Below are positions 1 to 42,614 of a stretch of 42,614 bases of DNA, in pieces. The position numbers and the translations under genes were made by a program. The stretch covers positions 1 through 42,614 of the forward strand of contig JACDDZ010000002.1 of the NCBI GenBank assembly GCA_013816695.1. Reading direction: 5' to 3'. The DNA comes from Gemmatimonadaceae bacterium (lineage in GTDB: Bacteria; Gemmatimonadota; Gemmatimonadetes; Gemmatimonadales; Gemmatimonadaceae). The number at the start of each line of letters is the position of its first letter. Within the stretch, counting starts at the first letter, position 1. The notes beneath the pieces were generated by a model. That model searched no databases. It was not told where the DNA came from and was given only the letters and a program-made list of their open reading frames with translations.

Positions 1-39
1 TGCGCGGATAAGCGCTGAAGAATCGGATCTTCTGAGAGG

Positions 40-840
40 CTAAGGAGATTCGCTGTTGTCGTTAAGCGAGTCGCGGATACCTGTCAGTACCGGCGTGCAG
101 GAGAAATCTGTAAAAAGATCGAGGAGTCTCGTTGGAACGTAACGTCGGTGAGTTATCGCACCATGTCTTAAAACTGACTCCAATTTCACGGGTATTTGTG
201 CTTGTTCGGCGATCAGCTGGGCAATTTGATGAAAGGTGTGCGACTTTCCAGTGACCAGGTTAAAAGTTCCCGTTACTCCGGCGAGTAAACAGCGAAATAT
301 CAAATCGGCCACGTCGTCAACATGGATATGATCACGTAGTTCTTCGCCATCGCCAAACAGGGCAATTTTTCGATCTTCACGCACCGAGCGGCAAAACCGA
401 TTTATGCCGTACGAGTTATGGGTGTTCCCGCGCCCGTAGACCAACGTTGGTCGAAGAACGAGCAATGGAACGCCAGGGAGTGATCGCGCCATGAGCTCTC
501 TTGCCAGGTGCATGGCCCCATAGGGGTCTCGCGGGGAGGGAAGTGTGTCGTCGGATATTAGTTCCGCTGCAGGATCATACACTGCGTCGGAGCTGATATA
601 GACCAGGTGCCGGCATCCCTTCTTTGAGACGGCTGAAGTCACGGCCTCCATCATTTTTAGATTCGACACGAGCGTGGCGGTGTCGCGCCCTTTGTCTCTT
701 GTCACCGCCGAAAGCATCACGATAGAATCACTGGCGTGCAGTTCTGACAATAGATGCGCGGCGGCATTCTCATGCGCGAGGTCGAGCTCCGACGACGGCG
801 GCGCTATCCAGGAAATTTTGGACGCAAGTACCCGCTTCAT
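40..840 (-). CDS. NAD-dependent epimerase/dehydratase (SDR), 5' end broken or non-canonical
   Basis: Extended SDR, probably acting on a nucleotide sugar in the cytoplasm. The first ATG gives 266 residues, but this start lies inside the Rossmann fold: the same frame continues upstream (841-942) and encodes IVILGARGFIGSAL, the glycine-rich NAD motif. That extension meets an in-frame TAG at 943-945 and has no ATG, GTG or TTG, so the gene has a lost start, a truncation or an unusual start codon. Downstream motifs include ISSDAVY (82-88) and LRPTLVYG. The usual YxxxK reads Y107-GAM-H111, so the lysine is replaced by histidine. It is a paralogue of the SDR at 11937-12833. It is the only leftward gene, divergent from the regulators. 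The family call is firm; substrate and activity are unknown. Confidence 0.8.
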   Translation of the reverse strand: MKRVLASKISWIAPPSSELDLAHENAAAHLLSELHASDSIVMLSAVTRDKGRDTATLVSNLKMMEAVTSAVSKKGCRHLVYISSDAVYDPAAELISDDTLPSPRDPYGAMHLARELMARSLPGVPLLVLRPTLVYGRGNTHNSYGINRFCRSVREDRKIALFGDGEELRDHIHVDDVADLIFRCLLAGVTGTFNLVTGKSHTFHQIAQLIAEQAQIPVKLESVLRHGAITHRRYVPTRLLDLFTDFSCTPVLTGIRDSLNDNSESP

Positions 841-1031
841 CAGGGCACTACCTATGAATCCCCTCGCACCAAGAATTACAATCCTACGTAGGGGGCTGGA
901 TGGGATTTCTTCAGGGATTTGGAATATCCTGCGACTAGGGTTCTAGGTCCGAGAAACAGACTAGTTATTAACGAAGCCCTTTGAACTTTATGGGCGGTTT
1001 AAAGCTACCGGGAAATTGGACTTAAGTCTTT

Positions 1032-1060
1032 TGTCCAACAACCTTTATAAAGGGTTGACA
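1032..1060 (+). promoter_or_regulatory. Imperfect inverted repeat, candidate operator
   Basis: A perfect palindrome CCTTTATAAAGG (1042-1053) is flanked by outer arms TGTCCAAC (1032-1039) and GTTGACA (1054-1060), which are complementary apart from one extra C. The right arm contains the -35 hexamer of the predicted promoter. A protein bound here would block or assist RNA polymerase. The MarR-type regulator encoded just downstream is the obvious candidate ligand, by inference only. Confidence 0.45.
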
Positions 1061-1082
1061 GACATCTTATGTGGCTTATGTT
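1055..1082 (+). promoter_or_regulatory. Candidate sigma70-type promoter for the operon
   Basis: A perfect -35 hexamer TTGACA (1055-1060) is followed after 16 bp by TATGTT (1077-1082), a 4/6 match to TATAAT. The predicted transcript would start near 1089 and give a leader of about 40 nt before the ATG at 1129. It is the best promoter-like sequence noticed in the window. Confidence 0.5.
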
Positions 1083-1094
1083 CAGGCGTTGAAC
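1080..1094 (+). promoter_or_regulatory. GTTCA-N5-TGAAC inverted repeat overlapping the -10 region
   Basis: Two perfect 5-nt arms separated by 5 nt overlap the end of the -10 element and the predicted transcription start. The placement fits a repressor operator for the adjacent MarR-family gene, but the arms are short and could occur by chance. Confidence 0.35.
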
Positions 1095-1128
1095 ATCCCA
1101 TAACTTTTCTCCGCCCCTACTGGCCTAA

Positions 1129-1464
1129 ATGTCGGTTCCAGACTCCTCCATTCTTCGCGTCCTCAAACTGCTTGATACGAGCCCTCAGCTCACTCAGCGG
1201 GAGATGGCGCGCGAGCTTGGGGTCAGCTTAGGCAAGGCTAACTACTGCCTCCGGGCGCTTTTGGGGAAGGGATTCGTCAAAGTTCAGAATTTTCGGAGTA
1301 GCGAAAACAAGCGCGGGTACGTGTATCTGCTTACGCCTGAAGGAGTTACGGCGAAAGCAAGCATGACCCGCGATTTTTTGGCGCGTAAACGGGCCGAGTA
1401 CGAGGATCTCCGAGTCGAGCTCGAAAGGCTGCAGCGCGAAAGCGAGACGCTCGAAACTCAGTAG
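1129..1464 (+). CDS. MarR-family EPS-associated transcriptional regulator
   Basis: Small DNA-binding regulator of 111 residues. Residues about 8-50 form a winged helix-turn-helix (LTQREMARELGVSLGKANY is the recognition region), followed by a wing and the motif KRGYVYLLTPEG (61-72). The C-terminus (about 77-111) is charged and heptad-like, probably a dimerising coiled coil. Size and motifs match the MarR-like regulators that head exopolysaccharide or O-antigen clusters in many Gram-negatives. It is the first gene after the promoter and palindromes at 1032-1094, so autoregulation is plausible. It is separated from the NusG-like gene by 87 nt that contain a hairpin. The ATG follows AT-rich sequence without a clear Shine-Dalgarno site. 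Confidence 0.85.
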   Translation: MSVPDSSILRVLKLLDTSPQLTQREMARELGVSLGKANYCLRALLGKGFVKVQNFRSSENKRGYVYLLTPEGVTAKASMTRDFLARKRAEYEDLRVELERLQRESETLETQ

Positions 1465-1507
1465 CAAGCACTCAGTTCGTCCGCATGCCAGCTGGTCAAA
1501 ATTCAAC

Positions 1508-1538
1508 CACGGTTTTTCACGAAATGTGACTGACCGTG
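1508..1538 (+). promoter_or_regulatory. Nested hairpin in the leader of the NusG-like gene
   Basis: Outer arms CACGGT (1508-1513) and ACCGTG (1533-1538) enclose inner arms TCAC (1517-1520) and GTGA (1526-1529) around a GAAAT loop, with symmetric 3-nt internal bulges. No T-run follows, so it is not a normal intrinsic terminator. It ends 13 nt before the ATG at 1552 and could govern translation, pausing or antiterminator loading. Confidence 0.4.
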
Positions 1539-1551
1539 CATCTGGGTACCC

Positions 1552-2091
1552 ATGGTTCACGCCGATACCTCAAACGAAACACAGGCAGATTCCTGGTTTG
1601 TGATCTGGACCGAGTCGCGCGCCGAGAAAAAGGTGGCGGCCCGGATTGAGGCGCTTGGACTTTCGCCCTGGCTCCCGACGGTTGTTGAGCGACACCGCTG
1701 GACGGATCGGTGGAAGGAGGTCGTCTGTCCATTGTTTCCCGGGTACCTCTTTGCGAAAGCGCGCTCGGTGGAATGGCATAAGGTTCTGCGCACGCCCGGC
1801 GTCCTCACTGTCGTCAAACGCGCAGGCAGTCCGGCACTGCTTGCTGACAGTTTTATTCGCGAGTTGCGTGACGCCATTGAACGCGTAGGCGGTTCCCCCG
1901 AAGCCGTAAGTGATGAATCGGATTTTCATCCCGGAGACGACGTCGTGATTGTACAGGAAGGTCCGCTACAGGGCGTGCGCGGTGTTGTACGCGAACGCCG
2001 GAGCGGCCGCCAGCTGGTCATCTGGGTTTCTGAGATTGGACGCGGAGTCGCTTTCACAATCGGCTCGGCACTCGTGAAGGCGCGCACTTAA
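1552..2091 (+). CDS. NusG/RfaH-like transcription antitermination protein
   Basis: Specialised NusG paralogue of 179 residues. The NGN domain occupies about residues 14-110 (WFVIWTESRAEKKVAARIEA at the start, LFPGYLFAK at 61-69). A KOW-type domain follows at about 123-155 (FHPGDDVVIVQEGPLQGVRGVV). This class (RfaH, UpxY, LoaP) binds elongating RNA polymerase and lets it read through long polysaccharide operons. Its position as the second gene of a run of some 40 co-directional genes fits that role. The stop codon TAA abuts the ATG of the next gene directly. The fold is clear; whether it acts through an ops-like DNA element is not, since no convincing ops/JUMPstart copy was found. Confidence 0.88.
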   Translation: MVHADTSNETQADSWFVIWTESRAEKKVAARIEALGLSPWLPTVVERHRWTDRWKEVVCPLFPGYLFAKARSVEWHKVLRTPGVLTVVKRAGSPALLADSFIRELRDAIERVGGSPEAVSDESDFHPGDDVVIVQEGPLQGVRGVVRERRSGRQLVIWVSEIGRGVAFTIGSALVKART

Positions 2092-2688
2092 ATGCAATCA
2101 CAAGTCAGTCACTCAGCGAAATACATGGAGCAGACCGCCAGCATTGCGGCCTCGCTCGATACTGCAATGATCGATCGCCTTGCGGACGCGCTTGTTTCTG
2201 TTCGCAACGACGGTGGCAGGCTGTTTCTTCTCGGCGTCGGCGGCAGCGCTGGGAATTGTGCCCACGCAGTAAACGACTTTCGAAAGTTGTGCGGAATTGA
2301 AACGTACGCGCCGACGGACAATGTGTCTGAGCTCACCGCGCGTATCAACGATGAAGGCTGGGACGGAGCTTTTGCGGCATGGCTGGCTGTAAGCCGGCTC
2401 GGTGCCAAAGACGCGATCCTGATCCTGTCGGTCGGCGGCGGAAATCTCGAGCGCAACGTTAGCGTGAACCTCATAAAGGCGATCGACTACGCAAAGAGCC
2501 GCCAGGCCCGGGTGCTGGGAATTGTCGGTCGCGACGGGGGATATACAAAGGCGTCGGGCGATGTTGTGGTCGTAGTGCCGACGGTTGACGAGTCGCTGGT
2601 CACGCCGCACTCCGAGGCTTTTCAGGCGGTTGTCTGGCACTGCCTGGTTTCCAACCCAACGCTCCAGGTAAACCAGACAAAATGGTGA
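2092..2688 (+). CDS. SIS-domain sugar isomerase, GmhA-like
   Basis: Predicted cytoplasmic phosphosugar isomerase of 198 residues, the size of sedoheptulose-7-phosphate isomerase. SIS signatures are visible: LFLLGVGGSAGNCAHAVNDF (44-63) and ILSVGGGN (111-118). The second motif differs from the usual S-x-S-G-N-S of GmhA, and the C-terminal TPHSEAFQAVVWH segment is typical of a GmhA-related subgroup in polysaccharide loci. It abuts the NusG-like gene and precedes GmhB and a transaldolase, supporting a role converting sedoheptulose 7-phosphate to D-glycero-D-manno-heptose 7-phosphate. A second SIS gene at 32962 is closer to canonical GmhA, so the two may use different sugars. Confidence 0.8.
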   Translation: MQSQVSHSAKYMEQTASIAASLDTAMIDRLADALVSVRNDGGRLFLLGVGGSAGNCAHAVNDFRKLCGIETYAPTDNVSELTARINDEGWDGAFAAWLAVSRLGAKDAILILSVGGGNLERNVSVNLIKAIDYAKSRQARVLGIVGRDGGYTKASGDVVVVVPTVDESLVTPHSEAFQAVVWHCLVSNPTLQVNQTKW

Positions 2689-2692
2689 AGGT

Positions 2693-3229
2693 TTGCCGCG
2701 CGCTGTTTTTCTAGATCGCGACGGCGTACTAAGTCGTCCGCTGATCCGCGCGCGAAAATCCTACGCACCACGGCTCCTTCGCGATTTCAAGCTTGTTCCC
2801 AACGCCGCAAAGTCTGTTCGTCGTCTCAAGGACGCCGGCTTTCTTGTAGTCGTCGTGACAAACCAACCTGACATTGGCAGCGGGCATGTCGGTGCCGAAG
2901 TCGTAGAGCAGATGCATGATCGCCTCCGCGAGCGTGTGGCGGTGGACGCGATTCTCATGTGTCCGCACAGCCAGACCGACGGCTGTGAATGCCGCAAGCC
3001 AGGTCCGGGAATGCTGCTCGCGGCGGCGAAGCAATACAGGATCGATCTGTCGCGAAGCTACATGGTGGGGGATCGGCCCAGCGACATTTCCGCCGGACGA
3101 AGCGCTGGTTGCAGGACAGTGTTTATCGACAGGCGCTATGCCGAGGGGGGAGCGCCTGATGCAAACTTTCAGGTCCGCTCGTTACAGGCGGCGGTAACTC
3201 AAATTCTTTCGCAAGGCGGCGAACGTTGA
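2693..3229 (+). CDS. gmhB: D-glycero-D-manno-heptose 1,7-bisphosphate 7-phosphatase
   Basis: HAD-superfamily phosphatase of 178 residues, the normal GmhB length. The nucleophile motif FLDRDGVL has D8 and D10; VTNQ (55-58) is motif II; a zinc site is formed by C90, H92, C98 and C100, followed by RKP (K102); GDRPSD (126-131) supplies the acidic motif. The CxH...CxC zinc loop is characteristic of GmhB and the related HisB phosphatase domain. The start is a TTG four nt after the previous stop, with GTGAAGG just upstream. The stop overlaps the next start (TTGA). It should remove the 7-phosphate from heptose 1,7-bisphosphate before nucleotide activation. Confidence 0.87.
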   Translation: MPRAVFLDRDGVLSRPLIRARKSYAPRLLRDFKLVPNAAKSVRRLKDAGFLVVVVTNQPDIGSGHVGAEVVEQMHDRLRERVAVDAILMCPHSQTDGCECRKPGPGMLLAAAKQYRIDLSRSYMVGDRPSDISAGRSAGCRTVFIDRRYAEGGAPDANFQVRSLQAAVTQILSQGGER

Positions 3230-3963
3230 CGACTGTGTCGGAGCTCCGGGTAAAAATCTTTGCCGACGGGGCGGATCTTGCCGGAATCCGGGCGATGGCC
3301 GCTTTGCCGTACGTCAAGGGATTTACGACCAACCCGACCCTGATGAAGAAGGCGGGGGTAACGGACTATCATCAGTTCGCGCTTGATGTCCTCGCAGCCG
3401 TTCCCGACCGGCCGATTTCGTTCGAAGTGTTCGCCGACGGCTTTGATGAAATGGAAGTGCAGGCGCTGGAGATCGCTTCCTGGGGCCGGAACGTGAACGT
3501 AAAAATTCCGGTGACCAACACCCAAGGGGAATTCGCGGGCCGGTTGATCGAAAGACTTTCGAAGGCCGGCGTATCACTGAATGTCACGGCAGTAATGACA
3601 ACAGGTCAGGTGCGCGCCGTGACGGAAGCACTCGCTCCGGAAACGACATCCATCATTTCAGTGTTTGCGGGAAGAATTGCGGACACGGGGCGCGATCCTT
3701 TGCCGATAATGGTGGAATCACTCGAAATAATGCGCTCCAGGCCCAAGGCCGAGCTTATCTGGGCTAGCCCCCGCGAGTTGCTGAATATTTTTCAGGCTGA
3801 TGCAATCGGGTGTCACATCATCACAGTCACAAACGATGTTCTGGGCAAGCTCGGCGGAGTGGGGAAGGATCTTGAGAACTTCTCTCTCGAAACCGTCAAG
3901 ATGTTTTATAACGATGCCCGCGCGGCGGGCTATACAATCGCAGTACCGGAGAATGCTAAATGA
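3226..3963 (+). CDS. Transaldolase / fructose-6-phosphate aldolase-like
   Basis: Class I aldolase of the short transaldolase type, 245 residues. FTTNPTL (33-39) and the acid D14 are family hallmarks, and K93 in NVKIPV is the predicted Schiff-base lysine. It starts with TTG overlapping the gmhB stop and ends ATGA-overlapped with the following epimerase, so it is translationally embedded in the heptose block. Transaldolases exchange three-carbon units among C4, C6 and C7 sugar phosphates. Here it may supply sedoheptulose 7-phosphate to the GmhA-like enzyme, or make a different chain-extended sugar. That pathway role is inference; the family is clear. Confidence 0.85.
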   Translation: MTTVSELRVKIFADGADLAGIRAMAALPYVKGFTTNPTLMKKAGVTDYHQFALDVLAAVPDRPISFEVFADGFDEMEVQALEIASWGRNVNVKIPVTNTQGEFAGRLIERLSKAGVSLNVTAVMTTGQVRAVTEALAPETTSIISVFAGRIADTGRDPLPIMVESLEIMRSRPKAELIWASPRELLNIFQADAIGCHIITVTNDVLGKLGGVGKDLENFSLETVKMFYNDARAAGYTIAVPENAK

Positions 3964-4988
3964 GTGGACAGGAAGCGCAGAGGCTTTTCAATAATGTTTT
4001 CGTTACCGGCGGCGCCGGATACTGTGGTAGCCGGCTGGTTCCGCAGCTTCTCGCCAGGGGATACAAGGTCACAGTTTACGACATCCTGTATTTCGGCGAC
4101 GAGTTCCTGCCGAAGGACAATCCAAATCTGACTGTTGTCCAGGGTGACATCCGCGACACTGAAAAGCTGGCAAAGGCATCCGCGGGCCACGATGCTTTCG
4201 TGAGTCTTGCGTGCATTTCCAACGATGCGAGCTTCGAGCTCGACGAGGCACTCTCGACGTCGGTCAACCTTGATGCGTTCGAGCCGATGGTGCTTGCGGC
4301 GAAGAAGAATGGCATCAAAAGATTCATCTACGCTTCCTCGAGCTCCGTGTACGGGGTGTCCGATCAGCCGGATGTAACTGAAGATCATCCACTCGTTCCA
4401 CTCACCCTGTACAACAAGTACAAGGGAATGTGCGAGCCGCTGCTGAAGAAGCACACCGACGAGAATTTCACGGGCGTTATTTTTCGTCCGGCGACTGTGT
4501 GCGGGTATGCACCACGTCAGCGCCTGGATCTTTCGGTGAATATTCTCACCAACCATGCGGTCAACAAAGACAAGATCACCGTCTTTGGTGGAAGTCAGCT
4601 GCGACCAAATCTTCATGTCCAGGACTATTGCGACGCTGTGCAGGTCCTCCTCACTGCTCCTGCAGAAAAAATCCAGAACGAAACGTTCAACGTGGGTTAC
4701 CAGAATCTTTCGATTGCGGATATCGCCCTGATGGCAAAGCGGGTAGTCGAAGAGGAATTTCCTGAAAAGGAAAGCATACCCATAGAGACCGCTCCCTCTG
4801 ATGACATCCGCTCATACCACATCAACTCCGACAAGGTGAAACGGGTTCTCGGCTTCCAGCCGAAGTACACGATCGAGAATGCAGTTCGTGAGCTTTGCGA
4901 GGCGTTTCGCGACGGCCGTCTCCCGAACAGCATGGATGACGACCGGTATTTCAATGTTCGTCGTCTCAAGCGCCTGAACGCAGCGTGA
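3960..4988 (+). CDS. NAD-dependent epimerase/dehydratase (extended SDR)
   Basis: Nucleotide-sugar SDR of 342 residues, full length. It has GGAGYCGS (17-24) for NAD binding, D41 at the end of beta-2, YASSSSVYG (124-132), and the catalytic pair Y151 and K155 in YNKYK. The C-terminus (from about residue 220, FGGSQLRPNLHVQDYCDAV) carries the substrate-binding segment. A decayed second copy of this C-terminal part lies at 6727-7139. It overlaps the transaldolase by ATGA and the next frame by GTGA. Likely substrates are an NDP-heptose or NDP-hexose; the sequence does not decide whether it is an epimerase or a dehydratase. Confidence 0.85.
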   Translation: MSGQEAQRLFNNVFVTGGAGYCGSRLVPQLLARGYKVTVYDILYFGDEFLPKDNPNLTVVQGDIRDTEKLAKASAGHDAFVSLACISNDASFELDEALSTSVNLDAFEPMVLAAKKNGIKRFIYASSSSVYGVSDQPDVTEDHPLVPLTLYNKYKGMCEPLLKKHTDENFTGVIFRPATVCGYAPRQRLDLSVNILTNHAVNKDKITVFGGSQLRPNLHVQDYCDAVQVLLTAPAEKIQNETFNVGYQNLSIADIALMAKRVVEEEFPEKESIPIETAPSDDIRSYHINSDKVKRVLGFQPKYTIENAVRELCEAFRDGRLPNSMDDDRYFNVRRLKRLNAA

Positions 4989-5202
4989 CTATACGGGATG
5001 TACTGGAACGAGGCGCCGCTATGGGTCTGAAATTTATTGCGGATGCAACAAGGACGTGGTTACAATGCTTTCCGGCGGAGAAAAATAAATTGGATCAGCG
5101 AGGCTTCTGCGAATACGTTCCGGAATTGCCGCCGGTTAATCTTGCGGCTATGGAATTTCTGAAGTTTGTGATCTGCAACCAAGTAGCCAATCTCTTGGGA
5201 AT
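4985..5202 (+). pseudogene. 5' portion of the FkbM methyltransferase gene, out of frame with the rest
   Basis: A reading frame starting at GTG 4985 or ATG 5021 (MGLKFIADATRT) runs to a stop at 5246-5248. Its last sensible residues, CNQVANLLGI, are what FkbM-type proteins of this class carry just before the FHSHNFARYESL segment found in the next frame. The junction holds two near-identical 8-mers in tandem, TTGGGAAT and TTGGGCAT. Removing one 8-bp unit joins both frames as NLLGIFHSHN. This is therefore read as the amputated N-terminus of the gene at 5203, not an independent gene. Confidence 0.6.
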
Positions 5203-6456
5203 TTGGGCATCTTCCATTCCCATAACTTCGCGCGATACGAGAGCCTAATGTTGAAACATTCCAACGAACCACCCCAAGTGCCGGGTGGCGGTGCGATGGA
5301 GTCCAGCATTTACGCCCATCATGTCGGTGGGAGAGCTGGAACCGTAATCTTTCCGGAGACTTCTGCCTTTGAGGGCAATATCCACCATGTGATTTACGAT
5401 GCAGACCCTGACTGCATTGACGAGATCGCAACTAGTTGGGGGAAAAAAGCTACCATCCTCCCGTACTGCCTTGCTGATAAGCGCAGCGAATCGATTTTTT
5501 TCGTGAACCTTTGTCCTTTCACGAGTTCAGTGCTCCCTTTTAACAACAAATTCGGCGAATATTACCAGAAGAAGCACCCTCTCTGCCACTCCGATTACCT
5601 TTTTAAAAAAGCGATAGAGCCGCAACGGGAGTTGCGGTTGGCTACGGAAGCGATTGACCAATTGTTTGCGGAAGGCCGAATTCCGCGCGTCGATTTTTTA
5701 TCGGTTGACACGCAGGGTTCGGAGCTTTGGATTTTGCAAGGCGCTGAGCGAATGCTGGAAACGACAACGGTCGCGGTGGCCTGCGAGGTTAATTTCGACG
5801 AACTGTACAAGGGAGCGCCACTCTTCGGTGAGTTGGATGCCTTTATGAGGGCGAAGGGTTTCCTGCTCGCGAGTCTAGAACCAATGGCATTTGGATATAA
5901 GCGGATTCCACGCGCTTTCCGTGGGCCCGGCTTCCCCGTTCAGGGGGATGCGCTATACATCCTGCGACCTGACAGTGTCAGCGAGATGGATCCTCGAGTC
6001 CGCGCGGAACGACTCGAGAAGCTGGCATTTTGTGCTCTAGCGTTTGGCTATCCGGAGTTGGCGCACGAGGCGGCGAGGCTCTCGTTCCCCGCAATTTCCA
6101 CCAGTGGCGGGGCGATTGGTAAATTTGTCCGAGAGTTTTACATGATGGTCGAAGCAGACTCGACGCTTCCTCCACTCTGGCACGAGTGTCTTGAACAGCA
6201 GCGGGCGGTGGAAGGGGGAGTGTCGATCCCCGCAAAGCGTTCGTTGCCCTATCCGCTAAGGGTCGTAAAAAAGCTTATTACCGACCCGAAGGGTTTCTTG
6301 GTTGCCCTGCGAAATGTCCGGACGAGGTACATGATGAGAATCCTTGTATTCCTCAAGCTCGAACGCCTGAATTTCAATGGATTCGAATCATTTCTTGCGG
6401 CCCATGGGTTTGCGCAGGCCGCCAAGAAAGTGTATTTCGAAAGGCTGTGGTTCTGA
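5203..6456 (+). CDS. FkbM-family SAM-dependent methyltransferase (N-terminally frameshifted)
   Basis: Sugar O-methyltransferase candidate of 417 residues counted from TTG 5203. FkbM features are VIYDADPDC (63-71), RVDFLSVDTQGSELWILQGAERML split as RVDFLSVDTQGSE (162-174) and LWILQGAERML, then EVNFDELYKGAPLFGELDAFM. The C-terminal 150 residues are not part of the core domain. The TTG start is doubtful because the expected N-terminal segment lies in another frame upstream (4985-5202), displaced by an 8-bp tandem repeat. The product may be inactive, made by re-initiation, or the shift may be an assembly error. The gene and its flanks sit between two copies of an epimerase tail, as if inserted into the operon. 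Confidence 0.75.
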   Translation: MGIFHSHNFARYESLMLKHSNEPPQVPGGGAMESSIYAHHVGGRAGTVIFPETSAFEGNIHHVIYDADPDCIDEIATSWGKKATILPYCLADKRSESIFFVNLCPFTSSVLPFNNKFGEYYQKKHPLCHSDYLFKKAIEPQRELRLATEAIDQLFAEGRIPRVDFLSVDTQGSELWILQGAERMLETTTVAVACEVNFDELYKGAPLFGELDAFMRAKGFLLASLEPMAFGYKRIPRAFRGPGFPVQGDALYILRPDSVSEMDPRVRAERLEKLAFCALAFGYPELAHEAARLSFPAISTSGGAIGKFVREFYMMVEADSTLPPLWHECLEQQRAVEGGVSIPAKRSLPYPLRVVKKLITDPKGFLVALRNVRTRYMMRILVFLKLERLNFNGFESFLAAHGFAQAAKKVYFERLWF

Positions 6457-6726
6457 AAACGAACTACCAGAGGGCTGCCCTTTGGACGTTCCCAGTAGCA
6501 AAGCATTTCAGCGTTGCCTACTGCGACTGTAACGTCCGAGTGCGTGCGAGTAACCACCGAGTGCGTCCAACATGTGCGGCAAGATCATGATGATCGGGTC
6601 CTGGGCGGGATGGACGGCCGAAGTGAGTTCTCCGACAGCGTGAAAATGGGGGTGGATCACGTCGTAGATTCGCGTGACACGTCGCTTTGGGAATCGATGT
6701 TGATCGCCGATGCCACAACAGCCCAG
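6457..6726 (+). other. Gap with no recognised gene
   Basis: Part of a 680-bp stretch without an intact gene between the FkbM stop and the GTG at 7137. The first 270 nt contain only short open frames on both strands (for example a leftward one rich in HPHFHAVGELTSAVHPAQ), none of which I can assign. It may be remnant DNA from whatever preceded the duplicated epimerase tail. The rest of the gap is the decayed epimerase fragment at 6727-7139. Confidence 0.5.
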
Positions 6727-7139
6727 CTCACAGTCTTTGGCGGCAGTCAGCTGCGGCCCAATCTTCATGTTCAGGACTACTGCGACGCAGTTCAGGTCCT
6801 GCTCATAGCTCCAGGTGAGAAATTCAGTACGAAACTTTCAACGCGGGCTACCGGAATCTTTCGATTGCGGATATCTCGCTGATCGCGAAGCGCGTAGTGG
6901 AAAAGGAGTTTTCTGAGAAGGGAAGCATCCCACCGAAGACAGGACCCTCTGATGATATTCGTTCCTAACCATATCAATTCTGACCAAGTGAAGCGCGTTA
7001 TCCGCTTCCAATCCAAGCACACCATCGAAGATGCGGTTCGTGAGCTTTGCGAGGCGTTTCGCGAGGGGCGTCTCCCGAACAGCATGGATGATGACCGTTA
7101 TTTCAATGTTCGTCGTCTCAAGTCCCCGAACGCAACGTG
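6727..7139 (+). pseudogene. Decayed duplicate of the C-terminal part of the epimerase at 3960
   Basis: This stretch aligns along its length with 4579-4988. Recognisable pieces are LTVFGGSQLRPNLHVQDYC at its start and VRELCEAFREGRLPNSMDDD near its end, nearly identical to the intact gene. Relative to the parent there is a 1-nt loss in the A-run near 6815 and a 1-nt gain near 6968, so the middle is out of frame. No N-terminal half precedes it. The similarity runs on past the stop into the first ~17 nt of the next gene (GTGACTAAACGGGATGT against GTGACTATACGGGATGT at 4985), which shows that the duplicated unit crossed the gene border. Confidence 0.85.
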
Positions 7140-8168
7140 ACTAAACGGGATGTTGCAGTAGTCACCGGTGGAGCCGGGTTTATCGGCAGTCACATGGTCG
7201 ACCTTCTGCTTGATCGTGGATACGAAGTACGCGTAATCGATAATCTGTCGGGTGGTCACCAGGAAAACCTCAGGCACCACTCGGATAATCCGAATCTTTC
7301 GTGCACGTGGGCGGATATTCGGCAGCTCGACGCCGATTCGCCAATTTTTGCCGGAGCGCAGGCTGTTTTCCATTTCGCAGGTATCGGCGACATCGTTCCG
7401 TCTATCGAGCGTCCAACAGAATACATGGATACAAACGTCCAGGGTACTGTGCGTGTTCTCGAGTGCGCCCGGAACGCCAAGGTCAAGCGATTTGTGTATG
7501 CGGCGTCGTCTTCATGTTACGGTCTTGCGTCTACGCCTACCCGTGAAGATCATCCGATCGCCCCGCAATATCCCTACGCTCTCTCCAAGTACTTCGGGGA
7601 GCAGGCCGCATTTCACTGGCATAAGGTATACGGTCTAAACGTGAATTCAGTCTGCATCTTCAATGCGTATGGAACTCGTGTGAGGACTACGGGCGCTTAC
7701 GGCGCAGTATTCGGTGTTTTTCTCCGGCAGAAACTTGCGGGAAAGCCGTTCACCGTTGTCGGGGACGGAAGCCAGTCTCGCGATTTTGTGTATGCGTCCG
7801 ATGTTGCCGCGGCATTCCTTGCGGCTGCGGACACCGACGTGATAGGAGAGCGCTTCAACCTCGGCGCTGGAAATCCACAGAGCGTGAACCGGCTCGTCGA
7901 GCTTCTAGGCGGCGAGGTCGTATATGTGCCGAAGCGCCCCGGTGAACCGGATATCACGTACGCAGATATCGGAAAGATTACAAAGGTGCTGGGCTGGAAG
8001 CAGACGGTGAGCTTCGAGGAAGGCGTCGGGAGAATGGTTGCGGACATTCATCATTGGGATGATGCACCGCTCTGGAATCCTGACTCGATTGCTGAAGCGA
8101 CTCGGACCTGGTTCGCGTACATGGGAAAAGCGCAGCCATCGGCAGCCGTAAATCAGGGAGTTTCCTGA
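7137..8168 (+). CDS. NAD-dependent epimerase (UDP-glucose 4-epimerase-like SDR)
   Basis: Extended SDR of 343 residues with intact catalysis: GGAGFIGS (11-18), D35-N36 for NAD ribose, YAASSSCYG (121-129), and Y147/K151 in YALSK. FVYASDVAAAF and NLGAGNPQSV are typical of the GalE/WbpP-like group. The start is GTG, overlapping the end of the pseudogene exactly as the 4985 GTG overlaps the intact epimerase stop. The next gene begins 1 nt after its stop and encodes a heptose-type nucleotidyltransferase-kinase, so an NDP-heptose or its 4-keto derivative is a reasonable substrate. A hexose substrate is equally compatible. Confidence 0.87.
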   Translation: MTKRDVAVVTGGAGFIGSHMVDLLLDRGYEVRVIDNLSGGHQENLRHHSDNPNLSCTWADIRQLDADSPIFAGAQAVFHFAGIGDIVPSIERPTEYMDTNVQGTVRVLECARNAKVKRFVYAASSSCYGLASTPTREDHPIAPQYPYALSKYFGEQAAFHWHKVYGLNVNSVCIFNAYGTRVRTTGAYGAVFGVFLRQKLAGKPFTVVGDGSQSRDFVYASDVAAAFLAAADTDVIGERFNLGAGNPQSVNRLVELLGGEVVYVPKRPGEPDITYADIGKITKVLGWKQTVSFEEGVGRMVADIHHWDDAPLWNPDSIAEATRTWFAYMGKAQPSAAVNQGVS

Positions 8169-8169
8169 C

Positions 8170-9735
8170 GTGACGTTGAGCGACCGGTACCAGCACAAGA
8201 TCAAGACACCCACTGAGCTGCGCGAGATTCTGGGACCGATACCCCGCGCGAGAAAAGCGATCATGTGCCACGGGGTTTTCGACGTAGTCCATCCCGGTCA
8301 TGTCAGGCACCTTATCTATGCGAAAGGGAAGGCGGACATCCTTATCGCCAGCATGACGGCCGATCGGCACATCAACAAAGGTGAGCATCGACCGCATGTA
8401 CCGCAGGATCTTCGCGCGCTCAATCTCGCGGCGTTCGAGGTTGTCGATTACGTCGTGATCGATCCAAACGACAAGCCGCTCGATAACCTCTCTGTCATCC
8501 AGCCTGATTTTTTCGCAAAGGGGTATGAGTACACCTCCGAGGGGTTGCATCCTAACACAGCGGAAGAAGCGCGCGTGGTGGAGGCGTACGGTGGGCAGCT
8601 TATTTTCACGCCCGGCGACATTGTCTATTCCTCCTCGGCGCTGATCAATCTTGCGCCGCCGTCGCTGCGGCTCGAGAAACTCCAGACGGTAATGAGCCGG
8701 CGGGGTGTGACGTTCGAGAGCCTACGAACTACGATGGGGAAGTTCAAGGGCAAGCACGTTCACGTGGTCGGAGACACAATCGTCGACTCGTACACCCACT
8801 GCGCGATGGTCGGCGGCCAGACCAAGACGCCTACGATGAGCGTATTGTTCGAGCGTCGTGTTGATTATCTCGGCGGTGCAGCCATTGTTGCGAAGCACTT
8901 AAAGGCTGCCGGCGCCGACGTGACCCTGTCTACCGTTCTCGGAAACGATGAGCATGGAAGACTGGTCAGGGACGGTCTACGGGAATTCGGCGTAAAACTG
9001 AACGGTATCGTTGATTCGACGCGGCCGACAGTGAACAAGAATGCCGTGGTTGTAGGCGGCTATCGCCTTCTCAAAATCGACACGCTTGATAACGGCTCCA
9101 TCGGCGACCAGATCCTTGGCGAGCTCGTTGGCGCGATCGAAAATACGGATGCCCATGCGGTGATTTATTCAGACTTTCGGCACGGAATATTCAACCGGAG
9201 AACGCTGCCCACGCTTATTTCCGCCATTCCGAAAAATGTATACCGGGTTGCAGACAGCCAGGTGGCGAGTCGATGGGGAAACATCACCGAGTTTCGTGGC
9301 TTCGATCTTATCACCCCAAACGAGCGCGAAGCGCGTTTTGCGCTTGCCGATCAGGACTCCGGAGTTCGCCCTCTTTCCTCAACACTTTATGATGCAGCAG
9401 AGTGCAAGCTCCTAATTTTGAAACTGGGCGAGCGAGGAGTTCTTACCTGCGACAGCCCTAATCACGAAGAGCTGGACAGCTATTTCGTGCTCGACAGTTT
9501 TGCGGACAGGGTGATCGATGCCGTCGGTGCGGGAGATGCGCTGCTCGCATACGCAACGCTGTCAATGCTGGTTGACGCAAACGAAGCGTGTGCGACCATT
9601 CTCGGAATCATGGCTGCCGGACGCGAATGTGAGCTGGACGGGAATGTGCCGATCACTCCGGAGGATGTCCTTGCGAAGCTTGCTTCGATTGAAACGCAGC
9701 TGGATTACGGCGAACGGAGACAATCGATCGCTTGA
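8170..9735 (+). CDS. Bifunctional nucleotidyltransferase-PfkB sugar kinase, HldE-like with reversed domain order
   Basis: A 521-residue fusion. Residues about 28-165 form a cytidylyltransferase-like domain with CHGVFDVVHPGHVRHL (33-48, HPGH at 41-44). Residues about 195-510 form a PfkB kinase with GGAA (235-238) and the DAVGAGDA anion-hole/base motif (450-457). Classical HldE has the kinase first and the nucleotidyltransferase second; here the order is inverted. Together with the GmhA-like isomerase and GmhB it completes heptose 7-phosphate phosphorylation at C1 and NDP activation. Start GTG, one nt after the previous stop. The stop overlaps the next start (TTGA). The nucleotide used (ATP, CTP or GTP) cannot be read from the sequence. 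Confidence 0.85.
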   Translation: MTLSDRYQHKIKTPTELREILGPIPRARKAIMCHGVFDVVHPGHVRHLIYAKGKADILIASMTADRHINKGEHRPHVPQDLRALNLAAFEVVDYVVIDPNDKPLDNLSVIQPDFFAKGYEYTSEGLHPNTAEEARVVEAYGGQLIFTPGDIVYSSSALINLAPPSLRLEKLQTVMSRRGVTFESLRTTMGKFKGKHVHVVGDTIVDSYTHCAMVGGQTKTPTMSVLFERRVDYLGGAAIVAKHLKAAGADVTLSTVLGNDEHGRLVRDGLREFGVKLNGIVDSTRPTVNKNAVVVGGYRLLKIDTLDNGSIGDQILGELVGAIENTDAHAVIYSDFRHGIFNRRTLPTLISAIPKNVYRVADSQVASRWGNITEFRGFDLITPNEREARFALADQDSGVRPLSSTLYDAAECKLLILKLGERGVLTCDSPNHEELDSYFVLDSFADRVIDAVGAGDALLAYATLSMLVDANEACATILGIMAAGRECELDGNVPITPEDVLAKLASIETQLDYGERRQSIA

Positions 9736-10646
9736 AGTCAATCGTCGTGGGCCTAGGTGTTCAGGGTTACAAACGAAAAAAACACGCAGGTGGTGATTTC
9801 ATCGCCGCGGTAGATCCCGTTAACCCCGACGCGGAATACCGTAACCTGCGCGATGTGCCGCTTGATGATTTTGACGCCGCTCTCTGCTGCATTCCCGACG
9901 ACCCGAAGGAAGACGTTCTCGGGTACCTGCTCGAAAGCGGGAAACACGTTCTGGTGGAAAAACCGCTATGGACTGCCGACATTGGCGGCATCGAACGGCT
10001 TGGAGAGCTGGCCGCGAAGAACGAAGCTCTGTGCTACACGGCCTACAACCACAGATTCGAGCCGCACTTTGTCCGAATGCGGGAGCTCATTCAGTCCGAA
10101 GTGCTGGGTCAGGTTTACTCGTGTCGCATGTTCTACGGGAATGGAACAGCACGTCTCGTTCGAGATAGCGTATGGCGCGACCAGGGGGCCGGCGTTCTTC
10201 CAGATCTGGGCTCACACCTTCTTGATACATGCCGTTTCTGGTTTGGCGAGCGTGACTACGACTTCAACGTCGTTTCCGCGCACCGGTTCGAGAATCAGGC
10301 GCCTGACCACGTTGTTATTTCATCCGAGGGCGAAGTGCCCCGGATAGAGCTTGAAATGACCTTGTGCATGTGGCGAAATCATTTTACCTGCGACATTCTT
10401 GCAGAAAACGGTAGCGCGCACATTGAGTCTCTCTGCAAATGGGGGCCAAGCACGTTCACCCATCGCGAACGGGTTGTTCCTGCAGGCCGCCCGCCGGAGG
10501 CAAGCGTTATTCTGGTGCAAGACGACCCAACGTGGGCACTCGAGTACGCCCATTTTAAGCATCTCGTCACTGCATGCACGCGGACGGACTTGAAAGGTGA
10601 TTTCTGGCTGCAGCAGACATTGGGAAGACTGGCGGCATCAGTCTGA
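9732..10646 (+). CDS. Gfo/Idh/MocA-family oxidoreductase
   Basis: NAD(P)-dependent sugar oxidoreductase, 304 residues, a little shorter than average. The Rossmann motif is compact (VVGLGVQG, 5-12), the hallmark EKP is at 76-78, and TAYNHRFEPHF and PDLGSHLLDTCRFWFG mark the substrate domain. Start TTG overlaps the HldE-like stop. The end overlaps the next ATG by one base (TGATG). Such enzymes typically oxidise C3 of a nucleotide sugar or reduce a keto sugar. With the neighbouring epimerases it probably modifies the activated heptose or hexose. The exact reaction is unknown. Confidence 0.83.
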   Translation: MKSIVVGLGVQGYKRKKHAGGDFIAAVDPVNPDAEYRNLRDVPLDDFDAALCCIPDDPKEDVLGYLLESGKHVLVEKPLWTADIGGIERLGELAAKNEALCYTAYNHRFEPHFVRMRELIQSEVLGQVYSCRMFYGNGTARLVRDSVWRDQGAGVLPDLGSHLLDTCRFWFGERDYDFNVVSAHRFENQAPDHVVISSEGEVPRIELEMTLCMWRNHFTCDILAENGSAHIESLCKWGPSTFTHRERVVPAGRPPEASVILVQDDPTWALEYAHFKHLVTACTRTDLKGDFWLQQTLGRLAASV

Positions 10647-11935
10647 TGGTGCAGCAGCCAACCATTGGTTTCGCCGGGATGACGCATCTCGGCCTTGTAT
10701 CCGGAATCGCAGCCGCCGAAAAGGGCTTCCGGGTTGTTTGCTTCGATCCGGACGGCGGCCGCATAAAGGAGCTTTCGTCTGGAGCACTGCCCGTTTCCGA
10801 ACCACAGCTCGACGAACTCTTTCGAAAGAATCGGGAACGACTGGAGTTTTCCGCGAACGCAGAGGCTTTGGTGAAGTGCGATGTCGTATATGTCGCACCT
10901 GATGTTGCAACTGACGACAGCGGAAAGAGCGACTTGGGGACTATCAACGCTCTGCTTACGAATGTTGTCGGTGTCACCACCGAGCGAACTACTATCGTGG
11001 TGTTGGCACAGGTACCGCCTGGATTCACGCGCAGCAAACAGCGCCTGGGACGCTCGCTGTATTATCAAGTCGAAACCCTGATCTTCGGGCGCGCAGTGGA
11101 GCGGGCTCTTTTTCCGGAACGTTACATCGTCGGGTGCGGAGATCCTTCGGAAGCTCTGCCAAGTGCATACAAAACGTTTCTCGAGGCACACGGCTGCCCG
11201 ATTCTGCCAATGCGCTACGAGAGCGCCGAGCTCGCCAAGATCTCGATCAATATGTTCCTCGTCGCTTCAGTAAGCGCCTCGAACACTCTTGCGGAGCTGT
11301 GCGAGAAAATTGGCGCCGACTGGTCGGAAATCGTGCCGTCGCTTCGGCTGGACAAACGCATTGGACCGCACGCGTATCTGACGCCAGGTCTGGGGATTGC
11401 TGGCGGTAACCTGGAGCGCGATCTGGCGACGGTTTGTGACTTTGCTGACAGACACCACACCGACGCAGGCATTGTGCGCGCCTGGATAGCGAACAGCGAA
11501 CATCGGAAAAACTGGGCGGCAGAAACTATCAAGTCCGAGCTGCTCGACGAAAATCCTTCAGCGACGGTTGCAGTATGGGGGCTTGCTTACAAGGAGAACA
11601 CTCATTCGGTGAAGGGTTCTCCGTCGCTTCTTACGATCAGAAATATTCCAGAAACGAACCTGCGTCTTCACGATCCTGTAGTTCCTGCCAACGCTGCAAA
11701 GCATGAACACGCTATTCAGGCAGACTCGCCGATCGACGCGCTCGATCGTGCTGACGCATTGATGATAATGACCCCATGGCCGTTGTACCGGGAAATTGCA
11801 CCCGCCGACATTGCTGCGAAAATGCGTGGACGGCTTGTCCTGGATCCCTACGGCGTATTGAATTGGCGCGACGCCTCAAGAGCCGGGCTGCGGCACATCA
11901 CGCTCGGAAAAACTCCAGTGGCGAAGGAACGCTAG
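10646..11935 (+). CDS. UDP-glucose/GDP-mannose dehydrogenase-family protein lacking the catalytic cysteine
   Basis: 429 residues, family length. The N-terminal NAD domain starts IGFAGMTHLGLVSG (7-20). The middle helix has AELAKISINMF with the conserved K198 and N202. The C-terminal domain contains VAVWGLAYKENTHSVKGSP. In authentic 6-dehydrogenases the nucleophile lies in a GGSC.PKD loop. The corresponding sequence here is GIAGGNLERDL (250-260), with N255 in place of cysteine. Two-step oxidation to a uronic acid would therefore be lost, leaving perhaps a one-step oxidoreductase or another function. It is translationally coupled to the MocA gene and followed 1 nt later by an SDR. Confidence 0.82.
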   Translation: MVQQPTIGFAGMTHLGLVSGIAAAEKGFRVVCFDPDGGRIKELSSGALPVSEPQLDELFRKNRERLEFSANAEALVKCDVVYVAPDVATDDSGKSDLGTINALLTNVVGVTTERTTIVVLAQVPPGFTRSKQRLGRSLYYQVETLIFGRAVERALFPERYIVGCGDPSEALPSAYKTFLEAHGCPILPMRYESAELAKISINMFLVASVSASNTLAELCEKIGADWSEIVPSLRLDKRIGPHAYLTPGLGIAGGNLERDLATVCDFADRHHTDAGIVRAWIANSEHRKNWAAETIKSELLDENPSATVAVWGLAYKENTHSVKGSPSLLTIRNIPETNLRLHDPVVPANAAKHEHAIQADSPIDALDRADALMIMTPWPLYREIAPADIAAKMRGRLVLDPYGVLNWRDASRAGLRHITLGKTPVAKER

Positions 11936-11936
11936 A

Positions 11937-12833
11937 ATGCTTAGGCACCTGAATAGATCGCCGTCGAAGCCATCCCGGGTAGTTGTCCTTGGCACGAACG
12001 GGTTTGTCGGCGGTGCAATAGCGAAGCGACTCCAAACGGACAATGTCGATGTCATCCCAATTACACGGAGGGAGGTCGACCTTCTTGAAGCCGACGCCGG
12101 GGATCGTCTGGCGAGTTTGCTCTCGCCGGAGGATGTATTCGTCGCCGCGTCAGCGATAGCCCCATGCGTTAACAGCACCATGCTTGTCCAGAATACCGTA
12201 ATCATGCGGGCAATCACTGATGCACTTTCAAAGCAGCCGGTGGCACACGTACTGAACGTCAGCTCGGACGCGGTTTATGCGGACAGTACGGAGCCGTTGA
12301 CCGAACTTTCCTTCAGGTCGCCTGAAAGCATCCACGGCGCGATGCACTTTGCGCGCGAGCTTCTGTTTCGCAATACAGTGACCGCGCCTCTGGTCAGTCT
12401 TCGCCCCACTTTGATCTACGGTCCGAGCGACCCGCACAACGGCTACGGACCGAACAGGTTCATACGTCTCGCAAAACAGGGAAGTCCTATAACTCTTTTT
12501 GGAAATGGCGAGGAAAGACGGGACCATGTTTTCATCGACGACGCAGCAGAGCTTGCGGTTCGCCTCATATATATGAGAAGTTGCGGCGAAATTAATATCG
12601 CGACTGGAATGGTGCATTCGTTTCGAGACATCGCCGAGAAGGTCGTGGCGCTATCGGGTGGATCGGTCGCTATCAATACTGTGCCGCGCGTTGGTGAAAT
12701 GCCACATAATGGATTTCGACCCTTTGATCCGGGCGGTACATCGGCTGCATTTCCTGATTTTTCCTACACCTCGTTCGACGATGGCCTGGCCGCTTCGTGG
12801 GCCGCGATGAAGCCGGAAAGGAAGCGTGGCTGA
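11937..12833 (+). CDS. NAD-dependent epimerase/dehydratase-like SDR with altered catalytic motif
   Basis: 298 residues, paralogous to the leftward SDR at 40-840. It has a good Rossmann motif VVVLGTNGFVGGA (15-27), NVSSDAVYAD (107-116) and LRPTLIYGPSDPHNGYGPNRF. At the YxxxK position the sequence is H133-GAM-H137, so both tyrosine and lysine are replaced; the paralogue has Y and H. A shared, unusual active site suggests a common non-standard reaction, or binding without catalysis. Its ATG lies 1 nt after the dehydrogenase stop. The next gene starts 8 nt inside its 3' end. Confidence 0.82.
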   Translation: MLRHLNRSPSKPSRVVVLGTNGFVGGAIAKRLQTDNVDVIPITRREVDLLEADAGDRLASLLSPEDVFVAASAIAPCVNSTMLVQNTVIMRAITDALSKQPVAHVLNVSSDAVYADSTEPLTELSFRSPESIHGAMHFARELLFRNTVTAPLVSLRPTLIYGPSDPHNGYGPNRFIRLAKQGSPITLFGNGEERRDHVFIDDAAELAVRLIYMRSCGEINIATGMVHSFRDIAEKVVALSGGSVAINTVPRVGEMPHNGFRPFDPGGTSAAFPDFSYTSFDDGLAASWAAMKPERKRG

Positions 12834-13479
12834 GGTCAACCTCCTTCGGTCACTGCCGGTTGCAAAAAGAAACGTGAATGCGCGCGCGGCAACCAAAAGC
12901 GCTGACGTAATTCAGAAATCCCGCGAATTTGGCGAGCTGTATTTCGACGGCCCGCGCGACTACGGTTACGGCGGCTACAGGTACGACGGCCGCTGGATTC
13001 CCGTTGCGAGAGACATTGTCCGCCACTTCGATCTGAAGGCTGGCGAGCGGATTCTCGACGTAGGATGTGCGAAGGGATTTCTCGTCAAGGATCTGATGAC
13101 TGTTTGCCCCGGTCTCGAGGCATTTGGTCTTGACATCTCGGAATACGCGTTGAAAAGCTGCGAAGCCGACGTTGTAGGAAGACTCCACCTGGGAAATGCT
13201 GTGAAATTGCCGTTTCCGGACAATTCCTTCAACGCTGTCGTCTCCATCAACACTCTGCATAATCTCGAAGCCGACCTTCTTGCGACAGCACTGACAGAGA
13301 TGCAACGACTTGCGCCTGGGAAGGGTTTCGTTCAGGTGGATGCATACCACAATGAAGCTGAGCGGGAGGCGTTCCTTGACTGGGTTCTCACGGCAAAGTT
13401 CCACGACTACCCGGAAGGATGGATGCGCATGTTTCAACGGGCCGGATACACCGGCGACTGGGCGTGGACTGTCGTCTGA
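12826..13479 (+). CDS. Class I SAM-dependent methyltransferase
   Basis: 217 residues. Motif I is ILDVGCAKG (76-84), followed by LDISEYAL for the acidic SAM-ribose site and LPFPDNSFNAVVSINTLHNL as motif IV/post-II. It is a small soluble enzyme. The N-terminal 60 residues contain RDYGYGGYRYDGRW, seen in methyltransferases of polysaccharide clusters. Start GTG 12826 overlaps the SDR by 8 nt. Likely methylates the sugar made by the upstream block or its precursor; acceptor unknown. Confidence 0.84.
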   Translation: MAEVNLLRSLPVAKRNVNARAATKSADVIQKSREFGELYFDGPRDYGYGGYRYDGRWIPVARDIVRHFDLKAGERILDVGCAKGFLVKDLMTVCPGLEAFGLDISEYALKSCEADVVGRLHLGNAVKLPFPDNSFNAVVSINTLHNLEADLLATALTEMQRLAPGKGFVQVDAYHNEAEREAFLDWVLTAKFHDYPEGWMRMFQRAGYTGDWAWTVV

Positions 13480-13489
13480 AGCGATACAA

Positions 13490-13573
13490 ATGAATCAAGA
13501 GCAACTACCCATGAGGAAATTCTCAATCCTTGGCGGCGGCCAGCTTGTCATGGACTCAAGGCGACTAGGCTAA
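13490..13573 (+). CDS. Possible micro-ORF (27 residues), probably a remnant
   Basis: An ATG frame (MNQEQLPMRKFSILGGGQLV...) fits between the methyltransferase and Nudix genes. The segment KFSILGGGQLV resembles the first beta-strand and glycine turn of a nucleotide-binding fold, so it may be the stub of a lost gene. No strong ribosome-binding site and no homologue known to me. Confidence 0.2.
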   Translation: MNQEQLPMRKFSILGGGQLVMDSRRLG

Positions 13574-13578
13574 GCATT

Positions 13579-14100
13579 ATGTTATTCGCGATGACACCAG
13601 ACTCTTCAGGAGCAGTCAGCGCTGACAAGCCATGGGTTGGGCTTTCACTTTCTGGTGCGAAGTCACTTCGGCCTGATAACGCGGTCGCAGCGCTTCTCGT
13701 GACGGAGGACGGGCGCTACGTGATGCAACTCCGCGACTTGATCCCGAATATTTTCTTCCCCGGGCACTGGGGATGTTTTGGAGGTGGTGTCGTACCTGGT
13801 GAATCGCCGGTCGAAGCGTTGAAGCGCGAACTCAGCGAAGAAATAGAATTTGTCCCGGACGGAGTTAGCGAGTTTACCCGTTTCGACTTCGATTTTTCGA
13901 GGCTCGGGCATTCCGCGGTGTATCGGATTTACTTCGTCGTACGGATTACCGAAAATATAATGAACAAGTTTATCTTACATGAAGGCTCCCGCCTTGCGGC
14001 ATTTACCGGTGAGGAGCTGCTTGATTCGTGCCGCGTTACCCCGTATGACGCGGTGGCCATCTGGATGCATATGAGCGCGCAGCGCTTCAATTCCGCCTGA
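13579..14100 (+). CDS. Nudix hydrolase
   Basis: 173 residues. The Nudix box is nearly complete: G69-x5-E75-x7-R83-E84-L85-x-E87-E88 (GGVVPGESPVEALKRELSEE), with E90 instead of the usual late glycine. FFPGHWGCFGGG precedes it, as in nucleotide-sugar hydrolases of the GDP-mannose mannosyl hydrolase type. It could trim a side-product NDP-sugar or release a sugar phosphate for the thiamine-diphosphate enzyme encoded next. ATG 13579 or the in-frame ATG 13591 could be the start; neither has a strong Shine-Dalgarno site. Confidence 0.82.
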   Translation: MLFAMTPDSSGAVSADKPWVGLSLSGAKSLRPDNAVAALLVTEDGRYVMQLRDLIPNIFFPGHWGCFGGGVVPGESPVEALKRELSEEIEFVPDGVSEFTRFDFDFSRLGHSAVYRIYFVVRITENIMNKFILHEGSRLAAFTGEELLDSCRVTPYDAVAIWMHMSAQRFNSA

Positions 14101-14105
14101 CAATT

Positions 14106-15239
14106 ATGGAAATGCACACACATCAAACACCGACACACGCTGGAATCCTGAAGGCTGGACGATATACAGACGTGCGTGTGCGGAGCGAAGAATCCAAAAC
14201 CGGTGCCGCTCTTTTCGCATTCATGACTCGTCTTCGGATGTGCGAGGAAGCGCTTATACAGGAATATCATCCTGCCGACGAGATGCGTTGCCCGGTGCAT
14301 TTTTGTGTGGGGCAGGAAGCTGTTCCCGCTGCGTTGTCTTTGCTGCTCGACGACGAGGATTACCTATTCAGTCACCACCGCTCGCACGGTTACTACCTCG
14401 CCAAGGGCGCTCCAATGGATGCGCTGTTCGCTGAGCTGTACGGAAAAGCGACTGGCGCAAACGCCGGACTTGCGGGTTCGCAGGACATCTCGTATCAGGC
14501 CCGGAACTTTTATAGCGGCGCGATTCTGGCGGGCGCAGTCGGAATTTCCGTGGGAGCGGCCTTGGGCCTGCAGCTTCAGGGAAAGCGGCACGTGGCTGTT
14601 TGCGGATTCGGTGAATCTGCTACGGACGAAGGCATCTTCTGGGAAGCAGTCAACTATGCCGCCGTTGCAAAACTTCCAGTCGTGTTCGTGTGCGAAAACA
14701 ACAATTACTCGGTGTTTTCACCGCAACTCAAACGCCAGGCGCATGATAATTTGAGTGCGCGCGTCGCGACTTTTGGTGTCAGAAGCACTGCCGTGTTTGG
14801 TAACGACGTAATGGAAGTGCACCGGGTCCTCGAGCGTGAAATTGCGGCGGCCCGCGCCGGCGAAGGGCCAGCCTTCGTGGAGGCTTTTACGTACCGATGG
14901 AGCGGCCACTGTGGCCCAACGAGTGATGATCTTGTCGGATATCGTGACGCCGCTGATCTCGATGCGTGGAAACAGAACTGCCCGATCAGGCTGCTTGAGG
15001 ACTCGATGAGCCTTTCAGGATTTTCCAACGAAAAACTGAAGGACGAAGTCGTGAAGGAAGCTGCGGCCGAAATCGCGGCCTCTTTTGCCTCTGCCAAGTC
15101 CGCGCCTTTCCCCGACCCCCCTGACTGGAGCACACTAAACATGAGCAGTTCCTCGCCGCTCGCGGACGAATTACTCGCCGAGTTCGACACTGCTGATTTT
15201 GATGCGCAGCAGGAGTTTCGCCAAGCGGTCGGCTACTGA
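14106..15239 (+). CDS. Thiamine-diphosphate-dependent dehydrogenase E1 component, alpha subunit-like
   Basis: 377 residues, 2-oxoacid dehydrogenase E1-alpha fold. HHRSHGYYLAKG (90-101) and the cofactor-binding region FGESATDEGIFWEAVN (168-183) with ENNNYSV (197-203) are clear. The metal-binding GDG of the family reads G169-E170-S171, a conservative D-to-E change. It is coupled by TGATG to the beta subunit. No E2 or E3 lipoyl component is present, so the pair probably does not oxidise a 2-oxoacid in a classical complex. A transketolase-like or acyl-transfer reaction on a sugar is a plausible inference given the neighbours. Confidence 0.84.
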   Translation: MEMHTHQTPTHAGILKAGRYTDVRVRSEESKTGAALFAFMTRLRMCEEALIQEYHPADEMRCPVHFCVGQEAVPAALSLLLDDEDYLFSHHRSHGYYLAKGAPMDALFAELYGKATGANAGLAGSQDISYQARNFYSGAILAGAVGISVGAALGLQLQGKRHVAVCGFGESATDEGIFWEAVNYAAVAKLPVVFVCENNNYSVFSPQLKRQAHDNLSARVATFGVRSTAVFGNDVMEVHRVLEREIAAARAGEGPAFVEAFTYRWSGHCGPTSDDLVGYRDAADLDAWKQNCPIRLLEDSMSLSGFSNEKLKDEVVKEAAAEIAASFASAKSAPFPDPPDWSTLNMSSSSPLADELLAEFDTADFDAQQEFRQAVGY

Positions 15240-16249
15240 TGTCGGCGACGCAATTGGCTGACGAAGTGACAACGCATCCGATGCTAAGCTATGCCGAGGC
15301 CATCAGTCAGGGCCTCGCGCAGGCCATGGAGCTAAGTGAAAAGGTTGTGGTAATAGGGCAACTGGTAGACTACGCGCCAGGTGTGTTCGGATCAACAGTA
15401 GGATTACTCGATCGTTTCGGTCCCGATCGTGTGCGTGATTTCCCTGTTTCCGAAAGCGCCATGACCGCAGCTGCGCTTGGCGCGGCGGTGGTGGGAATCC
15501 GTCCGGTTCTCGTGCACCATCGGATCGATTTCATGATCTATTCAATGGATGCGATAACGAACTGGCTCGCGCTCTGGCGATTTAAGTCCAATGGCAAAGC
15601 AGCGGTGCCTGTCGTGATTCGTGCCATTGTCGGTCGGGGGTGGGGTCAGGGTCCTCAGCATTCCAAGAGTCTTCATGCCTGGTTCGCGCACATTCCGGGA
15701 TTGAAAGTGGCGATGCCTGCAACGGCATTTGACGCAAAGGGGTTGTTGCTTGAGAGCATTTTCGGCGAAGACCCTGTAATTATCATCGAACACAGGTCGC
15801 TCTTCTCGCTGAAGGACCAGGTTCCCGAAATTCCATATCGTGTGCGATTTGGAAAGGCCGCGACCAGGCGGGCGGGAAATGATGTGACGATTGTATCGAT
15901 TGGTGCGATGGTGCCGCTGACGCTTCGTGTCGCGTCCATGCTGTCGAAGGATGGAATTGAGTGCGAGGTCCTCGACCTTCGAACCGTGTCGCCGCTCGAC
16001 TTCGAAGCGGTAATTGCATCGGTTTCCCGGACGGGGAGATTGTGCGTAATGGATCCAGCTTGGGAGTCGTTCGGGGTTTCAGCGGAGATCATCACTCGGG
16101 TAGCTGAGAGCGGTACTGCGTTGAAATGCGCTCCTCTGCGCATCTCGCATCCCGACAGTCATACGCCGATGAGTCAATCGCTCGAGAATTTGTATTACCC
16201 GAGGGAGTCGATTGTCGCGGACCGGATCCAGAGGCTGGTGAAGGGATAG
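15239..16249 (+). CDS. Thiamine-diphosphate-dependent dehydrogenase E1 component, beta subunit-like
   Basis: 336 residues with the pyrimidine-binding domain (DFPVSESAMTAAALGAAVVGIRPVL) and a transketolase C-terminal domain (RRAGNDVTIVSIGAMVPLTL, LDLRTVSPLDFEAV). Length and order match E1-beta of the pyruvate/acetoin dehydrogenase type. It starts at ATG 15239 overlapping the alpha stop by one base, so the two subunits should be made together. FCVGQEA in alpha and GRGWGQGPQHSKSLHAWF in beta are typical partner motifs. Function as in the alpha entry. A structured 213-nt intergenic region follows. Confidence 0.84.
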   Translation: MSATQLADEVTTHPMLSYAEAISQGLAQAMELSEKVVVIGQLVDYAPGVFGSTVGLLDRFGPDRVRDFPVSESAMTAAALGAAVVGIRPVLVHHRIDFMIYSMDAITNWLALWRFKSNGKAAVPVVIRAIVGRGWGQGPQHSKSLHAWFAHIPGLKVAMPATAFDAKGLLLESIFGEDPVIIIEHRSLFSLKDQVPEIPYRVRFGKAATRRAGNDVTIVSIGAMVPLTLRVASMLSKDGIECEVLDLRTVSPLDFEAVIASVSRTGRLCVMDPAWESFGVSAEIITRVAESGTALKCAPLRISHPDSHTPMSQSLENLYYPRESIVADRIQRLVKG

Positions 16250-16261
16250 GCTGAACACCGG

Positions 16262-16311
16262 CATAAGATTTCTCCCAAAGTCTGACCACTTCGGATCGTT
16301 CCGATCTTATG
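16262..16311 (+). promoter_or_regulatory. Two-tier hairpin after the E1-beta gene
   Basis: Arms CATAAGAT (16262-16269) and ATCTTATG (16304-16311) are perfectly complementary. Directly inside the right arm lies a small perfect hairpin CGGA-TCGT-TCCG (16292-16303). No T-run follows. It begins 12 nt after the E1-beta stop and could be a transcript-stabilising or processing structure at a sub-operon border. The remaining intergenic sequence to 16462 shows no gene. Confidence 0.4.
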
Positions 16312-16462
16312 TTGCGAAGCCGCCCGTTGACTGACGCTTGGGGCACGGGGGAGCATTGATTCGTTTCCCGTTGATCCTGGCAGCCGAAACTTGATATGAG
16401 GACAGAGCATTGCATTTAACCGTACAAGCGGCAGCCCCTCTCGTCGTGGACGGGCCCGCCGA

Positions 16463-17587
16463 ATGAGTCAACGAGTAGCCCTGCGCACCAGTTTGAGACA
16501 CCGGATTGAAGCCTTGCCTTTTGGGTTGGGCCCTAAGCTCCTGCCCACCATTCGAAAGAACCGGATGTTTGCATTTCTGTGTGGAAAAGGCTTACTGGGA
16601 CAGCTAGGTAGAACCCAGGGCTTCCATGCCGAAATAGAGAAGATTAATCATATCTTCGAGGCTCCAATGCGCTCGCAGATTAAACGATCAGTCGTGGTTT
16701 ACGATTATGCCGCTTCCCCACCGACTTACGGCGACTTTTTTCTCACGGTGATGTTTGCCCGGTGGCTGGGACTTCACGCACCGGTCGAGTTTGTAATTGT
16801 ATCATCTGAGCGTCGGGCGGACTGGAGGGATGTACTTGACGATAAAGCACAAAAAGCGCTGTTGGACAATCAGATTCATTTGGCTCGCGCGGTATTAAAA
16901 AGCGTTTCGGGAACGGTAACCGCCATTTCTTACAGCGGTTTAAAGTCCTATTTGCGGAGAGACGCAGCCAACACGTTTGTGCCATTCGAAGGTTGGGTTC
17001 GCTCCAGAATTTCGGTTTACTCGGTGGCGTTCAACGCACTTAACTCGCTCCTTGCGACGGCATCCGACGATCTGCTTTCCCGTTTTTTGCTTTCATATGA
17101 TGAACTGAAGGCAGAATCACCGCCCTCTCACCCGATCGGGCCGTACATAGCCTGGCATTGCCGCCACAACATGCAGTGGTGTTCTCATGCGAACCTCACG
17201 ATTGACGCTTTTGCCCATTTACACCAGATGCTTAAGGCGGGATTTCCTGATCACGAAATCTTGATTGTTTCGGACTCGAAAGGATGCGCGCACGTCAAAG
17301 AGATAGCCGATCGCTTAGGTGTCGACTGCCTCTATTCTAAAGATTTCACAAACAGTTTCCTGGAAGATGTAGTGTTGGTATTTGGCAGTGATTTTTATTT
17401 TCAGTTTCTCGCAGGCGGCATGGGAGCGATTCCACTCTATTCGCGCATGAAATTCGAAATCCATTGCCCAAGATCCAATGAGCAGCTATGGGCACCGAAT
17501 ATGGCGACACCGTGGCAGACGGCTGAACAACATTGGGTAGTCACGAGTGAAATGCCAACTCAACTCGTATCCGGTAAGAAGTCTTGA
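16463..17587 (+). CDS. Unrecognised protein, possible glycosyltransferase
   Basis: 374 residues, not confidently assigned. No signal peptide or membrane segment is obvious. The N-terminal half has VVYDYAASPPTYGDFFLTVMFARWLG. The C-terminal half carries YIAWHCRHNMQW, an alternating strand-helix region ILIVSDSKGCAHVKEIADRLG, and LVFGSDFYFQFLAGGMGAIPL. This pattern resembles the nucleotide-binding half of GT-B glycosyltransferases of the fucosyltransferase-like type, but no diagnostic motif is certain. A hand-counted line of the gene is 48% GC against 58% for one in the HldE-like gene, hinting at separate acquisition. It is flanked on both sides by non-coding gaps. Confidence 0.6.
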   Translation: MSQRVALRTSLRHRIEALPFGLGPKLLPTIRKNRMFAFLCGKGLLGQLGRTQGFHAEIEKINHIFEAPMRSQIKRSVVVYDYAASPPTYGDFFLTVMFARWLGLHAPVEFVIVSSERRADWRDVLDDKAQKALLDNQIHLARAVLKSVSGTVTAISYSGLKSYLRRDAANTFVPFEGWVRSRISVYSVAFNALNSLLATASDDLLSRFLLSYDELKAESPPSHPIGPYIAWHCRHNMQWCSHANLTIDAFAHLHQMLKAGFPDHEILIVSDSKGCAHVKEIADRLGVDCLYSKDFTNSFLEDVVLVFGSDFYFQFLAGGMGAIPLYSRMKFEIHCPRSNEQLWAPNMATPWQTAEQHWVVTSEMPTQLVSGKKS

Positions 17588-17917
17588 CTGCGACTTGGAA
17601 GGTTGGCTGAACTTGCGCCTGCTGCAGCTGCGCCGTATCAAATTGTCGTCACTCGTCGAAGTAAGGAGCAGGACGAAACTTGTCGGAAGGTGAGCTTGTA
17701 GAATCTTGCGTCGTTCCGCCGGGAACATTCCGATCGCGAATTGTATGCTCCTGCCGCCTGCTTAAGGCTGCCGGCACTTTCAGGATGTTGCAAGAAAACC
17801 ACTTCCCTCGGGATTTTGCGCTGTTTCTCGCATTCATCCCCCCCCAATCGTTATTTCCAACGTTGACTCAATGGAGACTCATATACAAGAACAGGCAGCG
17901 GCGGCCGGGACACTCGA
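17588..17917 (+). other. 330-bp gap without a supported gene
   Basis: No frame here has convincing codon structure or recognisable motifs. An open frame from 17680 runs into the ABC gene but is a shadow of it. Notable content is a run of eight C (17838-17845) and a TTGACT (17863-17868) without a well-spaced -10 element. It may hold an internal promoter for the transporter, but the sequence evidence is weak. Confidence 0.4.
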
Positions 17918-19669
17918 GTGAACAAGCTTTCCAGCCTTTTAAGCGCGAAATATCGCCGGAGCATATTCACTCTGCTACTCTTGATGATCATCGGCATGAT
18001 CCTCGAGATGGCAGGAGTTGGGCTGGTCATTCCCTTGCTCGTTCTCCTCTCGCGGGGAGACATCGCGACGCAATATCCGTTCACTGCACCTTTCCTCAGG
18101 GCTCTCGGTAATCCAGACCCCGAACGATTGATCGTTTACGGGATGGCAATCCTGGTTGCGGTCACCGGCATCAAGGTGGTGTTTCTCGCCTTTCTCGCCT
18201 GGGTGCAGGCGCGATTCGTATTCGGTCTCCAGGCGGATTTGTCCCAACGTTTGTTTGCGGGCTATTTGCGTCAACCTTACACTTTTCATCTGCAGCGCAA
18301 CACCGCACAGCTGATTCGGAACACGATGAGCCAGGCAAGCGGCGCTACGGCAGTATTCTCTTCAAGCCTCGTACTTACGACTGAGGTTCTGGTTCTTTTC
18401 GGTATCACGATCCTGCTAATGATCTTTGAGCCACTCGGCTCAATTCTTGTCGTTACCACCTTGGGCGCGGCGGGAAGCGCATTCAGCCGATATACAAAGC
18501 GACATCTGCTGCGGTGGGGTGACGCTGCGCAGCTTCACGAAGGAATGCGAATCCAGCACCTTCAGCAAGGGCTAGGTGGCGCGAAGGACGTAAAGCTTCT
18601 GGGCAGGGAGGATGATTTTCTTGCGCAGTACCGGTTTCACAACGATGGAAGCGCGCGAATCGGCTGGATTCACGCGACGCTGTCAGCGTTGCCTCGACTT
18701 TGGCTGGAGCTGTTGGCCGCAATTGGATTGGCGACCCTCGTGCTGGTGATGGTATGGCAGCGCAAGCCAGCTTCCGCGTTCCTGCCGGTCCTTGGACTTT
18801 TCACAGCCGCGGCGTTCCGGCTGATGCCTTCGGTGAATCGCGTACTTACATCTTCGCAGCAGATTCGGTTTTGGTCACCTGTAGTTGACAGTCTTGCCTC
18901 AGAATTTCAGCTCCTTTCGGGAGCCGTACCTCCGCGCTCGAGTCCGCCGCTGCCATTCAAGCATCAGCTGTCGCTCGAGGGAATTGGTTTTACTTATCCC
19001 GGCTCAGAGGGCGAGGTGCTTTCCGACGTCAGCATTGCAATTGAGTCCGGGACTTCTGTTGGATTCATTGGAGGAAGCGGTGCCGGTAAATCAACGCTGG
19101 TGGACATAATCCTCGGCTTGCTCCCGCCCCAACACGGCGCTGTTCGCGTCGATGGTGTCGATATCGCCTCGAATCTTCGCGGATGGCAGGATCAGATTGG
19201 CTACGTTCCTCAAAGTATCTACCTCACGGATGATACGCTGCGGCGCAACGTGGCTTTTGGATTGCCGGAAGGGCAAATCGACGATGAGGCCGTGCATCGC
19301 GCGCTTGGCGCTGCACAGCTGACGGAGTTCATCGCGGATCTTCCGGAGGGCGTTGAGACACGCGTCGGTGAAAGAGGCATCCGGTTGTCTGGGGGGCAGC
19401 AGCAGCGGATCGGGATTGCGCGCGCTCTTTATCATGATCCCCCGGTTCTGGTGCTCGATGAAGCAACGAGTTCGCTGGACGGAGCGACCGAGCGTGGAGT
19501 CATCGCGGCTGTGCGGGCACTCGAGGGTAGCAAAACCATTCTTATCGTCGCCCATCGAATCAGCACCGTTGAGCACTGCAGTCACCTTTTCCGGCTCGAA
19601 CATGGCAGGATAGTCGAGAAAGGCGAGACGTCGAGGGTACTTGGTGCCCTGGCAGCGAGAGGCGGATGA
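17918..19669 (+). CDS. ABC transporter, fused permease and ATPase (flippase/exporter type)
   Basis: 583 residues in the inner membrane. The N-terminal half has hydrophobic segments near residues 17-45, 72-97, 153-170, 172-187, 258-280 and 288-302, a six-helix exporter domain. The ATPase has Walker A GGSGAGKS (385-392), Q-loop VPQS, signature LSGGQQQR (490-497) and Walker B LVLDEA (511-516). This architecture matches MsbA/PglK-like lipid-linked oligosaccharide flippases. As the only transporter in the window, it is the likely exporter of the lipid-linked unit made by the surrounding genes. Start GTG. The stop overlaps the next ATG (ATGA). Confidence 0.88.
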   Translation: MNKLSSLLSAKYRRSIFTLLLLMIIGMILEMAGVGLVIPLLVLLSRGDIATQYPFTAPFLRALGNPDPERLIVYGMAILVAVTGIKVVFLAFLAWVQARFVFGLQADLSQRLFAGYLRQPYTFHLQRNTAQLIRNTMSQASGATAVFSSSLVLTTEVLVLFGITILLMIFEPLGSILVVTTLGAAGSAFSRYTKRHLLRWGDAAQLHEGMRIQHLQQGLGGAKDVKLLGREDDFLAQYRFHNDGSARIGWIHATLSALPRLWLELLAAIGLATLVLVMVWQRKPASAFLPVLGLFTAAAFRLMPSVNRVLTSSQQIRFWSPVVDSLASEFQLLSGAVPPRSSPPLPFKHQLSLEGIGFTYPGSEGEVLSDVSIAIESGTSVGFIGGSGAGKSTLVDIILGLLPPQHGAVRVDGVDIASNLRGWQDQIGYVPQSIYLTDDTLRRNVAFGLPEGQIDDEAVHRALGAAQLTEFIADLPEGVETRVGERGIRLSGGQQQRIGIARALYHDPPVLVLDEATSSLDGATERGVIAAVRALEGSKTILIVAHRISTVEHCSHLFRLEHGRIVEKGETSRVLGALAARGG

Positions 19670-20220
19670 AGGACTTTCCATCCAGAGAATCCGTTCATAC
19701 GGTTGCCTTCGACTTTGACGGCGTATTCACTAACAACAAGGTCTATGTGGACCAGGACGGCCGCGAGACTGTCCAATGCGACCGCCGTGATGGCCTTGGA
19801 TTCGATTTTGTCCGGCGCTTTCAGCGCGAAGGCAAGCTGAAGGCAAGCATGATGATTCTCTCTAAAGAGGGAAATCCTGTTGTGCTTGCCCGCGCAAAAA
19901 AGCTGAAGCTGGATTGCTTCTACGGCATCGGTGACAAGCTGACATTCATGACGGAACACCTCGGCAAGACTTTTCCGTCGAACAAGGCTCCTTTTGAAGG
20001 TCTCATTTATCTGGGGAACGACCTGAATGATCTGCCGCTGATGGTGCGCGCTGGTTTCTCTGTGGCCCCGGCGGATTCGCATCCCAGGGTTCTCGATATC
20101 GCCAGCCTTGTGCTTAAGGAGAATGGCGGGGACGGGTTCGTCCGTGCATTTCTCGAGCTCCTGCTCGATCTCGACAAACTTTCCAGTGAGGAAATTGATG
20201 AACTTGTATCTGATCGCTGA
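19666..20220 (+). CDS. HAD phosphatase, KdsC-like
   Basis: 184 residues, the size of 3-deoxy-D-manno-octulosonate 8-phosphate phosphatase. The nucleophile motif is AFDFDGVFTNN (14-24; D16, D18) and the metal motif GNDLND (117-122). KVYVDQDGRETVQCDRRDGLG matches the KdsC substrate loop. It lies between the ABC gene and a NeuB-like synthase, so it should dephosphorylate the ulosonic-acid phosphate made by that enzyme. The C-terminal 30 residues are an acidic extension whose coding DNA overlaps the next start by 23 nt. Other HAD substrates cannot be excluded. Confidence 0.83.
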   Translation: MKDFPSRESVHTVAFDFDGVFTNNKVYVDQDGRETVQCDRRDGLGFDFVRRFQREGKLKASMMILSKEGNPVVLARAKKLKLDCFYGIGDKLTFMTEHLGKTFPSNKAPFEGLIYLGNDLNDLPLMVRAGFSVAPADSHPRVLDIASLVLKENGGDGFVRAFLELLLDLDKLSSEEIDELVSDR

Positions 20221-21037
20221 AGTCGGCATTAACCACAACGGTAGCATGGACATCGCGAAGCAACTTATTTCCGCCGCCGCCGATGCAGGGTTTGATGCGG
20301 TGAAATTCCAGAAGCGAACTGTCGAAAAAGTGTACTCGAAAGAACTGCTAGACAGTCCCCGCGACAGCCCGTTTGGCACGACACAGCGAGACCAGAAAAT
20401 GGGTCTCGAGTTCGGCGCGGAGCAATACAAGGAGATTGATCGTTTCTGCAAGGAGGTCGGAATTGACTGGGGTGCGTCAGCATGGGACCCCGATGCGCAG
20501 AAGTTTTTGCGTGGGTTCGACCTCTCCTTCAATAAGGTTGCGTCCGCCATGCTCGGTCACAAACCATTTCTGCGCGAAGTTGCCTCCGATAAGAAGCGCA
20601 CCTTCATTTCAACAGGTATGGCAACACTCGACGAGCTCGATGAAGTCGTGAACTTTTTTCGCCAGGAGAATTGCCCGTTCGAGCTATTACATACCAACAG
20701 CACATATCCCATGAAGGAGGAGGACGCCAACCTTCTCTGCATTCCGATGTTGCGTGAGAGGTATGGCTGCGATGTTGGCTATTCAGGTCATGAAAGCTCG
20801 CTGCTAAAGGTTTGCGTAACGGCCGTTGCGCTTGGTGCAACATCCCTGGAGCGGCACATCACGCTGGATCGGGCCATGTATGGATCCGATCAGGCCGCGT
20901 CAATCGAGACCGCGGCCCTGCGCAACTTTGTTGAATCCGTGAGAAAAGTTCCGGAGCTGCTCGGCTCCGGAAAGAAGGAAATCAGCGATGCAGAGCTGGC
21001 CGTTCGGAAGAAACTTCGTGTCCAAGTGGATGGGTGA
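20198..21037 (+). CDS. N-acetylneuraminate synthase (NeuB)-family ulosonic acid synthase, short form
   Basis: TIM-barrel enzyme that should condense phosphoenolpyruvate with an aldose (phosphate) to give a 3-deoxy-ulosonic acid. The start is ATG 20198, preceded by GAGGAA, because MNLYLIAEVGINHNG is the family N-terminus; the longer open frame upstream is overlap with the phosphatase. Visible motifs are KFQKR (36-40), GYSGHE (194-199) and ERHITLDRAMYGSDQAAS (218-235). The second metal histidine of sialic acid synthase (in GPDH) is Q232 here. The protein ends at residue 279, so the C-terminal antifreeze-like domain of NeuB is absent. The synthase fold is sure; the product is probably not ordinary sialic acid. 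Confidence 0.82.
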   Translation: MNLYLIAEVGINHNGSMDIAKQLISAAADAGFDAVKFQKRTVEKVYSKELLDSPRDSPFGTTQRDQKMGLEFGAEQYKEIDRFCKEVGIDWGASAWDPDAQKFLRGFDLSFNKVASAMLGHKPFLREVASDKKRTFISTGMATLDELDEVVNFFRQENCPFELLHTNSTYPMKEEDANLLCIPMLRERYGCDVGYSGHESSLLKVCVTAVALGATSLERHITLDRAMYGSDQAASIETAALRNFVESVRKVPELLGSGKKEISDAELAVRKKLRVQVDG

Positions 21038-21755
21038 TGTTGTCGCGCTAGTGCCGGCGCGCGCTGGATCGAAAGGCGTGCCGGACAAGAATATCAGGCT
21101 TCTCGGCGGACGCCCGCTCATTGAGTGGACTATCGCGGCCTGCCGCCAATCGCAGCTGATTTCACGAACGATCGTCTCGACAGATTCTGGCGCCTATGCT
21201 GATCTCGCGATAACCATGGGTGCGGAGGCTCCGTTTCTCAGGCCCGCCAGCATCTCGGGGGACAGCTCGACAGACTACGATTTCATCGTACACGCGTTGG
21301 ACTGGTTCGCCGAACATGGTGATGAACCGGAGTTCATTGTCCATATGCGACCTACTACCCCTTTGCGGGACCCGCAGCTCGTGGATGAAGCAATAAGAAG
21401 CTTCCGAAATGCTGCCGATGTTACAGCACTTCGCTCTGTCCAGGAAATGTCGGAGTCGGCCTACAAGACCTTTGAGATTACTCCGCAAGGCCACTTGAAA
21501 ACTGTCGGCGGAAATACTTCAGATCTCGATTCGTCAAACAACGCACGGCAGACTTTTCCTCCGACCTTTTATCCCAATGGATATGTGGATGTGCTTTCTA
21601 CTGCATTCATTAGAAAATCAGGAAAACTCCATGGAAATCGCGTAATGGCCTTTACAACTCCAGTTACAACTGAAGTTGATACTGAGGATGATTTTGCTCT
21701 TCTCGAGTGGCATATCGCGAGCTCCACAGCCATTGCGAAGTTGGTTTTCGGCTGA
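21030..21755 (+). CDS. CMP-ulosonic acid (acylneuraminate-type) cytidylyltransferase
   Basis: 241 residues from ATG 21030 (MGDVVALVPARAGSKG), which overlaps the synthase end by 8 nt. An upstream in-frame start would add 14 non-conserved residues. NeuA motifs are VPARAGSKGVPDKNIRLLGG (8-27) and MRPTTPLRDP. It transfers CMP from CTP to the ulosonic acid. The order phosphatase-synthase-cytidylyltransferase is the standard set for making a CMP-nonulosonate or CMP-octulosonate. Its coexistence with a KdsB-like enzyme at 30340 implies two different CMP-sugars or two substrates. Confidence 0.85.
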   Translation: MGDVVALVPARAGSKGVPDKNIRLLGGRPLIEWTIAACRQSQLISRTIVSTDSGAYADLAITMGAEAPFLRPASISGDSSTDYDFIVHALDWFAEHGDEPEFIVHMRPTTPLRDPQLVDEAIRSFRNAADVTALRSVQEMSESAYKTFEITPQGHLKTVGGNTSDLDSSNNARQTFPPTFYPNGYVDVLSTAFIRKSGKLHGNRVMAFTTPVTTEVDTEDDFALLEWHIASSTAIAKLVFG

Positions 21756-21757
21756 TC

Positions 21758-23134
21758 ATGGCAGCTTACAATTTTTCCCGTGAACCGCTGCCGGTTCCCG
21801 CGGTTAGCACGTCGAACCGGACAATCCATACTCCCATCCCGACACCTGGAACCCGTGAAGTTCTCGAGCGTCTCGACGCTTACGAGTCGCGTTCCATGCA
21901 CGGGCAGCTTCCGATCGTTTGGGAACGAGCCGTCGACTTCAATGTTTATGATCGTGCGGACAACAAGTGGATCGACTTTACTTCAATGATCTTTGTTGCG
22001 AACGTCGGACATTCGAACGAGCGGGTTACGTCGGCAATGAAAGAGACCCTGGGCAACCCACTTTACGGATGCTACGCGTATCCAAATGAAACGCGTTCGC
22101 ACTATGTCCAAAAGCTTGTGGAGTTTGCTGGCGCTCCTTTTGAAAAAGCCTTCCTGCTTTCCGCGGGAACGGAGGCGACTGAGGCAGCCTTGAAGCTCAT
22201 GCGAATGAATGCGTCAAGGATAAAAAAGCGGCGGCGGGGAATAATCTGCGTAGAAGGCAACTGGCACGGACGGACGATGGGCGCGCAGATGATGAGCAGC
22301 AATCTCGAGCAGCGCGAATGGATCGGATATCAGGACCCGGATATTCATCATATCCCATTTCCGTATCCCTGGACGCTCAAGGGCATGAGTGGCGCGGCGT
22401 TTCTCGAGAAATCGCTCCAGAAACTAACAGACTCAGGCGTGGATCTCTCAAAAGATGTTGCTGGGTTCATGCTGGAAACTTTTCAGGGGTGGGGCGCGGT
22501 CTTTTACCCCGAAGATTTTGTCCGGAGCATTGAGTCCATTTGCCGCGCGCATGGAATCCTGCTCGCCTTCGATGAAATGCAGGCTGGGTTTGCGCGGACG
22601 GGCCGCGCATTCGGGTTTGAGCACTACGGGGTCACGCCCGATCTGATTGCATGTGGGAAGGGAATGGGCGGTGGTGTCCCACTGTCAGGCGTTCTCGGTC
22701 GCGCGGAAATAATGGATTTGCCGGACGTTGGAAACATGAGCAGCACCCACTCCGCGAATCCGCTGGTCTGTGCTGCCGGTCTTGCTGTCATTCAGGAGAT
22801 TGAGCGGCTTGACCTCATAACGGAAACGGCCCGAAAGGGTGATCTCCTCTTTCAGGAGCTTCGTACTTTGCAGGACGGGTCAGAAGGGCGGATCGCTGAT
22901 TGCCTCGGCAATGGTCTGATCGCTGCCGTCTTGTTCAAAGACCCCGCATCGGGGAAGCCCGATGGAGCCTTTGCCAGCAGGGTGGCCGAGCGGTGCATGC
23001 AAAAGGGATTGCTTGTTGTGCACACCGGACGGGAGTCAATCAAGATTGGCCCTCCTCTGACCATCACTGATGACGCGCTGCTTGAAGGTGTTGAAGTACT
23101 TGGCGAAGCGATGCAGGAGATAGCGCGCAAGTGA
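21758..23134 (+). CDS. Class III PLP-dependent aminotransferase
   Basis: 458 residues from ATG 21758, three bases after the previous stop. Motifs are SAGTEATEAALK (135-146), FDEMQAGFARTG (271-282, with D272 to the pyridine nitrogen) and ACGKGMGGGVPLSG with the PLP lysine K301. Class III enzymes act on terminal amino groups or aldehydes, unlike the DegT type normally used for nucleotide sugars. Within an ulosonic acid module, it could aminate a terminal (C8/C9-type) aldehyde. That is inference. The stop overlaps the GTG of the VOC gene. Confidence 0.86.
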   Translation: MAAYNFSREPLPVPAVSTSNRTIHTPIPTPGTREVLERLDAYESRSMHGQLPIVWERAVDFNVYDRADNKWIDFTSMIFVANVGHSNERVTSAMKETLGNPLYGCYAYPNETRSHYVQKLVEFAGAPFEKAFLLSAGTEATEAALKLMRMNASRIKKRRRGIICVEGNWHGRTMGAQMMSSNLEQREWIGYQDPDIHHIPFPYPWTLKGMSGAAFLEKSLQKLTDSGVDLSKDVAGFMLETFQGWGAVFYPEDFVRSIESICRAHGILLAFDEMQAGFARTGRAFGFEHYGVTPDLIACGKGMGGGVPLSGVLGRAEIMDLPDVGNMSSTHSANPLVCAAGLAVIQEIERLDLITETARKGDLLFQELRTLQDGSEGRIADCLGNGLIAAVLFKDPASGKPDGAFASRVAERCMQKGLLVVHTGRESIKIGPPLTITDDALLEGVEVLGEAMQEIARK

Positions 23135-23568
23135 TTACCGAAATCCGGCACACCGGATTAGTCGTGGCAAACCTGGATCGAGCGCTTGCGTTCTGGCGGG
23201 ATTTGCTGGGGTTCAGGGTAGTCCGCGAGATGGATGAAAAAGGCGACCATCTGGACGCATTCCTTGGCCTGAAGGACGTTCGCGTAACGACCGTTAAGCT
23301 CGCGGCGCCAGACGGCAATCTCATAGAGCTCCTAAAGTTTCATTCGCATGGCGACAGGGATGAATGGAAGGGATCGCCGCATTCGACCGGTTTCACTCAT
23401 GTTGCGTTTACAGTAGACGACTTGACGCATGATTACGAGAGATTGTCGGCCGCCGGTGTTGCCTTCATCGCGCCTCCGCAGCTGTCCCCCGACGGATCGG
23501 TTCGCGTCACATATTGTCGTGGGCCGGAAGGGGTCTTGCTCGAACTAGTGGAGAATCTGAAAAGCTGA
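23131..23568 (+). CDS. VOC (glyoxalase/bleomycin-resistance) family protein
   Basis: 145 residues with two beta-alpha-beta-beta-beta repeats: EIRHTGLVVANLDRALAFWRDLLGF (split here as EIRHTGLVVANLD and RALAFWRDLLGF) and FTHVAFTVDDLTHDYERLSAAGV. Metal-ligand candidates are H6, an E in NLIELLKFHS, H in THVAF and E in LLELVENL. Members include lactoylglutathione lyase and methylmalonyl-CoA epimerase, so an epimerisation or isomerisation of a keto intermediate is the likely role. Start GTG, GTGA overlap with the aminotransferase. Specific function unknown. Confidence 0.82.
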   Translation: MITEIRHTGLVVANLDRALAFWRDLLGFRVVREMDEKGDHLDAFLGLKDVRVTTVKLAAPDGNLIELLKFHSHGDRDEWKGSPHSTGFTHVAFTVDDLTHDYERLSAAGVAFIAPPQLSPDGSVRVTYCRGPEGVLLELVENLKS

Positions 23569-24272
23569 TGCCCGCGACACGCGATTACGTTGACGTCATT
23601 TATAACGAAAGGGATAGGCCGCTCACAGCTTACCCGGATAAACTCGCCCGCTATTTGTTCGACAGATATGAAATGTCGGCCGGCGTCAAACTGCTTGAAG
23701 TCGGCTGCGGCCGTGGGGAGTTCCTTCGCGGTTTTATTTCGGCGGGCGCTGAAGGTCACGGTGTCGACCGGTCGAGAGCCGCTGAAAAATATTGTCCTGA
23801 AGCGAGCCTAAAGATCGCCGACCTTGAGATCGAAGGGCTGCCTTACGCGGATGATGCGTTTGAGGTGGTGTACTCAAAGTCTGTAATCGAGCATTTCCAC
23901 AACCCGGAAAAGCTCGTCATGGAAATCTTCCGCGTCCTGAAGCCCGGCGGCCTCGTTTTGACGATGTGCCCTGATTGGGAGTTCAACTACAAGATGTATT
24001 TCGAGGATTACACTCATCGAACGCCATTTATGCAGGCATCGCTGAGGGATATTCATCTCATTCACGGCTTCGAGGATGTAAGGGTAGAGCGGTTTCGCCA
24101 GCTTCCCGTTCTGTGGTCACGGTCATGGCTGGTTCCGTTCTCCGAAATGACTCGCATCCTGGCGCCGGGTTTCCTGAAACCAAGGAACAAGTGGATCCGG
24201 TTCTCGAAAGAGATCATGCTTCTATCAAGTGCGCGTAAACCGTTGGCAGAACCGAGTCGCAGCACCACTTGA
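23568..24272 (+). CDS. Class I SAM-dependent methyltransferase
   Basis: 234 residues from ATG 23568 (TGATG junction); the open frame upstream is overlap with the VOC gene. Motif I is LLEVGCGRGEF (42-52), then GVDRSRAA for the ribose site, and YADDAFEVVYSKSVIEHFHNPEKLVMEIFRVLKPGG split as YADDAFEVVYSKSVIEHF and RVLKPGG. Typical methyltransf_11 protein of glycan clusters. It probably methylates the sugar acid of this module. The next gene overlaps by TTGA. Confidence 0.84.
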   Translation: MPATRDYVDVIYNERDRPLTAYPDKLARYLFDRYEMSAGVKLLEVGCGRGEFLRGFISAGAEGHGVDRSRAAEKYCPEASLKIADLEIEGLPYADDAFEVVYSKSVIEHFHNPEKLVMEIFRVLKPGGLVLTMCPDWEFNYKMYFEDYTHRTPFMQASLRDIHLIHGFEDVRVERFRQLPVLWSRSWLVPFSEMTRILAPGFLKPRNKWIRFSKEIMLLSSARKPLAEPSRSTT

Positions 24273-25114
24273 GTGCATCCGACCGCATAGGCTTTATGCA
24301 GGGACGATTTTCTCCTCTTTTGGACGGCCGGATTCAGGCCTTTCCGGTAGAAACCTGGCGAGAGGAATTTCTGGCAGCGGATGAGAGCGGTTTTCATTTG
24401 ATGGAATGGACGCTGGATTATGAGGGCTTGTATGAGAATCCCCTCATGACCGTAGAGGGCAGGGCGACGATCGCCGCGCTCAGCGCACAACACCGGGTTT
24501 TGATTCCTTCCCTGACGGGCGATTGCTTTATGCAGCGCCCCTTCTGGAAAATGGAAATGCCTGCAAAAAAAGAACTTCAGGCCGACTTCGATGCGATAGT
24601 AAGAGCATGCGCCTCGACAGGAATTGCCTTCGTGGTGGTGCCGCTTGTAGATCACGGGAAGCTGGACTCTGGAAGTCAGGAAGCGGATCTACTCGATTTT
24701 CTTGTCTCCAGGTGCGATTCGCTCAAAACCTCGGGCGTGAAAGTCCTGTTCGAGTCAGATATGGATCCGGCGCAGCTGGGAGCTTTCATCGCCAAGCTGG
24801 ATCGAGACGCATTTGGCATCAACTACGATCTGGGCAATAGCGCAAGTCTCGGCTACGACCCATTCGAGGAGATGGCGAGCTACGGCCATCGCGTGGCCAA
24901 CGTGCACGTAAAAGACAGGAAACGCGGTGGTACTACAGTTCCGCTAGGCATGGGAGACGTCGATTTCCCGAGAGCGTTTAGTGCACTGGCCAAGGCCGGA
25001 TATTCCGGAAATTACATTCTTCAAACCGCGCGAGCTGCGGACGAGAATCACGATTCCGTTCTTTGCATGTATCGCGATATGACATTCGACTGGGTGACTG
25101 AAAGTGGAGCTTGA
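24269..25114 (+). CDS. TIM-barrel sugar phosphate isomerase/epimerase
   Basis: 281 residues of the xylose-isomerase-like TIM-barrel family. IGFMQGRFSP (7-16) is the typical first strand, which requires the TTG start at 24269 rather than the internal ATG. Later strands show LFESDM, YDLGNSA and VHVKDR, with the acids and histidine used for metal binding in this family. Likely interconverts keto and aldo forms or epimerises a sugar intermediate. It overlaps both neighbours by a few bases, consistent with one pathway unit. Substrate unknown. Confidence 0.82.
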   Translation: MSASDRIGFMQGRFSPLLDGRIQAFPVETWREEFLAADESGFHLMEWTLDYEGLYENPLMTVEGRATIAALSAQHRVLIPSLTGDCFMQRPFWKMEMPAKKELQADFDAIVRACASTGIAFVVVPLVDHGKLDSGSQEADLLDFLVSRCDSLKTSGVKVLFESDMDPAQLGAFIAKLDRDAFGINYDLGNSASLGYDPFEEMASYGHRVANVHVKDRKRGGTTVPLGMGDVDFPRAFSALAKAGYSGNYILQTARAADENHDSVLCMYRDMTFDWVTESGA

Positions 25115-25856
25115 GCTTGCGGGCAAAACGGCGTTGGTCACCGGTGCGTCGCGAGGCATTGGCCGAGCGATAGCAGAGAGACTAGCCAGGGAAGGGTGCC
25201 GCGTTGCCGTGAATGCGAGATCCACCGGGCCGTTGAACGCTCTCGCTGGCGCGATCGCAGGGGCAATTGCTGTCCCCGGAGATGTCACCCGACCGGAAGA
25301 AGCATTGCGAGTCGTTGCGGAAACCTTCAAGTCTTTCGGAAGTCTGGACATACTTGTTTGCAACGTTGGGAGCGGGAAGTCCGTCGCTCCTGGAAAAGAA
25401 ACTCCTGTCGAATGGCAGCGCATGTTCGAGACTAACCTTTGGAGCGCCACCAATACGATTGAGGCAGCCCGAGACGCGCTTGCGCGGAGCCGGGGTGCAA
25501 TAGTTTGCATTTCATCGATTTGCGGGACGGATTTGATTGCGGGAGCACCCGCCACGTATTCCGCCGCCAAGGCAGCTCTGAACTCGTATGTCCGGAGTGT
25601 GGCAAGTTCTTTTGCCTCGCAGGGAATTCGCATCAACGCCGTGGCGCTGGGCAACATAATGTTTGAGGGCTCAACGTGGGACGAAAAGCAGGCCGCAGAC
25701 AGCCAGGGTGTGATGCAAATGCTGGCACGCACAGTGGCGTTGAATCGATTCGGTGAGCCTCAAGAGGTTGCCGATCTCGTCGCATTCCTGGCTTCCCCGC
25801 GGGCCGGCTTTTCAACCGGCGCGATCTGGAAGCTTGACGGCGGACAGACAGGATAA
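25104..25856 (+). CDS. SDR-family oxidoreductase (classical)
   Basis: 250 residues, classical short-chain dehydrogenase. TGASRGIGRA (13-22), CNVGSG in place of the usual NNAG, CISSICG with the catalytic serine, and YSAAK for the Tyr-Lys pair; C-terminal LDGGQTG. All catalytic residues are present. Start GTG overlaps the TIM-barrel gene by 11 nt. Probably reduces or oxidises a hydroxyl of the ulosonic-acid precursor, in tandem with the SDR that follows two bases later. Confidence 0.86.
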   Translation: MELELAGKTALVTGASRGIGRAIAERLAREGCRVAVNARSTGPLNALAGAIAGAIAVPGDVTRPEEALRVVAETFKSFGSLDILVCNVGSGKSVAPGKETPVEWQRMFETNLWSATNTIEAARDALARSRGAIVCISSICGTDLIAGAPATYSAAKAALNSYVRSVASSFASQGIRINAVALGNIMFEGSTWDEKQAADSQGVMQMLARTVALNRFGEPQEVADLVAFLASPRAGFSTGAIWKLDGGQTG

Positions 25857-25858
25857 TC

Positions 25859-26698
25859 GTGACACAAAACTTTCCTGCCTACGACCTTTCGGGCAAACGC
25901 GCACTGATTACCGGCGCAGCCGGCTTGCTTGGCGTCCAGCACGCGGCAGCGCTTCTCGCGAGCGGCGCGAATGTCGTTCTTACGGATGTCGCCGAGGATG
26001 CGCTCATGGCGGCGCGCGATTCGCTGGCGTCGGAGTTCGATGGGGGCGCGATTGACGTCCGCGTGATGAACGTCACTCAGCCCGGGGATGTGCACGGTGT
26101 GGCGGCAGTCCTCAGCCGTGAAAAGAAGCGGGTGGATATTCTCGTCAACAACGCGGCAATAGATCCCAAAGTGAAGTCAGAGTCTGCGAGTGTTGAGATG
26201 ACGCGCCTGGAAAATTTTACGCTGGAACAATGGAACTTGGAAATCGCGGTCGGCCTCACGGGCGCATTTCTTTGCGGACAGGTTTTCGGATCGATGATGG
26301 CTGCTGACGGGCGTGGTGGTGTAATCCTCAATATCGCGTCTGACCTTTCGGTCATCTCACCTGATCAGCGCTTGTACAGGGTGGAAGGAAAACCTGAGAA
26401 TGCTCAACCGGTGAAGCCAGTTACCTATTCGGTTATCAAGGCGGGGCTTATTGGGTTGACGCGGTATCTCGCTACCTACTGGGCAGACAAAGGCGTGCGC
26501 GCGAACGCACTATCCCCGGGCGGTGTCCACAATAACCAGCCAGCCGAGTTTGTGAACGATTTGGTTTCCCGCATTCCTTCGGGACGGATGGCTCGCCACG
26601 ATGAATACAGAAGCGCGGTACAGTTTCTCTGTTCGGACGCATCGGCGTACATGAATGGCCAAAATCTCGTGATGGACGGTGGACGCTCGGTGTGGTGA
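25859..26698 (+). CDS. SDR-family oxidoreductase (classical)
   Basis: 279 residues. ITGAAGLLGVQHAAAL (16-31) is the cofactor motif, NNAAID is present, LNIASDLSVISP gives the serine, and YSVIK the Tyr-Lys pair; the C-terminus VMDGGRSVW is typical. An insertion of about 15 residues (LYRVEGKPENAQPVKP) lies before the catalytic tyrosine, as in SDRs of neuraminic-acid-type clusters. Start GTG, two nt after the previous stop. A second dehydrogenase step in the same pathway is likely. Confidence 0.86.
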   Translation: MTQNFPAYDLSGKRALITGAAGLLGVQHAAALLASGANVVLTDVAEDALMAARDSLASEFDGGAIDVRVMNVTQPGDVHGVAAVLSREKKRVDILVNNAAIDPKVKSESASVEMTRLENFTLEQWNLEIAVGLTGAFLCGQVFGSMMAADGRGGVILNIASDLSVISPDQRLYRVEGKPENAQPVKPVTYSVIKAGLIGLTRYLATYWADKGVRANALSPGGVHNNQPAEFVNDLVSRIPSGRMARHDEYRSAVQFLCSDASAYMNGQNLVMDGGRSVW

Positions 26699-28500
26699 AG
26701 CGGTTTCTGATCACAACCGCTCTTGAAGACACGTGGCGTTTCGATCAGCCAGTTCTTTTTCTTGGCGAGTGGTGCCGGCGGTACACAGCGCGAGAGAAAT
26801 GGAAAGAAATGGACGCCGAGCTGCTGCCATACCATTGGGACGATCGGGAAAAGTTGTTCCGAGATTATCGATACGCTGCGAAGGTTTATGAGGGCCTTCT
26901 ACTGGATCTTACCTTCGAACTGAACCGGCTTCACAACGTTGAACACGATTCCCGCTATTGGCGAATCGTTATTGGTCCATGGCTGGGGTCTTTTGTGCAG
27001 GTGTTACTGGACAGGTGGTTGTCCATTCAGAGCGCGGTTCAGATGTACGAATTGTCGGGGACGATAGTGCTGGAGAGCGCCAAGCCGGCAGTCGCGCCAA
27101 ACGACATCTCCGAGTTCAACGCTCTTTGCATCAAAGACTCCTGGAATCACCGGATATACGCCGCGATGTTGGAAGATTCGACTGCGATCGCGCGGATATT
27201 GGTCAATGATTCACATGAGCTGGATTCAACTCAAGAGTCCCGGAACAGCTCGGTGCTGCGCAAGCAGTCCGTTGTGCGCAAAGCGAGGCGAAAGCTGGCA
27301 CGGTTGTATGCTCGAATCGCAAGTATGCTGGTGCGGGACAGCGATGCGTTGTTGTTGAACACGTACATGCAGGGTTCGGATCAGCTGAAATTGCAGGCGC
27401 GTCTCGGTCAAGTACCCCAGATACGGGAGCCACACACGCTTGAGCGTTTTCCCGTGGACACTGCGAAGCGAACGTGGTCTATCAAGAGCGAAGCCAGTTC
27501 AGGTTTCGAGCAGTTCGTGCGCCGGGTGATTCCGGATCACATCCCCGCTGCTTACATCGAAGGATATCGGCAACTCGTCGTAGAACAACCTGATCTCGAC
27601 TGGCCGAAGCATCCCAGGGTAATCTTCACAAGTAATTCGTACAGCTCTGACGAAATCTTCAAAATCTGGGCAGCTGAAAAGGTAGAGGCGGGGTCGCGTT
27701 TGGTGATCGGTCAGCACGGCGGCCACTATGGTATCGGGAAGTGGTCGTTCTATGAGGACCATGAGATAGCCATCAGTGATCGGTATCTGACCTGGGGCTG
27801 GACGACACCAGGCGAGCCCAAGGTAACGCCTGTTGGACGGATAAAAGCTGGACCGCGATCGGGCATCAGGCTCGGAGAAGAGCCGCGGTTGCTGTTGGTG
27901 ACATGTGCGCTTCCGAGATATAGCTACTGGATGTATAGCGTTTTTGTCGCAGGTCAGTATTTAGGCTACTTCGATGATCAGTGCGCCTTTATCGCGGCGC
28001 TTCCCGACTCGATCAGCAAGCAGCTTACAGTGCGCCTGTTTCCGCAGGATTTTGGATGGGATCAGCAGGAACGCTGGCGGGATCGAATGCCGCGTGTCCC
28101 ACTCGATGATGGAAGTGTTCCAATTGGAGAAGCGATCTGTCAGAGCCGGATCTGCGTTTGCACATATAATGCAACGACATTTTTGGAATCGCTTTCCATG
28201 AATGTTCCTACGGTAATTTTCTGGAATCCGGAGCATTGGGAAATTAAAGCCTCGGCGATTCCTTTCTTTAAGGAGTTGCAGCGCGCTGGAATTTTCCACG
28301 AATCACCTGAGTCCGCTGCACGGCAGGTTGCCAAAGTATGGGACGATGTCGACAGCTGGTGGCATAGCATGGAGGTGGTTACTGCTGTCGAGCGGTTCAA
28401 GGTAAACTACTGTGACTCTGGCCCGGGCCTGGTCAACAGGGTCGCGCAAGCTCTTGCCGGAGCTGCGAAGTTTCAAAATCAAATCAAATCCACTGAGTGA
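26695..28500 (+). CDS. LIC12162-family putative sugar transferase
   Basis: 601 residues from GTG 26695 (GTGA overlap; GTG 26692 would add one residue). The N-terminus RFLITTALEDTWRFDQPVLFLGEWCRRY is typical of the LIC12162 family first named in Leptospira surface-carbohydrate loci (first part RFLITTALEDTW, then PVLFLGEWC). The C-terminal half has VIGQHGGHYGIGKW, TWGWTTPGEPKVTPVG and CVCTYNATTFLESLSMNVPTVIF split across strand-loop units, resembling a GT-B nucleotide-binding domain. No membrane segment. It sits inside the ulosonic acid module, so it may transfer that sugar. The transferase role is a family-level assignment without a known donor. Confidence 0.75.
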   Translation: MKRFLITTALEDTWRFDQPVLFLGEWCRRYTAREKWKEMDAELLPYHWDDREKLFRDYRYAAKVYEGLLLDLTFELNRLHNVEHDSRYWRIVIGPWLGSFVQVLLDRWLSIQSAVQMYELSGTIVLESAKPAVAPNDISEFNALCIKDSWNHRIYAAMLEDSTAIARILVNDSHELDSTQESRNSSVLRKQSVVRKARRKLARLYARIASMLVRDSDALLLNTYMQGSDQLKLQARLGQVPQIREPHTLERFPVDTAKRTWSIKSEASSGFEQFVRRVIPDHIPAAYIEGYRQLVVEQPDLDWPKHPRVIFTSNSYSSDEIFKIWAAEKVEAGSRLVIGQHGGHYGIGKWSFYEDHEIAISDRYLTWGWTTPGEPKVTPVGRIKAGPRSGIRLGEEPRLLLVTCALPRYSYWMYSVFVAGQYLGYFDDQCAFIAALPDSISKQLTVRLFPQDFGWDQQERWRDRMPRVPLDDGSVPIGEAICQSRICVCTYNATTFLESLSMNVPTVIFWNPEHWEIKASAIPFFKELQRAGIFHESPESAARQVAKVWDDVDSWWHSMEVVTAVERFKVNYCDSGPGLVNRVAQALAGAAKFQNQIKSTE

Positions 28501-29552
28501 TGGGGCAGATAAAAGGTTTTCCGTACGCACGGTTTGCACAGAATCGCACCGTCGAGGAAGCAGGGCAAATGTTCCGGCAGCGAATCGAGGACGCGCTGGA
28601 GATACATGCCCGCCACCACGATTCATTCTCCACGCGGCCCTGTCCGTATTGCGGATCGGCGAAATCGGTCGAGCTGGAGAAATTTCACGGCGCCTACGGA
28701 ATATCGCGGTGCGATCTGTGCGCGAGCCCATTCGTGAATCCCGCTCCCGGACTCAACGCGCTCGAAGATTATTACAACAACTGCGAGTGCAACAAGATGA
28801 TGGACCGTATATACCGGGCTAGAGCCCAGGCGCCGGCGGATTTCATCAATGACCACAGGGTTCGCACTACTATAGAATACCTGAAGCAGGCGAAGGACCC
28901 GATGAACCTGCGGGTGCTCGAGATCGGATGTGGGTCAGGGTCCTTTCTTCAAAAGCTGCGCTCAGCCGTCGATGCCGAGGCTTCCTCGTCTATTAGAATT
29001 TCCGAGTATACGGGCATCGACATCGATGCGAACGCGATCGCCCTCGGCCAGGGAAAGGGAGTTAATCTTGTCAGCAGCTCGGTGGAGGCGTTCGCAAAGG
29101 AGCAACGTGATGCGTACGACATTGTGCTCCACTTTGAGCTCATCGAGCACCTGTTCGATCCGACGCAGTTCATGGTTGACGCGCGTGCGCTCCTCAAGCC
29201 GGACGGGGTGATGATCTTTACCACGCCAAACGCAAATGGCCTTGAAATGATCGCCTCGCACTACAACTCATTCCGACTGCTCGCGCACAGCATTTTTCCG
29301 CCAATGCACCTGAACGCTTTCAGCACGGTGAATATCTCGCATTTTGCGCTCAGGAACGGGTTCGCGGTTGTCGACATCCAGACCCCTGGTGCGCTCGACG
29401 TAGACATGGTTACGGTGTCAAAGGACCACGTCGAGGACGAGGGGCTAAAGGCGGTCGCAGAGTTTGACGACCATGAGAAGGGAGTTCTCCAACACGTCCT
29501 CATTGCTTGCAAGGCCAGCAGCCACATGCGCTGCGTTTTAAGGAAGGCATAG
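28500..29552 (+). CDS. Zinc-ribbon class I SAM-dependent methyltransferase
   Basis: 350 residues from ATG 28500 (TGATG). An N-terminal zinc ribbon uses C48, C51, C71 and C74 (CPYCG ... CDLC), followed by VLEIGCGSGSFL (139-150), GIDIDANAI, and FELIEHLFDP. The domain pair is shared with sugar C-methyltransferases and with methyltransferases of glycan clusters. The C-terminal cofactor-independent domain of the NDP-sugar C-methyltransferases is not evident. Probable sugar methylation; target unknown. A 20-nt gap separates it from the next gene. Confidence 0.84.
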   Translation: MGQIKGFPYARFAQNRTVEEAGQMFRQRIEDALEIHARHHDSFSTRPCPYCGSAKSVELEKFHGAYGISRCDLCASPFVNPAPGLNALEDYYNNCECNKMMDRIYRARAQAPADFINDHRVRTTIEYLKQAKDPMNLRVLEIGCGSGSFLQKLRSAVDAEASSSIRISEYTGIDIDANAIALGQGKGVNLVSSSVEAFAKEQRDAYDIVLHFELIEHLFDPTQFMVDARALLKPDGVMIFTTPNANGLEMIASHYNSFRLLAHSIFPPMHLNAFSTVNISHFALRNGFAVVDIQTPGALDVDMVTVSKDHVEDEGLKAVAEFDDHEKGVLQHVLIACKASSHMRCVLRKA

Positions 29553-29572
29553 CTGCGTTCCGGTTTCTATAA

Positions 29573-30343
29573 ATGAAGATCGTTCGTTACGAAACACAGC
29601 CGAGCGCAAAGTTCGGCTGCATTGAGGACGGCATGGTCTGGGAGCTTGACGGTGACCCACTTGTCGACCCCAGGCGCGGGCAAAAGGTGGCGATGCTCGA
29701 CTCAGTCACCTTGCTCGAACCTTGCCGACCGGCAAAAGTCGTCGCGATTGCAATCAACTATGTAGGCATCGAAGGGTTTTCCCCCACGATGCTCGAACCG
29801 ATGATCTTTGTGAAACCGGGATCGAGTGTGTGCGCCCCAGGGACTCCGGTAGTGAATCCTTTTCCGGATCTCCCGTGGTGGGGGGAAGCAGAGTTGGGAG
29901 TAGTAATTAAGTCGCGGCTGAAGAATGCGTCGCATGAAGAGGCAGTCGCTGCCGTGCTTGGCTTTACTGTTGGAAACGATGTTACAACGGAAAATGTTGA
30001 GGGCCGCGATCACCACCTCGCGCGCTCGAAATGCGCCGATTCCTTCTGCCCGATTGGTCCCTGGATCGATACCGAGTTTGATTCCAGCAATTGCCTGATC
30101 GAAGCTGTGCAAAACGGCGAAGTCATCCGCAGCGCGCGATCCAGCCAGCAATTCTGGCAGTGGCCTCGCATTCTTGTAGAAGTCTCCAAGTGGATGACGC
30201 TTGAGCCATGGGATGTGGTCCTGACAGGCAATCCCCCGGATACGGTGGGCATGCGATTCCTGAGTGACGGCGATGTTTACACGGCTCGAATTGGAGGACT
30301 TGGGGAAATCACCAACCAGTTTTTTAGCAAAAGGAATCAATGA
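29573..30343 (+). CDS. Fumarylacetoacetate hydrolase (FAH)-family protein
   Basis: 256 residues with the FAH catalytic core: WGEAELGVVI (metal ligands E105, E107), GNDVTTENVEGRD (D136), SFCPIGPWI and LTGNPPDTVGM near the end. The family covers hydrolases, decarboxylases and hydratases or dehydratases of 2-keto acids. Adjacent KdsB-like and HpcH/HpaI aldolase genes also handle 2-keto-3-deoxy acids, so a hydratase or C-C bond step on such an acid is the simplest guess. It overlaps kdsB by ATGA. Confidence 0.83.
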   Translation: MKIVRYETQPSAKFGCIEDGMVWELDGDPLVDPRRGQKVAMLDSVTLLEPCRPAKVVAIAINYVGIEGFSPTMLEPMIFVKPGSSVCAPGTPVVNPFPDLPWWGEAELGVVIKSRLKNASHEEAVAAVLGFTVGNDVTTENVEGRDHHLARSKCADSFCPIGPWIDTEFDSSNCLIEAVQNGEVIRSARSSQQFWQWPRILVEVSKWMTLEPWDVVLTGNPPDTVGMRFLSDGDVYTARIGGLGEITNQFFSKRNQ

Positions 30344-31113
30344 GAGTCGTAGTCGGAATACCTGCGCGCATGGGCGCCAGTCGTTTTCCGGGCAAACCCA
30401 TGGCGAAAATACTTGGCATGCCAATGGTGGAACACGTTTATCATCGCTGTGCGCTGGCAAAGGGGGTTGACGAGGTATTCGTTGCAACGTGTGATGACGT
30501 GATCAGGGATGCGGTGGAATCCTTTGGCGGAAATGTGTACATGACGCCGCCTGACATTCCTCGTCCTGGACTTCGTGTGGCCGAAGCTTGCAAGGCACAG
30601 TCGCTCGCCGATGACGACATTATTGTTGTTGTGCAGGGTGATGAGCCGCTTGTCGACCCGGGCATGATTCAGTTGGCAATCAAGCCTTTGCTCGACGATC
30701 CGACGCTGCAACTCGGAACACTGGTCTCTGAGGCAAACGAGGCTGAGTGGAATGACGTCAATGAAGTCAAAGTCGTTGCCGACCAAAAAGATCGCATCCT
30801 GTTCATGTCTCGAAGTCCAATTCCCTCGCGCACACGTGAGGAGATCGGGCCGAGACTCAAGCAGGTTGCAATTATGCCGTTCCGCAAGAAATTCCTTATC
30901 GAATTTCAGACCATGGAAATGACTCCGCTGGAGATCGCTGAATCGGTGGAGCTCCTCCGCGCGATCGAGCATGGTCTCGAAGTCCGTGCGATCCGGTCTC
31001 CGTTCAGAAGCATTTCGGTCGATACCGAGCCTGATCGACTGGAAGCCGAAGCTGCGATGGCGAAAGACAAGTATTTCCCGGATTACTCCGGCGCCGCGCG
31101 GCCGAAATACTAA
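30340..31113 (+). CDS. kdsB: 3-deoxy-manno-octulosonate cytidylyltransferase-like (KdsB)
   Basis: 257 residues. GIPARMGASRFPGKPM (6-21) is the CTP-binding loop and VVVQGDEPLVDP the conserved KdsB acidic motif. AAGG-type ribosome site (AAAAGGAA) precedes ATG 30340. It should attach CMP to Kdo or a Kdo-like acid. Placement inside a glycan cluster between an FAH protein and an aldolase, rather than with lipid A-core genes, suggests a capsule-type or modified substrate, as with KpsU. It may be redundant with, or distinct from, the NeuA-like gene at 21030. Confidence 0.84.
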   Translation: MRVVVGIPARMGASRFPGKPMAKILGMPMVEHVYHRCALAKGVDEVFVATCDDVIRDAVESFGGNVYMTPPDIPRPGLRVAEACKAQSLADDDIIVVVQGDEPLVDPGMIQLAIKPLLDDPTLQLGTLVSEANEAEWNDVNEVKVVADQKDRILFMSRSPIPSRTREEIGPRLKQVAIMPFRKKFLIEFQTMEMTPLEIAESVELLRAIEHGLEVRAIRSPFRSISVDTEPDRLEAEAAMAKDKYFPDYSGAARPKY

Positions 31114-31125
31114 TCCTTATCGCGA

Positions 31126-31905
31126 ATGACGAAAACAAATAAAATCAAAGCAGCTCTTAAAGCTGGCAAACGCGTTTTTGGATCTTGGTCGATGCTGTCG
31201 TCGCCACAGGTCGTAAACGTCATGGCTCAGTCCGGCCTCGACTTCTTGATCATAGATCTCGAGCATGGGCCCACAACATTCGAGACGGTCGAGGCCCAGC
31301 TCTATGGTGTTGAGGCTGAGGGATGCACGCCAATAGTACGCCTTGGGGAGGCAAGCGATACCACAATTCTCCACGTCCTGGAAATTGGCGCGCAGGCCAT
31401 TCTCGTGTCACACGTTTCCACGGCCGCGGAAGCGGAGCGAATTGTCCGCGCTGCCAAGTACCCCCCGACCGGCGAGCGCGGACTCTCTCCGTTTACACGC
31501 AACCACGGATTCTCGGATGCGGATCTCAAATCCAAGCTCCAGCGAGCCAACGATGAAATGTTTGTCGGGGTTCTCGTGGAAGGCCCAGAAGGAATCGCGA
31601 ATCTCGATGCAATTGCATCGGTACCGGGACTCGATCTTGTTTACATAGGTGTCTACGACGTTTCCCAGTCGGTTGGAGCGCCGGGCGACTTGATGCATCC
31701 GGAAGTTGTACGCGTGGTAAAGGATTGCGTGCGCATAATTGAAGGCCATGGACTCGCAGCGGGATCCGTCGGCCGGGATCGCGACTACCTGCAGCTGCTC
31801 GCTAACGCGGGCTTCCGCTTTTTGTCGTATCGCGCGGACAGTGCAATTCTGCGCGATGGTCTGGCCGCCGCCCGCGTCTGGTACGATGAGCTGAATGTCA
31901 GCTAG
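31126..31905 (+). CDS. HpcH/HpaI-family aldolase
   Basis: 259 residues, class II pyruvate-dependent aldolase fold. Family marks are FLIIDLEHGPTT (40-51), a metal-binding acid pair around VLVEGPEG, and IGVYDVSQSVG near the C-terminal strand. These enzymes join pyruvate to an aldehyde or split 2-keto-3-deoxy acids. Twelve nt after a KdsB-like gene, it could build a 3-deoxy-ulosonic acid from pyruvate by a route not needing phosphoenolpyruvate. The direction of the reaction cannot be seen from sequence. It overlaps the next gene by 11 nt. Confidence 0.84.
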   Translation: MTKTNKIKAALKAGKRVFGSWSMLSSPQVVNVMAQSGLDFLIIDLEHGPTTFETVEAQLYGVEAEGCTPIVRLGEASDTTILHVLEIGAQAILVSHVSTAAEAERIVRAAKYPPTGERGLSPFTRNHGFSDADLKSKLQRANDEMFVGVLVEGPEGIANLDAIASVPGLDLVYIGVYDVSQSVGAPGDLMHPEVVRVVKDCVRIIEGHGLAAGSVGRDRDYLQLLANAGFRFLSYRADSAILRDGLAAARVWYDELNVS

Positions 31906-32965
31906 GCAGGTGGACGACGTTTTGAAGGTTGGAATTGCCGGATACGGAACCGTGGGACGAATTCGTCACCAGTTCTGCACTGAGCATCCTCAACTGAATG
32001 TGGTTGCCGTCTGCGACCAGAGCTTTTCCGTTCCCGTTGTGACTTCCGAAGGGGTTCGCTGCTGGGGGACTTATGACCAGCTGCTGGAAGAAGAACTCGA
32101 TGTACTTTTTGTCTGCCTTCCGAACTACCTCGCTCCTGTCGTGACTGTAGCCGGTCTGGAGGCAGGGCTTCACGTGTTTTGCGAGAAGCCGCCTGGCCGT
32201 GACCTCGGGGATATCGAACGGGTGATAGCAGTCGAAAAGAGGTGTCCTGGGCAAAAGCTGATGTTCGGCTTCAACCACCGGTACCATGATTCGGTTCGCG
32301 ACGCTCTTCGTGTGATCAAGAGCGGCGAGCTCGGTGGGGTGCTGAACCTTCGCGGCGTCTACGGAAAATCAAAGATCATCAGGTTCGGGAACGACAAGGA
32401 TTGGCGCACGCAGCGAGAGCTCGCGGGAGGGGGCATTCTCCTTGACCAGGGCATTCACATGGTAGACATGATGCGTCTGTTCGCCGGCGAGTTCACCGAT
32501 ATCCATAGTTTCATTTCCAACGACTATTGGCATCATGATATCGAGGACAATGCTTACGCCCTGATGCGTACGGCGGACGGCATCGTTGGAATGCTGCATT
32601 CCTCAGCGACCCAATGGAGGCACCGCTTTCAGCTGGACATTACGCTGGAGCAGGGGGCGATCCTCCTCGGAGGAATCCTCTCGAGTACGCGTAGTTACGG
32701 CGCAGAGACGATTACTATAGTGTACTCCGCAGAGAACGACGGGGGAGACCCGCGTGAGGTGATGACTCGCTACAACGAGGATCACTCCTGGCGGGATGAG
32801 GTATACGATTTTGCGGCTTCAGTCCTCGACGACAAGCCGATCACGGCCGGGTCCTCCGCTGAAGCGCTTAAGACAATGCAGCTCGTTTACAGGATTTACT
32901 GCGCTGATCCCGAATGGCGCGAACAATTTGGACTCACCGATAGGATCGCAGGGAAAAAAGCGTGA
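31895..32965 (+). CDS. Gfo/Idh/MocA-family oxidoreductase
   Basis: 356 residues, full family length. Rossmann motif VGIAGYGTVGRIRH (12-25), CEKPPGRD, FGFNHRYHDSVRDA and LLDQGIHMVDMMRLF are classical. ATG 31895 overlaps the aldolase; internal GTG or TTG starts at 31910 and 31922 are possible and would still keep the Rossmann motif. Likely NAD(P)-dependent oxidation or reduction of a sugar or cyclitol ring carbon. Followed with GTGA overlap by a GmhA-like isomerase. Confidence 0.86.
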   Translation: MSARQVDDVLKVGIAGYGTVGRIRHQFCTEHPQLNVVAVCDQSFSVPVVTSEGVRCWGTYDQLLEEELDVLFVCLPNYLAPVVTVAGLEAGLHVFCEKPPGRDLGDIERVIAVEKRCPGQKLMFGFNHRYHDSVRDALRVIKSGELGGVLNLRGVYGKSKIIRFGNDKDWRTQRELAGGGILLDQGIHMVDMMRLFAGEFTDIHSFISNDYWHHDIEDNAYALMRTADGIVGMLHSSATQWRHRFQLDITLEQGAILLGGILSSTRSYGAETITIVYSAENDGGDPREVMTRYNEDHSWRDEVYDFAASVLDDKPITAGSSAEALKTMQLVYRIYCADPEWREQFGLTDRIAGKKA

Positions 32966-33576
32966 ACGAAATTGTGGCACTTTACAAGAAATCATCTGAC
33001 CCGGCGGAATTTGCGGCCGGATACCTGGGATACCTGACTCGGGTGCTAGCGCAAATGGACACCAAGTCGATTGGGAAGTTCATCGAGGCTCTCGTTGACG
33101 CACGGGAGCGTGGAGCTCGCGTTTATTTCATTGGCAATGGAGGCAGTGCTTCCACTGCCAGTCACTTCGCCAATGATCTGGGGATCGGAACGCGCACCTG
33201 GCACAAGCCACTCCGTGCTGTAAGCCTCTGTGACAACTCGGCAGTTATGACCGCACTCGCGAATGACTACGGGTACTCGGAGATATTCATCCGCCAGCTG
33301 CAAGTGCAGATGTTACCGGGCGATGTCGTGGTCGCGATCTCCGCTTCCGGCAACTCACAGAACATTGTCGACGCAGTTCGGTACGCAAACTCGAATGGCG
33401 CAACGACCGTGGGCTTGACAGGCTTTAGCGGAGGTGAGCTTGGGAAGATCTCCAACCTGGTTGTCCATGCGCCAACGAATGTTGGAGAGTATGGTCCCGC
33501 AGAGGATGTTCACATGATTCTCGACCATCTCGTTGGGGCATTTCTTCTGAACTTTTGCGCGGTGGAACCAGATTGA
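32962..33576 (+). CDS. SIS-domain phosphoheptose isomerase-like (GmhA-type)
   Basis: 204 residues. FIGNGGSASTASHFANDLG and VVAISASGNSQNIVDAVRYA are standard GmhA motifs, and DVHMILDHLVGAFL provides the C-terminal histidine helix. It is closer to canonical GmhA than the SIS gene at 2092. The neighbour at 34270 is a dehydroquinate-synthase-like cyclase, a family that includes enzymes acting on sedoheptulose 7-phosphate, so a C7 sugar phosphate is a reasonable substrate here too. Start GTG; stop overlaps the next TTG. Confidence 0.84.
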   Translation: MNEIVALYKKSSDPAEFAAGYLGYLTRVLAQMDTKSIGKFIEALVDARERGARVYFIGNGGSASTASHFANDLGIGTRTWHKPLRAVSLCDNSAVMTALANDYGYSEIFIRQLQVQMLPGDVVVAISASGNSQNIVDAVRYANSNGATTVGLTGFSGGELGKISNLVVHAPTNVGEYGPAEDVHMILDHLVGAFLLNFCAVEPD

Positions 33577-34289
33577 GCCTTGCGCTTGCCGGACGTCGCG
33601 CTCTGGTAACGGGCGGAACCCGCGGTATTGGTCGTGCTGTCGTTGAGCGCCTGGTGGCGCAGGGTGCCGTCGTCATTGCAACGGGGACAAAGCAGGCAGA
33701 AGTGCCTGCCGGCTGCGAGCTGCGTATCGTGGATTTCGCGGACCGGTCCGCAACGGAAGGATTCGCAGCAGATGTCGAGACACTCAAGATTGACATTCTG
33801 GTCAATAATGCAGGAATAAACAGGATCGCACCATTCGCTGAGATTGCGTCAGAGGATTTTGACAGGGTGCAGGAAGTGAACGTGCGCGCCGCGTTCCTGC
33901 TCTCGCGTTCGGTTTTATCCCACATGCGAAAACAGAAGTGGGGACGTATTGTCAGTATTACCTCGATCTTCGGACTCGTGGGCCGGGAACAGCGTGCATC
34001 ATACTCGGCGAGCAAGTTCGCACTCGATGGGATGACAGTCGCGCTGGCGGCCGAAGTTGCCGCGGATGGAATTCTCGCGAACTGCGTCGCTCCCGGCGTT
34101 ATCGAAACGGACCTGACCCGTCAGGTGCTGGGTGAGGACGGCATCGCCGAAGTCCTGACTCGTGTTCCCATGCGCAGGCTCGGCCGTCCGGAGGAAGTCG
34201 CAGCGCTTGTGGTATGGCTGGCCGGACCCGAAAACACGTTCATCTCAGCGCAGAACATTGCAATCGACGGTGGATACACCCGCGTCTGA
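33573..34289 (+). CDS. SDR-family oxidoreductase (classical, FabG-like)
   Basis: 238 residues from TTG 33573 (TTGA overlap with the isomerase); a TTG at 33555 would add six residues. GTRGIGRAVVERL is the cofactor motif, NNAGINRIAPF and ITSIFGLVGREQRASYSASK (split: ITSIFG, YSASK) give the catalytic serine, tyrosine and lysine, and IAIDGGYTRV ends the protein. All key residues are intact. Its 3' end overlaps the cyclase gene by 20 nt. Probable reductase in the same short pathway as the cyclase and isomerase. Confidence 0.85.
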   Translation: MSLALAGRRALVTGGTRGIGRAVVERLVAQGAVVIATGTKQAEVPAGCELRIVDFADRSATEGFAADVETLKIDILVNNAGINRIAPFAEIASEDFDRVQEVNVRAAFLLSRSVLSHMRKQKWGRIVSITSIFGLVGREQRASYSASKFALDGMTVALAAEVAADGILANCVAPGVIETDLTRQVLGEDGIAEVLTRVPMRRLGRPEEVAALVVWLAGPENTFISAQNIAIDGGYTRV

Positions 34290-35352
34290 TCGCTTCGTCG
34301 TCCAGTCGCACACTGGACCCTACGAAGTCGAGTTCGCTCGCGGCGCCATTTCGCGAATTGCAGGGACGGTACCGGCAAAGTCACACTTCTTCGTTGATGC
34401 AAACGTGGCGAGACTTTACGCGAAGGACCTGCATCATGTAGTTGAGTCATCGTCTGTAATGGTGATCGAGGCTACCGAGGCCAACAAATCCCTGGAACGA
34501 TTCCCCGAGTATGTAGAGCACCTCGTGTCGCAGGGTGTGCGCCGGGGCCAAGTACTGATTGCGATCGGGGGGGGGATAACCCAGGACATCGTTTGCTTTC
34601 TGGCGGCGACGGTTCTGCGAGGAATTCCGTGGTGGTTCTATCCTACCACATTGCTGGCCCAGGCCGATTCGTGTATTGGCTCGAAGAGCTCGATCAACGT
34701 CGGCCGGGCAAAGAACATCGTTGGGACTTTTACTCCACCACGGAGGGTAATCATTGATCCTGCGATGCGCGAAACACTGAATGAGGTGGATGTGCGGTCA
34801 GGGTACGGTGAGATGCTCAAAGTTCATGCGATCGATGGTCCGGATGCTTTCGACAGGATTGCGGCCGACTATCCGAGGCTGGGAGAGCCGACGGTGTTGA
34901 CGCATTATATCCGACGATCACTCGAGATCAAACGGAATCTCATTGAGCAGGATGAGTTCGATCAGGGTCCGCGCAACGTGATGAATTACGGGCATACATT
35001 TGGGCACGCACTGGAATCTGCGACCGATTTTCGGATTCCGCATGGCATTGCAATCAGCATCGGTGCCGACATGGCAAATCATGTTGCTGTCACAATCGGG
35101 AGGATGGACATTGCCCATTACCGGCGAATGCACCCGGTGCTTCGAGCTAACTTTTCCGGATTCGAACGCGAGCCGGTCGGCCTTGACGCGTTCATGCAGG
35201 CGATCGCGAAAGACAAGAAAAATTCGAACGACACTCTGACGCTCATATTACCGGATGACCACGCACGTATCGGACTGGTGCGCTATCCTAATGATGCGCG
35301 CTTTAGGGAGATTTGTCGGCAGTACCTGGAAGACCGCCGATCATGGTTATAA
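34270..35352 (+). CDS. 3-dehydroquinate synthase-like sugar phosphate cyclase
   Basis: 360 residues from GTG 34270; a TTG at 34258 is the alternative, and both lie inside the SDR 3' end. IAIGGGITQDIVCFLAATVLRG (split: IAIGGG 97-102, QDIVCF) is the NAD glycine loop, TTLLAQADSCIGSKSSIN (126-143) the substrate loop, and E181, H242/H246 (YGHTFGHALES) and H258 (HGIAISIG) are the metal ligands. Conserved DHQS has D-S-S-V-G-G-K-T-G; this protein reads DSCIGSKSS. Being far from any shikimate gene, it is more likely a secondary cyclase acting on a ulosonate or heptulose phosphate. The glycine loop is encoded by a run of nine G. Confidence 0.84.
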   Translation: MDTPASDRFVVQSHTGPYEVEFARGAISRIAGTVPAKSHFFVDANVARLYAKDLHHVVESSSVMVIEATEANKSLERFPEYVEHLVSQGVRRGQVLIAIGGGITQDIVCFLAATVLRGIPWWFYPTTLLAQADSCIGSKSSINVGRAKNIVGTFTPPRRVIIDPAMRETLNEVDVRSGYGEMLKVHAIDGPDAFDRIAADYPRLGEPTVLTHYIRRSLEIKRNLIEQDEFDQGPRNVMNYGHTFGHALESATDFRIPHGIAISIGADMANHVAVTIGRMDIAHYRRMHPVLRANFSGFEREPVGLDAFMQAIAKDKKNSNDTLTLILPDDHARIGLVRYPNDARFREICRQYLEDRRSWL

Positions 35353-35361
35353 CCATGATCG
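35338..35361. promoter_or_regulatory. 24-bp perfect palindrome across the cyclase stop codon
   Basis: The half-site CGATCATGGTTA (35338-35349) is followed directly by its reverse complement (35350-35361). In RNA it would form a 10-bp stem with a TATA loop. It overlaps the TAA stop at 35350-35352 and no U-run follows, so it is not a standard terminator. It could be a processing or attenuation hairpin or a protein-binding site in the 67-nt gap before the dehydrogenase gene. Confidence 0.6.
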
Positions 35362-35419
35362 AAGACAGGAAAATCTCAGGACGGATCCTCGGCTTGAACC
35401 TCGCCGCTACCCGCGATAA

Positions 35420-36367
35420 ATGATCCGAACAGGCAATGTTGCGGTCTGCTCAAGGTCGTTTTCCAGTCATCCGATACTTCGCAGCGAACTTCTCGAGCGT
35501 TATCCGGCCGCAACTTTTAACGACAGGGGCGTACAACTCTCAGGTGACGCGCTCGTCGAGTTTCTCAAAGGGCACGATAAGGCTATCACTGCACTCGAAA
35601 AGATCGATGCCGACGTGCTTGCACGCCTTCCCGAGTTAACCGTAATAAGCAAGTACGGGGTCGGCCTTGATATGATTGATCTCGCGGCCATGAATCGGTT
35701 CGGCAAGCGTCTTGGTTGGACGGCAGGTGTGAACCGGCGATCAGTCGCGGAACTGGTCATTTCATTTGCGATTGCGATGCTCCGTCATGTTCCGGCCACT
35801 AGTCGCGAGGTAATGGCCGGATCCTGGCGCCAGCGGGTCGGAGGCCATTTGTCAGGCCGAACTGTTGGCATTATTGGTTGCGGAAATGTCGGACGTGATC
35901 TTGTTCTCCTTCTGAAGCCTTTTGGGTGCCGAGTACTCGCGTATGACATCGTGGACCAGCCTGAGTTTTATGGGGTCCACAACGTCGAAAAGGCAGGATT
36001 GGACGCACTTCTTGAAATGTCGGACATCGTCACGCTCCACGTTCCACTCGATGCGAGCACACGGCGAATGTTGGATCCATCCCGTCTTGCGCGAATGAAA
36101 AAGGGTGCGATCCTTTTAAACCTTGCTCGCGGCGGACTCGTAGATGAAAGGGTGATGAAGGAAATGCTTCGTCAGGGGGATCTGGCGGGGGCGGCGTTCG
36201 ATGTGTTCGAAGTCGAGCCGCCCCTCGATATGGAACTGCTTTCGCTTCCAAATTTTCTTGCCACCCCCCACATCGGGGGAAGTGCAGAAGAAGCCGTGTT
36301 AGCCATGGGTCGGGCGGCTATCGACGGACTCGACATCAATGAAATCCCTGGAATTCCTCCTGGCTGA
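35420..36367 (+). CDS. D-isomer-specific 2-hydroxyacid dehydrogenase
   Basis: 315 residues, phosphoglycerate/lactate dehydrogenase family. The NAD motif is GIIGCGNVGRD (150-160). The catalytic triad is R237 (LARGGLVDE), E266 (DVFEVEPP) and H284 (TPHIGGSAEEA). No C-terminal ACT domain. It is the last small-molecule enzyme of the 19.7-36.4 kb module and may reduce a 2-keto acid or oxidise a 2-hydroxy acid serving as the aldolase or synthase substrate. It is separated from the cyclase by the palindromic gap, and its 3' end overlaps the next gene by 29 nt. Confidence 0.86.
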   Translation: MIRTGNVAVCSRSFSSHPILRSELLERYPAATFNDRGVQLSGDALVEFLKGHDKAITALEKIDADVLARLPELTVISKYGVGLDMIDLAAMNRFGKRLGWTAGVNRRSVAELVISFAIAMLRHVPATSREVMAGSWRQRVGGHLSGRTVGIIGCGNVGRDLVLLLKPFGCRVLAYDIVDQPEFYGVHNVEKAGLDALLEMSDIVTLHVPLDASTRRMLDPSRLARMKKGAILLNLARGGLVDERVMKEMLRQGDLAGAAFDVFEVEPPLDMELLSLPNFLATPHIGGSAEEAVLAMGRAAIDGLDINEIPGIPPG

Positions 36368-38234
36368 GACTGAACAGATATCGGTGCTCACAATTTGGGA
36401 TTCAGGTGAGACCGTGGCTCCCTCTGGTGGAATTACATACACGTGGAACGGATATCAGGAGAGCGGCGAGGTCAGATCTCTCTTCCGTTACGTAGAAAAA
36501 AATGCCGAGCGACTGCGGTCGCGGTACGCGGAGTGGATTCATGACCTTGGGGAGTTTCGAGTCGATGGAATTAGCGTTGTTGAGCATTTGGCGATCTATC
36601 CGGACCTGAGTTACTGGTGGCTCACTCTCCTTGTCGAAAAGAGTCCGTGGAAATCGCCAGCGATCGTCGATGCTGTCCGCTTGCTCGCAGTCGAAGAGAT
36701 TCTGACCGCAATGCGCCCGGTGAAGGTAGTGCTCGTAAGCTCCAACAGTTCTGTGTGCGAATCTATTTCCGGGCTATGCGAGGCCCTAAGAATGGATTTC
36801 AGTTGGCAGCGGCTTACGCCACCCGCCTCATCAAGATGGGGGAAGCGTCGCATTTATCGGTCATTGCCGCCGGTTGCGCGGGGGTTGGTGCACCTCACTC
36901 TGCACGTGTGGGAGCGCTGGCCCTTTCGAAAGGCGGCATTCCCGGGATGGTTTGGCGGAGCTGACACGGTTTTGTTCTGTTCCTACTTTTTCAACATCGA
37001 CGTCAAAGAAGGCGAGCGCGGGAAGTTCAAGAGTCGGTATTGGGGCCGGCTTCCGGAGCTACTTCCGAAAATGAACCTAAAGGGGAATTGGTTGGAACAT
37101 TACCCCCCGCACCCAGCTATCTCCGGCCCAACGCTCGCAAAAGAGTTGGCATCGAAGATTAACGCCAATGGAGTTACCGAAGGGCGGCATGGTTTCGTCG
37201 ACTCTTTCCTGTCAGCCACGGTCATTATCCGAGTGCTGATTAATTGGGTCAAACTGCTTGCTGCAGCGCGCAAGCTGCAACGCGTGTCAGGCGCGTTCCG
37301 TCCGCGTGGATCGCGCGTTTCGCTCTGGCCTTTGATGCGCCATGACTGGTACGAATCCCTCCATGGGGTGGATTGTGTGCGCGCACTGCTTTCCAGGGAA
37401 CTGCTTGATGAAGCAGTTCGCTCTCTGCCAACGCAGAAGAATGGATTCTACCTGTGCGAGAATCACGCGTGGGAGCGGGCATTCATTCAGTCATGGCGGC
37501 GTCACAAACACGGAGTGCTAACAGCAGTTGTGCACGCGACGGTCCGATTCTGGGATCTCCGCTATTTTCATGACTCACGGAGCCTTTCCGGCGCAAACAG
37601 GTTTTCTCTTCCGCAGCCCGACCGGACTGCATTGAACGGAGCGGCGGTTATGGAAGCGTATCGACGCATGGGATACCCCGACGAGCGGCTCGTGACTGTT
37701 GAGGCGCTTCGGTACAATCACCTCAAGTATTCGCGGGGAATGGATTCTGGAATGGAGGGAGGTTCACGAAAAATTCTGATTCTTGGTGATTATGTCCCGA
37801 GCGCGACAGAGAAATTGCTGAAGGTGGTTGCCGATACCGCGCCTCTGTTGCCAGTGTCGTATTCTTATGCGGTCAAGCCACATCCGAGCTGTCAGGTGAA
37901 CCTGACCGAGTACTCCGCGTTTGATCTGCATATTCGGAATGAACCGCTCGACCAAATACTTCGCTCCTACGATATCGCATTTTCAGCTAACTGGACGTCG
38001 GCTGCGGTCGATGCATACGTGGCGGGACTCCCAGTGGTAGTCATGCTTGACGAAACCGAGTTGAATCTCAGCCCGTTGCGTGAGATGCCGGGTGTGCATT
38101 TTGTGAGCGACCCCCGTCAGTTGGCAGAAGCATTAGCATCTATCGCCTCCGACGTCGCGCAGCAAAGCCAGCGCAAGAATCTATTCTTTCTGGATCCGGC
38201 GTTGCCGCGTTGGCAACGGTTGCTTGCGTCGTGA
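36339..38234 (+). CDS. TIGR04326-type surface carbohydrate biosynthesis protein, putative transferase
   Basis: 631 residues, soluble. It resembles the TIGR04326 group of surface carbohydrate biosynthesis proteins known from Leptospira and others. The C-terminal third looks like a GT-B donor domain: KILILGDYVPSATEKLL, a VKPHP motif (KPHP at 513-516), then SANWTSAAVDAYVAGLPVVVM (split: SANWTSAAVDAY, GLPVVVM). An HP motif is the CMP-binding signature of bacterial sialyl- and Kdo-transferase families. A CMP-ulosonate transferase role is therefore attractive but unproven. It overlaps the dehydrogenase gene by 29 nt, so the exact start is uncertain. Confidence 0.7.
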   Translation: MKSLEFLLAETEQISVLTIWDSGETVAPSGGITYTWNGYQESGEVRSLFRYVEKNAERLRSRYAEWIHDLGEFRVDGISVVEHLAIYPDLSYWWLTLLVEKSPWKSPAIVDAVRLLAVEEILTAMRPVKVVLVSSNSSVCESISGLCEALRMDFSWQRLTPPASSRWGKRRIYRSLPPVARGLVHLTLHVWERWPFRKAAFPGWFGGADTVLFCSYFFNIDVKEGERGKFKSRYWGRLPELLPKMNLKGNWLEHYPPHPAISGPTLAKELASKINANGVTEGRHGFVDSFLSATVIIRVLINWVKLLAAARKLQRVSGAFRPRGSRVSLWPLMRHDWYESLHGVDCVRALLSRELLDEAVRSLPTQKNGFYLCENHAWERAFIQSWRRHKHGVLTAVVHATVRFWDLRYFHDSRSLSGANRFSLPQPDRTALNGAAVMEAYRRMGYPDERLVTVEALRYNHLKYSRGMDSGMEGGSRKILILGDYVPSATEKLLKVVADTAPLLPVSYSYAVKPHPSCQVNLTEYSAFDLHIRNEPLDQILRSYDIAFSANWTSAAVDAYVAGLPVVVMLDETELNLSPLREMPGVHFVSDPRQLAEALASIASDVAQQSQRKNLFFLDPALPRWQRLLAS

Positions 38235-39163
38235 ATCGGCGCCCTGTTTTCAGCGTCATTATCAATTGCTACAATGGCGAAAAATATCTTCGCGAAGCAA
38301 TTGACAGCGTATTGGCGCAGACGTTCCAGGATTGGGAACTGATATTCTGGGACAATCAGTCAACTGATGGCAGCGCGGAAATATTCAAGAACTATACCGA
38401 CGCGCGACTTAAATATTTCCATGCGCCTAAGCACACGGTTTTGTACGAGGCGCGAAATTATGCGATCGAAAAGGCCTCCGGCGACTTTTTTGCCTTTCTC
38501 GATGTCGATGACTGGTGGCTGCCGGAAAAACTCGCTCTGCAGCTTCCGCTTTTCGATGATCTGGAAGTGGGCGTTGCCTGCGGCAATTACATCGTTGTAA
38601 GCGAACGCCAGAACAAGCGATGGACAGGGTTCACCAGGCCTATACCCACAGGCTGGGTTCTCAATGAACTGCTCGACTCTTATTTCGTGGGACTGCTCAC
38701 GCTTGTTGTCCGCCGGACTGCATTCGAGTCTCTGAGCTATCCGTGCGATCCGCGGTACCACGTGAGCGGTGACTTTGACCTTGTCGTACGACTTTCACTG
38801 CATTGGAAGATTGCCGCAGTTCAGAAGCCGATTGCATGCTACCGACTGCACGGCGCAAATGAGACGGACAAGCATCGCGCACTTGCTGTTACAGAGCGAA
38901 AACTGTGGTGTTCGGAAGCGAGTGAGAACAAGGAAATCGGGAATACACCAGGATTCCGTCGCTTTGTTGCTGCGGTTCATTATCGAGAAGCGATGAACGA
39001 TTTGATGCGGGGGAACCATCGAGCAGCGTTTCATCTCATGCGACAACTCCCATTGGGTCGCCAAAAAATTAAGCTGGTCGTTGCGCTCGTTTTGCCCCGT
39101 CGTGTCTGGACACTTCGGCACAATCGTCCCGTAGGCCCAGCTGTAAGCGATCTCGGTCAGTGA
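38231..39163 (+). CDS. Glycosyltransferase family 2
   Basis: 310 residues from GTG 38231 (GTGA overlap); an upstream TTG at 38210 would add seven residues. GT-A fold marks are FSVIINCYNGEKYLREAIDSVLAQ (split: FSVIINCYNGEKYL, IDSVLAQ), DNQSTDGS (41-48) and the metal-binding DVDD (91-94), then an acceptor segment with YHVSGDFDLVVRL. No membrane helix is obvious. It is the only textbook glycosyltransferase in the window and should add one residue to the repeat unit at the cytoplasmic membrane. Confidence 0.88.
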   Translation: MNRRPVFSVIINCYNGEKYLREAIDSVLAQTFQDWELIFWDNQSTDGSAEIFKNYTDARLKYFHAPKHTVLYEARNYAIEKASGDFFAFLDVDDWWLPEKLALQLPLFDDLEVGVACGNYIVVSERQNKRWTGFTRPIPTGWVLNELLDSYFVGLLTLVVRRTAFESLSYPCDPRYHVSGDFDLVVRLSLHWKIAAVQKPIACYRLHGANETDKHRALAVTERKLWCSEASENKEIGNTPGFRRFVAAVHYREAMNDLMRGNHRAAFHLMRQLPLGRQKIKLVVALVLPRRVWTLRHNRPVGPAVSDLGQ

Positions 39164-39190
39164 TACAGCAAGTCAACGTGTTCCTTAAGA

Positions 39191-40306
39191 ATGTCTCATA
39201 GCTTCGAGAGCACCTACTCGGGACGGCGCGTACTTGTAACCGGGCACACTGGTTTCAAGGGAACCTGGCTCGCGAGCTGGTTGATCAAGCTTGGCGCGGA
39301 GGTAACCGGAGTGTCGAAGGGCATTCCAACGAGCCCGTCGATGTTCGAAGACCTGGGTCTGTCCTCGAAGTTGAACGATATCCGGCTGGATGTGCGCGAC
39401 CTTGATGCACTCGCGGACATCGTTGGGGAGGGAAAACCAGATTTCATTTTCCATCTGGCTGCCCAGGCCATTGTCTCCACGTCGTACACTGATCCGGTCG
39501 AGACTGTCACGACGAACGCCATTGGCAGTATGAACGTCCTCGAGGCTCTTCGGCGCACACGCCTTCCTTCGGTCGCCGTCATGATCACGAGTGATAAGTG
39601 CTACGAAAATGTAGAGTGGGAGCAGGGTTATCGTGAATCCGATATCCTCGGCGGAAAGGATGTATATAGCGCCTCAAAGGCAGCAGCCGAGATCGTCATC
39701 AGGTCTTACGTACGGTCCTTTTTTCCTGCCGATGGTCCTGCGCGCGTGGTTGTCGGAAGGGCGGGCAACGTGATTGGCGGTGGCGACTGGTCAACCGACC
39801 GAATTGTCCCTGATAGTGTTCGGGCGTGGGGAAAAAATCAGAAGGTCTCCATCCGGAGTCCGAACGCAACGAGGCCGTGGCAGCACGTTTTGGAGCCTCT
39901 GAGCGGTTACCTCCTTCTCGGACAGGCCGCCCGCCACGACGCAAAAGTGCACGGCGAGCCGTTCAACTTCGGCCCAAAGGATGATCAAACCCAGACAGTC
40001 CTCGAACTGTTGAAAGAGCTGAGCACTCATTGGGGGTACGAGTCGGTCGACGACTCCTGTGTGCTGGGTGGTGACCGCAGCTTTCACGAAGCAAACCTGC
40101 TTCGACTGAACTGCGAAAAGGCGCGCTCACAGCTTGGTTGGCAACCTACACTCGATTATCGCGAAGCGGTCGGTCTCGTTGCCGACTGGTATCGCGCGTA
40201 TCAGGACAAGACAGATGACATGTACGAGGTGACTCTTCGTCAGATCGGCGAATACGAAATACTCAGCTCGGAAAGGAACAGGAATGGGGGCAGCGATGGC
40301 CGATAA
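39191..40306 (+). CDS. rfbG: CDP-glucose 4,6-dehydratase
   Basis: 371 residues. GHTGFKG (18-24) replaces the usual SDR GGAGFIG and is diagnostic of CDP-glucose 4,6-dehydratase, as are ITSDKCYEN (132-140) and YSASK (Y159, K163). GGGDWSTDRIVPD and the RPWQHVLEPLSGYL motif are also typical. It converts CDP-glucose into CDP-4-keto-6-deoxyglucose. The partner cytidylyltransferase lies two genes downstream. The DegT gene begins 23 nt inside its 3' end. Confidence 0.93.
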   Translation: MSHSFESTYSGRRVLVTGHTGFKGTWLASWLIKLGAEVTGVSKGIPTSPSMFEDLGLSSKLNDIRLDVRDLDALADIVGEGKPDFIFHLAAQAIVSTSYTDPVETVTTNAIGSMNVLEALRRTRLPSVAVMITSDKCYENVEWEQGYRESDILGGKDVYSASKAAAEIVIRSYVRSFFPADGPARVVVGRAGNVIGGGDWSTDRIVPDSVRAWGKNQKVSIRSPNATRPWQHVLEPLSGYLLLGQAARHDAKVHGEPFNFGPKDDQTQTVLELLKELSTHWGYESVDDSCVLGGDRSFHEANLLRLNCEKARSQLGWQPTLDYREAVGLVADWYRAYQDKTDDMYEVTLRQIGEYEILSSERNRNGGSDGR

Positions 40307-41432
40307 GGCGTCGAAGGTTCGACTCTCGAAATGCGCAATGGGCCCCGGCGAACAAGCTGCCGTCGCAGAGGTTCTGAAGAAAGAATATCTGGGAATGGGT
40401 GAGGAAACGCGTGCGCTCGAGTCCGAGATCGCGGCATATATCGGGGGCGGCCGATCGGTGACGTGCGTTGCAACCGGAACCGCCGCGCTGCAGCTCGCTG
40501 TACAGGGATGCGGCATTGGCCGCGGAGACGAAGTGATCGTGCCATCGCTCACTTTCGTTTCATGTTTTCAGGCAATCGCTGCCACAGGGGCCACTCCAAT
40601 CGCGTGTGAAGTCCTGGCCGAGACTGCGACCATCGATCTCGAGGATGCGGCCAGAAGGATTACGCCGCGCACGCGAGCGATAATGCCGATTCATTATGCG
40701 AGCTTTCTCCCTAATGTTGACGCAATCTATGATTTCGCACGCTCACACAATCTTCGCGTAATCGAGGATGCGGCACACTCCTTCGGCGGAACCCGGGACG
40801 GAGCGAAAATCGGCAGCGTTGGGGATGTGCTTTGCTTCAGCTTCGATGGAATTAAAAACATCACCACCGGGGAAGGTGGCGCGGTCGTTACTTCAGACCC
40901 GGAAGTGCAGCGCATAGTTGAAGACGCTCGCCTGCTGGGCGTGGAGCGCGATACCGCGGCACGCTATCGCGGTGAGCGGAGCTGGGAATTCGATGTTACA
41001 GGCGCAGGCTGGCGCTACCATATGAGTAACATTTTTGCCGCAATCGGCAGGGTTCAGCTTAAACGCCTCGACACCGAGTTTGCGCCGCGCCGGGTTGCTC
41101 TCGCGCAGCAGTATCGTGAGGCGTTGACAGGGGTGACTGGACTCGCGCTGTTCGACAGTAATCTGGGTCCCGTCGTCCCGCACATTCAGCCCGTTCGGAT
41201 CCTCGGCGGCCAGCGGGACCGCGTTCAGAAAGTGCTCGACGAATCCGGCATTGAAACCGGGCTGCACTACAAGCCCAATCACCTGCTCACTGCTTTTGCG
41301 GCGTCAGGAGTATCCCTGCCTGTTACGGAGCGGTTGTATGAAGAACTGTTGACGCTCCCGCTGCACGTCGATCTCACAGCAGACGAAGTATCCCGCGTCA
41401 CCGGGAAACTCATCGAGGCAGTCGCAGCATGA
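40284..41432 (+). CDS. DegT/DnrJ/EryC1/StrS-family aminotransferase
   Basis: 382 residues from ATG 40284 (ATG 40296 is possible). ATGTAALQLAVQGCGIGRGDEV (split: ATGTAALQL, GRGDEVIVPSLTF), EDAAHSFGG (161-169) and FDGIKNITTGEGG with the PLP lysine K191 are standard. Because the lysine is present and the length is normal, it is an aminotransferase, not the lysine-lacking iron-sulphur 3-dehydrase (RfbH) common in CDP-dideoxyhexose pathways. Between rfbG and rfbF, it should give a CDP-4-amino-4,6-dideoxyhexose or the 3-amino isomer. The regiochemistry cannot be read. Confidence 0.88.
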   Translation: MGAAMADKASKVRLSKCAMGPGEQAAVAEVLKKEYLGMGEETRALESEIAAYIGGGRSVTCVATGTAALQLAVQGCGIGRGDEVIVPSLTFVSCFQAIAATGATPIACEVLAETATIDLEDAARRITPRTRAIMPIHYASFLPNVDAIYDFARSHNLRVIEDAAHSFGGTRDGAKIGSVGDVLCFSFDGIKNITTGEGGAVVTSDPEVQRIVEDARLLGVERDTAARYRGERSWEFDVTGAGWRYHMSNIFAAIGRVQLKRLDTEFAPRRVALAQQYREALTGVTGLALFDSNLGPVVPHIQPVRILGGQRDRVQKVLDESGIETGLHYKPNHLLTAFAASGVSLPVTERLYEELLTLPLHVDLTADEVSRVTGKLIEAVAA

Positions 41433-41457
41433 CGCGCTTAACGAAAAGGGAATCGCA

Positions 41458-42234
41458 ATGAAAACAGTAATTCTTTGTGGGGGACTCGGGACAAGATTGT
41501 CCGAAGAAACTCACCTCAAGCCGAAGCCGATGGTTGAGATTGGCGGCCGGCCAATTCTCTGGCATCTGCTGAACATCTATGCATCGCAGGGTTTCGGTGA
41601 GTTCGTGCTTGCCCTGGGCTATAAGGGCGAAGCAATTCGCGACTACTTCATCCACTTTCACTCGCGCAATCGCGACGGGATTGTGGACCTGGCTTCAGGC
41701 AAGACGGAGTTCGACGATCATCGCGGAGAAGACTGGCGGGTTCATCTCGTGGATACCGGCGACAGAACGAAAACAGGCGGTCGTCTCAAGCGTCTCGAGC
41801 CCCGCCTGCGCGACGGTGGAACTTTCATGCTCACCTATGGCGATGCAGTCGCAAGCATAGACATTCCTGCGCTCCTGGCGTTTCACAAATCCCACGGACG
41901 GCTTGCGACAGTCACCGCTGTGCGCCCTGCCGCGAGATTCGGCGCCCTTGGGTTTGATGGAGACAAAGTCGTCGAATTCAAGGAGAAACCGCAGACCACT
42001 GAAGGATGGATTAACGGCGGTTTCTTTGTCTTCGAACCGGGGGTGTTCGACTACATTGAAGGTGACGACACAGTGCTCGAAGAAGCCCCGCTGGAACGTC
42101 TCGCTGCCGATGGCGAGCTTTGGGCCTACCGCTCGAGCGATTACTGGCAATGCATGGACACCATCAGGGACAAAAACGTACTGAATGAGCTTTGGGACAA
42201 TGGCAGCGCCCCATGGAAAACCTGGTCAAGGTAG
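41458..42234 (+). CDS. rfbF: Glucose-1-phosphate cytidylyltransferase
   Basis: 258 residues, the expected RfbF length. ILCGGLGTRLSEETHLKPKP (5-24) is the specific nucleotide-binding signature, followed by EIGGRPILWHLL; MLTYGDAV, EKPQT and GWINGGFFVFEPGVFDYI complete the family pattern. A good ribosome site (AAAAGGGA) lies before ATG 41458. It makes CDP-glucose from CTP and glucose 1-phosphate, feeding RfbG. Confidence 0.93.
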   Translation: MKTVILCGGLGTRLSEETHLKPKPMVEIGGRPILWHLLNIYASQGFGEFVLALGYKGEAIRDYFIHFHSRNRDGIVDLASGKTEFDDHRGEDWRVHLVDTGDRTKTGGRLKRLEPRLRDGGTFMLTYGDAVASIDIPALLAFHKSHGRLATVTAVRPAARFGALGFDGDKVVEFKEKPQTTEGWINGGFFVFEPGVFDYIEGDDTVLEEAPLERLAADGELWAYRSSDYWQCMDTIRDKNVLNELWDNGSAPWKTWSR

Positions 42235-42240
42235 CTGCGA

Positions 42241-42614
42241 ATGATTGATGGAGTAGTAGTCACGCCGCTGAAACAGATTCCGGATGAGCGCGGAGCGATC
42301 ATGCACATGCTCAGATCGGACGCTCCTCATTTTCAGCAGTTCGGCGAGATCTATTTTTCCTGGGTTTTTCCGGGCGCGATCAAGGCGTGGCACCTGCATC
42401 GCGAAATGGTGCTGAATTATGCCGTGCCCACGGGGCGCATCAAACTTGTTTTGTACGACGATCGTGCCGAGAGTCCTACCAAGGGACAGCTGATGGAAAT
42501 CTTCGTCGGCGAGGGAAAGTATGATCTCATCACAATCCCCGCGCTTGTCTGGAACGGTTTCAAGGGGGTGGGCACCAAGCCGGCAATGGTGGCCAACTGC
42601 ACGACAATCCCGCA
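42241..42614 (+). CDS. RmlC-like dTDP-4-dehydrorhamnose 3,5-epimerase family protein, partial
   Basis: An open frame of 124 codons from ATG 42241 runs off the window edge. PDERGAIMHMLRSD and SWVFPGAIKAWHLHREM (with the WHLH metal or base histidines), then VLYDDRAESPTKG and IPALVWNGFKG, are the RmlC cupin strands. It lies 6 nt after rfbF, so it probably epimerises CDP-4-keto-6-deoxyglucose at C3 or C5. The C-terminal third is missing from the window. Confidence 0.82.
   Translation, partial: MIDGVVVTPLKQIPDERGAIMHMLRSDAPHFQQFGEIYFSWVFPGAIKAWHLHREMVLNYAVPTGRIKLVLYDDRAESPTKGQLMEIFVGEGKYDLITIPALVWNGFKGVGTKPAMVANCTTIP

Follow-up and report, generated by a model that had tools for sequence, protein, structure and literature searches.

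Two adjacent gene modules in a Gemmatimonadaceae surface-glycan locus that may each direct the synthesis of a CMP-activated acidic sugar

Introduction

The described systems that come closest to the genes treated here are the pathways to CMP-pseudaminic and CMP-legionaminic acids and those to CMP-Kdo and CMP-Kdn. NeuB and PseF-like enzymes, characteristic of the first pair, also occur in what we call module A of the window—i.e., the whole stretch of 42,614 nucleotides analyzed, from contig JACDDZ010000002.1 of a Gemmatimonadaceae bacterium (GCA_013816695.1)—although among the proteins scanned there neither a PseB or LegB at cut-off nor a GNAT protein was found, and the NeuB and PseF-like members score well below the equivalog cut-offs. 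With the CMP-Kdo and CMP-Kdn routes module A shares an arrangement in which a KdsC/KDN-9-P-type phosphatase adjoins a PEP-dependent synthase and a CMP-transferase, but that phosphatase scores 76.7 bits against a cut-off of 180 in the KDN-9-P phosphatase model NF058599, and the KdsB-like enzyme of the window lies in a separate module together with an aldolase and an AroB-like protein. The 8-amino-Kdo pathway (KdnA/KdnB), for its part, uses the iron-type alcohol dehydrogenase KdnB, for which the window showed nothing beyond a trace of Fe-ADH_2 in the AroB-like protein (19.7 vs 28 bits).

That second group of genes, module B, recalls the systems of the sugar phosphate cyclase superfamily, where a cyclase-type enzyme likewise stands beside dehydrogenases. 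The AroB-like protein scores above the curated cut-off of TIGR04425, a model that does not cover the surrounding cassette. We found no assigned substrate for TIGR04425, the reaction being "putative" in the model's own name. As an analog we considered bradyrhizose, an O-antigen sugar whose genes are called unknown in an excerpt of PMC4743980. Finally, two window proteins pass the cut-offs of the surface-carbohydrate families TIGR04326 and TIGR04331, whose o_ant_LIC labels point to O-antigen and whose LIC numbers we take to be Leptospira locus tags.

Gene content and organization of the locus

The plus strand of the window, on which all the genes described below lie, carries a series of 25 genes from 17918 to 42234, in which all 24 junctions measure at most 67 bp and 18 of them, with the starts as listed, are overlaps. 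Within that series the run at 19666–36367, which is part of a surface-glycan locus, comprises 16 enzymes named in a previous sequence-only reading plus two methyltransferases and a TIGR04331 transferase, as assigned from Pfam and NCBIfam matches (for a few window proteins the scan was with Pfam alone). The tight packing described in that reading was thus borne out, as was the presence of every enzyme it had named, including two CMP-transferases of the ulosonic-acid type (at 20988 and 30340); its count of 15 should have been 16, and it passed over the genes at 23514, 28497, and 26692. It had also stated that a PseB/LegB-type dehydratase and a GNAT acetyltransferase were missing, and we agree: no window protein scanned with NCBIfam reached the cut-offs of TIGR03589 (PseB), TIGR04180 (LegB), or TIGR03588 (PseC), and the Pfam scans of the window proteins revealed no member of the GNAT family. 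No characterized pathway is known to us that uses this set of genes, and the literature searched yielded neither such a pathway nor a description of the product of the AroB-like cassette, nor—in the literature listings—anything fitting on AroB-type genes in O-antigen loci or on new ulosonic acids. One of the three genes passed over, that at 26692, encodes a probable glycosyltransferase.

Just downstream, at 39191–42234, are encoded a CDP-glucose 4,6-dehydratase, a DegT aminotransferase (245.2 bits with the PseC model, against a cut-off of 423.5), and a glucose-1-phosphate cytidylyltransferase. Promoter and terminator scans gave no excess over shuffled sequences.

We hold, with slightly better than even confidence, that the run consists of two adjacent and separately inherited modules, which would produce two CMP-activated acidic sugars through the steps proposed below.

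Module A

Module A opens with the KdsC-like HAD phosphatase (19666–20220), which has the DFDGV motif in its translation and scores 72.8 bits with TIGR01670 (cut-off 106.95). The NeuB-like synthase that follows (20198–21037; listed as an ORF from 20108, the conserved start being 20198) covers positions 2–276 of the 329 of TIGR03569, so that the end of the model is left unmatched; with 229.9 bits in that model (cut-off 399.65) and 166.6 in TIGR03586 (cut-off 340.25), it attains no equivalog-level score as PseI or LegI/NeuB, and is 71% identical to the copy in a Coxiellaceae locus (L081). Next come the NeuA/PseF-like CMP-transferase (20988–21755; TIGR03584, 116.6 bits, below the cut-off of 205.7) and a class III aminotransferase (21707–23134; PF00202, 287 bits) with 74% identity to its Undibacterium counterpart (L083), in place of which L081 has a class IV enzyme. 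A VOC/glyoxalase-fold protein (23131–23568; PF00903; 67% identical to the L083 copy), a methyltransferase (23514–24272; PF08241), an AP_endonuc_2 TIM-barrel protein of the isomerase/epimerase/dehydratase type (24269–25114; PF01261), and two SDRs complete the set, the first SDR (25104–25856; PF13561) having a YxxxK at 152 and the second (25859–26698; PF13561) being 58–69% identical to the L081 and L083 copies.

In the route that we propose from these families, the NeuB-type synthase would condense a phosphorylated aldose with PEP, after which the KdsC-like enzyme would take off the phosphate and the NeuA-like enzyme would attach CMP, while the aminotransferase, the TIM-barrel enzyme, and the two SDRs might provide amino and redox modification. 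The sugar would then be moved by the TIGR04331 (LIC12162-family) protein (26692–28500; 531.6 bits, cut-off 225), the probable transferase of this module, whose C-terminal half gave a GT-B-like model, and for which a sequence search gave no solved structure at E values up to 1. A second methyltransferase (28497–29552; PF13489) lies next to it. In Undibacterium the second gene past SDR2 encodes a member of the polysialyltransferase family (PF07388, 34.8 bits, cut-off 23.3).

Module B and its AroB-like enzyme

Module B extends from a FAH-family protein (29573–30343; PF01557, 134.7 bits; 61–62% identical to the copies in the Coxiellaceae MAG and in G186, a 35% GC genome) to a SerA-like D-2-hydroxyacid dehydrogenase (35420–36367; PF02826, 175 bits) in which the aligned residues are retained. 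Between them are found a KdsB-like CMP-transferase, considered below; a class II pyruvate aldolase of the HpcH/HpaI type (31126–31905; TIGR02311, 178.6 bits, below the cut-off of 368.8) that keeps the EH, R, E, and D positions in the alignment with solved aldolases; a Gfo/Idh/MocA oxidoreductase (31895–32965; PF22725/PF01408); a GmhA-like SIS sugar-phosphate isomerase (32962–33576; PF13580; TIGR00441, 101.4 bits, below the cut-off of 209.45); a third SDR (33555–34289; PF13561); and, directly after it, the AroB-like gene.

This AroB-related putative sugar phosphate phospholyase (cyclizing) (34270–35352, the start being taken from the 360-residue database copy P0001) attains 456.7 bits with TIGR04425 (cut-off 400) and only 253.4 bits with TIGR01357, the model of true AroB (cut-off 305). 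With solved enzymes there align R117, D133, K139, K148, N149, E181, K184, K221, R235, N239, H242, H246, H258, and K316, positions that we take to be the charged and metal-binding residues of the dehydroquinate-synthase active site. In an alignment of 79 rows, from which L042, labeled "both", was left out, 13 of the 15 positions checked were identical apart from two gaps, and the K184 position was occupied by H in 21 rows and by R in two. The profile of the protein matched solved dehydroquinate synthases (1.6e-61) better than it did DOI synthase (4e-37) or 4p53 (5.1e-36), the cyclase entry that corresponds to ValA according to a passage of PMC4426668, where a 14-residue EEVS fingerprint for sedoheptulose 7-phosphate cyclases is also mentioned. 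A plasmid collection was discarded as a source of close relatives, its 44 records with an AroB-like protein all being below 60% identity and the annotations among the 25 listed being aroB or 3-dehydroquinate synthase.

We suggest that the SIS isomerase, the MocA protein, the SDR, the AroB-like enzyme, and the D-2-hydroxyacid dehydrogenase would turn a sugar phosphate into an unusual carbon skeleton, the AroB-like step being an NAD-dependent oxidation with phosphate elimination and probably ring closure; that the HpcH aldolase would add pyruvate to give a 3-deoxy-2-ulosonic acid; and that the KdsB-like enzyme would convert this presumed substrate into its CMP derivative, for transfer by the TIGR04326 (LIC13510-family) protein encoded directly after the run (36339–38234; 551.5 bits, cut-off 250). 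That protein, the probable transferase of module B, has a GT-B-like model in its C-terminal part and an invariant KxHP (His-Pro), whereas no invariant HP pair was found in TIGR04331; likeness to GT-B does not by itself indicate the donor. According to excerpts of the respective papers, the HP motif of bacterial sialyltransferases takes part in CMP-Neu5Ac binding (PMC2169525) and is present in beta-Kdo transferases as well (PMC10148158). Searches of the literature with family and gene names returned a mention of Lic12162 only, and a Leptospira rfb paper was without the searched terms.

Recurrence of the AroB-like cassette

The loci surveyed were the best 80 of at least 582 confirmed stretches with an AroB-like gene, taken irrespective of TIGR04425 membership; among the most divergent of them, those that lack partners may in some cases be plain aroB and would then contribute to the two-humped spread. 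Of these 80, 32 had four or more of the six partner genes on the same strand of the fetched flanks, against a shuffled expectation with a mean of 15.2 and a maximum of 23 in 2000, and all six were found in nine; the loci with four or more span 12 phyla by record labels. In 61 of the 80 the gene immediately before the AroB-like one was a match to SDR3. The sequence-only reading had named recurrence as a block in unrelated genomes as what would support it, and a large part of the set did recur in unrelated phyla, though not as a single block of 15 genes.

Twenty genomes, those of 20 of the more similar loci and with contig identity inferred in some from the coordinates, were searched in full. 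In 19/20 the best genome-wide match to the MocA protein was no more than 10 kb away from the AroB-like gene, and that to the D-2-hydroxyacid dehydrogenase lay beside it in 14/20 and elsewhere in six, the figure being 14 and not 16 because the matches in G005 and G016 are on other contigs. For HpcH, six of the 13 genomes with a match had the best one away from the AroB-like gene.

A motif pattern (HP plus S/T) applied to ORFs of 480–750 residues matched in 10/35 context-I, 1/22 context-II, and 1/22 other loci, but as it missed the TIGR04326 protein of the window itself, we did not use it as evidence; the context labels being defined by the partner genes themselves, counts by context are in any case partly circular, and those over the 80 loci are fairer.

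The CMP-transferase of module B and the nature of its substrate

The KdsB-like protein (30340–31113) just reaches the cut-off of one KdsB subfamily (NF009905, 255.9 bits at 255), exceeds that of NF003952 (230.1 against 193), and stays below that of TIGR00466 (130.2 against 155.2). The two best solved KdsB chains have an SGT-x-R motif, which presumably contacts Kdo; in its place the window protein has RPGLR, and the SGT was missing in all 22 KdsB-type sequences from AroB-like loci, among which L013 alone has TGTDR, close to SGTDR. Some carriers of an AroB-like locus have a NeuA-type rather than a KdsB-type match.

We advance, as a tentative and rather doubtful proposal, that the module B product is a carbocyclic or AroB-rearranged 3-deoxy-ulosonic acid, in whose synthesis cyclase chemistry of the shikimate type would serve a surface sugar, along with a pyruvate aldolase and a non-Kdo CMP-transferase dedicated to it, in the 12 phyla referred to. 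Several considerations weigh against the more general scheme given above for module B: an HpcH match was absent from the fetched flanks, some of them short, in 66 of the 80 loci (and a FAH match in 79), so that in general the acid may have another source than the aldolase; the best matches to HpcH and to the dehydrogenase lie elsewhere in some genomes, NeuA-type matches replace KdsB-type ones in some carriers, and GmhA does not keep its place in the two loci closest to the window in gene order; and, because a ring closure of the dehydroquinate-synthase type on a ulosonic acid would consume the C2 carbonyl needed for CMP attachment, the AroB-like and CMP steps cannot follow one another in the obvious way.

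The same absence of HpcH, together with the group-wide loss of SGT, would suit an alternative that we regard as unlikely, though as the likeliest of the three rivals considered: namely, that the product is not ulosonic, the KdsB-like enzyme activating some other acid or a cyclitol derivative, while HpcH, FAH, and the D-2-hydroxyacid dehydrogenase furnish a small 2-oxo or 2-hydroxy acid as a decoration. D-2-hydroxyacid dehydrogenases do normally act on small acids. The CMP-transferase family, however, is otherwise known for 2-ulosonic acids, NeuA-type matches occurred in 16 of the 80 loci, the TGTDR of L013 resembles SGTDR, and the downstream TIGR04326 family has an HP pair like that of CMP-NulO and CMP-Kdo transferases; all of which speaks against this alternative.

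Probable separate inheritance of modules A and B

The sequence-only reading had taken the run for one composite module, a notion abandoned here because in relatives, by the criterion which that reading itself had set, the run splits into A and B, each of them coherent. The window and the Coxiellaceae MAG have in common the order KdsC–NeuB–NeuA–aminotransferase–TIM–SDR1–SDR2, and these two together with G186 the order FAH–KdsB–HpcH–MocA–SDR3–AroB–dehydrogenase; of the three, only the window has GmhA inserted between MocA and SDR3, whereas in the other two FAH and KdsB are separated by extra ORFs. In the Coxiellaceae MAG modules A and B face in opposite directions and are separated by several kilobases occupied by other genes; G186 has module B without a TIM match in the genome draw searched. 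Module B mostly recurs without module A, which was present, in whole or in part, in three of the 20 genomes: these are the three with strong homologs of the TIM gene, each close to NeuA and SDR1, no strong match being found in the other 17, many of which are draft MAGs. On account of the A/B split in the Coxiellaceae MAG, of G186, and of the TIM search in the 20 genomes, a single block of 15 genes was rejected.

That A and B might nevertheless follow each other in one pathway leading to a single sugar, as the earlier reading had it, would agree with their adjacency in the window and with the occurrence of a highly similar TIM gene in 3/20 genomes with an AroB-like locus versus 0/368 other genomes from the class to which G010 belongs; yet the 17 genomes without a strong TIM match, the arrangement in G186 and the Coxiellaceae MAG, and the presence in each module of its own CMP-transferase followed by a probable glycosyltransferase make this option distinctly improbable. 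Least credible by a wide measure is a chance assembly of spare shikimate and Kdo genes in a glycan locus, to which the dehydroquinate-synthase positions of the AroB-like protein and the marginal KdsB subfamily score would lend themselves, but against which stand the scores of that AroB-like protein, above the curated cut-off for TIGR04425 and below that for TIGR01357, the joint recurrence of the partners in 12 phyla by labels, and the loss of SGT throughout the group.

If the AroB-like cassette does make a new acidic sugar, environmental bacteria may commonly contain it, and the annotation of its genes as belonging to Kdo, sialic acid, or shikimate metabolism may hide it; some parts of the cassette already have family names, and the AroB-like enzyme occurs with its partners in the phyla mentioned. 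Among the records with all six partners, those of Mucilaginibacter segetis SD-g (L024) and Draconibacterium mangrovi GM2-18 (L036) come from named strains and not from MAGs.

Organization of the Gene Run

Pfam and NCBIfam scans confirmed every one of the 16 enzymes that the sequence-only reading had named between positions 19666 and 36367 of the forward strand, and placed three further genes inside that run: two methyltransferases (23514 and 28497) and a TIGR04331 (LIC12162-family) transferase (26692); the first gene past the run encodes a TIGR04326 protein (36339). From the PglK/MsbA-like ABC transporter at 17918, which scores under its family cut-offs, to the glucose-1-phosphate cytidylyltransferase at 41458–42234, every junction is of 67 bp or less and 18 of the 24 overlap, so that the gene series 17918–42234, of which the run is a slice, looks like one long transcription unit. 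The surroundings on this 42.6-kb contig (GC about 55%) are those of a surface-glycan locus, as judged from that transporter, epimerases, a family 2 glycosyltransferase, a CDP-glucose 4,6-dehydratase with a DegT aminotransferase, and a NusG-family antiterminator-like protein (1552) whose best match, UpxY, at 92.2 bits lies just below the cut-off of 100. Neither PseB, nor LegB, nor GNAT was detected among the window proteins scanned, which result upholds the reported lack of the early genes for pseudaminic and legionaminic acid.

A second unusual sugar set occupies positions 1552–16249, upstream of the run, and comprises the antiterminator-like protein, an SIS isomerase, a HAD phosphatase, a transaldolase (TIGR02134, above cut-off), an HldE-like protein with the nucleotidyltransferase part ahead of the kinase part, a nucleotide-sugar dehydrogenase, and pyruvate dehydrogenase-like E1 alpha and beta proteins. 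Between the E1 beta gene and the ABC transporter, a 374-aa protein (16463–17587) had no Pfam or NCBIfam match.

Recurrence of the AroB-Like Cassette

The run had been read as one composite module. The gene set does recur, but relatives split it into module A (19666–26698; KdsC through the second SDR, SDR2) and module B (29573–36367; FAH, KdsB, HpcH, MocA, GmhA, SDR3, AroB-like and D-2-hydroxyacid dehydrogenase). Module B is a widespread cassette, which we found uncharacterised; a literature search, beyond whose reach most subscription papers lay, returned no published description of it.

Scanning a single genome from each species yielded at least 582 confirmed AroB-like stretches; the best 80 were fetched together with flanking DNA, at most 10 kb to either side. 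Among these best 80, same-strand matches were found for SDR3 in 69 loci, MocA in 33, a KdsB- or NeuA-type CMP-transferase in 32, D-2-hydroxyacid dehydrogenase in 30, GmhA in 26 and HpcH in 14. At least four of these six partners stood together in 32 loci, whereas 2000 shuffles of each column among loci, a null that ignores relatedness, averaged 15.2 and never exceeded 23; all six were present in nine. The partner counts were two-humped (0–1 in 41 loci, 2–3 in seven, 4–6 in 32), and ordinary aroB genes may account for some of the loci that lack partners. By record labels the 32 partner-rich loci represent 12 phyla—Verrucomicrobiota, Elusimicrobiota, Pseudomonadota, Nitrospirota, Actinomycetota, Bdellovibrionota, Bacteroidota, Thermodesulfobacteriota, Chloroflexota, Omnitrophota, Chlorobiota and Ignavibacteriota—though single labels may be wrong because many of these are MAGs.

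An independent check queried the whole genomes behind 20 of the 80 loci with the window's MocA: in 19 of them the best match was no more than 10 kb away from the AroB-like gene, and the best matches scored 252–556 bits, all others 165 or less. The best D-2-hydroxyacid dehydrogenase match was equally close in 14 of the 20, after removal of two on other contigs, and the best HpcH match in seven of the 13 genomes having one.

The gene orders closest to the window's, among the loci examined, were those of a Coxiellaceae MAG and of G186, a genome of 35% GC. The former carries module B on one strand (FAH 61% identical to the window's, KdsB 65%, HpcH 56%, MocA 65%, SDR3 51%, AroB-like 54%, D-2-hydroxyacid dehydrogenase 41%), with three short ORFs separating FAH and KdsB, GmhA missing between MocA and SDR3, and an SIS gene upstream of FAH. 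In G186 (62, 66, 57, 72, 59, 50 and 52%, respectively) two extra genes lie between FAH and KdsB, GmhA was not found on the contig bearing the module, and after the dehydrogenase comes a protein of 626 aa that has a KLHP stretch and matches no Pfam family. That the proteins stay so similar while the base composition differs so much suggests that the cassette was transferred whole.

Beside the cassette in four loci (L007, L008, L010 and L016) there recurs a set with a HisC-like aminotransferase and a methyltransferase (both assigned by eye), a second MocA match and a second KdsB subtype (RIYGI...CDSNR), which looks like another CMP-acid sub-cassette.

Separateness of Module A

The AP_endonuc_2 TIM-barrel gene of module A had a strong homologue in three of the 20 genomes—the Coxiellaceae MAG (54%), an Undibacterium MAG (57%) and a Bacteriovoracia MAG (46%)—and weak matches in three others; none appeared in the fetched flanks of the best 80 of the at least 582 AroB-like loci. 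In a draw of 369 genomes from the class to which G010 and G186 belong, the TIM-barrel gene occurred in one, G010 itself, and MocA in two, G010 and G186. Module B therefore exists without module A; the two nevertheless co-occur more often than expected in these samples (3/20 versus 0/368, the taxa being unmatched).

In the Coxiellaceae MAG, which has both, module A (KdsC-NeuB-NeuA-aminotransferase-TIM-SDR1-SDR2) lies several kilobases from module B, on the opposite strand. A transposase/integrase (rve) gene between them (11693–12508 of locus L081) is in line with the modules' being mobile. The aminotransferase there is of class IV, that of the window of class III, and this substitution of an unrelated enzyme at the same place argues that transamination would be part of module A. 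The Undibacterium MAG has NeuA (59%, truncated at the contig end), class III aminotransferase, VOC, methyltransferase, TIM, SDR1 and SDR2, in that order; the second gene past SDR2 (6530–7699 of locus L083) encodes a polysialyltransferase-family protein (PF07388, 34.8 bits; cut-off 23.3), a candidate transferase for the module A product. On the short Bacteriovoracia contig only NeuB-NeuA-SDR-TIM-SDR1 is visible.

Enzymes and Proposed Mechanism

With 456.7 bits the AroB-like protein clears the cut-off of 400 for TIGR04425, "AroB-related putative sugar phosphate phospholyase (cyclizing)," but at 253.4 bits it stays under the 305 required for true AroB; it thus belongs to a named family, the reaction of which is only putative. 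Of 7995 candidates scored, 7043 matched at E ≤ 1e-3. The solved structures nearest to the family profile are dehydroquinate synthases (best 1.6e-61), whereas matches are weaker for DOI synthase (4e-37) and for the cyclase 4p53, identified as ValA in PMC4426668 (5.1e-36). Thirteen of 15 checked positions (R117, D133, K139, K148, N149, E181, K221, R235, N239, H242, H246, H258 and K316) are identical in 79 aligned relatives bar two gaps, so that the catalytic machinery looks intact; at K184, 21 relatives have His and two have Arg, and I260 is variable. The substrate-binding roles among these positions we assume to be those of dehydroquinate synthase.

The CMP-TRANSFERASES of module A is closest to PseF (116.6 bits; cut-off 205.7). 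Of the KdsB cut-offs, the KdsB-like enzyme of module B barely reaches that of one subfamily, exceeds that of a second and stays below the equivalog one. The window has RPGLR in the place that SGTDR or SGTER takes in the two best-matching solved KdsB chains; the SGT motif, which we take to contact Kdo, was absent from all 22 non-redundant KdsB-type sequences from AroB-like loci, window included, one of which (locus L013) has the near-equivalent TGTDR. Because of this absence and of RPGLR in the window, we read the group as probable CMP-transferases acting on some acid that is not Kdo.

In an alignment with 2-keto-3-deoxy acid aldolases of solved structure, the HpcH protein retains EH, R, E and D at positions presumed to be catalytic. 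The FAH copies of the window, the Coxiellaceae MAG and G186 (the latter two 61–62% identical to the first) have in common an IN(Y/F)xGI(E/D) loop, which we take to be unlike the usual FAH motif. In the D-2-hydroxyacid dehydrogenases the R, E and H positions are kept in all 21 aligned sequences.

The proposal of a new sugar acid is supported in part: the run plausibly makes one or more new acidic sugars, by two modules instead of one. The most economical account, in which HpcH would add pyruvate to a skeleton shaped in part by the AroB-like enzyme and the KdsB-like enzyme would then activate the resulting 3-deoxy-2-ulosonic acid with CMP, is weakest in two respects: HpcH is missing from most of the best 80 AroB-like loci, and if a ulosonic acid underwent ring closure of the dehydroquinate type, the carbonyl carbon where CMP attaches would be lost, for which reason the AroB-like step would be placed ahead of the aldolase step.

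A Second Context of AroB-Like Genes

In 22 of the best 80 loci, mostly less similar, a thiamine-diphosphate enzyme (by eye) lies near the AroB-like gene; none of these context-II loci has a MocA, GmhA, D-2-hydroxyacid dehydrogenase or KdsB match, which count is partly circular since the labels were set from the partner genes themselves. On the tree the two contexts cluster (eight changes of label I versus 26.8 shuffled) without either forming a single clade, which suggests that the AroB-like and SDR pair is a common core used by more than one sugar pathway. Context II is apparently a different, uncharacterised pathway. Its loci fall between L037 and L074, in carriers that include Lachnospiraceae, Mycobacterium ahvazicum and Methylomonas; the AroB-like genes mostly accompany an SDR match, the thiamine-diphosphate enzyme is IlvB-like, and some loci have an HpcH-like aldolase, others a sugar kinase with a DRE-TIM aldolase (families by eye).
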